From Symbiodinium natans (lineage: Eukaryota; Sar; Dinophyceae; Suessiales; Symbiodiniaceae), in assembly GCA_905221605.1 (NCBI GenBank), contig CAJNDS010002125.1, forward strand, positions 203,809 to 267,808: a stretch of DNA of 64,000 bases, given 5' to 3'. Positions 1 through 64,000 of this stretch are shown here, one piece after another. The first letter of the stretch is position 1; every line of letters starts with the position of its first letter. A program made the translations under genes and the position numbers. Below the pieces are notes generated by a model. It worked only from the letters and a program-made list of their open reading frames with translations, was not told the origin of the DNA and ran no database searches.

Positions 1-609
1 CCATGTAGGGGCTTCCGTTGAGAGCCATTTCTTTAGGCTCCAACCCTAAACCCTAACCCTAATCCCTAAACCCTAAGAGCCTGAGAGCGCGCCGTGGAGT
101 GGCAAAGCACGGAACCGGCTCCCTCCGCCTTGCCGCCTAGGTCGGATCTCGGGATTCAAGAATTTTGGCGTTTAGGGGATTAGGGGTTTAGGAATGTGAG
201 GGTGTAGGGAATTAGGGGCTAGGGGGATTGGGGGATTGAGGGGTTAAGGGGAAGGCTTAGGGGATTAACGGCTAAGGGGTTGAGGGGCTTAGAGGTTTGT
301 ATGGTTTAGGAGGCTTATGGGCTTACAGTTACCCCTCCCTACCTAGCACAGCCTCCCACCACACAGGGTTCATTAAGGTTAGGGTTTGGCCTGGCTGGCC
401 AGGTGCGAAATGAAATACGACTCATAATAATACGCCAGAAGAATCTAAGAGCATAATCATATAAGAGAATAATGACATCTAATGGTTTCAGTAAGAATAG
501 CTAGGGCCCTGCTACAGGTGCAATTGATCTAGCATCTTTCACAGACATGCACCTCCGGTTCAAATTCATTTTGCATTCCGTGGGCCCGGCAATGAAGATG
601 TTTCAAACT
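1..609. other. 3' flank of the BTB/pentapeptide gene
   Basis: No gene is visible here. The first 80 bases hold a few CCCTAAA units, and 165-330 holds degenerate TTAGGGG-like text. The repeats are too few and too interrupted to be a chromosome end. The remainder (330-609) is unremarkable AT-rich sequence downstream, on the minus strand, of the stop codon at 610. Confidence 0.5.
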
Positions 610-3600
610 CTACCCGTGACTATCAGAAACGGAACAGCTGGCCAGATTCCACTTGCGGAGCCAGTGGGAGTTGATCACGAAGCTTTCCTCGTGTGCGAAG
701 GGCCCGCTCCATTGGATGCGGCAAGCAATAAACTGGCTCCCAGCGAAGTTCGCCACGGGCGAGCAATCTTCTAAGAAGGGGAAGTGGCAGGACTGGAAGT
801 GGCACTGCGTCAGCAAGCCTTAGTTGTCCCAGCACCTCGGGGAAACTTAAGGTTAACCTTTGGAATGATAAGGGGACTCTATTACTTATTACCCCAAAAG
901 GGTTAGTAAAGGTTACACACTACTACCAAAAAGGTTAGTAAAGGTTACATACGCTACTACCCAGAAACAGTCTGCCACCGCGTCCTGGCCGAAGCCCAGG
1001 TTGCAGTACTCAAAACGGCAGGCGCTGGCCACGCAGGCCTGCAGGCCATCTTTGAAGCGGACGTTCACGAAGCGGCTGCTCCTCTATGCTCCCCTTAGAA
1101 CCTTAATGAACATATTAATTATCTTTAATATCCTCTTGGTTTTTATATGAACAAAAAATAGTTCCCAAAAGGGATACAGTCCTTGGGAAGACAATGTCGC
1201 ACACCTTGGTGGCGAACTCGACCTCCCGGAACTCGCAGGGCTTCGCGCAGTGGACGCCCCGCAGCTGAAGCCGCATGCCCTGGAAGGTCAAAGACTCCAG
1301 CAAGTCGCAGTCCTCCAAGCCTTGGTACCCCAAAATTTAGGGCTGGGTTTAGGGTTTAGGGTTTAGGGATTACGGTTTAGGGTTTAGGGTTTTTTTTGCC
1401 ACCCGACTAGCCACAGCAATAGGGTTTAGGGTTTAGGGTTTGGGGTTTAGGGTTTCGACTTTAGGGTTTAGGGTTATAATATAGTAAGGGCACCTTTTTT
1501 GGGGGGTTGGTGAATTTATAAGGGAACCTTGAAGCAACAAACAAAAGGGTAGAGGGTACCACTGGGCTACCAAGAAGCAGAGGACGATCTTCCCCTCGCA
1601 CTCGATTCTGGGAAGTGTGCGCAGCTTTGCTCTTCTCAGGCTGATCGTGGAGCCGCCTTTCGTCATGCGAAGGACCCGGCCATGGAAGTAGGTACGCTCG
1701 CACACCACCCGGTCGAAGGGCAGCGTGATGTCTCCGTGCAAGTCTGTGTGGTTGAAGATTGCGCTGATGAACTGCCTGTCCTTCCTCGCTTGGCTTTGTT
1801 TCTCAAAGCCCTAAGGAAGCGCACGCTCCTACTTAAGACGCTCTTAACCCTAAACCCCTAAGAGACGAGATATATATATATATATATACACACATATATA
1901 TATATGTACATCAACAGGCTGAGCAAGTTCCGACCCGGTGTCCTATCTTCGTCACTGCCCTTGAACGTGCAGCTGTCCAGCTCAGAGTCGGCCACAAACA
2001 ACCTGGCTTGGGATGTCTCCCCTTTATCCTAACTGTCCTTGATAGGGAAACCCTAAAACCCAAAAACCCTAAAACCCTAAAACCCAAAAATCCTAAACCC
2101 TAAACCCTAAACCCTAAGTTGGTACAAGCCAAAAACCTGGGTCCCAGAGCCCAGCGCGACAAAACAAATGGAGGGCAACCGTAAGCCTGATTCCTGGAGG
2201 TTCGGGGTACTTATAACCCCAAATAGAACTGTACTTATGAGCCCCCTATGTCCCCTAAGTCCTCTAAGTAGGTTATACGCAGACTTATAAGTGGGGTTAG
2301 AAGTACCCAGAAACCTCCAAGAAAAGACTCGGTGAGCTGCTCTTAGAACCACTGAACCCCAAGTCCTATAACAACCGAAGCGCTGAAGGGAGGGGAGGAA
2401 CAAGAAGACCCCAAACCCCAAACCCCAAACCCCAAACCCCAAACCCCAAACCCCAAACCCTAAACCCCAAACCCCAAACCCTAAACCCCAAACCAAAAAC
2501 CCCAAACCCCTAAACCCCTAACCCCAAACCCCAAACCCCAAACCTCAAGCCCCAAGCCCCAAGCCCCAAGCCCCAAACCCTAAACCCTAAACCCCAAACC
2601 CTAAATCCTAAACCCTAAACCCCAAACCCCAAACCCCAAACCCCAAACCCTAAACCCTAAACCCGAGCCACTCTTCGGCGACTCGAAAGTTGCAGTGGAT
2701 GAGCTGCGACTCCTCCACGGAGGCCACCATCGTAAAGACGCCGAACCTGGTGGGAGGGCTTCAGGGTTTAGGGTTTAGGGCTAGGGTTTAGGGTTTAGGG
2801 TTTAGGGTTTAGGGTTTAGGGCTTAGGGTTTAGGGTTTAGGGTTTAGGGTTTAGGGTTTAGGGTTTAGGGTTTAGGGTTTAGGGTTTAGGGTTTAGGGTT
2901 TAGGGTTTAGGGTTTAGGGTTTAGGGTTTGGGGCTATATACAGGCTACGTCCGGACAGTAGTGAAGTTCTGCACGTCCATTTAAATTTCAAAAAAACATT
3001 CCAAGGCCCAGAAACTGCACATTCTCCATTCTTGAGCTGGTCACCTTCACCTCGCCAGCTGTCACTGTGAAAGACAAGTCGCAGTCGAACAGGTCGCACC
3101 TGTGAATCTCCTTGGCACCATGGTTTGGGGGGGTACCATGTAAGAATGATCATTTTTGTTCCTGAGTAGCTTAGGTATTCATAAAAGCGTAAAATGATTT
3201 TCAACAATGGCCGAGTCTCGATTTTCTTGACGTGGGAGTTCTCCAAGCGCAAGTTGCTGAGCCGGAGTCCGGCCAAGCTGATGCGCTCCATGATCATCTC
3301 TGACCGACACAGGCCAAGCTGGCTGAGGTCAAGGACCTCTGCCGGCGGAACTTCCTTGGTACCCCAGGAACCTTTCTATAATAAGGGCACCCTTTTCTGG
3401 TTAATTTCAAGGGAATCTTAAACCAATAAATAAAAGGGAAAAGGGCACCCTTTTTATAATAAGGGCACCCTTTTTTGGCTAATTTTCTAAGGGGGAACCC
3501 AAAAAAAGAGAGGGAAAAGGGCACCGCTGGGCTACCCAGCTTCACACACCAGCGACGCAAGGAGCTCTTTCGTGAGCTGCATCTTGGAGCGGCCAGGCAG

Positions 3601-4098
3601 GAGGTAGTAGTCCACGTACCTATACTCCCCTTAGAACCTTAATAAAAATAATACTGTTATATCCTCTTGGGTTTTGTATAAACAGAAATAAACAAATAAT
3701 TCCCAAGGGGTATATAGATACCGGCAGGCTTCAACGCGTGCCTCCAGGTCCAGGTCCTGTATGCGCTTCGCCATCTCCATCTGGGGCAAGTTGCCCCCCT
3801 GGCGCACGCACTCCACCAGCAAGGAGAAAGCCTTGGCATTGGTGGGGCCCTCCAGCACATAGCGGCCTTGCGAGTCCTGCTCACCACGTCGAAAGGTGTC
3901 ATCGTCCTGCCGTTCCTCCACCATTGCCCGCAGCACTGGGGAGACCTCATCTGTTAAGGACTTTCGTGGAACTTGTTCGCTGTACGTCTGACCACGAACC
4001 ACGAAGGTCACCATGTCGACCTCTGCCTCATGCTTGGCCCGGGGAGATGGAGAGAGCCGAGACTCGGGACGAAAGCTTGGCACACTCATCTGGCTCAT
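610..4098 (-). CDS. BTB/T1-like protein with pentapeptide-like repeat body, ten exons
   Basis: The gene model joins 4098-3722, 3619-3544, 3354-3220, 3110-3016, 2746-2663, 2002-1954, 1780-1579, 1320-1182, 1081-969 and 818-610. It is 1,479 nt and 492 aa, in frame throughout, ending in TAG. Residues about 30-130 (VTFVVRGQTYSEQVP, then YVLEGPTNAKAFSLLVECVR) look like a BTB/T1-type oligomerisation fold. The rest is a long run of short loops with aromatic or leucine residues every five or so positions (SELDSCTFKG, LEDCDLLESLTF, SQFIACRIQW), as in pentapeptide-repeat beta-helices. KCTD9 has a comparable order of domains, so an adaptor role is possible but inferred. All nine introns end in AG; donors are GT (4), GA (4) and GC (1). 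The start is the first of two close in-frame ATGs (4098 and 4089); the frame stays open upstream to 4251. The exon 6/7 junction is the least certain. Confidence 0.72.
819..968 (-). repeat. intron with internal tandem duplication
   Basis: This GT-AG intron of the BTB/pentapeptide gene contains two copies of a roughly 33-base unit (on the plus strand, GGTTAGTAAAGGTTACA followed by a CTACTACC-type tail) at about 900-965. The sequence is otherwise AT-rich and non-coding. Confidence 0.65.
1082..1181 (-). mobile_element. introner-like element, family II, acting as a GA-AG intron
   Basis: About 100 bases with imperfect terminal inverted repeats (plus strand CTATGCTCCCCTTAGAA at one end, TTCCCAAAAGGGATACAG at the other). 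It coincides with an intron of the BTB/pentapeptide gene. Removing it restores the frame and places GA at the donor and AG at the acceptor. Relatives lie at 3620-3721, 28683-28777 and 33649-33738. Confidence 0.75.
1321..1578 (-). mobile_element. introner-like element, family III, with nested TTTAGGG array
   Basis: This GC-AG intron has family III ends (CTTGGTACCCCA at the low end, GGGCTACCAAGAAGC at the high end). The direct repeat GCTT is present at the intron start and at the downstream exon start. Its interior holds TTTAGGG arrays and a copy of the TTTTTTGCCACCCG motif, as if other repeats had been inserted into the element. Confidence 0.7.
2003..2662 (-). repeat. long composite intron (families I and VI plus CCCCAAA arrays)
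   Basis: A 660-base GT-AG intron. On the plus strand 2008-2050 is a family I end (CTTGGGATGTCTCCCC), 2188-2316 is a family VI element with GGAGGTTC/AACCTCC ends, and 2401-2663 is a mixed CCCCAAA/CCCTAAA array. The open frame through the array encodes only repeat residues (GFGVWGL) and is not a gene. Confidence 0.65.
2762..2930. repeat. interstitial TTTAGGG array
   Basis: A nearly uninterrupted run of TTTAGGG units inside the intron 2747-3015 of the BTB/pentapeptide gene. It is flanked by normal coding exons on both sides, so it is not a telomere. Confidence 0.97.
3355..3543 (-). mobile_element. introner-like element, family III, acting as a GA-AG intron
   Basis: 189 bases with terminal inverted repeats CTTGGTACCCCAG and CTGGGTAGCCCAG (each read inward from its own end) and internal AAGGGCACCCTTTT blocks. 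The donor is GA and the acceptor AG. GAAG is repeated at the intron start and at the downstream exon start. Intergenic relatives are at 19783-19875 and 42972-43130. Confidence 0.78.
3620..3721 (-). mobile_element. introner-like element, family II, acting as a GT-AG intron
   Basis: 102 bases that are entirely one inverted-repeat element: CTATACTCCCCTTAGAA at the low end, TTCCCAAGGGGTATATAG at the high end. Direct repeat GTA. It separates two in-frame exons, so element boundaries and intron boundaries coincide. Confidence 0.8.
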
Positions 4099-4309
4099 CT
4101 GCACTCCATGGCCCGGGCGGGCGCGAAACAAAACGGCGGTCGGAGGTCTGTATGGCTTCAAGATGATATGTATGATGCATTGCACGGCTCCTGCTATAAG
4201 ACTCCTGAGGTGCGAGATGGAATCACCACATTTGCTCATTGTAATGTGCATGTTGCAACGCCTGCGAGCAGAAAAAGAAGCCCAAAGCAGTGCGGTGGAT
4301 GGGTACGGA

Positions 4310-4416
4310 TTGGGATGTTCCCCTTATTCTCACAGTCCTGAAAAGGGATTATAGTACCCCCGCCCCCGTATTATACTCCCTATTAAGGACTGCTAGTATG
4401 ACGGGGAACATCCCAA
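4310..4416. mobile_element. family I inverted-repeat element
   Basis: Near-perfect hairpin element: TTGGGATGTTCCCC with TCACAGTCCTGAAAAGGGAT on the left and the complementary TATTAAGGACTGCTAGTA with GGGGAACATCCCAA on the right. This is one of more than a dozen copies in the window. It has no coding capacity, so it is MITE-like. Confidence 0.85.
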
Positions 4417-4559
4417 GGTACGGAAACAAAAGGCTCGCAAGCGATTACGATCTATCATTATTTTGAGATTTGTTAAGAAATTTTTGCGGCAATATAGGGC
4501 TTATTTTCTATCATGTTTTGGGGGTTCTTAAGCAAAAACATATACATAAACAACTAAAT

Positions 4560-4632
4560 AAATACATATACACACACACACACACGCACACATATATATA
4601 TATATATACACATATATATATATATATATTTA
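4560..4632. repeat. CA/TA microsatellite
   Basis: Alternating purine-pyrimidine run, ACACAC followed by ATATAT, with small interruptions. It lies just after a family IV element end. Confidence 0.9.
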
Positions 4633-5062
4633 TATTTATCTTCTGCAATTTTACGGTAATCCAGGGATTATTTTCTCTCATTTTAGAGTTGCGACCCCTG
4701 ATCAGGCAAGGCTCTCCAAGAGCCCAATCAAGCCTCAGCTGCCGATAAACTCCCTGCTTGGAGTCCCCACACAAGGAACGGGTTTGGGGTTTGGGGTTTA
4801 GGGTTTCTGCAAGCACTCTCTGCAGCAGCAGCGTTTAGGGTTTAGGGTTTAGGGTTGTTGCCAGGCATGTCCCATGGCCCTGCAGACCTTGCCGTGGCCG
4901 TGGCTCACCAGAGCACTTCGTGACACAGAGCGCAACTACGCATGTGCCGCACGCCTGGGTTCACAACAGCCGCCACATCCCTCCGGTGCCCATCCCTAAA
5001 CCCTAAACCCGAAAACCCAAAACCCTAAACCCTAAACCCTGACCCTAAACCCTAAACATCTC

Positions 5063-8000
5063 TGTCTGCGGCTGCAGCAACGCGAGATCTCCCCCGCGCC
5101 GGGCATGAACACCAGAATCGAGCCTTCCAGTGGCCACTGCTTCGTGGCCTGCGCCCATGGATCACAGGTACCTAAACCCTAAACCCTAAACCCTAAACCC
5201 TAAACCCTAAACCCTGAACCCTAAAAGATGAGGGCTGAAAGTGCGACATCCTGGGGCCTCCTTGAGTAGAGTTCTGCAGTACCTGTTGTAGCTTTTTAAA
5301 ACTTTTCGGGAGTTCAAGAGGATAACCAATTCAGTAGTTCGGCTCCTGTATATTTAGGTCCACTGCGGGAAGGACGTGGAGGGCTTTTCAGTGGGGCATT
5401 CTTTCGGCCTCCGAGGTCAAGGAGCCGGACACGATGCCCAGAATGAAGCTGCCTCTCTGATCCGCGCGACATTCGGGACCCTAAAACCCCAAAGCCCCTC
5501 AAACCCCTAAAACCCCTAAAAACCCCTAACACCCCTAAAACCACCCCAAAAACCCTAAAGTCGTAAAACCCCATAAAGCCCTAAAGCCCGAACTTGAACG
5601 ATAACAGGGGCCCTGATGAAGATGATGTCCTCTCCCACGAAGGCACCAGTAACAACCTCAAAACGAATTGGTACCTGTCCGGTACCGGCTGCCACGTCTG
5701 GGGTCACCAACTAAACCAGGCCTCACAAAAACTTCAGTCCTCGCTTCAGGGCTTTGGGATTCGGATTTCCAGGGTATAGGGTTTAGGGTCAACCCCTTGT
5801 AGTTTTTAGGCTCCAGAAATTTCTATGAAATTTGTTTGGGGCTGTAGTTCAGGGTTCAGGGCTTGGGATCACTCCCTTGCGGGCCTTTGTAGTGCGTCGC
5901 TGGACGCACCACTCTGCAGGGTCCCGAACCCAAACAAGGTCTCTCCATGTGACATTGAAAACCTGTCCTGCCAAAACATCGGCAAAACCAGAAAACGAAG
6001 ACCCTTGTGGCTTTTCTTGAACTGAACTTGGGGGTTTTGGGGCCGAAGGTTCAGGGCTTTAGGGCCTAGGACCCCCCATGCGATGATGAGCTGCACAGCA
6101 AGTCGTAGTCGGTGGAGCCAGGTGGTCGCAAAGCCTGATGTGAAGCTCTGCTTGGGATAGTTCTCGGAATTAAGGCCCGCTTTGGTATCCGTGGTAGTAG
6201 GAAAAGCTTCAAGAGGCACAGAAAGATGTAGAGACACTGTTTACGCGGGACATAGAAGGAGCTTATTGCTTTGGGGCTTCTGATCTTCTGCAGGACGTAC
6301 TGAGCTCCGAACGTCTGCCTGGCGATGGTCTCCTCCACATCACAATGCTCGACGACTCGACGACCCTGTGACCTTGATCCCTGAATCTGCGAGGACTTGT
6401 CACGTGTAGTCATGGTCGACGCTGGAGCCCAGAACCCTGTGCACAAGCGATCGGGCATCTCAACGCGGAGTCCTGGTCTGGCGCCGTTGCCCTCCTCCAC
6501 CTGCCGTGAGGCCAAAGCTTCCGTTGTCACGCATTGGTGTGGCCAAATCTTGGCATCATGCCAGGCCTCCAATTGAGGCCTCTAGTTTCACCTCACTCTC
6601 TCCCTGTCTCCCTCCCTCTCCCCCTCTCTCCGTCTCGCTTGCTTGCTTGCAGCGCACAAGGGGCATGTTCTCCCACTCTTTCTCCCTGTCTTTCTCTCTC
6701 TCTTGTTCTTCTTTTTCTTCTTCTTCTTCTTCTTCTACTACGGGGCTTGAAGGGCCCAGGGGACCCTCCGCGCGCACGGGCGCGCCCTGGTCACTCAGAT
6801 CCGTTGGCTGGTGAGATTCTCTCTCTCTCTCTCTCTTTCGCTCTCTCCTTCCTGCAGACTTAGTGTCAGCTGTCAGCCCCGCGTGGGCCCGGCATACACC
6901 AGGAATCCTAAATCCCCAAAACATCGCCCCAAAGCCTAATCTTAAAATGATCTCTCAGATCTGGACCACCCCGGCAAAACACCAAGCGACTGAACACCTC
7001 GCCACTTGCCGCCTAAAGGAACCCCCTCGATACATTTTGTGGCACGCGTAGTCCCCTAGACAGCAGGAGCCCAAACTAACGGTTAACTTACGAAAGTTTA
7101 TAGGACCCAGCAGCGCCTCCTCCTCTTGGCCGCCTTTCCTGCTCCAGGCGGCCACGGTTCCCAGCAGGTCCTGGCAGCTCAAATGGGGCGGGTTCGGGCC
7201 CCAGACAAAAGAAGTTAACAAGTTCTACGACCCCTTATTGAACCACTTGTGGAGGGATCTAGCCTTTACAGATCATGATCTTTTCAACTCTGCCCAGAAT
7301 GGTTTTCCCAGCTCCAGACTCAGGGTGGATTCGGGTTTCGATTCCCTTCCGTCCTAGGGTTGACGACTCATTGGGTCATGGGTCGAGGGCCGCCAATCTT
7401 TTTCAAACCGGACCTAAGGACCCCCGCCGAAGCCCCAAACCCTAAACCGTGGAGTTTGCGCACCCGGGGGGCTAGGACTGAGCTTTGAGTGCACAAGAGT
7501 GTGGCTGATCTTGGAAGAGTACGAGTCCCAGATGCTTCAATATCGTTTGGGGGAGGAGGTAACCCTTACGGCGGGATGTTTAGTGTTTAGGGCTCCGGGG
7601 TCTAGGGTAGTTTAGGGGGTGACGTCTTCTTGTTATCCGCATAGCTGGTCGAAACACTCAGCAGAGACTGTCCCAGAACTGGTTTGGAAGGTCCTTGACC
7701 GTCTTGACCCTCACACTCGCGCCAAGAAGGCAAGGCAATGAAAGGTCTCGGATCGTCCAGCACTCTACTCTTTAGGGTTTAATCTAAGCACATAGAAATG
7801 GGGGAATCCTGAAATTAGGGTAGGTCGTTCCAGGGGAATCTTAGTATTTGGGTGTCTATAGCAACATTCTGACGGATGATCTCCCCGCCATGGCCTCAAT
7901 GTCCTCGAGATAGAACTCGTCCACCGGGAAGGTTCGCCTTTCAGGGTGTTAGGAGGCGTTTTTGGAGGCTTAGTGTTCGGAGGCTTCGGGTCAGTTGTGA

Positions 8001-11000
8001 CACTGACTGCTTGGCGGCACACTCAAAGAGGGCCACCGACAGCTAGGGGGCTCAGGGTGTATCATTTCGTAATTGCACATAGTGAACGTCGCCTCACCTT
8101 GGGCAGATGTTTGCTCAATGCGTCGTTATACTTTCTAAGCCTAGGAGGGCTGTGCAAACAAAAACCGACTTGCAATGGGTGAAGTGATTGCAGGCATGTC
8201 TTCGGTGTTCGACTCCAGATTTCCCCGGCAGCTCCTTGAGCTGAGAGTGCCAATCTTCCTACGAATTCTCCGGCTTCGTGTTTAGAGTGGGGCTTGTAGC
8301 GCCTCAACTTCTTACTCGTGCACTCCTTGCTCAAATTGGCGCTGTCCAAATCCTAAGCCCCAAATATCGGCTTCTTCACACCCTAAACCTAAACCACAAG
8401 CCCAGTCCAGCGAGCTATGGCCCTGCCCTGAGCCCCTAAGCCTTATCGTAACAGTCCTGAATCGGGATTCTGATAGGGGGTACTATAAACCCTAATTTGG
8501 ACTGGTAGTCTAAGGGGGAGCATCCCAACCCTAAGCCCGAAACGCTTGGAAACTCCCGGAGTCCCCCTCAGACCAAGGCGCCCTGGAATCTTGAGCACCG
8601 GAGGTGGCGATCTGAACAGGCCAGCCTCAAACACCCCGCCGGGGCTTCGGAGTTATTGAGGGCTTTGGGCCCCCATGTTGCATCCGCGCTGCGAAAGCTC
8701 ATGAATCCCCGTGGCCCTGAGCCCTAACACGATAAGCTGACATAATCCACAGATTCTAGCAGGGGTAGTTTCGTACGAGTAGGTTGGCCCTTGAAACCCT
8801 CAGAAAAAGTCTTCCTAACGATTATCCTCTTTTCAACCCAACCGGTTCAGTGCCCTCAAAACATAGTACTTCCAATTTATGACGATAATTCTCCTACTTA
8901 CAATATCCTTACTTGCGACCAGTTTTCTGAGGGTGATCTGTCGGATCTGAGTGCAACAGCTCAACAACCCCATATTTACCCAACAAATCCTTAATTGAGG
9001 AATATCCCCTCAGTTTATACTCGGCTACCTGGAGCCCCCACGTTCACTTCGAGTCCTAAACCAGGAAAGCGCAACTTCATAACCTTAAGCCCTAAAACTT
9101 GGGAGGTTCCCCCTTATACTAAACAACGAAGGACTGTTGGAAAAAGGGGGAACATCCCAACCTAAAATCCCTAAGCCCTTTTTTGTCTAAGCAGCCAGGC
9201 TCTGCACATCCATCGTGGCACTCATGAGCAGCACCTGCACTTTCGAATGCAAAGGCAGCAAGGGCTTTTGTTGCCTCGTTTCCTGGCCGTGCGACCACTC
9301 TGGGAACAACGCGACCTTCTCAACACCTTACCACAATGCCACTTGATGTGGACACCAGACAATGGTCACGGACCCTGCTCATCTGTGATGCCAATTACAT
9401 CTGGGCCTAAACCCCTTGATTTGAAGGTTTTTGAATCCCCTTCGTCGAGCGCCTTCAGCTGAGGCCGGGAGGGCAAGCAGTGGTGCAGCAACGTCAGCAC
9501 CTTGGCTGTCCGTCGCATCCTTGCTGGCATCTGCCCCGGTGCTTCTGAGGGCGTGCCCCGATGTGGTTCTACACAAAAGTTCATGGGCAGTACAATTGCA
9601 CGTGCCCTAAATAAGATCATAGACATTCCATAACCCCCTAAGCCAGGTACAACAACAGCTATCCATGACCCCTTCAAGTGCAGATGGTGAACATGGGTAT
9701 TTCCCTTCCAGGGGCACCCCTTGTTTTCGGAAACCCCCCACATCTCCAAGGCGCGAAGTCCATGTCCAGGCTGCGCTCATGCACCTGTCACAAGCTTTCG
9801 GCTGCTTCATTTTAACAAGAGCAGCTGGGCTGGGAGAGAGACCCAAGGCTTCACTTACCTCCAGTTTAGGGTTAAAGGGTTTATAGGGTTTAGGGTTTAG
9901 GGATTTGGGTATCCAAAAGCCTTCGCTGCAAGTTTTCTACAGATTTCGTTGCCAGTTGCGGCCTCATCCAGAACGAGGTGGGTCATGCTGTTCGACTGGA
10001 ACATGGACCTTTGTCGCTCATGTCAATTCATCCTGTCAGCTACTTGGAGGTTCATGGGTGCTAAAGAGCTACGTAGCAAGCACAGTAGTTACAATTGCAA
10101 GTTTGGCTAAAATGTTATTCAGAGTCTCTCCTCACCTTACTTGTAAGATTCCATAAGCCTGCAACGTATTGCGGCACGTTGCACGACCGCTTCGGCTTCA
10201 CGCCAGCTCAAACTCCCATTGCAAGACTTGCTGCAATTTGTGAGGAGGTCTCTGACCAGGAGGCACGTAGCCCTCCCGCTTTGGGGAAATAATCGCATCC
10301 GCGCAACTACTCTGCAACTTGGGCTCCTTCTGAGGCACTTCTCCAGGAGAGAAGAAACTCCAAACCGGGGCCCTGCACCCTGAGCCTCTTCGGCAGGCTC
10401 AATCGAAGGGGGTTTAGGGTTTAAATGTTTAGGGTTTAGGGCAAAGTGTGGGCAGAGGCGCTTCTCACCATCGGCGATGAGCCGACGAAGGAGGACGCCC
10501 AAGGTGCCTGGGGAGATGTGGACCTTGCTCCCTCAACCCTATGTGAGCCCGCCTAGGGGCTCCGTTTAGGGTCTTAGGGTTTAGGGTTTACGGTTTAGGG
10601 TTCAGGGTTGCTCCCTCAACCCTTAACACCCTTTCTGAGCCGCCCTCAACTGAAGACCAAATGTGGGGGGGGTTGGGCCCACTTCGGGGCAGGTAGACAA
10701 GGTACCATAGTTTCGAGAACCAGTTGCTATGTCATCGTCGAGCTTGCATCTTGCACGGAGAAGAACTCCCAGATTGATGCATTTAGCTGAAAAGACGAGA
10801 TGACTCGCATCAGGTTCCTTTGAAAAGCACGCCAGGCGGGTGGATGTTTGCTGGCTCAACTTTGTGTAGGAGTTCGCGGTGCCCTAAACCGTAAACCCTA
10901 AACCCTAAACCCTTCAGGACCGGGAGGTGGCCTCAAGCAACGGATGCCGAGGCTCAGAAGAGCAGCTGACATCGGTCCGGCCGCATCTTCGTGTCTCCCC

Positions 11001-14000
11001 GCACCATGTACCTTGGAGGTTCATGGGTGTAGGGTTTAGGGTTTACTCGGCAGTGTCTCTGAGGGTTTAGGGTTGAGGGCTTAGGGTTTAGAAGAGGGCA
11101 GGAGGTTCATAGGTTTTGGGGTTCTAGGGTTTTGGGGTTTGGGTTATGGGCACTTTTTGTCCCTTTCCCAGCTATATTCAACACTGCTCTTTGAACTGAG
11201 TGCACGAATACGCCAAAGATGGAAAATCATCTGAACGCTTGCCTCCAGAAGCCGTGCGGTGCTTCCAACCTTCAACCCCCCACGAAGTAACACAACGATA
11301 ATGTCGCTAAACCCTGAATCCCCTTAAGCCCAAAACCCAAAACCCCCCAAAACCCAAAACCCCCCAAAACCCAAAACCCAGAACCCAGAACCCAAAACCC
11401 AAAACCCAAAACCCACAACCCACAACCCAAAACCCTAACCTCATTAGCCCGTCACTGGCATTCTTGCGGCTGAGCTGCCCCACAGCCCCCTGGCCAAGCC
11501 TTGGATGTGCCCCCCCCCCCCCCCCCCCCAAAATGGCCAGTTTCGAGTTGAGGGCTTCTTTTTGCCACCCGCCAAGCAGGCCAGTTGAGGGCTTTAGGGC
11601 TCAGGATTTAGGGTCGATGGCTTGCTAACAGTCCTTAATAGGGATTATAGTCCCCCCCCCCTCCCCCTATTATAATCCCCAGTCAGGACTGTTGGCTGTT
11701 AGTACTAGGTAGGGGGGACATCCTCGGTTGGACCTTCAGTGCCTCTGCAAAGATTCCAAAATATGATTCTCTGAGGGCAAATGTTAAGAGATGCCAAGGG
11801 CCTACCAAGTGGATTAGGGTCTGTAAGGTTGGGGGGCTACACCATAGCCTGTGAATGCGCAAAATTGCGCAAATATGTGCTGGGGGTTGTTGAGGGGGAT
11901 GGCGCGGCTGATAGCCTTCCCCAAATGCACTGCGCATCCTGAATCCGAAGTCCCAGATCCCAAACATCCCAAATTCCAGTAATTGCACAAACCTATAAAG
12001 CCCAAAGCCCCTTGCAAACCCACCTAAAGCCCTTTACCCAAGCCCAAATTTAATCGGCATAAATCAACTCACTCAACCACCCTTGACTCCCTAAACCCCA
12101 AAAAACGTTAATCCGGTTAAACCTCAATTCCCCAACCCCCCCCCCCCCCCCCGGCCCTAACTTGACCTCTCCAGGAAGCTGCTCCCCTCGCTCCTCAGCC
12201 ACACGCCGCGCCACGGAGATCGCGGCGAAGCGCCGAGGTTGCGTCACGACCTCTTTTGCCCAGGGTTGAGGGGTTAGGGTAATAGTAGGGGTGCTTAAAC
12301 GCCCTAAACCCCAAACCCCAAATTCCAAATAAGCCCATCCTGACGAGCTGCGAGAGCACACTCCGGAAGCCAAGCCCCCCAAAGCCCCAGAGTGCCAGCG
12401 TCCAATCCCCCTTCCCCCCTTAAGGTTTTGGGTTTGGGGTTAGGGTTTAGGGTTTAGGGTTTGGGGTGGTTTGGGGGCCCGTTTGACTGACTTAGGGTTT
12501 AGGGTTTAGGGTTTAGGGTTTAAGGTTTAGGGTTTAGGGTTTAGGGTTTAGGGTTTAGGGTTCAGGGTTCAGGGTTCAGGGTTTAGGGTTTAGGGTTTGG
12601 GGTTTAGGGTTTTTTTTCCCACCCATTTCGCAAGCGTTTACGGGGAAAACGTCAGAGACATACTAGAGCCCAAGTACAGAAAAGTTGGTTGCTTCGGGCT
12701 GGCCGCAGGATTGTTCATGTGATTGGACCCTGGAAGAATATTCATTAAGAGAACACACAAGCTCAGCCGCCAGATCCGTTTGCATGACAACTTTGAGAAG
12801 TTCGTAGGTGACAGCATCATCACCTGTGCTCTTCCCATTTTGGAAGGAAGCTAATTGTAGCTCAACCTCGTCCTTAGTGATGCTCCGGGGAGGAGGCGGG
12901 TTCGGGCGCCTGGTCTCGAGCATGCGCATGGGGAGGCCCGGCGGCATGAGGTCAAGAGGAGTGAACTTTGTGTCAAAGTGTTCCTTAAGTGCTGAAACCG
13001 CCCTCGCTGCACCTCCAAGCCGAGCCGAGAAGAGGCCATGAGTAACTTTTGTAGACTGCCTCTTCCGAAAGTAGGAGACTGCAACAAAATCCCCAGTAGC
13101 CGCCCGTTCCAACAGGTCCGTTCGCCATTGCTTCTTAGCCTCCGCTCTAGCCTTGATGACACGTCGACCAAGGTCCCAGCGATCATCTGGGTGCTGCGCA
13201 CCCCTTCTCTGAGCAATAAGAGCCTTGACATGGGGGGGTCAGCGTATCTGCAGGGTTTGGCCCTGTGAGAGCAAGCTAGAGACAGACTCTCAAGGTCCGA
13301 GGCGTCAAGGCCCCGGTGCTGCCTACCTAGGTCTGCGCAGTCGCAGCCACCTCCTGAGCCACATCAACTGCCCATTTTCCACAGAGAGAGGGCCGCCAGT
13401 CCTACGTTTCTTGCGTGAAGGCTGTTTGCGGAAGAAGAGAGCCATACACGCATGATGATCAGATCCCAAGATGTCCCCTGATCCTAGTACGACCTGTTGT
13501 TCAAGGTACAGAAGCAGCGGTTCCCTATACAAGATGTAGTCAATGCGGCTGGAAGCACCTCTAGAGTTTGACCAAGTCGGGGACTGAGGGGAAGTCAAGA
13601 AGAGGCCTGGACCGTGAGAGAGCATCTCAAGAAGCACTCCTCTGTCGTCCTGTCGCTGCGAGGAAACATGCACATGCTCATAATTCAGATCACATGCAAA
13701 ATAGACTGAGTCATGCACTCGAATATCACCTAACGCGTCTCTAAATTCATCATTTTGTCGAGCCCAAACTTGCGCGCAGTCAGCGCGCTGGGTATGGGGT
13801 AGGTGCAAGGTACCTACGAATTCTCGAATTCCACATATTGCAAGATCACCAACAGGCCCGTCGAGAGGACCTTAACAGAAAGTAGGTCTGAAATGCGACC
13901 TAAAGGAATTGCAATCGCCGACCCTCTAAAGCTGTCAGCCGGCTTTGCCCAGAAAACAGCATACATCGCCTGACCAATTCGGCATGCTTCCAGGATCCAC

Positions 14001-15878
14001 CCTAAGAGTACATGTTTGACTAGAGCGACGATCATGATGACTTGTCTTCCTTCTAGCATTCCAGCACTAGAACCCCAAAATGGCGCCGAGGCATCCTCCG
14101 CTTGGGCAGCACCGGTCCCGCCGGAAGGGGGTCGCGTAAGCCCCCCCCCCCCCCCCCGCGGGCTCCGCGGTGGCTCGGCATGGCTGCTCTGAGCACAGCC
14201 CCTCAACGCGGGCTACTCCGTTCGATGCGCAGCTTGCCAAGATTTCAGGTCCCTCACCTTAAACCAGAAATGAGAAGACCATCAGAAACCGCATTACCTG
14301 AAGCAGGAGCTTGTGAATGCTTGTGATCGTCGCATGCTTTCCTGAACCTACCTTGCTGGGTGGGTGACCTGTCATGTCGAGGCCGAAACTAGCCGTAGGA
14401 TGCTTGGCTCTTGCGGATACATCACGCTAATCCCGAATGCATGTTCATCTGGCTTGCACTGTCCAAATGCAGCATGGCAGCAGCGATCGGGTTCTTGTCG
14501 GTAGGATTACGAAATCGACGTCGGGTTTCGTATAATTCGGGTCCAAAGGAGTATGTTTGAGTCGAAGTTTCGGGCAAAGCAGAGCGAGAAGTGCTTAGTT
14601 AGGGCTTTGGGGTTGGTGCAGGGCATAAGTTTTGAGGCTCAATGCTAGGGTTTAGGGTTTAGGGTTCAGGGTTTAGGGTTTAGGGTGTAGGGTTTAGGGT
14701 TGGTAAGTTGGGGTTTAGGGGCTCTCTGGTTGAAATTTCAAGATACAATGTAATTTCCAAAAAACTCCCATTCTATATTATACTCTACTACATGATGAAG
14801 GGCCGGGGCATACTTCTAGGGCTAGGCGGGGTGTAGCATCAAGGGAAATGAATGCAATAGACTTTGCTGGCAAGTGGGGGAGGCGGCAGAAGATGGGAGC
14901 GGCTCTGAGCGTCTGTTGCCAAGCTGAATAGGGGGTACCCCTCTTATACCCCAAATATAAAAAGGACTCCCCCCACAAATAGTACCCTTATTTTTCGGAT
15001 GTTCCATATGGCAGGACATTCTCTAGGCCAAGCAGATGCCACTGAAATGAGAGGATGAGCTTGGGTGTCAGGCTCTGCTCTTGGGTTTACGGGTTTGGGA
15101 GTGTGGGGCCCAGAACCCTAGCCCCCAAACCCTAAACCTAAACTCTAAACCCTAAACCTGGTTGTTTCGCGCATAGCAATCGGCATCCTGAGCTGGCGAC
15201 GATGCGGGGAGGAGCCCCGCTTGCCGAATCCAGGATGTACCTGTAAACCACAAAAAACAGCAGGCGTAGAGCTGCAAACCTTTAGGAGGCTAAACGGGCC
15301 TAACCCGGTTCTCAAATCCCTAGCTCCAGACCCTAAACCCTAGACCTTTCGCTCTTTTAACCTCTAGCAAAAAACCCGGAGGGCCTTAAAGAGAACCCCA
15401 CAGAGCCCCAGCCCATCGTTGAGCCGAAGGTGCTGGCCGATCTGGGTTGTCTTGCCGCTACCCGTCTCGCCGTGGACCAAGACGACCTCAAGGGGTGTCT
15501 GGAGCTGCGGGCTTAAGTGCTTCGTTTTTCTACCACCCAACCTCGCTAGTGACTAGTGCTTTTAGCCTTTGGCTTTTTTTAAGGTTTGAGGGATTCAAGG
15601 GATTGAGAGTCTGAGGGAAGACGTATGATGCGGGCGTAGACCCCTGCAGCAGGGCAAGCCCGAATCTCCCTCTTCCATGCAGATAGCAACTCTCAAGTCG
15701 GGTTTAGGGTTAAGGTGCTAGGGAACACCCAACCTTCTCTCTCCATACACATTTGACATATATATATATATATAATCAAGAATAATCATAATCATAATAA
15801 TAATAATAATTGTATAATAATAGTAATAATAATAGTAGTAATAATAATAATAAACAGAATCACACTTTATCAAAAGAA

Positions 15879-15918
<40 letters not shown>

Positions 15919-16055
15919 CGGGCGTTTTTTGGGGGAAAGGGCTGTAGGGGCAGCGGGTTTATTCGCCCCCCCGGGCCTGCTGTCCAGACAGCAGCTTCTG
16001 GAGCTCCGCCTCCACTTTGAAGGCGGGCAGGGCCTCCCGAGCCTTCTTCATCTTC
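5063..16055 (-). CDS. DEAH-box RNA helicase, DHX29/DHX57-like: catalytic core exons
   Basis: Tiny exons on the minus strand join in frame into a DExH core. Exons: 16055-15977 (REALPAF), 15504-15434 (motif I, HGETGSGKTTQ), 15240-15201 (YILDSASGAPPR), 12250-12180 (Ia, TQPRRFAAISVARRVAEE), 11499-11479, 11011-10956 (YMVRGDTK), 10507-about 10462 (LGVLLRRL), 10008-9963 (THLVLDE), 9784-9755 (motif II completed, VHERSLDMDF), 9500-9453, 9234-9196 (III, LLMSATMD), 8625-8582 (PPPVLKIPG), 7937-7904 (RTFPVDEFYLE), about 7170-7105, and about 5166-5063 (IV, GSILVFMPGAGEIS). Donors are mostly GC and GA. Such enzymes unwind RNA with ATP; DHX29 acts in translation initiation. Motifs V and VI and the HA2/OB region were not found. 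Exons between 7.1 and 5.2 kb may be missing from this model, and several boundaries are ambiguous by a few bases. Confidence 0.72.
8441..8528. mobile_element. family I inverted-repeat element (divergent)
   Basis: Shows TAACAGTCCTGAATCGGGAT, the loop GGGGGTACTATAA and the right end CTAAGGGGGAGCATCCCAA. The left GATGTTCCCC end is degraded. It lies in the intron just downstream of the helicase exon 8582-8625. Confidence 0.7.
9099..9160. mobile_element. family I element, internally deleted
   Basis: TTGGGAGGTTCCCCCTTATA on the left and GGACTGTTGGAAAAAGGGGG with AACATCCCAA on the right. Most of the loop is missing. It sits in a helicase intron. Confidence 0.7.
11621..11722. mobile_element. family I inverted-repeat element
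   Basis: CTAACAGTCCTTAATAGGGA, a C-rich loop, then CAGGACTGTTGGCTGTTAGT and GGGGGGACATCC. It lies in the helicase intron between the exons at 11499 and 12180. Confidence 0.8.
12490..12612. repeat. interstitial TTTAGGG array at the LINE 3' end
   Basis: Mostly TTTAGGG with some TTCAGGG units, followed by a run of T. The decayed retrotransposon (12663-14090) begins just beyond it, so the 3' end of the LINE has been replaced by or joined to telomere-like repeat. Confidence 0.9.
12663..14090 (-). pseudogene. decayed LINE-type retrotransposon (endonuclease plus partial RT)
   Basis: A minus-strand remnant in a helicase intron. 14090-13323 encodes an APE-like endonuclease-phosphatase fold (FACDLNYEH, SRIDYILYRE and the C-terminal motif LGSDHHACMALF), with a frame change near 13810. 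13231-12663 continues into the N-terminal part of a reverse transcriptase (DEVELQLASFQNGKSTGDDA). The frame then breaks and the element stops at a TTTAGGG array, so the RT catalytic core and 3' end are missing. A C-run of about 16 bases lies at 14141-14157. It cannot move by itself. It has the same orientation as the host gene. Confidence 0.8.
15879..15918. repeat. homopolymer G run (about 40 bases)
   Basis: An uninterrupted G tract following an AT-rich TAATAA microsatellite (15755-15855). The length in the assembly may be unreliable. Confidence 0.85.
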
Positions 16056-16059
16056 CTTG

Positions 16060-16182
16060 GTTTAGGGTTTAGGGTTTAGGGTTTAGGGTTTAGGGTTTAG
16101 GGTTTAGGGTTTAGGGTTTAGGGTTTAGGGTTTAGGGTTTAGGGTTTAGGGTTTAGGGTTTAGGGTTTAGGGTTTAGGGTTT
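16060..16182. repeat. interstitial TTTAGGG array
   Basis: About 17 perfect units. It directly abuts the acceptor side of the helicase exon 15977-16055, so it is intronic. Confidence 0.97.
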
Positions 16183-16228
16183 TCAAGAGACCCCAACAAC
16201 CCTGAATTAAGGAAAGTTCCTGACATCA

Positions 16229-16325
16229 TCTACTGTTTGCTTAAGAACCCACAAAAAAACAAGGATCAGAATTCCTGTATGCCTCTTATGAGGAAGGATA
16301 TTTTTGCGGGTTCTTGAGCAATTGT
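16229..16325. mobile_element. family IV inverted-repeat element
   Basis: CTACTGTTTGCTTAAGAACC at the left, GGGTTCTTGAGCAATTG at the right, with a central AGGAAGGATATTTTT block shared with the copies at 20677, 25964, 34482 and 37958. Confidence 0.78.
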
Positions 16326-16799
16326 CCTCTAGGGCCCCAAAAGAACTCAAAACTTGGGATCCCAATAAAATCTAAGGCTGGGGGTTGTTGATTCCGCCGC
16401 GGGCGTACTATTGCAGTCCCTTTTGAAAGTGGAATCCTTCAAGCCAAGCTGAAGCATGACGAGTCGTCAATCTACCGGCCCCTCAATTAAGATACTCCCA
16501 TGCAAGGTGTGATGCTAGGGGGCCAGAAACCCCCAACCATGTCCTCCGATCACTGATCAGGGTTTCAACCTGATGTGCCTCAAACCCCAAACTCCCAAAT
16601 CCCACATATTCAGGCCTGAATTAAGCACTGTGGCGTAGTCCCGACGGCTTTAAAGGGTTCCGCTTGTAAACTCAGGGTTGGGGTACTAAGCCTCGTAAAC
16701 CCCAGAACCCTAAAGCCCCAGGGTTTCGGGGTTAGGGTCTACACACAAAAACCCTAAGTTTGAGGGTCTCTCAAAAATCTTCAAAAGCCGGGTGGCAAG

Positions 16800-19700
16800 C
16801 CCTGCGGCCCCTGCTGCCACTGCTGCACTTCCTGCGCCAGGAGCTTCTTGTCCGCCTTCCAGCCGAACCACATCCTCCAGGGAGGGCGACTGGGAGGTGA
16901 AATTCAGGGGGTTTAAAGGGAATAGCTCACTCAAGTTGTTTCAAAATCAACCCCAAACCCTGAACCCTGAACCCTGAACCCTGAACCCTGAACCCTAAAC
17001 CCTAAACCCTAAACCCTAAACCCCAAACCCTAAACCCCAAACCCCCCACAACTGGGGCACGCTGGGCTTCCCGAGTCGACTCCAGGTCCTACTCCTGGAG
17101 GGTTCACCAAGCTAACTCATTGAAAGTGAGGGCTATATTAGCAAGGCTATGTCACGGTTTAGGGTTTAGGGTTTAGGGTTTAGGGTTTAGGGTTTAGGGT
17201 TTAGGGTTTAGGGTTTAGGGTTTAGGGTTTAGGGTTTAGGGCTATATCCCATCATAGCTAGAGTTGCCATTCCTTACAAGAACCCCAGTGAAGCTCCAAG
17301 TAGGGCAGGGCCCAGGGTTTTGAGCGCGCGCCGCGTCCTGTCACTGCGCCTCTCTGGCACTGCTTCGACCATGGGCTCCGCGAAGGCATGACTGCCCAGG
17401 GCCTTTGCTTGGGTTTAGGGCTTAGGGTGTTTAGGGCTTAGGGCTTAGGGCTTAGGGTTTAGGGTTAAGAGTTTAGGGTTTAGGGGATTCAGGGGATTCA
17501 GGGGATTTAGGGGTTTTAGGGGGTTTAGGGGGTTTAGGGGGTTTAGGGGGTTTAGGGGGTTTAGGGGGTTTAGGGGGTTTAGGGGTTTAGGGGGTTTGGG
17601 GGGTTTAGGGGGTTTAGGGGGTTTAGGGGGTTTAGTGAGAATAGGGTTTTGGGGGGTAGTAAAGTAGAAACATATAGGGGCCATAAGGGAATACTTACAG
17701 CAATTATTCCGACCCTGTATTGGGTTTGAGAGCCCTCTTGATTATCAAAATTTGATGGCTTTAGAAGGATTATATAGGTTATGAAGGGTAACAAAACATG
17801 GAAAATGTTCAGACCTACCCCTGTTTAGATTCAGAAGACGGAAGGCTGAAGACATCAACCTGACATCATCGCCTTCATGGCCCGGGGAACTTGGGTTCTA
17901 AGCACAGTTGTATTTGGGTTACTGGTGCCCAGGAACCTCCAACCCCAAACCGTAAACCTCCTAAACCCTAAACATCCTGAACCTCCTGAACCTCCCAACC
18001 CGAAAACCCTAAACCTCCTAAACCTTAGACAACCGAACCCTTAAACCCTAACACCCCAAACCCAAAACCCCAAAACCCCCAAAACCCCCAAAACCCCAAA
18101 ACCCCAAAACCCCAAAGCCCCAAAACCCCAAAACCCCACAACCCCACAACCCCACAACCCCACAACCCCACAACCCCAAAACCCCAAAACCCCAAAACCC
18201 CAAAACCCCAAAACCCCAAAACCCCAAAACCCCCAAAACCCCAAAACCCCAAAACCCCAAAACCCCAAAACCCCAAAACCCCAAAAACCCCAAAACCCCA
18301 AAACCCCAAAAACCCCAAAAACCCCAAAACCCCAAAACCCCAAACCCCAAACCCTAAACCCTGAACCCTAAACCCCAAAACCCCAAAACCCCAAAACCCC
18401 AAAACCCCAAAACCCCAAAACCCCAAAACCCCAAAACCCTAAACCCTAAACCACAAAACCCTAAACCCCAAACCCTAACACCCTAAACCCCAAAACCCCA
18501 AAACCCTAAACCCTAAACCCAAAACCCAAAACCCTAAACCCTAAACCGCGAGGCCTCCTCGGAGGCGTCCGCCTCGGGTTCCTCCGCCTTAACCTCCTGG
18601 GACGGCTCGGCGTCGGCGCCACTTTGGGCCTCGGGGAGTTGGGGTTGTTTCGGGTTTAGGGTTTAGGGTTTAGGGTTTAGGGTTTAGGGTTTAGGGTTTA
18701 GGGTTTAGGGTTTAGGGTTTAGGGTTTAGGGTTTAGGGTTTAGGGTTTAGGGTTTAGGGTTTAGGGCTAGGTTTTAGGGTTTAGGGTTTCGGGGTTAGGG
18801 CTTAGGAGGCTTATAGGGTATCATTCCCTTAAATTGTCTTGAGGATCTGATTTTCTGATTCAAGGGTCATTCCTTCAAAGACGGAAGGTCATTGGAAAGA
18901 AGCCCTTCAGTCCCTTTCAAAACAACTCAGGCGGAAGCCTTCATGTAAACGCCGAAAATCCTCCCCTCCCCCCTCCCCCCCCCTCCTCCACCCCCTCCTC
19001 CCTCCCCCCTCCCTTCCCCCCTTCCCCCCTCCCTCCCCCCCCCACACACACACAAGAAAAGGAAGCCAAACCCCGAAAACCTTGTTCGAGGGCCTCCAAC
19101 TGCATTGCCCGCAAGGCGTTCCAGCGATTCTCGAGCTCACCCAACACAGCCTCTGACACGCCCTCCCCCGCCAGGAGCCTTGGTGAGACGGACTGCTTTC
19201 GGGGGGGGGGGGGTTCTTGCAGGCCCTAAACCAGTCCACTAGGGGTTCGGGGGTTTGGGGGTTTTGGGGGTGTGGGGGATGTGGGGGATGTGGGGGATGT
19301 GGGGATGTGGATTTTTTGTTGAGCCCTTTTGAGGTTAGGTGTAGGGTTTGGAGGGTCTGAGAATCTCATGTGTCCTGTGCTGAAATTCTATGTTTAGGCC
19401 CAAGCGCTGGGGCGAAAACGGAGTTCAGTGCCAAGAGCTTTCAAGGCAGCCATCCGCCCCAAAACGCTCGGGTAGACTTCCCAAGGCTCAGATGGCCAGG
19501 GTTTAGTTTTCAGGGAACTAGACAACCCTAAACCCTAAACCCTAAACCCTAAACCCCATGGTGCCTCTAAGCAAGCAAGAGAATTCTCGCTGCTGGAGCT
19601 CCTGAACTCCTGAACACTGTCAGACCCCTCAAAGCCCTTCTACATTGCTGTCAATAGACTAAAGCTGCCATATTCAGAAAGCCGTATACTGTTTACGATC

Positions 19701-22700
19701 TAGCAATCTTCTGGCAACTTCGTTTCAGGTCCGTAACAGCAACCAGCCGTTTCATCACCCGAAGAAGCCCAGAAACCGCATTGTAGTGAGGGCACCCTTT
19801 CTGGGGTTGGCGACTCTATGAGGGAAACTTGAACCAACAAAAAAGGGAAAAGGGTAGCACTGGGCTGCAAGCTTCAGGAAGATCCCTCAATGCACCTTAT
19901 GTAGTCCCTACATACCTAAGTAGCCCCTACATCACCCCTAAGGTCCCTTCTCGGGGTCCCTCCTTGACTTCCTTGACACCGACACCTCTTTTGCGAGGCG
20001 AAGGGGCTCCGCGGCTCCGGCAAACGCCTCCTGCGCCTCCTCCTCGGAGTACTCCTGGACATCCCAACCATCGCGCGCCGTGGCTTGGGGTCGCGCTTAC
20101 GCGAGCAGGTGCCGAATAACGATAAAGCCCTGTAAGCCCTGTAAACCCCATCAATCAATCCTGTAAACCCTACAAACCCGAAAAAACAAAAAACAACTTA
20201 AAACTTAAAACGACTTCAAGCTTGGGCCGGGGTCAGATTTGGTACCGTAAGTCAGCCCCTGTGGAAGCAGAGCCTCTTAAGAGGTAAAAAAACATGACCC
20301 ATTCTCATATCGTCCCCTATACACCTAAGCAGCCCGTAAAGAACCCCCGTAGAACCCCTAAGAACCCCTGACAACACCTTCAGCCCTGAACCCTAACTCC
20401 TAAACCCTAAGCCCTTAACCCTAAACCCCTTGAGCCTCGTTCTTGAGAAGCACCTCTACTGACGCCAGGAAGGCTTCCGCCGAGGCCTCGTCCTGGCAAT
20501 GCATGAGGACCGTTCGACTTCGCGGTCCCCTTTCTTGTAGAGAAAGTATACATGCAAGCAAACGAGTACAGAAAAAAAGGGATTTTGGGTCCATCTATCT
20601 ATCCTCTGCGTGTTTCGATGTACTGCAGCAATGCAATTACATATAGTAGGAATAGCTAACAAAACATGATTCTTACCTACAAATTGCTTAAGAACCCCCC
20701 CCCCCCTTAAAAAAAAAAAAAAAAAAAAAACAACAGCAACAAAAAACACATCCTTATAAGGGCTATATGGGGATGATCATTTTAAAACATTTTTCTGGGG
20801 ATCTCAGGCAAATAGTAGTTACGATTTGAAAAAAGCAGGCCTCCATCGCCACCTTCAGCGCCTCATGGAGCCACTGGAAGAGCCTCGCTGAGCACTGACA
20901 GGTAGCTTACCCGTAGTTTGCCCGAAAGGTTTAGGGTTTAGGGTTTAGGGTTTAGGGTTTAGGGTTTAGGGTTTAGGGTTTAGGGTTTAGGGTTTAGGGT
21001 TTAGGGTTTAGGGTTAGCCAGCAAAGGGCCCGAGGCAGCCTTATAGCTACCTCTCCAAGGAGCCCCTTAAATCCTCAGCCGGGCGGCTCTTCCTCCACCT
21101 GCTGGACCTTGGCCGCCTTGGTCTCCTTGGAGCCCTCCTGATCAACCCTAAACCCTAAATCCTAAACCCTAAACCCGAAACCCTAAACCCTAGCCCTAAA
21201 CCCTAAACCCTAAACCCTAAACCCTAAACCCTAAACCCTAAACCCTAAAGCGCACTGCCCCCCAGATACCTGTGGGGGCACACCCCACTGACACCACCTG
21301 AAACCGACACCCCACTACCGAGGCAAAAAGACAAAACACCCAGATGCTCCGGCACAGGACACGAAATTGATGCACCGAACCAACACAGTAATGGCTTTCG
21401 TTTGGGGGGGGGGGGGACAATGAACTCCTCCGCAGGATCCTGCACGCCTTGAGTCCGGCAGTGTGCCAGTAGCAGAGTTGCAGGGTCGCTCTACAGTTCT
21501 GGGGGGGCCCTTTCGGCGTCTCGCGTGGTGTCTCTTCCTGCAAAACGCATGTCTGGCCCCACGAAGAGAAGCCCCCCAGTTGCGGGGGTGCCTTGGGCTC
21601 GCGGCCCGTCCGCACTTCGAATTGCCCCCGGCCGGCGGCGAAGGCCTTCGGCCAGGGCTGTGATGACTTGGAGGGGTTCCCGGGCTTCTTTTCATCCTAC
21701 TGGGGTTTGCTATCCTTCCTACGTGTACCACTTATGCCGGGAGGCTGTGAGACGCACGCTTCCTACGTGTACCAATTATGCCAGGAGGCTGTGAGATCGC
21801 ATGGTTGGGGGGTGCCCAGTGTTTCCAGACCGTTTGCTGGAGGTACTGGCCGGACCGATCCCGGGTGAACACGGGCATCGGGTCAAGGGCAGTCTTAGCA
21901 CCCCGTAAACTCTAACAGCTCCATGCCCTAGACCCTGCTTGGAGGTTCATGGGTACATGTAAGTGGGGTTACAGAGAACCATAACTATAGCTACTCTGCT
22001 TATAAGCCTACTTGCAAGTACCCATGAGCTTCCAGGCAATCACCTACAAACCAAAGTCCGAAGCCGCCCAACGAGCTCCGGAAGCCTCGGGGATCTCATC
22101 TTCCGGGAGGTGCAGGCAAAGCCAAACCCGCAGCCGCTCCTGGGCGGAGTGCAGGAGTCCAGGTGTTTGGGAACCCTGAGCCCTAAACCCTAAACCCTAA
22201 ACCCTAAACCCTAAACCCTAAACCCTAAACCCCAAACCCCAAACCATCAACCTTAAACCCCACAGGTCGCTCTCGCTGCAGGGCTATACCCCAGCAAATC
22301 GGCCACTGAAAGCCCTAAACCCTTTTTGAACCCAGACTCAATCCTGTCCAGCTGGGAAGTCGGTCGCACTCCGTGCCGTGAACCCTAAACCCCAAACCCT
22401 ACTAGGTAACCCTATGTTGCATCAGAGATGCTCTGGGTCCAAAAAGGCCCCCCCTTTTGTTACCCCACCAAGGCTCAGCCAGTGACTCCCCAGTCGCACT
22501 CTCTTCCGGCTCCTTCTGGGGCCGTGGTGAGAACGAAGCCAGTTTGGGGTTTGTGGTTTAGGGAAGAGTTTAGGGTTTTGGGGTTTGGGGTTTCGGGTTT
22601 AGGTTTACGGATTAGGTTGAAGAAACCAGAATAAGAATATGAAAAACTTCTCACTATAGTCATAATGTACGTTGGACATCGTACATGGTTAACTCGTGAA

Positions 22701-25235
22701 TCGCGAGAAGTACTGGCTACCTTTGTGATTGCGTCGTAACTACTGCTAGATTAACCCGAAATCCTAAACCCCAAAACTCTAAACCCTAAACTCTAAGAAG
22801 TCATAACATCACTGCAACCGCGGTCCTCCCGTGCAACGGCGAGTGCCTTCATGGCTGCATCCGAGGCAAAGCCCCAGCTCCTATCGACTTTCCATGTGTA
22901 ACGGGGTCCAGGGATTAGGGTTTAGTGAGGGTGTTCGGGCACTGTTGGGTTTAGAGGATTTAGGGGCTTTTGGGCAGTTTTGGCGTGTAGAGGGTTCAGG
23001 GTTTAGGGCCTCTACGCTATCATTTGTGGTTGCTCGTTGTATTGAGTTAAGAAGGATTGGCGTGTCCAGGATTCCAGGTAGTGCTTTTTCAGAAGAGCTG
23101 AGATGCGTTCCCAACATCCCGGTTCTTCGTGGGGAGCTTGGGGATTCGGTGCCCTTTATGAGCCCTAAAAGGTTGGCGTTCTGTTTAGGGTTTAGGGTTT
23201 AGGGTTTATATAGGAAACACACACACACAAGTAATTCCCGGAGTCTCTACACAGAACTCTTAAGTGAAAAAGGCCACAAGACGCCGCAAGAAAGCCTCCA
23301 CAAGCCCACCAACAACCCAGAGGGCCCCTAAACCCTAAACCCTAAACCCTAAACCCTAAACCCTAAACCCTAAACCCTAAACCCTAAACCCTAAACCCTA
23401 AACCCTAAACCCTAAACCCTAAACCCTAAACCCTAAACCCTAAACCCTAAACCCTAAACCCTAACCCCTAAACCCTAAACCCTAACCCTAAACCCTAAAC
23501 CCTAAACCCTAAACCCTAAACCCTAAACCCGCCTAAACCCGCCTAAACCCTTAAACCCTAAACTAAACCCTAAACCCTAAACGCTAAACCCTAAACCCTA
23601 AACCCTAAACCCTAAACCCTAAACTGAAGGTGATGCGTCCCTTCTGAGCCAGGCGGCTGCACCATGGCGAGTGCTGCGGCCTCCATGTCCTCAGCAGCCC
23701 AAGGCGCCGCGCAAAAAAGATAAGTCTTAGGGTTTAGGGTTGAGGGTTTAGGGGTCAGGGTTTAGGGTTAGCCACCCAACTTTCAATTTCTCTTGGGAGG
23801 TTCCCCTTTATCCTAACAAGGTACTTTAATCCCTATTAAGGACTGCTGGCTGCTAGTATAAGGAGGAACATCCCAAATTTTCTCTCAGGTCCGAAGCCCT
23901 CATTTCAAACATGAACTGGGCCTGTCTGGGTAGGCTTCAACTAAAAAGTGGTCATCATGGCAGTTCATGACGCCTTTCTATGGGCATTAAACCCTCCGAA
24001 TGCTATCCCTAAATATAATGCTCTTAAACCCAATAAGGGGAAAGAAGGGAACATGCAAAATATTCAAATGGCCTGCCTAGCTCTTGTGAAGCGTGCACTG
24101 AGGTCGGCGCCAGCACACTGAAAGATGGACACTTCTCGCCAAGACTCGTGCTTGAGGAGAGACATATCCCAACTCAAAGCATCACTACGGCGTTTCCTAA
24201 CTCTCTCTCTCTCTCTTACAGGCGGCCCGAAACCCTAAACCCTTAGCCCTAAACCCTGAACCCTAACCCTGAGTCCAGAAACCCTTCCCTCCACCTCTTC
24301 CGAAGGCAAGAGTCTGTCAGCTCCTCGAGTTCGCCTCTGCCTCAGCAAATCTCGCTCCACCAGATTCCGAAGTCCAAGTCGCTGAGGAGTAGACAACATC
24401 TCCACCCTAACCTGAAGCCCTATACAGGGGCCTCAAACATTAGAATAGGCTTTTTTTCTTGGGGGGGGGGGGGGGGGGGGGGGGCTATTATAGTACAGTT
24501 ATATAGGGGCCATAAGGGGAATGCTCTGGGTAATTACCTCTATAGTACACTTACCGTGGCGGTTTCGGAGCCTGGGGTTCGTCTCACCTGGTCCCCTAGC
24601 CCCTGCCCCCCCCCCCCCCCTGTTTTGCACCCCTCCCCCTACTTAGGGCTTAGGGTTTAGCTCAGGTTTCGGGTTTAAAAGGCTGCCGGATCAAAAAGAA
24701 TAAGAAAGGATCCAAAAAAAACAAACAGCAGAGGGTTCAGGGTTCAGGGTTCAGGGTTTAGGGCCTAGGGTTTAGGATTTTTTCTTTTGATCCCTTTTTG
24801 TTCTGCTTTTGATCCTTTATTCTTAGTTTTGTGATCCCTATGTTTCGGGTTTAGGGTTTAGGGTTTGGGGTTTGTGGGTCTTTTTTCCCTGCTGCACAGC
24901 TGGGGCAAATCCGCATCGCAGGGCGAGTCTGACGGGGTTCGTTTGGGGTTTGGGGGTTTGGGGTTTGGGGTTTAGGGTTTGGGGTTGAGGGTATAGGGTT
25001 TGGGGTTTAGGGTTTAGGGTTTAGGAACCCCTGAACCCTAAACCCCTCACGCCGGGGCGCGCGAGGCCTCGGCGAAGGCTTCGCCGAGGCCCAGGGCCTT
25101 GGCCAGAACCTGGCGCATCTTCCTGGCCCAGGGAGGGTTTATGGTTTAGGGTTTAGGATTCAGGGTTAGGGTTTAGGGTTTAGGGTTTAGGGTTTAGGGT
25201 TTAGGGTTTAGGGTTTAGGGTTTAGGGTTTAGGGT

Positions 25236-25323
<88 letters not shown>

Positions 25324-26920
25324 GGTTTAGGGTTTAGGGCCAGGGAGAGTGCGATTTTTGAGGTTCCAGAAAAAAAAAGGGGTTTGGGGTTTAGGGGCCA
25401 GTTTAGGGGAGCCAGAATCAGGGGTACCTTCTTGGGGTCCTTGTTATAAGGGAATCCGCCAAAGGTTCGTCAACCCCCATTTTGAGGGTCAAGTTGAGGA
25501 TCCCTGTGACAGTCCTTAGTATTGGGGGTGCCGAATTCTGTAAGCACTCTCCGATTCCGAGGTTCCCTAAACCCTAAACCCTCAACCCTCAACCCTAAAC
25601 CCTATACCCTAAACCCCAATTTTTGTGAGGGGATGGTTCCGATGCGCAGCTTGTGCCGCCTTGCGCGAACCTGTCGGCGAGCCACGTGTCTAGTATACTA
25701 TAGGTCCTTATACTTAGAGTCCTGAATAGGAATGATCGCATGCCCGATTAAAAATCCCTATCGCGGACTGTTAGTATAAGGGGGAACATGTCAATATAGA
25801 AGCCTGAATGCGTAGAATAGTTTGTTTTGTTTTTTTGTTTTTTTGTTTGGGGGGGGGGGGGGAGTATTATAGTAATTTTTAGAACAGCTGCAGAAGCACT
25901 GCAAGCACGACGGGAGCTACTTTTCAGCCTCCTCAGATTCGACTCAAGCGCTACTGGTCATCGCACTATTTGCTTAAGAATCCCCAAAAACATCATAGAA
26001 TAGAGTCATCCTTATATTGCCCTTACAAGGAAGAATATGTTCCATTTTGGGGGGGTTCTGAATATAGGGGCCTTAGTAATTGGAGCAGGGTTTTGGGGGC
26101 GATTGTAGTATAACTACAAAGGGACCATGAGGGAGTACTATCAGTACTTCTTCCGACCCCTATCCCTAAACCCTAAACCCTAAACCTAAACCCTAAACCC
26201 CAAACCCTAAACCCCCTATAGCAAGCAGATACTGGGTCAGGGGCCTGGCCAGCAGCACACGAGCTTTCATGTTGGCAAGCCTCGGGGGATGCCGGCTTTT
26301 TTTCAGATTTTAGGACCCCGAACCCTAAACCCTAAACCCTAACTGAACCCTGAACCCTGAACCCTAAACCATAAACCCTAAATCAGCAGCGGGAATCTCT
26401 CCCAAGCCCCGTGTGCGCAAGGCCAGAACCACCCCAACGCACGCTAAAGCGCAAGTGTCAGTGTGACTGTAGAACTCCGCAACCTCAACCCCATGTTCCC
26501 TCAAGTATCCTGCAAGTCGCTTGTAAACCATGACCACCTCAACCTCAAGTCTCGGCTTGAGTCTATCCCTGCGGGTTGACAGCTGAAGCGAAATCCGTGG
26601 TCCGAATCCTAAAGTGCCGAAGAGCCCTCTGCCGACGAGTTGCCGCTTCACGTCCTCCATGGCTTGACGACGGTTTTGCTGCTGCGCCCGGGCGTCCTTG
26701 GAGATTTGGGGGGGCCATTCGGGAACCCTTAAGGAACCCTAAACCCTAAACCCTAAACCCTAAACCCTAAACCCTAAACCCTAAACCCTATTCAGGAACC
26801 CTTGAGAAACCCCTTTTGCGGAACTTCAGGCCCGAATCCGGCCTGCTTCTCTCGGCGCTCTTTGTCGCGTTCGGCTTTGGACGTGTGGTTGTGCATGGAA
26901 CCTGGAGCTTGCAGGGCTTT
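16800..26920 (-). CDS. candidate N-terminal exons of the DEAH helicase (exon cluster)
   Basis: GC-rich minus-strand islands between telomere-like introns each give a protein-like frame. In order: about 26915-26815 (SKAERDKERREKQ), 26695-26364 (RRQAMEDVKRQLVGRGLF), 26285-26225, 25135-25050, 24405-24285, 22155-22035 (VWLCLHLPEDEIP), 21660-21560, 21145-21075, 20905-20840 (LFQWLHEALKVAMEA), 20525-20427, 20095-19985, 19182-19082 (MQLEALEQ), 18632-18547 (acidic Glu/Ala-rich), 17400-17310 and 16880-16810 (WFGWKADKKLLAQEV). The WLCLHLPEDE segment resembles the UBA-like part of DHX29-type helicases, and MQLEALEQ resembles the start of an RWD domain. That supports one long gene with the core below 16 kb. 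Exact junctions were not resolved, and some islands could belong to another gene. Confidence 0.45.
17157..17241. repeat. interstitial TTTAGGG array
   Basis: About twelve perfect units between two minus-strand exon islands. Confidence 0.95.
17490..17640. repeat. variant array TTTAGGGGG
   Basis: The unit here has one or two extra G (TTTAGGGGG, 9 bases) repeated about fifteen times. The frames through it read only N-P-L or K-P-P repeats and are not genes. Confidence 0.93.
17640..17718. mobile_element. family V element
   Basis: GGGGCCATAAGGGAATACTT and AATTATTCCGACCC blocks, shared with the copies at 24469-24550, 26090-26164 and 53145-53222. Its ends are less clear than in families I to IV. Confidence 0.6.
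18056..18545. repeat. CCCCAAAA array
   Basis: A long run in which the dominant unit is the 8-mer CCCCAAAA (with CCCCACAA and CCCTAAA variants). This is the telomere unit of some ciliates, but here it sits inside the helicase N-terminal exon region. Its open frames (GFWGFGVLGFW and so on) are pure repeat translation. Confidence 0.93.
18650..18792. repeat. interstitial TTTAGGG array
   Basis: About seventeen units, opposite in orientation to the CCCCAAAA array. The two flank an 85-base acidic exon island (18547-18632). Confidence 0.95.
19783..19875. mobile_element. family III introner-like copy
   Basis: AGGGCACCCTTT, TATGAGGGAAACTTGAACC, AAAAGGGTAGCACTGGGCTG: the family III body seen as an intron at 3355-3543. 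It is followed by AGCTTCAGGAAGATCCCTCA, which also follows the copy at 42972-43130. Confidence 0.72.
20677..20818. mobile_element. family IV inverted-repeat element
   Basis: CTACAAATTGCTTAAGAACC at the left, GGGATCTCAGGCAAATAGTAG at the right in degraded form, with a C-run and a 20-base A-run inside. Confidence 0.7.
20930..21016. repeat. interstitial TTTAGGG array
   Basis: Eleven to twelve perfect units between the exon islands at 20840-20905 and 21075-21145. Confidence 0.95.
21937..22040. mobile_element. family VI inverted-repeat element
   Basis: GGAGGTTCATGGGTACATGT at the left and GCAAGTACCCATGAGCTTCC at the right, with GTAAGTGGGGTTA inside. Relatives are at 2188-2316 and 35946-36048, with partial ends near 10040, 11014, 17930 and 32700. 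Confidence 0.75.
23327..23626. repeat. longest CCCTAAA array in the window
   Basis: About 300 bases of CCCTAAA with a few indels (CCCCTAAA, CCCTAA, CCCGCCTAAA). Normal unique sequence lies on both sides. Confidence 0.97.
23792..23876. mobile_element. family I inverted-repeat element
   Basis: TTGGGAGGTTCCCCTTTATC on the left; ATTAAGGACTGCTGGCTGCT, AGTATAAGGAGGAACATCCC on the right. Confidence 0.82.
24469..24550. mobile_element. family V element next to a G run
   Basis: A run of about 23 G followed by TATTATAGTACAGTTATATA, GGGGCCATAAGGGGAAT and GGTAATTACC, as in the other family V copies. Confidence 0.55.
25140..25327. repeat. TTTAGGG array switching to TTGAGGG
   Basis: The left part is TTTAGGG. 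At about 25233 it changes abruptly to a homogeneous run of GGGTTGA units (about 13 copies), then returns to TTTAGGG. This is local homogenisation of a point variant. Confidence 0.95.
25704..25794. mobile_element. family I inverted-repeat element
   Basis: TAGAGTCCTGAATAGGAAT on the left; CCCTATCGCGGACTGTTAGT, ATAAGGGGGAACATG on the right. Confidence 0.78.
25964..26066. mobile_element. family IV inverted-repeat element
   Basis: CACTATTTGCTTAAGAATCC at the left, TTTTGGGGGGGTTCTGAATA at the right, with the shared core CTTATATTGCCCTTACAAGG. Confidence 0.8.
26090..26164. mobile_element. family V element
   Basis: TTGTAGTATAACTACAAAGG, GACCATGAGGGAGTACTATC and CTTCTTCCGACCCCTAT correspond to the copy at 53145-53222. 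Confidence 0.6.
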
Positions 26921-27880
26921 GGGGTTTGGGGTTTGGGGTTTAGGGTTTAGGGTTAGGGTTTAGGGTTTAGGGTTTAATTAGGGCTTAGGGTTTAGGGTTT
27001 AGGGTTTAGGGTTTAGGGTTTAGGGTTTAGGGTATGCGATATGTCCGTTATGTTAACAAAAGCAGGCCGTGGCCTTCTCTGCTAGGCTGCAGCTGAGCAG
27101 CCCCGCTACTACCTTCGAAGCCTAAACCCTAAACCCTAAACCCTCAACCCTAAACCCTAAACCCTAAACCCTAGACGAATGCGGGTTAGCCCTGACCCCC
27201 CCTGTGCACACAGCGCCCCGCCCACACTGAGGCCGCGGCCCAGGGGTCCTTGCGGTGCAGCTGGGCCTCACTTTCTCATCAGGGGCGGCACGGATTTTCA
27301 GGAGGCTTGGAATTTGGAACGCAGGTTCTGAAAAGCCTTCAAGTTCAGGAGCTTTGCTGCCTGGGCAAATGGTGCTTGAAAAACTGAACTCTGTAGGCTT
27401 GGCGGACTCCGCTCAGAAGACTGAAGCTATGCGAGGCATCCGTTACAATTACCAATAGTATTCCCTTCTGGTCCCATTATGACTATAACATACTATAATG
27501 TAATATACTAGAATATGCTATAATGAAGTATAATTTACAAAAACATAATATATTACAGTATACTCTTTTCCCCAAAAGTCCTATTCTGATCTCGAGAAGT
27601 GGTCTGAGATTGTCTAGACTAAGGGTTCCCTTGAGAAGCCCTCATCCAGACCCTAAGCCCGAAGCCCGAAGGTTGGAGGCCCTGAACCCTAAACCCTTTT
27701 GCATACCCTAAACCCTAACCCTAAACCCTAAACCCTAAACCGTACTTTCACAAGCCAGTGGATTCTTGAGTTCTAATGCAATTTGGCTATCACGACAGTT
27801 TTTTCACTCTTTACTCTGTTGTACAGTTGTGCAGCCTTATTCCCAACAGCACGTACTGTTTGGTTTCACTGGAGCTTCTG
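26921..27880. other. repeat-rich stretch, possible exon at 27188-27275
   Basis: TTTAGGG arrays at 26935-27030 and CCCTAAA at 27120-27172 and 27705-27740. On the minus strand about 27275-27188 gives a good frame (EAQLHRKDPWAAASVW) and may be a further 5' exon of the helicase gene. 27450-27600 is AT-rich with TATAATG repeats. Nothing else is supported. Confidence 0.35.
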
Positions 27881-27889
27881 ACACTCTAA

Positions 27890-28215
27890 TCCAGAAAAGT
27901 CCGAGCATGAGAGGCGGAAACATCCGGAATCGTAAAACAAAGCGGATCGGAACAACAAACACTCCGGAAACGTCCGAAAATGAAAGACGGAAAATATCTC
28001 TGGAAGTGATGGAGAAAGAAACGAAACGAAAAGAAGACGGGGAACATGTCCGAAAATGAAAGATGGAAACATCCGGCAATGATGGCATATGGTGCGAACC
28101 GAGGGCAAATCCCGATATGTCCGAACATGAAGATGGAAAGCGAACCGGGAAGATGAACAAGTCCGGCGATGTCCGAAGAGGAAGGACGGACATGTCCAGA
28201 AATGATTCGAGCCTC
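27890..28215. repeat. degenerate tandem repeat around GTCCGAAAATGAAAGA
   Basis: Irregular copies of a roughly 30-base unit containing ACATGTCCGAAAATGAAAGA or ACATCCGGAA recur across about 320 bases (for example at 27970, 28045, 28115, 28165 and 28190). The frames through it are open on both strands because of this composition. I do not support a gene. Confidence 0.6.
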
Positions 28216-28639
28216 GCCAAGCACCTTCAGAGCCGACGTCCGCGTAGCCGGAGTCGGCGGGCTGCTGGGGGTGCTCGAACCTGGGAGCTTGAAATGCCAA
28301 GGACCAAGGGGTTGCAGGAAGGTTGTTTTTTTTTTTTTTTTCTGTTCCTTCTTCTTGTTTTATAGGAAAAAGTGGCACAGGGACGTTGGTTGGTATTGGG
28401 GTATCCTAGCATGAGTCGGGCCGCCTTCGACATGCGAGGACACATGTTCCGCATCTTCCGTAGTCCAAGCAAAGAGGCGGGCGGCTCACGTAGTTTCCGG
28501 CTGCGAGGATGAAGGAAGACGCAGACCATGTGAACAGGATCCCAAACGCAATCTGGAGTGCTGTTCAATGAGCGTACATTGCGCTACCATACACAGCACA
28601 CGATCGGCTGTCTTTGGCTAGGCCCCCTAAGAAAAACAA

Positions 28640-29010
28640 CCTTAACAGTCACGCAGATTTTGCCACGGTCAGCACCTCACCCCTATACTCCCCTTAGAAC
28701 CTTAATAAAAACAAAATGTTCAATATCCTCTTGGGGTTTATATACACAAAACACTAATTCCCAAGGGGGGATATAGACCCTTGGCCCTAAAGAAGCGGGC
28801 GTCCTGAATAAAAAGAGCACAGGAGCCGGCAGCCCGTCCGTCGGCAGCGCCCTGTCCTGCTCATGGGCTTTAGGGTGTTGAGCAGTTCGGGTTTCGGGTT
28901 TAGGGTTTCGGCAGCAATGCAGCCCTCGCAGAAAGAAGTCCATGCACCTAAGGACAAGGTCTGCCAAGGAGGCGGTCCGCGGCAACACCCCCCCTGGTCA
29001 AGGGCACCTC
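28640..29010 (-). CDS. unassigned exon group split by a family II introner
   Basis: Minus-strand islands: about 29000-28918 (LPRTASLADLVLRCMDFFLR), 28864-28779 (QDRALPTDGLPAPVL) and 28681-28640 (GEVLTVAKSA). The last two are separated by a complete family II element at 28683-28777, which has GT at its donor side and AG at its acceptor side, as in the BTB gene. The product is not recognised, and start and stop were not identified. Confidence 0.35.
28683..28777. mobile_element. introner-like element, family II
   Basis: CTATACTCCCCTTAGAACC at one end, TTCCCAAGGGGGGATATAG at the other, and an internal AATATCCTCTTGGGGTTTAT block identical in order to the intronic copy at 3620-3721. Confidence 0.82.
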
Positions 29011-30343
29011 CCCATGATGCTTTTGTTTCTCTTCTCCATAGGCGCTAGCCGAACAAGCTCTGATCCGAGGCGCATGACTGACCGGCAAGTTCTGTTGCAT
29101 AAATTTGCTGCTGATTCAGGCGTATCTTTGGGGCATTTCTGCCAAAATGCCACTATGCTGGACGATGCTGTGTCTGCAACAGAACTACCAATCTGCGCTG
29201 AATTCAGCCCCTTCCATTGTGCACGATTCCCAGTTCAGTTCACCTAGCATTTGGCGCTTGGAGCTTCAAGGGCAGGGGTTTGTTTTCCAAGGGGTTGCCA
29301 GGGCTGCAGCTCCTGTAGCAAAGGCTGGGAAACGTGACCAACGGTAGAGTGAGAGGTCTCCAACAAGCCCTTCCATCCATCACCCCTTGTACTTGGCACA
29401 CAAAAAGTCGAGATGCGGAGCAACACGCTGTAGACATAGCGTCGAGGATTTAGCAACTTGCTACGCAAAGCCTTACAGGGCTTGCCGGAGTATCTTCCTT
29501 TTCTCCGAAGTTCTGCTACGCAAGCTCGATTGCGCAAAAGCGCTTGCTACTCGGGCAATTGTGGAAGCGCGCATTTGGATGGACATGTGGCGCACATAGC
29601 GTTAGATGGCCCGCTGCATGATACAAGCTAGTTCTGGCATAGCACAGTGCTAGCGGGGGCTTGCTCCTACAGCACTGCGAGATTTCCACTTAAGCAGCTT
29701 GCGTAATGCAAAGGTGCAAAGTGAAGTGGCACTGGCACGCCGCGTGCAGCTGGAAACGCCGGTGCTTTTAGCTTGGATCTGCTTGGTTAATCTGTCTAGG
29801 ATCGGGTTCTGGGCAACATGCTCTGGAACACGTTGAACCTTGCATTTGGAAAATGCTACAAGTTCCTCACTCCCGACATGCCTTGTGCACACCCACTGAG
29901 ACTCTCCATACATCGGGAAAGCCCCACTCAGATTGGCATGCAAGGTGCGACTAGTGGCAAGTATGCCTTTGGCAAACTCTCACTAGTACTGCTAGAAGAA
30001 TGGGTGACACAACCGAAGCCACGCAAGCGGCTAAGGAATTTCGACGCATGACATGATGCCTAACTCTTCTGTTGCACCTCTGCTAACCCTTTGAGAATGA
30101 AGTCAGACATGTTGTCTGAGATACTCGGGGTCGCAGAGCCGGGACAGGGCCCGGGGTGCTTGTCCACTATCTGCTGGTTCTGCAACAAAGAATGCCTATG
30201 AGAACACCTCGGCATCCAGTAGAGCACCCTTACCCCTTACGCACCTGCCAGTCCCATGTGGCGACACTCTTCAAACAATATGAGTATGTAAGCTTCACCT
30301 GTCTGATGTGATGCCCAGTGACCCAGTGCGAAAGCCTCAGAAT
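29011..30343. other. gene-free spacer without telomere-like repeats
   Basis: About 1.3 kb of mixed sequence lying 3' of the helical-repeat gene and 5' of the 28.6-29.0 kb exon group on the minus strand. It contains no TTTAGGG arrays and no introner elements, unlike nearly everything else. Moderate open frames exist on both strands (plus 29387-29599, plus 29818-30051) but show no recognisable domain. It may include a promoter. Confidence 0.4.
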
Positions 30344-32345
30344 CTACTTGCCCCGGCTGCCCCGGCCGCTTTTCCCCTCCCGACTCTTGCCAGCGGTGGG
30401 GCCTGGAAGGTGAACGTCACAGTAGCGCCGCACTTCCTCCCATTGCCTCAGATCGATGTCGTTCAAGCTGTGCAGTTGCCCCTCGAGTGCTTGGCCGATT
30501 TCACACACCAGGGGCGTCATGAGCTCCAGGTCGAGCTTCAGCCGCACACCCGCAAGGGCCTAGCTCATGGTTGGGATATCATTTAAAAGTTTAAATTTGT
30601 TATATATTCCTTGTTGGGTTTAAGTACCCTTAAACTCCTTAACAATGTAGAGTCTTACCCAACTATGACAAAGGAGCGATGTTCAAGAGCGCCTGAGTGC
30701 CGATCTTCTTGCAGTGGCCCCTCGCTCGGGTGGCCACGTCCTTGGCGAGCTGGCGCACCTCCATGCCGCTCTCGGGGGTGGTGTTCGTCAGCGCGCTGAC
30801 GATGCCGGCGCAGTCCTGCCATGTGAACTCATCGATCCTCCTTGAGGCCTCCTTGGCGGCCATTCTGCCAAACAACTCGATGTTGTGTCCCTTTTGGCAG
30901 AGGCGGTTGAAGGCCCAGCAGCAGTTTGCGATGGCCTGAGGGGGGTATGTTCTGATATTCGCGGAGGCGACCTGGGCAGCGACGTCGAAGAAATGCAAGG
31001 CTCCCGTGCCTTAATCCCTGTTCCCCAAGGAAGAAAAAGGCATCCTTTTTGTTCATATATAAGAAAGCCCATAGCCCAAAAAGTAAAAAGGATCCCTAAC
31101 ACTGCTCTAGCTGCCATTCATCACATCCAGCGTGGCCAGCGACCACGCGATGGTTGACACGCCCTGGGGGCTGAAGTCGCAGATGCGCAAGGCAGCTTCA
31201 GAAGCTACCGACTCGGCGAAGCTCCAGATGTCCTCGAAGAAGGCATCCTTCGACTTGGAACGGGGCCTGCGCCCAATCAACTTTGCCATGGCCCAGAGGG
31301 CCATGGAAAGCTCCTGCGGGAAGAAGAGCTCGAGATTGCCTTGGCTTGCTCTCGTCCGGCATGCGGCGTTTCTGCAGAAGCGCGTCACTGCCTCCTTGTC
31401 CAAAGGTGCCCCTGCCCGGGATTCCGACTGGAGCTTGGCGCAAGCCCACAGGCTGTTGGCCAGACCCTGTGGTGACATCTCCCGGAACATCACCTCCTCA
31501 ATGTACAAGAGGCACTCGTTGCAGAAGGTCTTCACTGCCTTGCCCTTGAGCCCCAGCTTCGCCACAGCCCAAAAGCTGTTGGTGAGGCACTGCGTGCTGA
31601 ACTGGGCCAGCCGCGTCGTGCCTTGCATCATCACCACATGTGCGAGCTGAACTCCCTCCGGCCCCAGACCACAAGAGCTCTCGCTCAACCTGGCCAGGCC
31701 CCAAAGAGTGTTTGAAAGCTCTTGGCACGAGAACTGCTTCATGATTGGTGGGGAGGTTTGTGCGAGCTGGGCGATGATGCCCTGCACGTCGCTGCCTCTG
31801 ACGCCAAGCTTGCCGAAGGCCCAAATCGTTCGCATGATGGCACGTGAAGTTGTGAGCCCCTGGGCCTTCGACCTGAGCACTGACAGCACGCTCTCAAGGC
31901 GTCGGTCATCTAACACATTCTCCAGTCCTCCCATGGCGCCATAGGCATCCTGCTCCGCAAGCTTCGCCATGCGGTGGAGACCGGACACAAGCGATGCCAC
32001 CTCGCAAGTCCCGGCGAGCTGTGACAATGTGGAGAGTACCTCCCCCACGTCCTTGTGCTGTTCCCACGCCAGTTCTTGTGGTCCCGCGATGTCGCACTCT
32101 GTCCCGTTGAGCGAAACTTGTGGGAGAGGTGCTTTCGACTCGGTGGAGCCCTCGAAGCGAATGAGCTCCTGCAGCTTCAGCACCTGCAGCTCCGGCTGCG
32201 ATCTGTCCTGCCTCGTGTAAGCCACTGGCATCCACGACCAAGTCATGGTAATCTGCGGTTGCAGAACGATGTGCTCAGGCGCAGCGGCATAGCGAAACCT
32301 TGGGTCAAGCTGAACCGCAAGCGCCGCAAAGTCTGAAACAGCCAT
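30344..32345 (-). CDS. octotricopeptide/FAST-like helical-repeat protein, three exons
   Basis: Exons 32345-31115, 31009-30678 and 30559-30344 join in frame to 1,779 nt, 592 aa, with ATG start and TAG stop. From about residue 170 to 560 the protein repeats helix pairs with a W-(A/S/G)-x-(A)-K/R-L signature (RTIWAFGKLG, NTLWGLARLS, NSFWAVAKLG, NSLWACAKLQ, MALWAMAKL, TIAWSLATLD, NCCWAFNRL). This is the pattern of octotricopeptide and FASTK-type organelle RNA-binding proteins, very numerous in dinoflagellates and often annotated as Tbc2-like. The C-terminus is basic (GKSREGKSGRGSRGK) and I see no RAP domain. No clear targeting peptide is visible at the chosen start. Both introns (31010-31114 and 30560-30677) have GC donors and AG acceptors. 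GGCA is shared across the first junction and GC across the second. A role in organelle RNA processing or translation is inferred. Confidence 0.82.
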
Positions 32346-32881
32346 TGCTTGCAAACCACAAAGGCTAGCAGGGAGGCCGGCTTACACGTGCGATCTCCGA
32401 AACCCACAGGCTGTGAGCTACAGGGTCCTTTGAGCCATAGCCATGCGGGGTTTCGGCTGAGCTTTCATCATGATTTCAGGGAAGATTCCTTCACATTGAG
32501 GGGTCTCATGGCTCTCTCTGCCCTGGCACATGTTTGCAGATCTTTACACTGGAGTGGCGGCGAGATGATGAGCATGAGATCTTCTGGCCCGGCGCGGGAC
32601 GCACCCGAAGCCTCTAATCTCCGAACCCCACTTCGAGTTTCATGAGCACTCACAAGTACGGTTACCAGCAGGGGCAAGATTTAAAAAAAACAGCTCATAA
32701 GTTCCCATGAACCTCCAAGTAAGCCTGGCCTCTGCCACTCGAAGCAGATGTTTTTCTGCTCCTCGACCTTGAGGGCTTGGAGTTCCTCGCGGCAGTCAGA
32801 CGGAGCTTTGGAGGGTTAAACTATACTGAACTTGGTACCCTTGCAAAAAAATATGTTCAGCTGTTCCTTAGGGACTGTGGT

Positions 32882-32958
32882 AACCCCTTCTACTAACAGT
32901 CCTTGATTGCTTAATAGGGATTTTCGTACCTCCTATTCAGGGCTGCAAGCATAAGGGC
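32882..32958. mobile_element. family I element (divergent)
   Basis: ACTAACAGTCCTTGATTGC, AATAGGGATTTTCGTACC, CTATTCAGGGCTGCAAGCAT. The outer GATGTTCCCC ends are degraded. Confidence 0.65.
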
Positions 32959-33648
32959 AGGCAGGGGTGAAGTACCCCTAAGTTAAGGCGGTTTACGGCT
33001 TCGTGTTTTGGGCCTAGATTCATGCGGACTGAAAAAGCCTGCGGAGAGACAAGCCACGTGGAAATGAATTAAGAGTTTAAGGGCTTTGGGTTCAGGGTTC
33101 AGGGTTCGGGGTTTTACGGTTTTCGGGGTTTAGGGATGTATTGCCATCCCCTGGAACATTTGTAAGAAAGATATGCTTTGATCTTGGCGAAGCAACATCG
33201 CTCTGTGGATTTGAACGCCTCATCACGCTCAGAAGAAAGCAGCTTCTACTTTTGAGGGCGCCCTAAACCCTAAACTCTAAACCCCTTGCGCAGCCAGATT
33301 GATTTCATCAAGGTTCGGGAAGTACTTTGCTGGACCCGTGACCATGCCAGTTCGTCGACATATTGACATGCCGGTAGCGTGCTCCTGTGTATGTAAAAAG
33401 ATAGAGCTTCAATCATCATGTGTACACGCAAAAGGAGACCCAATATACACGCAGCAATGTGTACACGGAACAGTATGTACACTCACCAGTAGCATATAAA
33501 CCCTCCGTCATATCCCCCCAAGAACCATTAAAATGTGATGCTTGATTTCCCCGGTGTATGCACAAAGTCTCTCTTTGCATGCATACACATATCATCTATG
33601 TGTCTATGTAATGATTTCTTTACATCTGCGAACTTACTTTCTGTTTCC

Positions 33649-33738
33649 TTACTCCCCCTAGAACCTCAATAAAAACAACATGTTTAATATTCCCTTGGCC
33701 TGTATATAACTAAACCAACAATTCCTAAGGGAGCTATA
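33649..33738. mobile_element. family II element
   Basis: ACTCCCCCTAGAACCTCAAT, AATATTCCCTTGGCCTGTAT and ATTCCTAAGGGAGCTATAG match the intronic family II copies. Here no exon flanks it. Confidence 0.75.
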
Positions 33739-33847
33739 GTACACTAGGGGTGTACCATAATAAGGGGTCCCTAAGAAAGTCCCCCAAAGAGTAGGATTTC
33801 CCTTATAATGAGATGGACCCCAAGTGACCCGAGAAGGTACCCCTCAT

Positions 33848-33867
33848 CTACTATTTGCTTAAGAGCC

Positions 33868-33931
<64 letters not shown>

Positions 33932-34083
33932 AAAATAGAAAATGTGTGGATATGTATATACATATATATATATATATACATATTTGATTATGCTTCATCT
34001 TCCTTTTTTGAGGGTAATACAGGGATTATCAATACAGGGATTATCATTTTTTATCTTTTTGGGGGTTCTGAAGCAAATAGTAG
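33848..34083. mobile_element. family IV element with CA microsatellite inside
   Basis: CTACTATTTGCTTAAGAGCC at the left and GGGGGTTCTGAAGCAAATAG at the right. The interior has expanded into a CA run of about 54 bases (33870-33923), a TA run and two GGGATTATCA copies. Confidence 0.8.
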
Positions 34084-34481
34084 GAATGTCGTTACCCCCC
34101 CCCCCCCCGCCCATATCAGAATCTACTTCTCAAGGAGACGATAAAGGGCCCTAATTCCCTCATAAACCCTAAACCCTAAACCCTGAACCCAGGGTTACCT
34201 TGTACTTCAGTGAGCGTCCCCTTCACGGCGCCTCCTCGCGAGCTTTGCGCGCCAGGGCCTGGAGACTGATAGAGGGTTTAGGGTTTAGGGTTTAGGGTTT
34301 GGGGTTTAGGGTTTGGGGTTTGGGGTTTAGGGTTTAGGGTTTAGGGTTTAGGGTTTGGGGTTTGGGGTTTGGGGTTGAGGGTGATTGGCTGTCGCTCTGT
34401 GGTGTAACTTTAACTGTCTGACATTTGAGATTGGGACCGCCTCTTCCGGAGCCGGATCGGCTCCCTGAACCCTGAACCCTC

Positions 34482-34591
34482 CTGCTATTTGCTTAAGAAC
34501 CCCCCCCCCCCCCAAAAAAAAAAAAATCCCTGTATTGCCCTTGTAAGGAAGAATATATTCAATTTTTTGAGGGGTTCCTTAAGCAAATCAG
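34482..34591. mobile_element. family IV element
   Basis: CTGCTATTTGCTTAAGAACC at the left; GGGGTTCCTTAAGCAAAT at the right; the shared core GTATTGCCCTTGTAAGGAAG. Confidence 0.82.
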
Positions 34592-34599
34592 AATCCTTT

Positions 34600-35690
34600 T
34601 GTCGGCTCACTTGTTTCGTTCATAAATTCACTAAATTCATGCACTCACTGCGTTCATTTATAATTTAGTTCATTTTATTCACTTCACCTTATTATATTAA
34701 TGGGGCGTTCGCAAGCTCACTGTAATAATAAACGAACGAATACATGGAGTGAGTGAATACAGTGAGCGAAGTGAACACACGGGCTAGTATATTTATTGTG
34801 TCGCCCGTGTACGCACTAATAGTAATAATGCCGTGCGAATAAGCGAAATAATAATGTGCACGGCGTACTTCGTTCTTACTTCGTTCACATGTTCATTTCG
34901 CTCATTCACGAACCGTGCTTACATTACGTTCGTTTCATTCACTAATTCACATATTCTCTTCACTTTCTATTAATAATACGAAGTGAATGGAATGAACGCA
35001 CAATTATACTATTATTCGTACGGCCCACAATAGTATTATAATTAGGGCCGTTAATAGGATGTTAATATTAATATTACGTAGAGAAAGATTGTTGGTACTA
35101 AGAATTTATTACTTTCATCCTCTAGTACACTTTCTCTTTTTCATCTACATTTAATATTTATTGGTATTCTTCTTACCTTTTCCCCAATGCATTTCTTAGG
35201 ATTTAATGTTATGCCAAGAAGAATCCCATCCTTTCCAGATTCTTTTAATTCCTGGAATTCCCTGTCATCTATTGGATCAGGAATAACTTTCCTATCTTTT
35301 GGTTGTTTTACTATTAAGGGGGCTTTTGTAATAATAATATTGTGGCCCCCTTAAAATCCTTTGTTTCACTTCGTTCTCTCCATTATTGTATTTCGCGCGT
35401 CTTAAATTCCTTGCAAATACAATAATTGAGTTCACTTCACAGGTCATGATATTAATATTGCCTGGTTGGGACCTCGCGACCATAGAATTAGTGCGTTCAC
35501 CTATTCCCTCGTGATGGAAGCATTAGGATTAGTATTAGAGGTTAAGTGAAGAGAATGCGTGAACGAAACTTGCAAGTTAACGCGCGAAGTGAGAGAACAA
35601 ATGAACGAAACGAAGAGAAAACCATTAGAAAGAAGATTCCAAAGTCTGGTTCACTGTGTTCACGGATTATTCGCTCTTGCACGGTCTAGA
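34600..35690. other. AT-rich island, probable nuclear insertion of mitochondrial DNA
   Basis: About 1.1 kb with a base composition unlike the rest of the window and no telomere-like repeats. It is rich in inverted motifs such as GAACGAA/TTCGTTC, GAAGTGAA/TTCACTTC and GAGTGAG. The borders carry imperfect inverted copies of TTTCGTTCAT. It contains the cox1 fragment at 35142-35354. Palindromic non-coding DNA around gene fragments is typical of dinoflagellate mitochondrial genomes, so a mitochondrial origin of the whole island is inferred. Confidence 0.6.
35142..35354 (+). pseudogene. cox1: mitochondrial cytochrome c oxidase subunit 1, 3' fragment
   Basis: The plus-strand frame reads [18 protein letters not shown] and then [30 protein letters not shown]. 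This is the conserved end of COX1 helices XI-XII, and the frame closes with TAA at 35352. The reading upstream of about 35142 no longer resembles COX1, and the rest of the gene is absent, so this is a fragment. COX1 is the catalytic subunit of respiratory complex IV. In this nuclear context it is most likely a nuclear mitochondrial insertion and not expressed. Confidence 0.82.
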
Positions 35691-35789
35691 CCTCACTAGA
35701 GTTCAAGGTAGTCGCGTGCATGGGGCCGGAGAAGTTTAGAGGGACACCTCAGCGCTTCAAGGCTCTGAAGCCCTACATCAACCCTAAGC

Positions 35790-35858
35790 CCCAACCCTAA
35801 ACCCTAAACCCTAAACCCTAAACCCTAAACCCTAAACCCTAAACCCTAAACCCTAAAA
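35790..35858. repeat. CCCTAAA array beside the mitochondrial-like island
   Basis: About nine perfect units roughly 100 bases beyond the AT-rich island. Confidence 0.93.
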
Positions 35859-35945
35859 AAAGGTAAGTTGATAGGCTCCTCCTGCTTCTCCTCCTCGGCA
35901 GCTTCTTTCCCAGTCGTTGCTTTGCGACCGTCCGCCGCCCTCGGT

Positions 35946-36048
35946 GTTTGTTATAACTGCACTTATGACCCAATTATCTCCATGTTTAGCGCACTTAAGG
36001 GGCTTATAAGTGGGTGATAACTACACTGATAACTAGGTTCTAAGTACC
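35946..36048. mobile_element. family VI element (divergent)
   Basis: TATAACTGCACTTATGACCC, CTTATAAGTGGGTGATAAC and TTCTAAGTACCC match the interior of the copies at 2188-2316 and 21937-22040. Confidence 0.6.
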
Positions 36049-36238
36049 CTGAACCCTAAACCCTAACCCTAAACCCTCTCGATCGAAGTGCCTCAAGCTA
36101 TGGGGCCGAGCCTTCATAGCTCAGCTAGGCACAGCTCCTGCAGCCTCTGTCAATCAAGACTCCGTCCTGCGTTCGAGCTTCGTGATCCTCATGAATTACG
36201 GGCCAACTGTGATTCAACTCAACGATGACCCATGATCA

Positions 36239-36385
36239 TGGGTTCCCCTACTACCCCCCCTCTATACTACCCCCCCTCCGGGTCCCCCCGTAATTTAGGC
36301 GATTTAGGAATGATTAAGCCTCATTAAGGCTATTTCAGGGGGGAACCTCGGGGGGTTAGTGTAGAGGGGGGTAGTAGGGAAACCC
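36239..36385. mobile_element. family IX inverted-repeat element
   Basis: About 146 bases with terminal inverted repeats GGGTTCCCCTACTACCCCCC and GGGGGGTAGTAGGGAAACCC, and a second inner pair (CTATACTACCCCCC and GGGGGGTTAGTGTAG). I saw one copy in the window. It is MITE-like, with no coding capacity. Confidence 0.8.
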
Positions 36386-37558
36386 GTGACATTAGCTGCC
36401 CAAGCCCAAACTCCGAAAGGGATTCGGGCCTCCGAAACGCTTTGCTCACGACCGTAGGCCCAAACCTCGATCCTCAACTTCCTGAAGCCCCCCCTGAAGC
36501 CTAAACCCTCTTGCAACTGGGACTTGGGTTTAGGGTTTAGGGTTAGGGTGTAGGGTTTAGGGTTTGGTCTTTAGGGTTTAGGGGAACCTAAACACTGAAC
36601 TCTGAACCCAAACCTTGGGCCAGGTCGCTTTGCTTTTCCCTTCGGTGCCGCTTTCGCTTGCGCAGAGCTGCCTGCGATGGGCAGCAGAGAACAATCTGGG
36701 CACTTCCCTAAAATTAGGGTCCCTTTTTGGGTTTAGGGTTTAGGGTTTAGGGTTTAGGGTTTAGGGTTTAGGGTTTAGGGGTTTGGGGTCCAGGGTCTCC
36801 TAGATAGATATGGCACCGTTGTGAACGGGACCCCAGAAGGGACAACAATATACTACTGTAACAAGATAACCATATAGCAAGATACTACGACAGCAAGATA
36901 CAACAAAAAAATATGGGAATAATGTAATAAACTAAGTAGCTCAGAAATATAGTAAAAAATCTGGTAAGAATGTAGTAGAATAAGAAGCTTAGAAATATAG
37001 TACGAATAAGACAATGAATATCTATAGCTTAATGGCAGGGATGGCCTCTCAAGCCACAATCCACCCCAATGCTGTGCTTCAAGCCCAAGCTAGGTTAGGG
37101 GTTTAGGGGCTCAGGCCTCCGAACCTCCAGACCCCCAAGGGCAGAGAGCAGCAGGGAACTTCCAACACGCAGAGGCACACGGAGGAATCAGACTAAGGGC
37201 CCCTTCTAGGGGTCTCCTTCCCTTAAAAGTATGTGAGAGGGAACCTAACTTCATAACTGCTAGGCCCCCCCCCCCCCCCCGAATTCAGAGCACCAGGGAA
37301 CTTAAAAAAACAGAGCAAACAGAATTTTGGAGGGGACCCTATATGCCCTATATAGCTTTGGGTTCTCCTACTCCATAAGCTGCTTACGGTCCCCCCTACG
37401 CCATGCGGCCAAGCCTCCCGAGATTGCTTCGAGCCACGTCTCTCGGTAGCCTGACATCTGCTGCCAAGGGCTTCCCTGGGACCACCCCTAAACCCTAAAC
37501 CCTCTTTTGCTTTTGCTAGGGTTTAGGGCTTTGTCATTTAGGGTTCAGGGGGACCATT

Positions 37559-37589
<31 letters not shown>

Positions 37590-37738
37590 GGCTCCCTTAT
37601 TCAGGGTCAGAGCATGTTGGGGTTCAAGTGGCGCCCCTACATCCTATCAATGCCATAAGAGTCCTGGCGATGATCTTGACAAGGAGGCCAGGAGGCTCTC
37701 AAAAACCGATGCTTCGGGTTGAAGTTTCTTTTTGCCAG

Positions 37739-37817
37739 GTTTAGGGTTTAGGGTTTAGGGTTTAGGGTTTAGGGTTTAGGGTTTAGGGTTTAGGGTTTAG
37801 GGTTTAGGGTTTAGGGT
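37739..37817. repeat. interstitial TTTAGGG array
   Basis: Eleven perfect units. Confidence 0.95.
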
Positions 37818-37957
37818 GCCCCCCTTTTTCAGATTTGCCATCGTGACGTGGAGTCGGTCATATACTCGCTCTCAAGCGGGAGCGTCATTTAGAGCCCCAT
37901 GGACCATCAGCCCATACGCTGGACCCAAACAGCCCATCTTTCATGATCGAAAACGAC

Positions 37958-38070
37958 GATTTGCATGAGACCCCCCAAAAACATACAAGATCATAGTCCC
38001 TATATCACCCTAAAAAGGAAGAATGTTTTCTTCTTTTTGAAAGGGGGCGTTCTCTTAAGAAAATAGTATA
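37958..38070. mobile_element. family IV element (divergent)
   Basis: ATTTGCATGAGACCCCCC at the left, CCTATATCACCCTAAAAAGG core, GGGGGCGTTCTCTTAAGAAA at the right. Confidence 0.65.
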
Positions 38071-38181
38071 GATGGGGTGTTGGGCCAAACCCCAAACCCC
38101 AAACCCCCAAATCCCCAAACCCCTACACCCCTACACCCTAGGCCCTAAACCCTAAACCCCAAATCCCCAAACCCCCATCCA

Positions 38182-40925
38182 TATGCTGCAGGCGGCCGTC
38201 CGGCAGCTTGCGCTCCAGCGGCAGATTGGCACAGAGCTTCAGCAGAGCCACCATGGCCGCCTCCGGGGGCATTTTTTGGGAGGGCTTTTGGTGCTTGTTG
38301 AGGGCATTTTGGTGCTTGTTCAGGGCTTTTTGGGGGAACGTTTTGGGGTCTTTTTGGGGTTTGGGGTGTCGGATTTGGGGGCTATTGGGTTTGGGGTTTG
38401 GGGTTTAGGGTTTGGGGGCTTTGCAGCTTTGGGGGCTTTGGGGGCTTTGGGGGCTTTGGGGGCTTTGGGGGCTTTGGGGCTTTGGGGGCTTTGGGGGCTT
38501 TGGGGGCTTTGGGGGCTTTGGGGGCTTTGGGGGCTTTGGGGCTTTGGGGGCTTTGGGTTTGGGATTTTTGTTGCCACCCGCCGAGCTGATGATAACATTG
38601 CACTGCAGGATTTGGGGGTTTGCGGCTTTAGGGGTTTGGGGCTTTTGGGGGGTTTGGGGCTTTGGGGTAGACCAGTAGAGCGTCCTTTGATTCCAAGCGG
38701 GATTTATGAGTTCGGTGCCTCATTAGCCCCTCATGTCACCCTTTGAGTGATGAGTGATCCCAAAGGAAGGGGCCGGTAGTAATTTTTCTAGCTTTTTAGC
38801 TACGAAGTACGAAGAAGCGGTTTTCAAACCTTGCCGCCATGGAGGGCGTTGGGCGCGGAGATGGTTTTCTAGCGGGCCGCAGGGCCACAGCTGAACTTTG
38901 CACATTACGAGACATCCGAGCTCATCTCTATTCAAACCTTCACAGCTTCTGCACCCTCTTCGAGGCAGTCCCTGAGCCCTTTTAGATCCTGAGAGCACTT
39001 ATCCAGGACCCTGCCTCCTCGCGGGAGGCGTAGGGCGTCTCCGCATCGCGGTTGGGCTCGAACTCCAGGCTTTTCGCTGCGTCCTTGCCAAAGCCCAGAG
39101 AGCCCAATAACCAGCAATGGAAGGGACCTTTCTGAGACGGTCATAGGGGCTCATAGCCCGGGAAAGGTTAGCCACGTGAGCGATCCGTGCTGTGGCTTTG
39201 CCTTTTCGTAACCTGAATTAGCAGGAATAGACCTGGAACGACTCCCATGTGTTTACCTCCCATCAAGGCCCGGTCCTTTGCGTCTGGCAAGGTGACCTGC
39301 GCGGCAGAGGGAGGAGGGGGCCCCCAACGCGCAGAGGGAACTGAAGGATGTAAAGCTTACAGTAGGGAATTCTCGGTTTAGGGCTTAGGGAATTCTCGTT
39401 TTAGGGCATAGGGGAGTCTAGAAACCTCAGTGTCCGAAACAACACAGCCTACTCCTATACCCCCAAAAAAGGGAAGAAGGGCCTAATCTGGGTCCTTGTA
39501 TGATGAACACCCTGCATTTTCTCTTGGTGCTTTGCTTTGCTTTGCTTTGCCCTCAACCCTAAACCCTAAACCCTAAACCCTCAACCCCAAACCCGAATTT
39601 GTTCCTGTCATCCTTTTCATCGGCATCTGGTGCCCTGCCGGGCACCTTTGCCGACGTCTGCATACGAACCCTTCGTGAAGCGATCGCGGAAGGTCTCCCT
39701 GATTCATCTCACATGCATTGAGATGTTCCTCCTTAAACTAACAGTCCTCAATAGTACCCCCTAAACCCTAAACCCCAAACCCTTACTAATCCCGCTTAAG
39801 GACTGTTCGTAAAAGGGGGGAACATCCCGACAAAGGTATACGTGAGAGCTCGACTTGTTGTCCACATGTGTCCGCTGCTCCCCATTGGCCTTCGAGCGGT
39901 TTAGGGTTTGGGGTTTAGGGTTTAGGGTTTAGGGTTTAGGGTTTAGGGGTTAGGGTTTAGGGGTTAGGGATTCGTCTGTGGCAGAGCGCACGCAAATGCA
40001 TACGCAGGAACTGTAACAACGGCACTCAACGAGGCGTAAGTAAGAACTGGCCGCCATCCGAACTTTTTTGGCTTTGATTTTTGTGTCGCACGCACATCTC
40101 CAGCCTAAAGATGTGCATCAGCACCGGAGTTTCTAAAACATATCTCTAGGGTCTCCAGCCGAAAGATGTGCATAAGCACCAGTGTTTCTAGCCATATCTC
40201 TAGGGTTTAGGGTTTAGGGTTCTCGAGACAGTCGATAACGTCTCGCCTGGGAGATGTTGAAAAGGCCTCTGCCATAGACAAGTAACATGATCGCCAATGA
40301 TCCAAGTGGCCTGGTGTCCAACAAAAAACCCTTAGTACAACCCCATACAAGCTCCCTAAACCCCAAACCCTAAACCCCAAACCCTAAACCCTAAACCCCT
40401 AAACCCCTAAACCCCTAAACCCCTAAACCCCTAAACCCCTAAACCCCTAAACCCCTAAACCCCTAAACACCTAAACCCCTAAACCCCTAAACCCTAAACC
40501 CCTAAACCCTAAACCCCTGATGCGCCTTGGACCGGCACTTGCCCCGCTCGAAGGGCCGCACCCCAGAGTACTCGGGCTTGGGACGCTTCTGCCCCTGCGC
40601 CCACCTCGGGGTTCGTCTCTTGCTGGTTCTTTAGCAGTAGGGTTTAGGGTTTAGGGTTTAGGGTTTAGGGTTTGGGGTTTGGGGTTTAGGGTTTAGGGTT
40701 TAGGGTGAGGGAATGTGGCACCCTATGTAGTCCCCTACAGGGTAGATAGAGGGGGCTGTTTGTAGGCTTCTCGCTTTGTGCGCTTTAGGGTTTCGGGCTT
40801 CGGCTCTCACACTCGCATGTGGCAGCCAAGGATTGGGAACATCTCGGTAGGCAGATGATGTCTCGGAAGAAACTAAACTCTCCAAACCGCCGACACATCA
40901 TGTCAACAGAGCGCTGCTCGGATGG
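38182..40925 (-). CDS. unassigned exon cluster
   Basis: Minus-strand islands with protein-like frames: about 40925-40870 (MMCRRFGEFSFFRDIIC, a possible start), 40610-40520 (QKRPKPEYSGVRPFERGK), 39900-39845 (RSKANGEQRTHVDNKS), 39660-39595 (APDADEKDDRNKFG), 39105-38990 (GFGKDAAKSLEFEPNRDAET), 38605-38580 (NVIISSA) and 38270-38182 (EAAMVALLKLCANLPLERK). They are separated by telomere-like arrays and a family I copy, as introns are elsewhere. No family is recognised. They could be one gene downstream of the oxygenase or parts of two. Junctions were not resolved. Confidence 0.38.
38405..38565. repeat. GGGGGCTTT tandem array
   Basis: About sixteen copies of the 9-mer GGGGGCTTT with occasional loss of one G. 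Frames in both directions give only G-A-L, F-G-G or P-K-A repeats, so the ORFs are spurious. Confidence 0.95.
39720..39829. mobile_element. family I element with CCCTAAA repeats in its loop
   Basis: AGATGTTCCTCCTTAAACTA, ACAGTCCTCAATAGTACCCC on the left; ATCCCGCTTAAGGACTGTTC, GGGGGGAACATCCC on the right. The loop is replaced by CCCTAAACCCTAAACCCC, showing how telomere-like units come to sit inside these elements. Confidence 0.82.
40368..40515. repeat. CCCCTAAA array
   Basis: The unit is the 8-mer CCCCTAAA in about a dozen copies, grading at both ends into the 7-mer CCCTAAA. Confidence 0.95.
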
Positions 40926-41032
40926 ATGCTGAACCCCCAGCTCGGAACTCCCCGAAACCCTCAACACCTGCTTCCTACACTGCCTGTCCCTTTTTCACAG
41001 CTGCGGCACTTTGCGAGCACTCTTCACACTGC

Positions 41033-42294
41033 TCACATGCGGTAGACAGCCTTCAGGGCCTCGCTTCGGCGAAAGGCGCCTCGGAAAAGGCCTGCTGCAG
41101 CGGCACAGTCGCCTCTCTCGGCGAGGAGCTGCGCCTCCTGGTACATCTGGAAGGCCTCCTTGTCCTCCGGCGCCGTGCAGATCTCTGGGTCGCGGCGATA
41201 GAGGACATCCGTGCGGATGATGTACTTCTCTGCCGCTGGGACACCCTCATGCATCAGGCGATGGTAGAACACCAGCATCCTCCCCGGTTTGGGAGCCACC
41301 TCTGCCAGGATGAGATCTGTCTCACCGGTGAGCCGACCGGCATCGTCCTTGCGAAGCTCGCGCTTCATCTGCTCGTCCGCGTAGAGGCGCGTGTGCCCGC
41401 CCCATGGGGAAGCATTGAGGAAGAGCACGCAGCTGTAAAAGGTACGTCGGTTGAAGTCCACCACGGTGGTCCCGTCCGTGTGGGGGCTGAAGTGGCCACC
41501 ATCCAGGTACCGCGACAGCAGCAGCTTCGGGTTCATTGCATACGGATACCATGTGCCCTCGATGTCGACTTCAAAGCGCGGATCTTCTGGGCCAAGCTCC
41601 ACCGTGGGCTGAACGTGCGAACCCACCCGCCGCCAGATTCGATCTGCCAGGGCCTCCTGGGAGACCTCCACTGTGTGCGCGTTGCGGAAGGCGATGCGCG
41701 GCCGCGCTGGGTCCTCCTCCCAGAAGGTCCAGAGGCCCTCAGCCCGGCTCACCAGAGCAGCGCATTCGGCGGCGCTGAGGACATTGTCCAGGACAAAGGC
41801 ATCACAGCCCGGGACGTTCCACCGCACCACCGGGCCCACAAAACCGAGGTCAAGCTCTGCCGGAAGCTCCTCTGCTGAACTTGGAACCCTAGGAAAAACG
41901 ATGATTTTAGCTGTTTTCTTGAGGAATACAGAACCCAAAGACTCAAAACATATTCCCAAGAATCCCTACAAGGCTCGAAGATTTCGGCCGAGACTTCCTC
42001 CTTGTCAACGACGTTGGAGATTGGCTTCGCTTCAGCCTCGCAAGCCTGCACAATTCCATGGTCGTCCTCGTCGTCCTCGTCGTCCTGCTGGTCCAGAGGA
42101 CTGTCCGAAGATTGTTCATCTCCGTCATGCCTAGTACTTCCCAGCTGGTAGTTCTCAACCGACACAGAATCCTTCGCCGGCACAGAGCTGATTAGCAGAC
42201 CCCACACTGGGTCGAGATCCGGATCGGCTTTGGCCATCTCCTCTGCCGCGGCACGGCCATCATGTGAGCCCTCCTCAGCCAGAGAAGCTGCCAT
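41033..42294 (-). CDS. 2-oxoglutarate/Fe(II)-dependent oxygenase (prolyl 4-hydroxylase-like)
   Basis: Two exons, 42294-about 41966 and 41888-41033, encode about 394 aa from ATG to a stop at 41033. The N-terminal exon is acidic (DDEDDEDD). The second exon carries a P4H-type double-stranded beta-helix: iron ligands H246 and D248 in SPHTDGTT, distal H323 in LMHEGVP, and 2-oxoglutarate-binding R335 in YIIRTDVLYRR. The C-terminal 40 residues resemble a single TPR-like helix pair (EAQLLAERGDCAAAAGLFRG). Such enzymes hydroxylate proteins or small molecules; the substrate is unknown. TAGGG occurs at both ends of the roughly 77-base intron, so the exact cut is ambiguous (it reads GG-AG if AG is kept as acceptor; a GC donor a few bases earlier also keeps frame). 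The gene starts 21 bases downstream of the preceding stop. Confidence 0.82.
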
Positions 42295-42315
42295 GGGACC
42301 CTAAACCCAAAACCC

Positions 42316-45300
42316 TTATGCAGAAGGCTCACAGCTCCCAAAATCTACGAAGATGCACTTGCATGATTCTGTCATAAGGGTGTGATGAAGGCGAATCTTT
42401 GCGTCGAACAGCTCGATCTTGAGCCGTAGACATTTGTTGAGGGTTGATGAGGGTTTCATTCTAGGGCTACGGGCAGTTTCCTTTAGGGCTCCGGGCTGGC
42501 GGCTTGAGGTTTCTTGAAACGTGCGCTGAGACTTGTGCGGACTGCCACGGTTGCCGCAGCCAAGCAGCTCGTGCAGGAGTTGGGTGGGCATGCGCTGGTA
42601 GGACTTGACCACCTCAGGTGAGCAGCAAAAAGTTTCCGGTTCTTCGGGCAAAGGCCCCATTGGGGTTCCTACTGTAGGGAATGGAAAGAAGGAACGGTAA
42701 GAACCCCAACAAAAAGGGGCGGTTCTCTCAATCTGACGGCCCGTTGAGCTGTTTTCTGGGCCCTGGGCTTCAACCCCCCTCTTTTTGCATCCGGGACTCT
42801 GGGCAGATTGCCGGGGCTCCGACCCCTCACAACCCGAAACCCTAAACCCCCAAAGCCCCAAACCCTCCCGCCGCCATTTCACTTCTGCTGGCCAGCAGCC
42901 GTCCCATCCTTCTTCTGCTCCGCCGGCTTGTCCTTCGACCGTCAAACCAGGAGTCCCACTTCCGAACCATGATATGGATAAGGGCACCCTTTTTGGGACG
43001 TTATGATAAGGGTACCCTTTTGGGATCTTGTGACAAGGGTACCCTTTTTGGGTTCGGCTACTTTACAAAAGGAACCTTGCACCAACATAAAGGGAGCACA
43101 AGATGGCACCACAGGGACTACCCAGCTTCAGGAAGATCCCTCAAACCTAAGGGACATTGGCCGTCTGGCCTTCTTCGGCCGACAGACTCGCCCGGGCGGG
43201 GATTGGGGAACCTCCACAACCCATCCCCCTGCTTTACGTCCCGGATCCCCCCTCCCTCTAAACCCTGAATCCCTGCATGATGTTTTACGAAAACAGGGGA
43301 CCCCCTAACAATAGACCCCAAATTGGCAGCATTCCCTTCATAGTTGGACCCCAATAAGGTACCCCTAATTTTGGAACCCCCCCCCCCCCCCTGCCCATAC
43401 CGACATGCACGGAAAGCTTCGGCAGGTGCTCGTGTCGTCATAATCACCCCACTTAAAAAAGCACCCGTAGAGCTATCAGCACATAGGGTCTAGATCGATA
43501 TAACTCCTTGTAACCTTACTTAGGGCAGGTAGAACTCCACTTAGATAGGTACGATCATCTGTTCTAACCTTGTTGAGGATACTTGGAACCCCACCTGTCT
43601 ATTGCAAAGGCCGGTGACCTCTTTATCTCTTACCCCTGTACCTTAATGTAGCCCCTTGATACCCTAATAAGAAAGCGAATATATGCCAAAAAAACGAAAC
43701 ACTACTTGACGAGACCACCAACCCATGTAAGTAAGCCTAAACCCTAGACCCTAGACCCTAGACCCTAAACCCTAAAGCCTAAACGACCTAATCACTCCTC
43801 AACCTCCAAGTGCTTCCAAGGCGGACCTTGTACTCCGTGCCGGCGCCACCCCTCTTCCCCATGGCATGCCCCAAGGAGCAGCACCCCCTGAATTGAGGAA
43901 CCTCAAGCTGCCCTAAACCCTGATCCCCAAACCTTATAACCCTAAACCCTAAACAACCCAGAACCCTAAAACTTATAAACCACGGGGGGGTTCCTGGTGA
44001 ACTAAGGAGGGAGGTCTCTTTGCGAAGAATTGCCTGAAGCCCGGGGTGCCGCCTTTGTTGAAGGACAACACGTGTCGCAGTGCGAAGGCTTAGATCTCAA
44101 CAGGCTGTTTGGGACCCTAAACCCTAAACCCTAAACCCCAAAAACACCAAACCCTTCTGGGTTGGCTAATCACTTGCTGCCAACCGCGGTGGCAGGGTGC
44201 CACGAATGGATGGGAGCATACACAACTTGGGCACATGTGCGGCGGCTTCAAGCCGTGTCTCCGTTTGACTTTTTTTGTATATAGTACATAGGATCCTTGA
44301 TTACACCCCCAAAAGGGACATATGTAATATTCCAACAAAGCCAACCTGGGTACAATACTAGGCAGAACTTGGCCCTAGCAAGGCTTGAGCAAAAGCGGCC
44401 ATGGACGGCGCACGCCCATCGTGGTGCTGCCAGTATGTAAGGCCCAGGAAACAGGGGTGGAAGCGGCTTCGGGGTGCTGTCACAAGCCACAAGGCTTGCT
44501 GTGTTGTTGGCTTGTGGGTTTAGGGTTTAGGGTTTAGGGTGGCTCGGTTCCATTGGAGGCAGTTCAGGGCTCTTGGGGAAAACTTTGAGGGCCCGGCTGT
44601 CCCACACTTTTTGGTCGAACGTGTGTCGCTCTCTGTACTGCGGTTCACTGGAAACTGGGCCTAGAGCGCACGCTGTGAGCCTGGCATGGCTTGGCACTGA
44701 AGGTTGTAAAGTCTTCAGGGCTTACATATGGGGGTTTCCGAAAGTAGGGGTACCTGATTAGGGTCCTGATTATGAGGGAACCCTAACCCCCATATGACAA
44801 GGACTTCGAGTTTAGAGGATGGTTTCAAGGCCGTGCATACCACGCGCCGTAGGCTGCATATCACTCTCAGAAGCCATATAGCGCCGTGACATTCGTCAAC
44901 TAGCACGTGACCTGCACGGTATCAGGGAGCCACGCAATCCCCTCACACTGCAAACTGCACTGCAACCAGGAAAACCCAGAAAGAAGAGGAGCTTGGAACT
45001 CATTTGTCTGTGCGTGCGTGCGTGCGTGTGTGCGTGTGAGAGAGAGAGAGAGATTGTGAGTGTTTTTGGGCTGGGGGAAGGAACGGAGGGGTGGGACCCA
45101 AACTGTCAGGATGGTAGAGGCTATTACGGCGAGATTCGTGCACCTTCTTAAACGGCCACATGGACCGCTCTCTACATGTAACGGTACTTTTGTGGGGGCA
45201 CCTTCCCACCCCAAACATCAGAGACCTTCGAAAAATCCCAGTATCCGAGTATCCCTAAAACCTAAACCCTAAACCTGAGTCCCCCGGCCTCCGGATCAAT

Positions 45301-48300
45301 AAGATTAACAGGGCTCGGCTCCTCGGCATCGAGCCTGCGGCGGCAACCGGAACCCTGAAAACGCTCTTGGGTTTAGGGTTTGGGGTTTAGGGTTTAGGGT
45401 TTCAGGGCCTGTTCCAGTCGCACGTGTTTGTTGGCTGCGTTTGTACCCTACACTGTTACAGGGGTTTTTTGAGCCCCTAAACCCTAAACCCTAAACCCCA
45501 AACCCTAAACCCTAAACCTCAACCCCGAACCCCGAACCCTAATCCCTAAACCCGAAACAAAAAACCCTAAACCCTAAACCCCAACACAACGTAAATGCCT
45601 CTGACTCCTGGAATCCCCTATCTTCTTCCAGAAGCCGAGGGTTGGGCTTTTCTGGGGCCTGGTGGCTTCCTGCGGCTTTGCCTTGACAAGCCTTTTGAAT
45701 GAGGGACCGTTTAGGGTTTAGGGTTTTTTTTGCCACCCGCCTAGCAGACCCCCTCTGGGATCACTCCGCAGGGAACAATCGAAATCTCTCGTATGTGTCT
45801 TCAGGTTTAGGGTTTAGGGTTTAGGGTTTAGGGTTTAGGGTTTAGGGTTTACGGCAAGCTGCTATGACCGCCACGACAACTGCCCACAACATCTCCCGAG
45901 AACCGAATGGCCTTAAGAACCCAGAACCTACAGTAGGTTGCCTAGAATCTTAAAAGGGGGGTGTTGAGAGCAACATGAGCAACAACCTACAACAACAGGT
46001 AGGTTATGGGTATTTTTAGAAGCTATAGAAAACCCTGAACCCTAAACCCTGAACCCTAAACCCATTTGCAGCCTCAATGGGCCTATCTTCGACTGCTACA
46101 GTCAGCCAGGGAGCAAGGACTGGGCCGCCGAGAAGCAGGCCTCAATCAGGGTTTAGGTTTTCAGGGTTCAGGGTTCAGGGTTCAGGGTTTTGGGTTTCGG
46201 GTTTAGGGTCAGGGTTTCGGGATTTGAGGATGCAGACTGCTCAGGGCTTTTTAAGGGTTTCAGGGCTCAGGGGTTAAGGGTTTAGGGTTAGGTTTTAAGG
46301 GTTTACAAGTTTTACAGGATCAAGAACCCGGGATTTGAACTTTCGGGTTTAAAGGGCTCAGGGTGTTTAAAACTGTATCAAGGGTGAAGACTCGTGCCCC
46401 TATTTTTTCAGGGGCATCTTTGAAAAGTGTGCCCAAAACCCAAGGGTACCACCTTCGGGGTCCGAGGCAGAGTCCCTTGAGTTTAAGGGCTCAGGGTTGA
46501 AGGATTTGGGTTCTAAGGCTTCTAAGAGCTATTTGGGGGGTTTAGGGTTTAGGGCTTGAGGGCTAAACCCGCCTCCTGGTGCAGCTGGTCTTCCCGCTCC
46601 TCTGCCAGCGCCTCCGCCGACTCCAGGGGCGCCGCAGGCACCACCTCGAGAGACTCTGGGAAGGCCAAGACAGGGGCGATGCAAAGGGAAACCCTTTTAA
46701 ACCCTAAACCCTAAACCCTAAACCCTAAACCCTAAGCCCTAAGCCCTAAGCCCTAAGCCCTAAGCCCTAAACCCTAAACCCTAAACCCGAACTTTCTGCC
46801 TTCAATGTCCAAGACTGTTTCAAGGCTTTTTGGGGCTCCGAGCTCCCGAGGCGAGAAGTGGCTTAATGTTAACGTCGCTTTAATAACCCCCCCCCCCCCC
46901 CCAAAAAAAGAAAACTTGTTTTGGTCCCCGGGGTTTGGAGGGGTCGAAAAAACCGAGTGGGTGCCAATAATGCGGATTCTGGGGGTCTTGGGGGGGGTTA
47001 GCTGTCAGGGTCTGCTGTGCTTGGTCTCGAAGGGTTCTGCTTGCTCTCGGAGCTCGAAAAGTCTTCTCTGCAAGTAAAATTTCTGATTCCTGGCCGGCCA
47101 AATATTACTGTTGTCACCCCATTATTATTTTCACCGGACCCCCCTTTCTAGACTTGTTTACACACATCGGCCCGAAAACCTCCCGTAATGGAAAGTAGTC
47201 TTCGGCTAAGCCCCTCTGGCCCGGCGAATATTACAGTTGCCACCCCATTTATAGATGTGAGGTTAACATTACAGCCCCGGGACAACCGGCATGGAATGAC
47301 AGGATGGACCATCCCAACCCCTCCTCCCCCTCCCCATAAGTTAGGGTTTAGGGTTTAGGGTTTAGGGTTTAGGGTTTAGGGTTTAGGGTTTAGGGTTTAG
47401 GGTTTAGGGTTTAGGGTTTAGGGTTTAGGGTTTAGGGTTTAGGGTTTAGGGTTTAGGGTTTAGCCTGATAACCCCTTCAAAGACTGGACCTGCGCCCTTT
47501 TCCCAAAACAGCCCAAGTCCTAGAGAAGGCCCGCCAGGGTACGGGAGGCACATAGGTGCCGTTGGAGGGATGCCTCAGTCTACGGCATTGGATTTCGTGG
47601 CTTTTCAGCGCTTTCATCTGGCTTTTCGGCGGTTTAGGGTCTGGGGTTTAGGGTTTTAGCGTTCAGGGTTTAGGGTTTTAGGGTTCTAGGGTTTCAGAGT
47701 TTTAGGGTTTTAGGGTTTCGGGGTTTTAGGGCTTTAGGGTTTTAGGGTTTTAGGGTTCAGGGATGTTGAGGTCAAGACTCTGATGATGGTATTGGTTTGC
47801 AGAAGTGGTACACTGGGGAGGGTGATCCCCGAAAAGCATCCCAGAACCCCAAAGTCTAGAACTCTAAACCATAGGACCCTAGCTAAGTTCTCTCAACCCT
47901 TTCTTTCCATCTGGCCTGCCGCGATTAGCCAGAAAGTGAAGAGCGAGGCTTAGGGACTCCGGGATATTCGGCGGCTAGACCTGATTCAAGGACCTCGGAT
48001 GGCCCCCTTAAAAACCCGCTGAAACATATTCCGGAACATGTTAGGGTTGAGGGTTAGTTTAGGGTTTAGGGTTTAGGGTTTAGGGTTTAGGGTTTAGGGT
48101 TTAGGGTTTAGGGTTTAGGGTTTAGGGTTTAGGGGTTAGGGTTTAGGGGTTAAGGTTTAGGTCTTCTGAAACACAATAAAAGGAAACTATAAAACGTCCC
48201 CAAGGCCTACCTAGCCACCCGAAACCCGAAACCACAAACCCCTGAAGGGCAGGGCGGCTGATCGTTCACGTGCTCTTGCCCCAAACCACCTCAAGATGTA

Positions 48301-49400
48301 CCCTAAACCCTAAACCCTAAACCCTAAACCCTAACCCCAAACCCTAAACCCTAAACCCTAAACCAGAGCTCTGAAGGCCAAGCGTCTCCTCCTCAATTGG
48401 CTCCTCCTCCTCTTCGTAGACCTCCTCCACTCACCGTGGGGTGCTCTTGTGTGCTCTCATTTGGGACAGGTAGGTTTAGGGTTTAGGGCTTAGGGTTTAG
48501 GATTTCGGGTTTAGGGTTTCGGGCTTAGGGTTTGGGAGCGAAGTCGGTTTTTCAGACAGCTCTAATAGCACCTTGCAGAGGGCAGAAAGCCCCTAAGCCC
48601 CTAAGCCCTCCCCCGTAACCTCCCTAACCAGCGCAATCGCGCGCGTCCTCGCCCTCCTCCACATCGGCCGAGGCCTCAGTGATACCTTGGGGACGAAATG
48701 ACCCCTAAATGGGCTTATGGTTCATATACCTTAATAGGAAGTATAGTAGCACAGGGTATAATGACCCCCAAATTTGCCAAGGTACCCATGCCTTCCAAGC
48801 CGATGCCCGAGACGCGGCGCGAGTGGCTCTCGAAGAGACCTGCCAGGGTTCCCAGAAAAGTTGCCCAGGGGGGAGGGAGGGGGGATTTAGGGTTTAGGGA
48901 TTAGGGTTTAGGGTGACCCCTAATTACATAATGATCTGTGCAGTATGAGCCACGAGCCATCTGACAAGGCAAGCCAGCCCCTGTGTCACTCCCTTCGAGG
49001 GCCTTTGACGCCACTGTAGATAGCGCCAGCACCTGTGAAGATGCCTCCCACCGCACCGCCGAGGACGTCCCCAAAGGTGACATCCTGCGCACATGGCGTT
49101 TGATCCCTAAACCCTAAACCTTAAACCCCATGAACGCTTCTTGGTTCCTTCAGACACAAGAGGGCCCCATGGCTGAGATCAAGCCCCACATCTGCCACAG
49201 GCACTGCTCTGAAGCCTCCGGAAAACCTAAACCCCTGGAAGAAGACGTCTTCTATCTTAGAAGCAGATGCACATGTCTGGGCGCTCCTAGGCTCAACTTC
49301 GAAATCGCTCAACCACCACGCCACCTATAAGTAGCCACGGCCCTGGCTTCTGTCACCATCCTTGGCGACGTTCACGGAGCCGTCAGGGAGCTTGCTGTCC
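42316..49400 (-). CDS. exon cluster of acidic/low-complexity protein(s), product unknown
   Basis: Minus-strand exon islands between telomere-like introns, in order: about 49398-49325 (DSKLPDGSVNVAKDGDRSQG), 49215-49140 (FRAVPVADVGLDLSHGALL), 49085-48975 (TFGDVLGGAVGGIFTGAGAI, a glycine-zipper-like stretch), 48860-48785, 48685-48630 (ITEASADVEEGEDARD), 48425-48362 (EEVYEEEEEPIEEETLG), 46680-46568 (LESAEALAEEREDQLHQEAG), 45705-45595 (QKSPTLGFWKKIGDS), about 42945-42875 (DKPAEQKKDGTAAGQQK), and 42667-42316 (VVKSYQRMPTQLLHELLG, later LFDAKIRLHHTLM) ending in TAA. The K/E-rich composition and glycine zipper give no firm function. It could be one gene or two; splice junctions were not resolved. Confidence 0.4.
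42972..43130. mobile_element. family III introner-like copy
   Basis: Three AAGGGTACCCTTTTTGGG-type blocks, then AAAGGAACCTTGCACCAAC and GGGACTACCCAGCTTC. It lies between the exon islands at 42875-42945 and about 43135-43210, so it may be an intron there. Confidence 0.72.
43211..45590. other. intronic/intergenic stretch, little to support
   Basis: Contains a C run (43378-43392), CCCTAAA arrays (43735-43785, 44112-44140), TTTAGGG (44515-44540, 45368-45402) and a GT/GA microsatellite (45005-45055). 43440-43720 and 44560-44900 are unremarkable. I see no convincing exon on either strand. Confidence 0.35.
47341..47464. repeat. interstitial TTTAGGG array
   Basis: About seventeen perfect units. 46780-47340 beside it holds a C run and otherwise no feature. 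Confidence 0.96.
47465..48360. other. intron-like stretch with degraded TTTTAGGG repeats and a family VIII end
   Basis: 47630-47770 is a TTTTAGGG (8-mer) array with many substitutions. 47990-48030 reads CCTCGGATGGCCCCCTTAAA, the terminal sequence of the family VIII introns of the Cdh1 gene. 48056-48145 is a TTTAGGG array inserted right behind it, and 48170-48215 may hold the far end of the same element (CTGAAACACAATAAAAGG). Confidence 0.55.
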
Positions 49401-50099
49401 TGAGACAAAGAGGGTTTAGGGTTTAGGGTTTAGGTCTTCTAAAACTGTAAAATAGGCTCCCCGGCATGCCGACCGCGGGCGACGGGCAGTTCTCTAACAC
49501 AAATGGGGCATCATTAATTCTAGTATGGTAACCGACCATTTAATCCGCCAGCAGCCCACCCCCGAAATTTCCGTTCGTATTTGGCACTCGCAGACCACCT
49601 CATGGCAGGAAAACCATTTCCGGAAGTTGAGGTAAACGCTTCAAAAGAGCTCACTCCCGGAGATGCGATAGGTAGCCCTAGGTAGCCCGCATACAATATT
49701 CTCTTCTCTTCAAGCGGTTCAAATGTCTAAGAAATATTCAACATACCCCTTGAGCATACCCGTCAAGGTTTGGTAAGGATCCTTCCTTATATTCACCCTT
49801 TTATAGGCTAAGGGGTATGGGTTTGGGGTATGTTGAATCATTCAAAATGGGTAAGCTCCATGCTTGGGGTTTCGGGTCCTCTGGCGGCTCGTAGTTTCCG
49901 AAGCCCACAATGCGCTGGGACAGTAGCCGGTACCTGGGTGTTGGAGATTCAGGGGTTTAAGGCTTTCCCTACACCCTACACCCTACACCGCCCTAACCCT
50001 AAACCCTAAACCCTGGTTGTCAGGTTCAGGCTTGCTTAGGGCTGTCTGGGGTAGGGCTTCTTGTGTGTACGGCTGACATTACTTCTCCAATGGCCAAGG

Positions 50100-50190
50100 A
50101 ACAAAAAGGTGAATGCTGACTACACCAACAGAATAAGGTCAAAAAGGAAATCCGACAAAGTTAAGTTCAGCTATTGGCTAAGTAATTGAC
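50100..50190. mobile_element. family VII element (Cdh1-intron type), intergenic copy
   Basis: CAAAGTTAAGTTCAGCTATTGG followed by CTAAGTAATTGACATGC closely parallels the end of the Cdh1 intron at 62905-62945 (AGTTCAACTATTGGC, CTAAGTAAGGTGCATGC). Confidence 0.6.
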
Positions 50191-50282
50191 ATGCACAGCT
50201 GAACTCCCGAAATCCCTCGAAACCCTCCCACCAAAAAGCCAATAAAGCCACCTCAGAACCCCATATAGAAATCCTACCTCGA

Positions 50283-50322
50283 GACGTTCCCCCTTCTACT
50301 AACAGAACGGGCAACATCCCAA
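50283..50322. mobile_element. family I element, solo remnant
   Basis: GACGTTCCCCCTTCTACTAA joined almost directly to CGGGCAACATCCCAA; the middle is deleted. Confidence 0.65.
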
Positions 50323-50340
50323 ATCCCTTCAAAAACAGAC

Positions 50341-50518
50341 CATAAACCCTAAACCCTAAACCCTAAACCCTGAACCCTGAACCCTAAACCCTAAACCCTA
50401 AACCCTAAACCCTAAACCCTAAACCCTAAAACCTAAACCCTAAACCCTAAACCCTAAACCCTAAACCCTAAACCCTAAACCCTAAACCCTAAACCCTAAA
50501 CCCTAAACCCTAAACCCA
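50341..50518. repeat. interstitial CCCTAAA array
   Basis: About 25 units. It ends two bases before the stop codon of the ENTH gene on the minus strand, so the array starts immediately 3' of the coding region. Confidence 0.97.
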
Positions 50519-50520
50519 AG

Positions 50521-53350
50521 CTACTCTTCGTGGTAGAACTCGTTGCCGGACAGCGCCTCCAGCGCGCCGTCGGCCGCCTCGCGGACAAGGCGGTAGGGCT
50601 CGTCGCCGAACCTGCGCTGAGAGACCCCGGAAAGTGGGGTATGTAGGCAGGGGCGACTCCTTTCAGCTGCATATGTTATATACACGTGTGTGTGTGGGAA
50701 TGTAAGGAGTATATCTACACATATTGCAAATAAATGAAAAATATAATGTGTATATATATATATATAAGTGTCTCTGTGTATATACACACACATATATACA
50801 CATATGTATCTATGTATACATGTGTTAACAGATAGATTGGGTGTTTCCGAGAATAGGGTTTAAGGGGTTTAGCAACACCGCACTTCTTGCACTTGGAATC
50901 CTGGTTGCAAACTGCAGTTTTTGGCGCTGCCCCTGACAAGGAATCTTGGGCCTAAGGCCTATTAAGTTTCATGTTTGCTGGGGTGGGGGTTTCATCTTAG
51001 GGTAGTTACATGTTTCCTCCCTTCCTTATGTTTCCCTTATTTACCCTCTACAAACCGAGGGGCCCACACACCAGAACCCGCTGCAGAGCTTCGCAAGGCT
51101 AAGTGCCACCCGAGGTACATGGGAGATGGGGGCCCTGTGAAGACCGAAGCGTCTTGCACGCACCTCAGGTGCTCCTGGCTGATGTTGTCAGAGTGTATTC
51201 TTATATTCTTGCACTAGATTTTTTAAGTATATGAAGTGTATGAACTATATCAGCTTAAAGCACTATAGTAGAACAGTATCATCGCATTTGCGTATGGTAG
51301 CACTTTCGTTCTATCGTATTGTGGTACTCTACCATTATATTGCAGTATCAGGGTATCATGGTTCTATAGCATTCTTAGCACTATAGCAGGGTAGTGGTAT
51401 AGCATTTTCGCATGATCCTACTAGACTATTCTGGTATCATAGTACGAATGTATCCTAGTATCATATCTTGTAGTATGGAAGTAATTACAGTCTTATATAG
51501 TTTGTTGGAGGAGCCCGGGATCACTCAAATGAATTGGGAAGGAAAGCACTCGGAGCACACAGTACTTTTAACGTATTGTCCTCTTAGCACTTTTACCGTT
51601 CTTGTAAGGGCCCCCGCCCCCCCCAATTGTAGCCCCCCTTTGTCTGTAGTTACAAGTCACAACTATACTTGGGTTCCAGTCTACGCTGCCACAGTTCTTT
51701 AGACGCCCTGCCACAATGATACCCTAAACCCTAAATCCTAAATTCCAAGCCCTAAACCCCAACCCCTTTTGAACCCTATCCCTAAACCGCATCGCATGTG
51801 TCGCAAACCAGCGGCATGGTTCGGCGCTGTCCAACACCCCGACAGTCCTGCATGGCCTGCTGAAACGGGGGGATGCGGTAGGCCAGCGTCTTGATGACGA
51901 AGAGCGCCTCACAGCCCTAGGCCTAGAACCCCAAACCCGTTTAGGCACGGACTGAGGAAACCCTAAGCCCTAAATGCAAGCACCGGTGTCGAGGGCTGGG
52001 GTGTGGAGCAGAAACACGACACGTTTGAGCACCCAAAGTCTTTTCTCCGATACCTCCGTCATCTCTGGGTCTACTGTAGTCCTCTCTTTCTGCCGGTCTA
52101 AAAACGATCGCCGCGCATTGCCGCTCTACCAATGCTCTTTGTGCAGCGTTTGTTCGCCTGGCTACATGGCGCTGCAACGAACAGTCCCTAAGAGGGACTA
52201 TCATAGGGGGGGGGGGGTACTATAATCCCTTTCAAGGACTGTTAGTATAAGGGGAACATCCCAAGTGAGCACAATACCCCCTGAATCAAGGAGAGTCTAC
52301 CTTCACATGACGATCACTAGGGGGTTTCGGAAATTACGGGTTCCTTCTGAACCTTATCCTACTATTGGGGGTTCATAGAAAGGCTTTGTAAGGTCCAATG
52401 TTTTCGTAAACCCCATATGGCATGTTCTAGACACAAGAGGAACTTAGGAATAAGAAGGGTGCCCTTTTTGGCTTAAAGGGGTGTATAAGGGAACCCAAAC
52501 CCAAAACAAAGGAAATAAGGGCCTACTCTGGGTCCTAGTATTCTTAATCTCGGGGCAGTCTCAAAGTCCCTGGTTACACAAAACGGGGGCTGTTGGACGA
52601 GCAGATGCGGGCCAGGATCCAGGCTTAGAGTTTAGGGTTCAGGGCTCAAGGCTTCCTTAAACCCTAAACCCTAAACCCTAAACCCTAAACCCTAAACCCT
52701 TAGCGGGTGTAGGAGTTTTGGGGGGCCTTGAGCTTGACGTGGGCGTGGTCGCCCTCCACGCAGTCCGCCAGGTACTCTGCCACCGCCGGCAGATCAGAGG
52801 GCATCGCCTGGGAGACCTGGCAAAGAAGACGTTGTTGTAAACACTCTGTGAGGATTTAGGGACGAGGGGTTTGGGAGTTTGAACAAGTTATATATTAGCT
52901 ATGTATAGAGAGAGAGGGAGAGAGAAAGACATGTACTTAGCTCGTATAGAGTCATATACATGTGTAGATGTATGTATGTAGAACACTTCTTTACATGATA
53001 TGTAATGTCGGGCTCTGTGGGCTCTTCTCCTCCGAAGTGCTTCTGGGTGGAGAACCTTGTGGAGTTGATAAGGTGTGTGTGCTCGCCAGCTGTCTTCCAC
53101 TGTTTTCGCCCAGGACCCCGAGAGTTGGATGCAAGCTTTGAGGGTTACTATAGTATATATATATATATATGTATAAAAGGACCATAAGGGAATACGAAAG
53201 GTAATTACTCCGACCCCTATAGTATGTCAGGCCGTAACGCAGCTGAGCGACATTCTGCACGATGTCGTTGAAGAGGTACCCAGGCGTGGGGGTGTTGTCC
53301 CTGTTCGTAGCTCTGTAGATGTCGCCCCACTCTATGGCAGCCTCAGACAT
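50521..53350 (-). CDS. ENTH-domain (epsin/tepsin-like) adaptor protein
   Basis: Exons 53350-53252 (ATG start; SEAAIEWGDIYRATNRDN, TPTPGYLFNDIVQN), 52816-52727 (LPAVAEYLADC, DHAHVKLK), 51907-about 51830 (ALFVIKTLAYRIPPFQQAMQ) and 50611-50521 (FGDEPYRLVREAADGALEAL, stop TAG). The first three join cleanly in phase 0 with GT and GC donors. The series is the helical solenoid of an ENTH/VHS-type domain. In animals and plants, the form with TPTPGYL and VREAA is found in tepsin-like clathrin/AP-4 accessory proteins that act in trans-Golgi and endosomal sorting. The link between the third and last exon was not resolved; a small exon may be missing. The protein would end right after the ENTH domain (about 120-135 aa), without the usual adaptor-binding tail. 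Confidence 0.68.
52178..52264. mobile_element. family I element within the ENTH gene
   Basis: ACAGTCCCTAAGAGGGACTA, a G run, TACTATAATCCCTTTCAAGG, then ACTGTTAGTATAAGGGGAAC and ATCCCAA. It lies in the intron between the exons at 51907 and 52727. Confidence 0.8.
53145..53222. mobile_element. family V element at the ENTH first intron
   Basis: TACTATAGTATATATATATA, GGACCATAAGGGAATACG, GTAATTACTCCGACCCCTAT. It occupies the donor side of the first ENTH intron (52817-53251). Confidence 0.65.
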
Positions 53351-55920
53351 CTACAATTATGTGGGAGCTCAGAGTCTCTAAAGCTCAAGAACCATCCTTT
53401 AACATGTGGGTCAGTTGGGCCAGCGCAGATCACAGAATTGCTTGGCAGGGGCGTGGAAGAGCTACATGCCACACACACCACAGACCACCTGCTGAAACGG
53501 GCCGGCCTTGGCGCCCTCACTACCCTGCAAAGGTTTAGGGTTAGGGTTTTGGGGGACGAAAAACTCTAAAGTCATCCGCCGCCACATGCAAGATGGAGCC
53601 TCCCCCACCAAATACCTGATAGCCTTGGTTGGCCGTCCTGAACCCAGATAGCATTCCCGGAGCCCTGGAACCCTCACAACCTCTGAGCACCAACTCCTCC
53701 CTCAACCTCGGCTCAGGTCGCAGCCATGCGCGTGAGCCTTATCTGTGGCAAATGCGGGGTGGGTGGGCGGGGCGGCAGAAGGGGTGTTGAGCAAGGTGTG
53801 CCTGTCCACACTATCACTGCGGTTGAGGGTTTAGGTTGGGATGTTCCCCCCTATGCTATCTGTTATAATCCCTATTGATGAGCTGTTAGTAGAAAGGAAG
53901 AACATCCCAAGGCTTAGGGTGTAGGTCTAGGTGGCGCAGCCCGAAACTTCAACTCTCGTTGAACAAGTGTGCAGAAGCCCGAGGCGGGGATGTTCCACGG
54001 AGCTGTGGGGGGGGGGGGGGGGGATTCTAGGTAGACCCTCTGAAGACCCCCCGAAACCTAACCCTAAACCCTAAACCCTAAACCCTAAACCCCTAAACCC
54101 TATAAACCCTCAACCCTGGATGTGCCCCTCTTAATTCAACCCCAATAAGAGGGGCCAGGATCGGACTCGGGAGCTGCTCACGAAAACTTCGGGACAGACC
54201 CAAGCAACCTTGAGAATCTTATATGCGAAACCCAACACCAAAAGAACCACAAACCCAAAAACCAAACAAAACCCAAAACCCTGCTTTTTGTAAATTGTAG
54301 TGCCATTTCTTGGGGGGGGAAGCTTGAAAGTCATTGGGTACTGCTGCAGAAGAAGAAGCTGATGCAAGAAGCCGGTGGATGGGTGCCCCCGCAGTGAAGG
54401 CGCATGGGTAGCATACCCCAACAGAGGGGCACTTGAAAGTAGGGTTTCGGGTTTCGGGTTGAGGGTTTACGGTTTAGTGCTGGGTTTGGGGTGGTGCTGG
54501 TCTTGATAGGCTCCTTGAAACATCGGCCCACTATAGAGGGAAGTCAGTTGCTGAGGGGCTTGAGGGGGGCTAAGAAGGCTCCCCCCGTCTGAGGCTTGGG
54601 TGCTTTGGGCTTCACACCTTTCGGCTGCTCGGGCCACTTTCGAATTCTAGCGCTAGCTCTAAGCTTCGACTGCCAGGATGTCTGCCGGTCCTAAATTCCG
54701 TCAACTTGCAGTCCGCACTAAGAGAGAGCGGAAGCTGGAGCCAACGGCAGGTGCGAGGTCTGACCAGTTCGTTCAGACGGAGCCTGCCCTCCCTCGTTCC
54801 CTCCCTCCGCCTCTCCCCCTCCTTTCTGTCCCTCTCTCTCACTCTGTCCCTCTCTCTCACTCTCCCATTTGGGGGTGGCGTTTTGGGTCTTTATAGAGGG
54901 GACCCTATTTTGGGAAATAAGCATCTGACCTCGCTCTGCAAAGCAACAATGTACGCCCCAAGCGCCCAAAACCTACCGCAGGTTCGTGGGTGTTTCAAAC
55001 TGCAAGCCAGGGCCTCGTCCCCTTCGCCGTCGCTCTCTAGCTTTTGGCTTTGGGGTTTCGCCTCTCACGCTCGGGCGCAAGCCGGGCAAGAATTCCGGAT
55101 TTTGGGGGCCTAGGGCTTCTGGGTAGTTAACCTGGCAGAAAAGATCAAGGTGCGCTTCACCCGAATTCCTTTGTCCGCACGCGGCTCTCAAAGTGCCTCC
55201 TACTGATGCTCCAAACTCTCCTATCAACCTCAGTATCCTTGACTCTAAACCCTAAACCCTAAGGCATATCGTTTCTGAGGGCTATAGGGTGCAGGCAGAG
55301 CTTGTGCTGTAAGAAGCGTTGCCTACCACCTACTCGAGCCTCACAGAATCAAGCTCCAAACCCTCTCCGGGCGCTTTCGCCGCCTCGGCTCACTGAAGTT
55401 GTAGGCCCACCTGGCTTTAGAGAGTCTCCCCCGCCCCCCTTCCCCCAGGCCGCCCCCAATGTGTCTCGTTCAGGGCTTTGCAGATCTTTGTCTTGCGAAA
55501 TCGGGAGGGAATTGACAAAGAGCAGCTGCTGCTCAGAACAAAAGTGCCGATTTTTGGGGGGAACTTCCGGACGTTTTAGGCTCGGCCGGTTCGGCACAGT
55601 GGTTTACTGTAATTTGGAGATACTGATACAGTAATAACTGCATGGTGGTCTCTAACAATACCCTTTTCTTCCTCACATGTTTCTGCAAACAGCTTCCTCT
55701 GAAGATCTGTGCCCGCTCAGTGAGTATGGCTCTTTCTACCTTTACCTAATATTAGTTTATGTAAAAAATCAATAAATATGTATATATATATATATATATC
55801 TAAAAATATGTATATATATATATATATATAATATCTGCAGACATGTGATATGCATGTGTATAGGATGTATGCATTTGATACTCGAAAGGGGTCCCAAAGG
55901 GTGCAACCTTATAGGGATGA
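53351..55920. other. spacer upstream of the ENTH gene
   Basis: A family I copy at 53836-53910, a G run (54006-54023), CCCTAAA at 54060-54095, a CT-rich tract at 54830-54860 and TA microsatellites at 55775-55830. Several open frames of 60-135 codons on both strands overlap each other (for example 54706-55113 plus, 55302-55634 plus) and show no domain. I do not support a gene. The ENTH promoter should lie in the first few hundred bases. Confidence 0.4.
53836..53910. mobile_element. family I element, shortened
   Basis: TTGGGATGTTCCCCCCTATG on the left, TATAATCCCTATTGATGAGC, then TGTTAGTAGAAAGGAAGAAC and ATCCCAA on the right. Confidence 0.78.
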
Positions 55921-55924
55921 CCCC

Positions 55925-58900
55925 CTCGGGCGCAGGTTCGGTCCACCTCCACGCCGCGCAGGCGCATGAACCTACGAGGCTTCGGCGGTTTAGGGTTTAG
56001 GGTTTAGGGTTGAGGGTTTAAGGTTTAGGGTTTAGGGTTTAGGGTTTAGGATTTGCGGTTTGGGGTTTAAGTAGAGGTGGTAGGGGGTGCAGTTTCGGGG
56101 GGTTCGGGGGTTTAGGCAAGGTTCACCGGGGGTTTTCCGCGTTTGAGAGTTTGGCGGGGTCCTAAACCCAAACCCTAAACCCAAACCCTCACCCTAAGAA
56201 AACCCCAATCATGCCTGGAGCCCTACCGAAGTAGATTCCTTTGGCTGTGGCCAGGAAGCTGCAGCAACTTCTCCTCGTTGCTGGCGAGGTTCCGCTCGAT
56301 CCTTCCTCAGGCCACCAGGGGCATAAGACATACGTTGCGATGTTCTTTCTAATACTAACAATCCTTAGTGGGGATTGTAGTACCCCTAGTAAAATCCCTA
56401 TCAAGGACCGTTAGGATAGCGGGGAACATCCCAAGACATAAGATTTGTCTGCAGCTGGCATTGGCTTTCAATGAATCAAAGCAGAGCACATGGCAGTGGC
56501 TTTGTGACAAAAGTGTTCTTGTGGTGCCGACGCTCGCGCTCAGACAATCCAGGGAGTTCGTGTGCTAGCGCGTTTCACATAGCGAACATATTTCGACGCG
56601 CGCGGGCCGCATGCAAGATCTACTGCGACTTCTTAAGCTCGATGCACACGGCGACTGAGTTGCAGGTTCTCAGCACCCTAAACCCTAAACCCTAAACCCT
56701 AAACTCCCCAAGTACAGCGGATCAAGGCCCAGCGGCGGACCACTCGCACCTCAGCGCCACGACCGGAGGCTTCAAACACTCGCTGCTACGATGCCCTTCC
56801 GACGCGAGCGCAGGGTTTTTTAACACCCCAAACCCTAAACACCCTTCTTTGAAACCTAAGCCCTAAACCCTAAACACCCTAATTAAACCCTGAACCCCTA
56901 AACCCTAAACTCCAAAAACTTTTTTTTGTTGCATCCGGGCTTGGGGAGTCGGCCGGGAATGCTCACAGAAATCGTGGTGACTTGCAGATAATTGGAGAAA
57001 CCCTTAACCCTAAACCCCTAAACTCCAAAAACCCTAAACCCTAAACCACAAACCCTAAACCCTAAACCCCAAACCCTAACCCCTAAACCCTTCCGCAAGG
57101 GCGCCTGCAGGCCATCCCTCAGTCGGCTCCGCGCAGTCTTCGGCACGAGTACGGCCGGAACCGCCGGTGGTGGACGATGCGGGTCCTGCTGCCGAAAGGG
57201 CTTGGGTTTAGGGTTTAGGGGTTTAGGGGTTTAGGGGTTTAGGGGTTTAGGGGTTTAGGGGTTTAGGGGTTTAGGGGTTTAGGGGTTTAGGGGTTTAGGG
57301 TTTAGGGGTTTAGGGGTTTAGGGGTTTAGGGGTTTAGGGGTTTAGGGGTTTAGGGGTTAGGGTTCAGGGTGGGTGTCTGCAGCACCATCTCCGAAGAGCG
57401 AATATCAGGCGCCAACGTGAAACAGGACACTGCGCCGCAAGCCCAGGACCACCACGCAAAACCCCAGCACCCCAAAACCCCAGAACCACAAGACCCGAAC
57501 CAACACAAAACCCCAACCCCAACCCGGGTTTAGGGCTTAGGGCTAAGGGTTTAGGAGTTTGTTGAGAAGGTTTCGGGTCTACGGTTGGTTGGTCTAATAT
57601 GCCACATGGTTTTGGGGCTGAAGGAAAGTGCTTCACTGGAGGCTCATGGGAACTAGGGCGATTGCTGTGAAAACAGGTTTATAACCTTATTTTGGGAGAT
57701 TTTGACGCACCATCTACAAATGGACCTCCATGTACAGGGCCGCCTAGGGGCTGACAGGGTGTTTTTTTCGCCACCCGGGCTTATAGGGCTTAGGGTGGCT
57801 ACTTCGGGTCCACTACACTGATCTCTATGCCACGTCCGGTTCGAAGCGAAATGAAAGAAGAGAGAAGCTCCTGTTCCAACTTTCGCCAGAAAGAGTTATT
57901 TGAACAACTTCTACACCTTAAACCTGAAAAAACCTCAACCCTAAACCTTGTAAACCCCAAACCCTTTTTACATCCAGGCCTCTGAAGTCTGCCCTAAACC
58001 CTAAACCCTAAACCCCAAACCCTAAACACCAAAACCCTCAGCCCAAATCGCATGCCGGGAGCACGTCGAGGGTCATCTCGAAGTCGGTCTCCCACTCGTC
58101 CTCGTGCTTGGGAATTTTAGGGTTTGGGTTTAGGGCTTAGGGCTTAGAGCTTAGGGCTTAGGGTTTAGGGTTTAGGGTTTAGGGTTTAGGGTTTAGGGGT
58201 TAGGGCTTAGGGTTTAGGGTTTAGGGCTTAGGGCTTAGCGTTTACGATTTAGGGTTTAAAGTTTCGGGTTTAGGGTTTAGAATTTGGCTTTGAGCCGAAA
58301 ACTCCTGGTCTCTTCATGGTGGGGTGTATAGGGTTGGGGTTCTATGGTTAAAGGGTCTAGGCTTTCGAGCCATCTAGCGGCTCTCACAGATTCCAGACCC
58401 ATTCTTAGCCAGCCCAAAAATCCCAAATATTCCCGCATCAACTGGGACCTTTTTCAAAGAAAACATCCCTAAACCCTAAAACCGCAAACACACACCTGGC
58501 CTCGTTGTCGATGATGACGATGCCCACCGCGCCCGAGTCCTCCGCGCGGCGCGCCAGGGTCCTCGGGCTTAGGAACGACTCCGATGGTGAGTTCTCTGAA
58601 TCAGGGTTCCTTTTGGGGTACCCTACATGTGAGGGCCCGCCACGTAATAGTAACCCCAAAAGGCACAACATATTTAGAGAAGTGACCCTCTGCTTCTTTG
58701 CCACCCGTCTAGATGACAACGTTCCCTGGATTTTGGGGGTTTTTCGACTCTAACAACAGGGGTTTGGGGAGGTAGCGGCTTCGCCTTTGCAAGGATGCAA
58801 GCTCGCACTGCCCAGCGAAAAACCACTAGACATCTGGGACTTAGAGGCTGCGACTTGCAGGCGAAAACTCTGAAGCTTCACGTTCAAAGCCTCAAGAAGA

Positions 58901-60700
58901 AAACCGAGCAGATCTCGAAGGCAGCATACACTAGCGCTCGGTAGACTCTTCCCGACCGCAATCCAAGCAGAATTGCAGCAGCATATGGGCACATTCCAGC
59001 CAAGCAGTTCTTACGCTCTTACACGCCCCTTGCAGCAGTCGCTAGGTAGACCCGCCTTTTAACCTAGGACTGCTGAGGCTAGACCCTAAACCCTAAACCC
59101 TAAACCCTAAACCCTAAACCTCAGATCCGAGGATCTCAAACTCGACCTCCCCGCGCACGGCAACGACGACCTTGCCTTGGGCCTCAGGTCCTGGGCTCGG
59201 AATCGAACCCCCTTTGAGGCCGGTAATTCAGGGTTTGGGGCTTGGGGATGTGTAGGGTTTGGGCTTTTGTTCAGGTTTTAGGGCTTGGGGATGTTTAGGG
59301 TGTAGGGTTATTTAGGGTTTAGGACTTGGGGATGTGTAGGGTTTCGGGTTATTTAGGGTTTAGGGCTTGGGGATCCTTACTCTTATTCGCCTGAAAAACC
59401 CATAAATACCGCCTGTCAGCGTCCCTCCTTTCGTCCCTTGCGCAAACCTCATGCAAACCTTAAACCCTAAAACTCCTTGAACCCTGGCAGTCCGAGAAAC
59501 CCCAGGAGTGGAGGCCGTACTCGTTCCTCCTTAGGCTTTTTGGGTTTACGGTTTGGGATGGGTTTGGGGTTTAGGGGTTCTCATGATTGGAATTGGCGCC
59601 GTGGGGGACCGGAACGCAGAGCCGCTTCTCCCTAAACCCTAAAAGCCCTACAAACCCTACAAACCCTACAAACCCTATAAAACCCTATGAAACCCTATGA
59701 AACCCGATAAAACCCTACAAAACCCCCCCAACAAAAACCCCAAAAAACTTACACCCGAAGAGGCCGGGCGTCTGGCTGTAGTGGGCGGGCGCCTCGCAGA
59801 GCACGCCCACTTCGGACTTGCACCGCAGCCTCAGCAGCCGCTCCGACCAGTCGGCTGCCACGCAGCCAAGGGGCTCCTCTGGTCACTATATCAACCCCAT
59901 CAACCCTATGATTCAACCTTACAAACCCTGTAAACCCTATAAACCCTACAAACCCTATAGACCCTAGAAAACCTATGAACCCTATAGATCCTATAAACCC
60001 TATGAACCCTTTAGATCCTATAAACCCCATGAACCCTATCCTGGCCATTGACCTCCAGGAAGTCAGCAGTGCCCACCGCCACGACCGTGGGCGCGTGATC
60101 GGCGGTGGCCTCCTCGAAGCCCATGGCGGAGGAGCTCCGCTGCGCCCTAAGTGGGCCCCCACCCCCCTTTTTGGACACGTGTCGACACCTGCTTTTGAGC
60201 CAGCTCTTCCAGGCACCCACATACATCTAGGTGATTTCGGCTTCTTACTCTATGGGTTAGGATTAAAAGGTTTAGGGTTTAGGGCTTATTTGGTGTAGCT
60301 GATGCAGAGGCTCTCTGGCTGGAGGCTGACTTCTTTTTCTCTCACTTTCCTCTTCGCCCAATGGTCCAAAGCCTCGCCTCTGGCAGCGGCGCTCACACCT
60401 TCCACCCCGCGGAGCCTCACACGCGCAGGGAGGGGCCCGGGAAGCTTTTCTGGGAGCCTTTGGACTCAGGCCATTTTGCAAGTGCCCTCCCGAGCAAACA
60501 GCAAAAACCTCCAAACTCACACAAACCCAAGCCTCAACCCAGCGAGCGGAACACCGCCCCAGAAGTAGTACCCTAAACCCTAAGCCCCAAGAAACCCCGC
60601 GGCCAGGTGGCGGAAGGCCACCTTTGTGGAGGTCAGGCATGCGATGAGCACGACCAAGGCGGCCGATAGGCCCTCAGTGAAAGGTGGCCCACTTGGAGGT
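55925..60700 (-). CDS. membrane-anchored PA-domain protein, exon cluster
   Basis: Minus-strand exon islands, in order: about 60690-60597 (GLSAALVVLIACL, a hydrophobic helix suited to a signal anchor), 60420-60300 (GEALDHWAKRKVREKEV), 60150-60040 (ADHAPTVVAVGTADFLEV), 59878-59750 (LGCVAADWSERLLRLRCK), 59195-59118 (GKVVVAVRGEVEFE), 58570-58495 (TLARRAEDSGAVGIVIIDNE), 58110-58040 (EDEWETDFEMTLDVL), 57410-57380 (TLAPDIRSSEMVLQ), 57190-57090 (PAVPAVLVPKTARSRLRDG), 56800-56710, 56300-56232 (IERNLASNEEKLLQL) and 55985-55925 (FMRLRGVEVDRT). The GKVVVAVRG, AVGIVIIDNE and IP-type AVLVPK segments in this order are the core of a protease-associated (PA) domain, a lid or binding module in proteases, sorting receptors and E3 ligases. 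The 59118/58570 join works with a GA donor. No catalytic partner domain was recognised; other junctions are approximate. Confidence 0.5.
56338..56434. mobile_element. family I element in the PA-domain gene
   Basis: GATGTTCTTTCTAATACTAA, CAATCCTTAGTGGGGATTGT on the left; CCTATCAAGGACCGTTAGGA, GCGGGGAACATCCCAA on the right. Confidence 0.82.
57205..57360. repeat. TTTAGGGG array
   Basis: About eighteen copies of the 8-mer TTTAGGGG, the opposite strand of the CCCCTAAA type at 40368-40515. Confidence 0.95.
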
Positions 60701-60757
60701 GGATTGGGGACAACTTTAGGGTTTAGGGTTTAGGGTTTCGGGTTTAGGGTTTAGGGT

Positions 60758-60856
60758 TGGGATGTTCCCCCCTGAAGCTAACAGTCCTTGATAGGGGTTA
60801 GGAGAGGGCGTACTATCATCCCTAGTAAGGACTGCAAGTCTAAGGGGAACATCCAA
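60758..60856. mobile_element. family I element between the PA and Cdh1 genes
   Basis: TTGGGATGTTCCCCCCTGAA, GCTAACAGTCCTTGATAGGG on the left; CTAGTAAGGACTGCAAGTCT, AAGGGGAACATCCAA on the right. TTTAGGG units abut its left end. Confidence 0.85.
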
Positions 60857-61193
60857 TTTTAGGGTAACTAGGGTGCGTAAAAGCACAAGTTGGCTTCATC
60901 GCTCTGTCTCGAGTGGGTTGGGGTTTGGGGTCAGATAGGCAAGGTCATTATGATTATACACAATTTGCTGTAACCATAGCATGTTATGACCTCACGTAGA
61001 CCCCGCAAGGGCTATGAACCTCCGAGTAGTGTGTAGGAGTGGAGCCTCCTTTCTTGCCACCCGCCAAGCAGACCAGCCACAGTGTAATTAGGGTAACGCT
61101 TGGGGAAGATCTTCCGCGATGGGCTGTACAAGCACATGCAGCGGTGGCCAGAACGGGCTTGAGCGAATTGAGTCTCATAAGCTGCGGTAGTGG
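60857..61193. other. intergenic spacer 3' of Cdh1
   Basis: About 340 bases between the Cdh1 stop codon and the family I element at the 5' side of the PA-domain gene. It contains the motif CTTGCCACCCGCCAAGCAG at about 61053-61071 and otherwise nothing recognisable. Confidence 0.5.
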
Positions 61194-63645
61194 TCATCGG
61201 ATTGTGCGGCCGAGGGGAAGCGAGAAGGATAGACTTGATCCCGACCTCGATTTTGTACTCGGAAACACATTCCAAAAGCGAAGCGTCTCGTCTCCTGCAC
61301 CAGTGACCACGGTCTGACCGTCAGGCGAGATGGCGAGATACAGGACCCTGTATGTGTGGCCTGTGAGGGTCGCGACCTTGGTCATGGAAGGATACTTCCA
61401 CAAGATGATCTGGTTCAGGGAGTAGCCGTGCGTGCTCACGATCTCGTTGAGATTCTTGGACCAAACGAGGTTGCAAACCTGGGAGCCGGTGTCGATGCAG
61501 GACAGGGGCATGTTGTTCACTGTGTTCCAGAAACGGATGCACCTGTCTGCCGTGCCACCCCCTGAAGCCAGCAGCCCATGCTGGTGTGGGGACCAAGCAA
61601 TGGCTTTGACGGCTGCCTGATGGCGGTTGAACTTCAGAACCGGCTCCGTGGATTTCAGAGACCAAACCTAGGATGGCTTAAAACGCTTTGAAAAACACAC
61701 CTGAATAGGATCCTCTTTTGCCAAATAAGGGAAAATAGAAAATGTCACAAGGGCCGAACTAGAAACACACAGCTTGTTGTCATTCCCGCCCGATGCCAGC
61801 TGCTGCTCGTCGAAGGACCACTTCAGGCCACAGACCTCCTGTTATAGGGTTTAGGGTTAGGGTTTAGAGTTTAGGGATAGGGTTCTTAAGGGAGGGGGTT
61901 CAAGGGGGGCATGTTTCTCAAGGTTCCCTAATACTCCCCACTCTCAAGGCTCCCTAAGTTTCTCTAAGCTTCCCTTTCAGGTTTTCTAGGTACCTACCCC
62001 CTTGAACCCCCCCTCCCTAAACCCTTTTTGCAACGAGGGCTCTCTCACTCCCTAAACCCTAAACCCTAAACCCTAAACCCTAAACCCTAAACCCTAAACC
62101 CTATTCTCCTGCCGATGGCCGTGAAGCTTTGACATGAAGGGCGCTGGCTGCCGGACATCCCTGTGAAGGATGTGGTGATCTCCTCGGATGAGCCCCCTTA
62201 GAAACCCTCTGAAAATAAGATTGCTCAATTTCAATATGATAGTCCTCTTAAGTTAAACCCAATACGGTGAAACATTCTTCAATATAGTCCTCTGAAACCC
62301 ACAAAAGTCAAATGAAAAATGAAGAAGAAATGTCCCAAAGTGAGGGCCTGCGCCGAGTCTCTGCTCCCGGTGGACAAGACGAAGCCGTTCCAGGCCATGG
62401 TGCCGACCCTTCCCAAATGCCCGCTCATGGTCCGCATCTTGCGGCACTGCGTGGAGTCCCATATTTGGACCTCACCTCGGATGGCCCCTATGAAAAACCC
62501 GATAAGACGAATATATTCCTCAATAAGAGTCCTCTTTAAACCCCAAAATAAGGGGAAGATTTTAAACACGTCCCTGAAAAACCTGCCGAGCCACCTTTGT
62601 TGGTTCCAACCGCCAAGTGCGCGCCTCTGTGGGTCTGCTTGATAAAACACATCTGGGTTTAGGGTTTAGGGTTTAGGGTTTAGGGTTTTAGGGCTTAGGG
62701 TTTTAGGGTTTAGGGTGCGCGCCTCTTTGGGTCCACGCAACCGAGGTCACGGTGTCGTCGGGCCCCAGGTCACAGAGCTTGGTCACCCGACTCGTGCCTT
62801 ACTTCCCCAAGAACGGTTTAGGGTTTAGCGTTCAGGGTTTAGGGTTTAGGGTTCAGGGTTCAGGGTGGTTGAACGTTATTGTTCCTACTAAATAAGGAAA
62901 CCCCAAAAGTTGAAAGTTCAACTATTGGCTAAGTAAGGTGCATGCGCTCCAGAGGTAGACGCAGTTGCTCAGGCCCACAGAGAGCACGTTGGCAGAAGAC
63001 CAGTCCACGAGGTTTAGGTAGAAGTCGTCCTGAAGCTGCGGGGCGTCTAACCTTAGTTGCTGAGTTCATAAGACAAAGAAAAGTTCACACTTTCAGTTTT
63101 AGAGGGGATGATAGTACCCCCAAAAAGTGCAAAGTGTGCTCACTTCAGCTACTAAGTAACACCTTGAAGGGCACCTTGGCAATCTTTCTGGGCGCCTTCC
63201 GAGGAGTACTCAGCAAGCGGCTGCTCTGAAATGAAACCGGCGACAGGGAGAAGGCATCCTCCGGGCTGGCCTGTGCGCAGCTCCTGTACTTGAAGAGGCT
63301 CTTGCTGTCCGGAGACCTGAAGGGCTTCTCTTCCTTCTCAGAGCCCGCGTGAATTCCCAAGAGCTCACTTCGGAGAAGCTGTGCGTAGACAGAGTTGCCC
63401 TCGTCACGGGGCTCGGGAGGTCTCGAGCTTTCTGACAGGAGCGTGAGCCCAGATTCCAGGTCGGAAGCCGCCCTGCTCGGGATGAAGCGGTCGCTACATT
63501 GCGCTCCCTCGTGCCAATGTTGTGACCCCTGCCCCTGCTCGGAATTTTCCGATGCCCAGGCTTCCCGCACCGGCGATCGCGGCCCGTAGTCATAGGCTTT
63601 GCATGAGGCTGCTTCATCCATTTGACGCACTAGGAGTAGAAGCAA
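61194..63645 (-). CDS. CDH1/FZR1: APC/C activator Cdh1 (Fizzy-related), eight exons
   Basis: Exons 63645-63161, 63051-62942, 62797-62723, 62624-62595, 62475-62362, 62182-62109, 61838-61767 and 61667-61194 join in frame to 1,434 nt (477 aa; 469 if the second ATG at 63621 is used). All WD40-adaptor hallmarks are present: C-box DRFIPSR at residues 52-58, [22 protein letters not shown] and [10 protein letters not shown] before the propeller, then seven WD repeats including [75 protein letters not shown] and [13 protein letters not shown]. The protein ends in the Ile-Arg tail (GRTIR) that docks on APC3. Cdh1 recruits D-box and KEN-box substrates to the anaphase-promoting complex in late mitosis and G1. 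All seven introns end in AG; donors are GT (3), GC (2) and GA (2). One exon is only 30 nt. Confidence 0.96.
61668..61766 (-). mobile_element. Cdh1 intron 7, family VIII introner-like
   Basis: 99 bases, GT-AG, with GTTT repeated at the intron start and the downstream exon start. The plus-strand sequence CTAGGATGGCTTAAAACGC ... AGGATCCTCTTTTGCC ... AAATAAGGGAAAAT parallels intron 62476-62594. Confidence 0.7.
61839..62108 (-). repeat. Cdh1 intron 6, GA-AG, with TTTAGGG units
   Basis: 270 bases with TTTAGGG/CCCTAAA units near both ends in opposite orientations (61845-61870 and 62050-62105) and a CCTTGAACCCCCCCTCCCT/AGGGAGGGGGTTCAAGG inverted pair inside. CAGGAG is present at both junctions. Confidence 0.75.
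62183..62361 (-). mobile_element. Cdh1 intron 5, family VIII, GA-AG
   Basis: Plus strand CTCGGATGAGCCCCCTTAG ... TAGTCCTCTTAAGTTAAACC ... ATAGTCCTCTGAAACCC. GAG is repeated at both junctions. Related in order of blocks to 62476-62594. Confidence 0.72.
62476..62594 (-). mobile_element. Cdh1 intron 4, family VIII, GT-AG
   Basis: 119 bases: CTCGGATGGCCCCTATGAAA ... AGAGTCCTCTTTAAACCCC ... AAAATAAGGGGAAGAT. GTG is repeated at both junctions. The terminal CTCGGATGGCCCC is shared with the intergenic sequence at 47995. Confidence 0.74.
62625..62722 (-). repeat. Cdh1 intron 3: telomere-repeat intron in a 12-base direct repeat
   Basis: 98 bases, GC-AG. On the minus strand the left junction reads AGAGGCGCGCACCC and the right junction AGAGGCGCGCACTT, so AGAGGCGCGCAC is duplicated exactly. 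The interior is mostly CCCTAAA/CCCTAAAA units. Confidence 0.85.
62798..62941 (-). mobile_element. Cdh1 intron 2, family VII, GC-AG
   Basis: 144 bases. The minus strand begins GCAC-CTTACTTAGCC and ends GGGAAGTAAG-GCAC: terminal inverted repeats CTTACTT/AAGTAAG flanked by the direct repeat GCAC. The half near the acceptor side has been filled with CCCTAAA/CCCTGAA units. Confidence 0.8.
63052..63160 (-). mobile_element. Cdh1 intron 1, family VII, GT-AG
   Basis: 109 bases. The minus strand begins GTTA-CTTAGTAGCTGAAGTG and ends GAACTCAGCAACTAAG-GTTA: terminal inverted repeats of about 13 bases flanked by a 4-base direct repeat. Confidence 0.82.
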
Positions 63646-64000
63646 CTCAATGTGCCTTTGCAGCTTCCAATCTGCACCTTGCCTTTGTGGGGCTCAATGG
63701 AGTTTCTTCTGGCTGCTAGGTTAGCCTTGCGAAACAAATGCTGTGTCTTCAAGCCGTTCATGAAGCTCTTAGGCTCTCACATGCTCCTTGGGCCAACATG
63801 CGCATGTTTCCACTTCCGGGCTCAAAGGCTTCAAGGGGAAGTCGAGTACATGCTGGGGTTGCCATATACTTTCAAGATGGACCTGATTCTGAAGAGCCCG
63901 TTGTGTGGGAGGGCTCGAGAACATGGACGCACTAAAGACTTCTCCAAGGGCTCAGAAGCGAAATGGTGGTCGGCCGAGGGTCGAAGCAAACAAGCCGCCG
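63646..64000. other. upstream flank of Cdh1
   Basis: No telomere-like repeats and no introner element. Plus-strand frames at 63522-63719 and 63738-63935 are open but show no domain; the first overlaps Cdh1 exon 1 antisense. The region may contain the Cdh1 promoter or the 3' end of a neighbouring gene cut by the window edge. Confidence 0.4.

Follow-up and report, generated by a model that had tools for sequence, protein, structure and literature searches.

The introners of Symbiodinium microadriaticum carry 4-bp target-site duplications (TSDs) and inverted ends, bring the 3' splice site within the element and derive the 5' splice site from the TSD (available text of PMC9860276). Roy et al. 2023, as represented in the available text of PMC11453091, report many introner families of recent activity in dinoflagellates, while in the introner elements of Amoebophrya the intron ends bear inverted repeats 8-20 nt long and direct repeats 3-5 nt long (available text of PMC7789003). 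The introners of Symbiodinium natans, a free-living species (available text of PMC8045281), agree with those of S. microadriaticum in TSD length, inverted ends and the source of both splice sites; they differ in belonging to another species and in the common use of GC and GA donors (10/17 introns), and the comparison is one of architecture (available text of PMC9860276). As this architecture is already published for S. microadriaticum, the S. natans introners are not a new kind. Their many families resemble the dinoflagellate introners of Roy et al. 2023, compared here through the summary in PMC11453091, and their inverted and direct repeats at intron ends resemble those of Amoebophrya. In Amoebophrya, by contrast, GT-AG and any clear motif are both missing from more than 60% of introns (available text of PMC7789003), whereas 17/17 S. 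natans introns fit G[TCA]...AG|G, the rule that was also used in placing their boundaries.

The window analyzed here is a 64-kb stretch (C1813:203809-267808) of a 759-Mb, 2543-contig assembly of S. natans, and the scope is this one assembly. Protein matches from window genes reach 81% in S. pilosum and 100% in S. natans, which rejects Amoebophrya as the source organism, and an Rfam scan of the whole 64-kb window returns 0 families. Family copies in the window are located by profile searches; tandem repeats are masked before self-BLAST, as telomere repeats swamp the unmasked comparison. Three genes (FZR1, gene A and a 2OG-oxygenase gene), with 17 introns in total, are worked out by setting intron boundaries through the reading frame and the above rule.

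The FZR1 gene (about 61190-63650, minus strand) includes seven introns, and its spliced protein equals the database FZR1 of S. natans at 469/469 residues; human FZR1 aligns collinearly with it. Each of these introns (7/7, all on the minus strand) shows an insertion-type repeat of 4 nt or more. Intron 1 (63052..63160; GT-AG) is a family VIII element (63052-63156) plus the 4-bp target GTTA, and intron 2 (62798..62941; GC-AG) is a family VII element (62798-62937), with a telomere array inside, plus the target GCAC. Introns 4 (62476..62594; target GTGG/GTGA; GT-AG) and 5 (62183..62361; target GAGA; GA-AG) have the ends CTCGG...CCGAG, and intron 7 (61668..61766; target GTTT; GT-AG) has CTAG ends. 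Intron 3 (62625..62722; GC-AG) holds a telomere array (62655-62716) and a 19-bp target duplication with 1 mismatch, and intron 6 (61839..62108; GA-AG) has the repeat CAG|GAG and, at either end, telomere arrays in inverted orientation.

A second FZR1 of the same genome (L101, C1895:538021-539415) is an intact single open frame across the whole protein, 95% identical, in which introns 1-7 are all empty. The alignment to the spliced gene is gapless over spliced positions 532-1670; the seven junctions, at spliced positions 711 to 1186, all lie within it, and at each the target is present once, with some bases substituted. This copy confirms the FZR1 splice boundaries, including those of the telomere-array introns, and removal of the intron restores the coding sequence exactly. 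Since the homology extends past both coding ends, L101 is probably a retrocopy of spliced mRNA, and as such it shows splicing and not, by itself, the pre-insertion state; exact searches of L101 reveal no spliced-leader remnant.

Gene A (about 600-4100, minus strand) has nine introns, placed with the database protein P0231, and the short contigs behind this protein are probably transcripts. In the genome P0231 is matched in ten pieces, which all lie in order at the gene A locus, and a search of the S. natans genome with P0231 finds no second gene A copy. Families II and III recur within this one gene: introns 1 (3620..3721; target GTAT/GTAC; GT-AG) and 8 (1082..1181; target AGGA; GA-AG) are family II, whereas introns 2 (3355..3543; target GAAG; GA-AG) and 7 (1321..1578; target GCTT; GC-AG) are family III, the latter with telomere arrays inside. 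Intron 3 (3111..3219; target GAGA; GA-AG) starts with CTCGG, and intron 6 (1785..1942; GA-AG) has the repeat AG|GA. The three exceptions to a longer junction repeat are intron 4 (2747..3015; GT-AG), with a telomere array at 2763-2929 and a repeat of only 3 nt, the composite intron 5 (2003..2671), with telomere-like arrays, a family I fragment (2008-2048) and a repeat of 2 nt, and intron 9 (819..968), with a repeat of 1 nt. One intron of the 2OG-oxygenase gene (41870..41976; GA-AG) has the repeat GAGC; it and all gene A introns are on the minus strand.

Across the three genes, 14/17 introns show a direct repeat of 4 nt or more across the junction, a length that is independent of boundary sliding, compared with 5.2% of random donor/acceptor pairs and 37% of such pairs if both sides are made to carry AG|G. 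Donors are GT in 7/17 introns, GC in 3/17 and GA in 7/17. Scored end against end, only three introns (FZR1 introns 1 and 6, gene A intron 7) rise above the null's 95% level of 16, and three more reach exactly that value. Single-intron scores are thus weak in several cases, and the inverted ends are best judged from the copies together.

The recurring short repeats described in the earlier note are real, as the copies it named are recovered by profile search of the window. Family I, said to exceed 12 copies, is found at 13 places at E < 1e-4, namely at 4310..4416 (plus strand), where an element is bounded by the perfect 8-bp duplication GGTACGGA, and at 12 further places. All four named copies of family II (profile matches 1077-1188, 3612-3726, 28676-28784 and 33643-33750) and of family III (1321-1579, 3355-3540, 19780-19882 and 42956-43136) are recovered, and these lie in identical orientation, on the minus strand, in 8/8 cases. 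The six named family IV copies are likewise detected, at 20677..20818 (plus strand; exact 4-bp repeat TTAC) and near 16228, 25962, 33843, 34477 and 37952, together with a partial copy at 4485-4536. Family VII has two copies in the window and family VIII one that is recognized. The earlier note listed families V and VI without coordinates, and these names are used here for two four-place sets numbered in this analysis: set V at 24484..24559 (plus strand) and near 17655, 26102 and 53147, and set VI at 43285..43382 (minus strand) and near 25399, 44725 and 52315. Two families are added to its eight, the CTCGG-ended introns and a GGTTC family (2185-2324 and 21935-22038) with the inverted ends CTTGGAGGTTCATGG and, as judged by eye, apparent TA flanks. 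TA flanks are also a feature of Tc1/mariner-type MITEs. LINE-like remains are also observed (12663-13871, minus strand), with an endonuclease domain (Pfam Exo_endo_phos) in 13323-13871; the adjoining frame (12663-13238), which has no Pfam match, is presumably part of the LINE.

Two statements about these families hold in part. The eight families were treated as one group, but they are of different kinds: the duplication is 4 bp long in II, III, VIII and, on fewer copies, IV and VII, and 8 bp long in family I, while the added GGTTC family apparently has TA; the last two are other MITE types. The exact coincidence of families II, III, VII and VIII with introns stands for the copies at 1082 and 3620 (II), 1321 and 3355 (III), 62798 (VII) and 63052 (VIII). 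This demonstration does not cover five minus-strand copies that are not among the 17 worked-out introns: family II at 28683..28776, with the exact 4-bp duplication GGGT, and at 33643..33750, a profile match with damaged ends; family III at 19780..19882 (named at 19783), which is damaged, and at 42956..43136 (named at 42972), a profile match; and family VII at 50078..50186, with the 4-bp repeat TGAC.

The earlier note also called for other copies genome-wide, and these are plentiful, with the same duplications in many of those scored. At first look there are at least 3732 candidates for the VII+VIII query, at least 1662 for II and at least 1139 for III, from each of which the best 40 are scored; the sets for II, III and VIII include the window's own copies. 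Inverted ends of the form 5'-CT...AG-3' occur in families II, III, IV, VII and VIII, and terminal inverted repeats are visible in the aligned ends of the II, III and VIII copies. By chance, about one copy in 256 would have an exact 4-bp duplication. Among the best 40 of 1662 candidates, family II has exact 4-bp duplications in 17/30 copies, a set that includes two identical loci, and one-mismatch duplications in 5/30. Family III, among the best of 1139, has 15/27 exact and 6 with one mismatch (27 of 30 copies have both ends found), and family VIII, among the best of 3732 VII+VIII candidates, has 9/17 exact and 7/17 with one mismatch. Family VII scores only 2/12 exact with poorly placed ends, as its query contains a telomere array by which the ends are misplaced; the family recurs in FZR1 and in an open frame at another locus (L026). 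For families I and IV the sequence was gathered for other families: family IV has 2/10 exact 4-bp duplications, without a control, and in family I an 8-bp repeat with one mismatch or none is seen in 8 of 33 rows, versus a permuted mean of 0.66; some of the family I rows overlap or have poor ends. Some introner copies lie in non-coding telomere-like DNA and duplicate that DNA (L010). A generic scan of the window for 12-bp inverted ends with an adjacent 4-bp repeat gives 18 pairs, and eight controls with displaced flanks range from 3 to 16; as this signature is hardly above chance in 64 kb, the case rests on the family-specific evidence.

The inverted ends, the short duplications, the introns that match elements exactly (II, III, VII, VIII) and the genome copies with the same duplications support the DNA-transposon-like origin proposed in the earlier note. 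Families II, III, VII and VIII are with high confidence introners derived from short non-autonomous MITE-like DNA transposons; family IV and the introns with CTCGG or CTAG ends probably are as well. From this we infer a transposase, a source that provides it and cut-and-paste chemistry. The transposase, acting in trans, would insert the element via a 4-bp staggered cut, with fill-in duplicating 4 bp of target. When an exon is hit, one target copy is spliced out together with the element: the element's terminal AG serves as acceptor, the leading dinucleotide (GT, GC or GA) of the upstream target copy serves as donor, and the resulting mRNA is exactly that of the pre-insertion gene. As the ends are inverted and CT...AG is identical on both strands, an AG is offered in either orientation, and since GC and GA can also act as donors, more targets are usable.

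Ordinary MITEs that jumped into existing introns and intergenic DNA, without making any intron, would account for family I, for the GGTTC family, for the family I fragment within gene A intron 5 and for the II, III and VII copies outside the worked-out introns. Such an origin is nevertheless improbable for the introners, as four introns (FZR1 1 and 2, gene A 2 and 7) consist, to the base, of the element plus one target copy and nothing else. Less probable still are RNA-based introners, whose intron RNA would spread by reverse splicing, a mechanism proposed for fungi: this route does not predict the inverted ends, the 4-bp duplications or the copies in non-coding telomere-like DNA, even though it agrees with copies that are short and coincide with introns. 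The direct repeats might also reflect nothing but the AG|G splice consensus and chance, for which the 37% of random pairs that reach a run of 4 nt or more with a fixed AG|G on either side could be cited; however, most of the repeats extend rightward from the junction (GTTA, GCAC, GAGA, GTTT, GAAG, GCTT, GAGC), with no AG at the left, and copies outside the worked-out introns are flanked by other 4-bp repeats (AGAA, TTTT, ACAA), making this the least credible of the three.

Telomere repeats are a second prominent component of this DNA. The window holds 122 arrays of exact TTTAGGG/CCCTAAA units (58 versus 64 by orientation), or about 2 arrays per kb, in introns and elsewhere, and these units account for 12.0% of its sequence. 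The units constitute 14.2% of 218,676 bases at other loci, which were chosen around introners, and 6154/44,000 bases (14.0%) in 11 tiles that all start from the same preset coordinate of further contigs, with almost none in 3/11. Mammalian interstitial telomeric sequences, which are inserted at breaks and show a target duplication in 6/130 rodent and 4/25 primate cases (available text of PMC2246262), resemble the S. natans arrays only, in occasional target duplication and probably in insertion at breaks; they number 79-250 loci per genome, whereas the S. natans arrays occur at the above density and some are intronic. The short motif TTTTTTGCCACCCGNCNAG is observed at 1392, 11558, 38567, 45726, 58694 and 61050 (6 matches versus 0.39 expected; 0/100 shuffles reach 6), with at least two copies adjoining telomere arrays, and is possibly the end of a retroposon.

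Arrays of at least 21 bp are present in 6/17 introns (FZR1 introns 2, 3 and 6; gene A introns 4, 5 and 7) and make up 62 of 98 bp in FZR1 intron 3 and 94 of 270 bp in FZR1 intron 6. In FZR1 intron 3 (62625-62722) both splice sites fall within the 19-bp duplicated target, which L101 has once, and this is the sole telomere-array intron backed by both a protein and an intronless copy. FZR1 intron 6 and L026:709-816 look like it. The latter is an array with an exact 21-bp duplication, inside one open frame after a family VII introner (target GAGA) is also removed; the frame, predicted and joined by hand, encodes a peptide with no Pfam match. The acceptor AG is in the target for FZR1 introns 3 and 6 and for the candidate in L026, versus in the element for introners. 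Telomere arrays are also observed inside family VII introners, duplicating introner sequence of 21 bp (exact; L025:401-443) and 15 bp (one mismatch; L026:489-578). At 57000-60250 (minus strand) there appears to be a gene whose short exons all have telomere arrays on their flanks; one portion of it looks, by eye, like a protease-associated domain, and the gene is a candidate for further telomere-array introns.

A first test of array flanks was inflated by degenerate repeats and was therefore redone with filters. A flanking direct duplication scores at least 10 at 20/620 arrays with usable flanks, versus a permuted mean of 2.5, and at least 14 at 5/620, versus 0.2. When the duplication is required to touch the array, 5/533 pass, versus 0 in five permutations; FZR1 intron 3 is outside these five, as 19 bp separate one copy from the array. 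We lean slightly towards a second route to introns, in which (TTTAGGG)n arrays are inserted with duplication of about 11-21 bp of target and an AG|G within that target gives both splice sites. The insertion would probably proceed by telomerase or by telomere capture at staggered breaks. Against this route, most arrays have no duplication, FZR1 intron 3 is the single case backed by protein and copy, and part of the pattern could also arise if arrays grew within an intron that was already there.

The literature searched, including the available text of PMC11453091, PMC11782384, PMC11508785, PMC7023079 and PMC7789003, has no earlier description of telomere-array intron birth, and introns built on inserted telomere repeats may be new. 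If the route is true, chromosome-end sequence would be both among the commonest dispersed repeats of this genome and a source of introns, and telomere-array introns, if confirmed, would link break repair by telomere addition to the birth of introns. FZR1, a worked-out S. natans gene in which every intron has an insertion-type repeat, adds to the evidence that the introns of this lineage are largely insertion-born.
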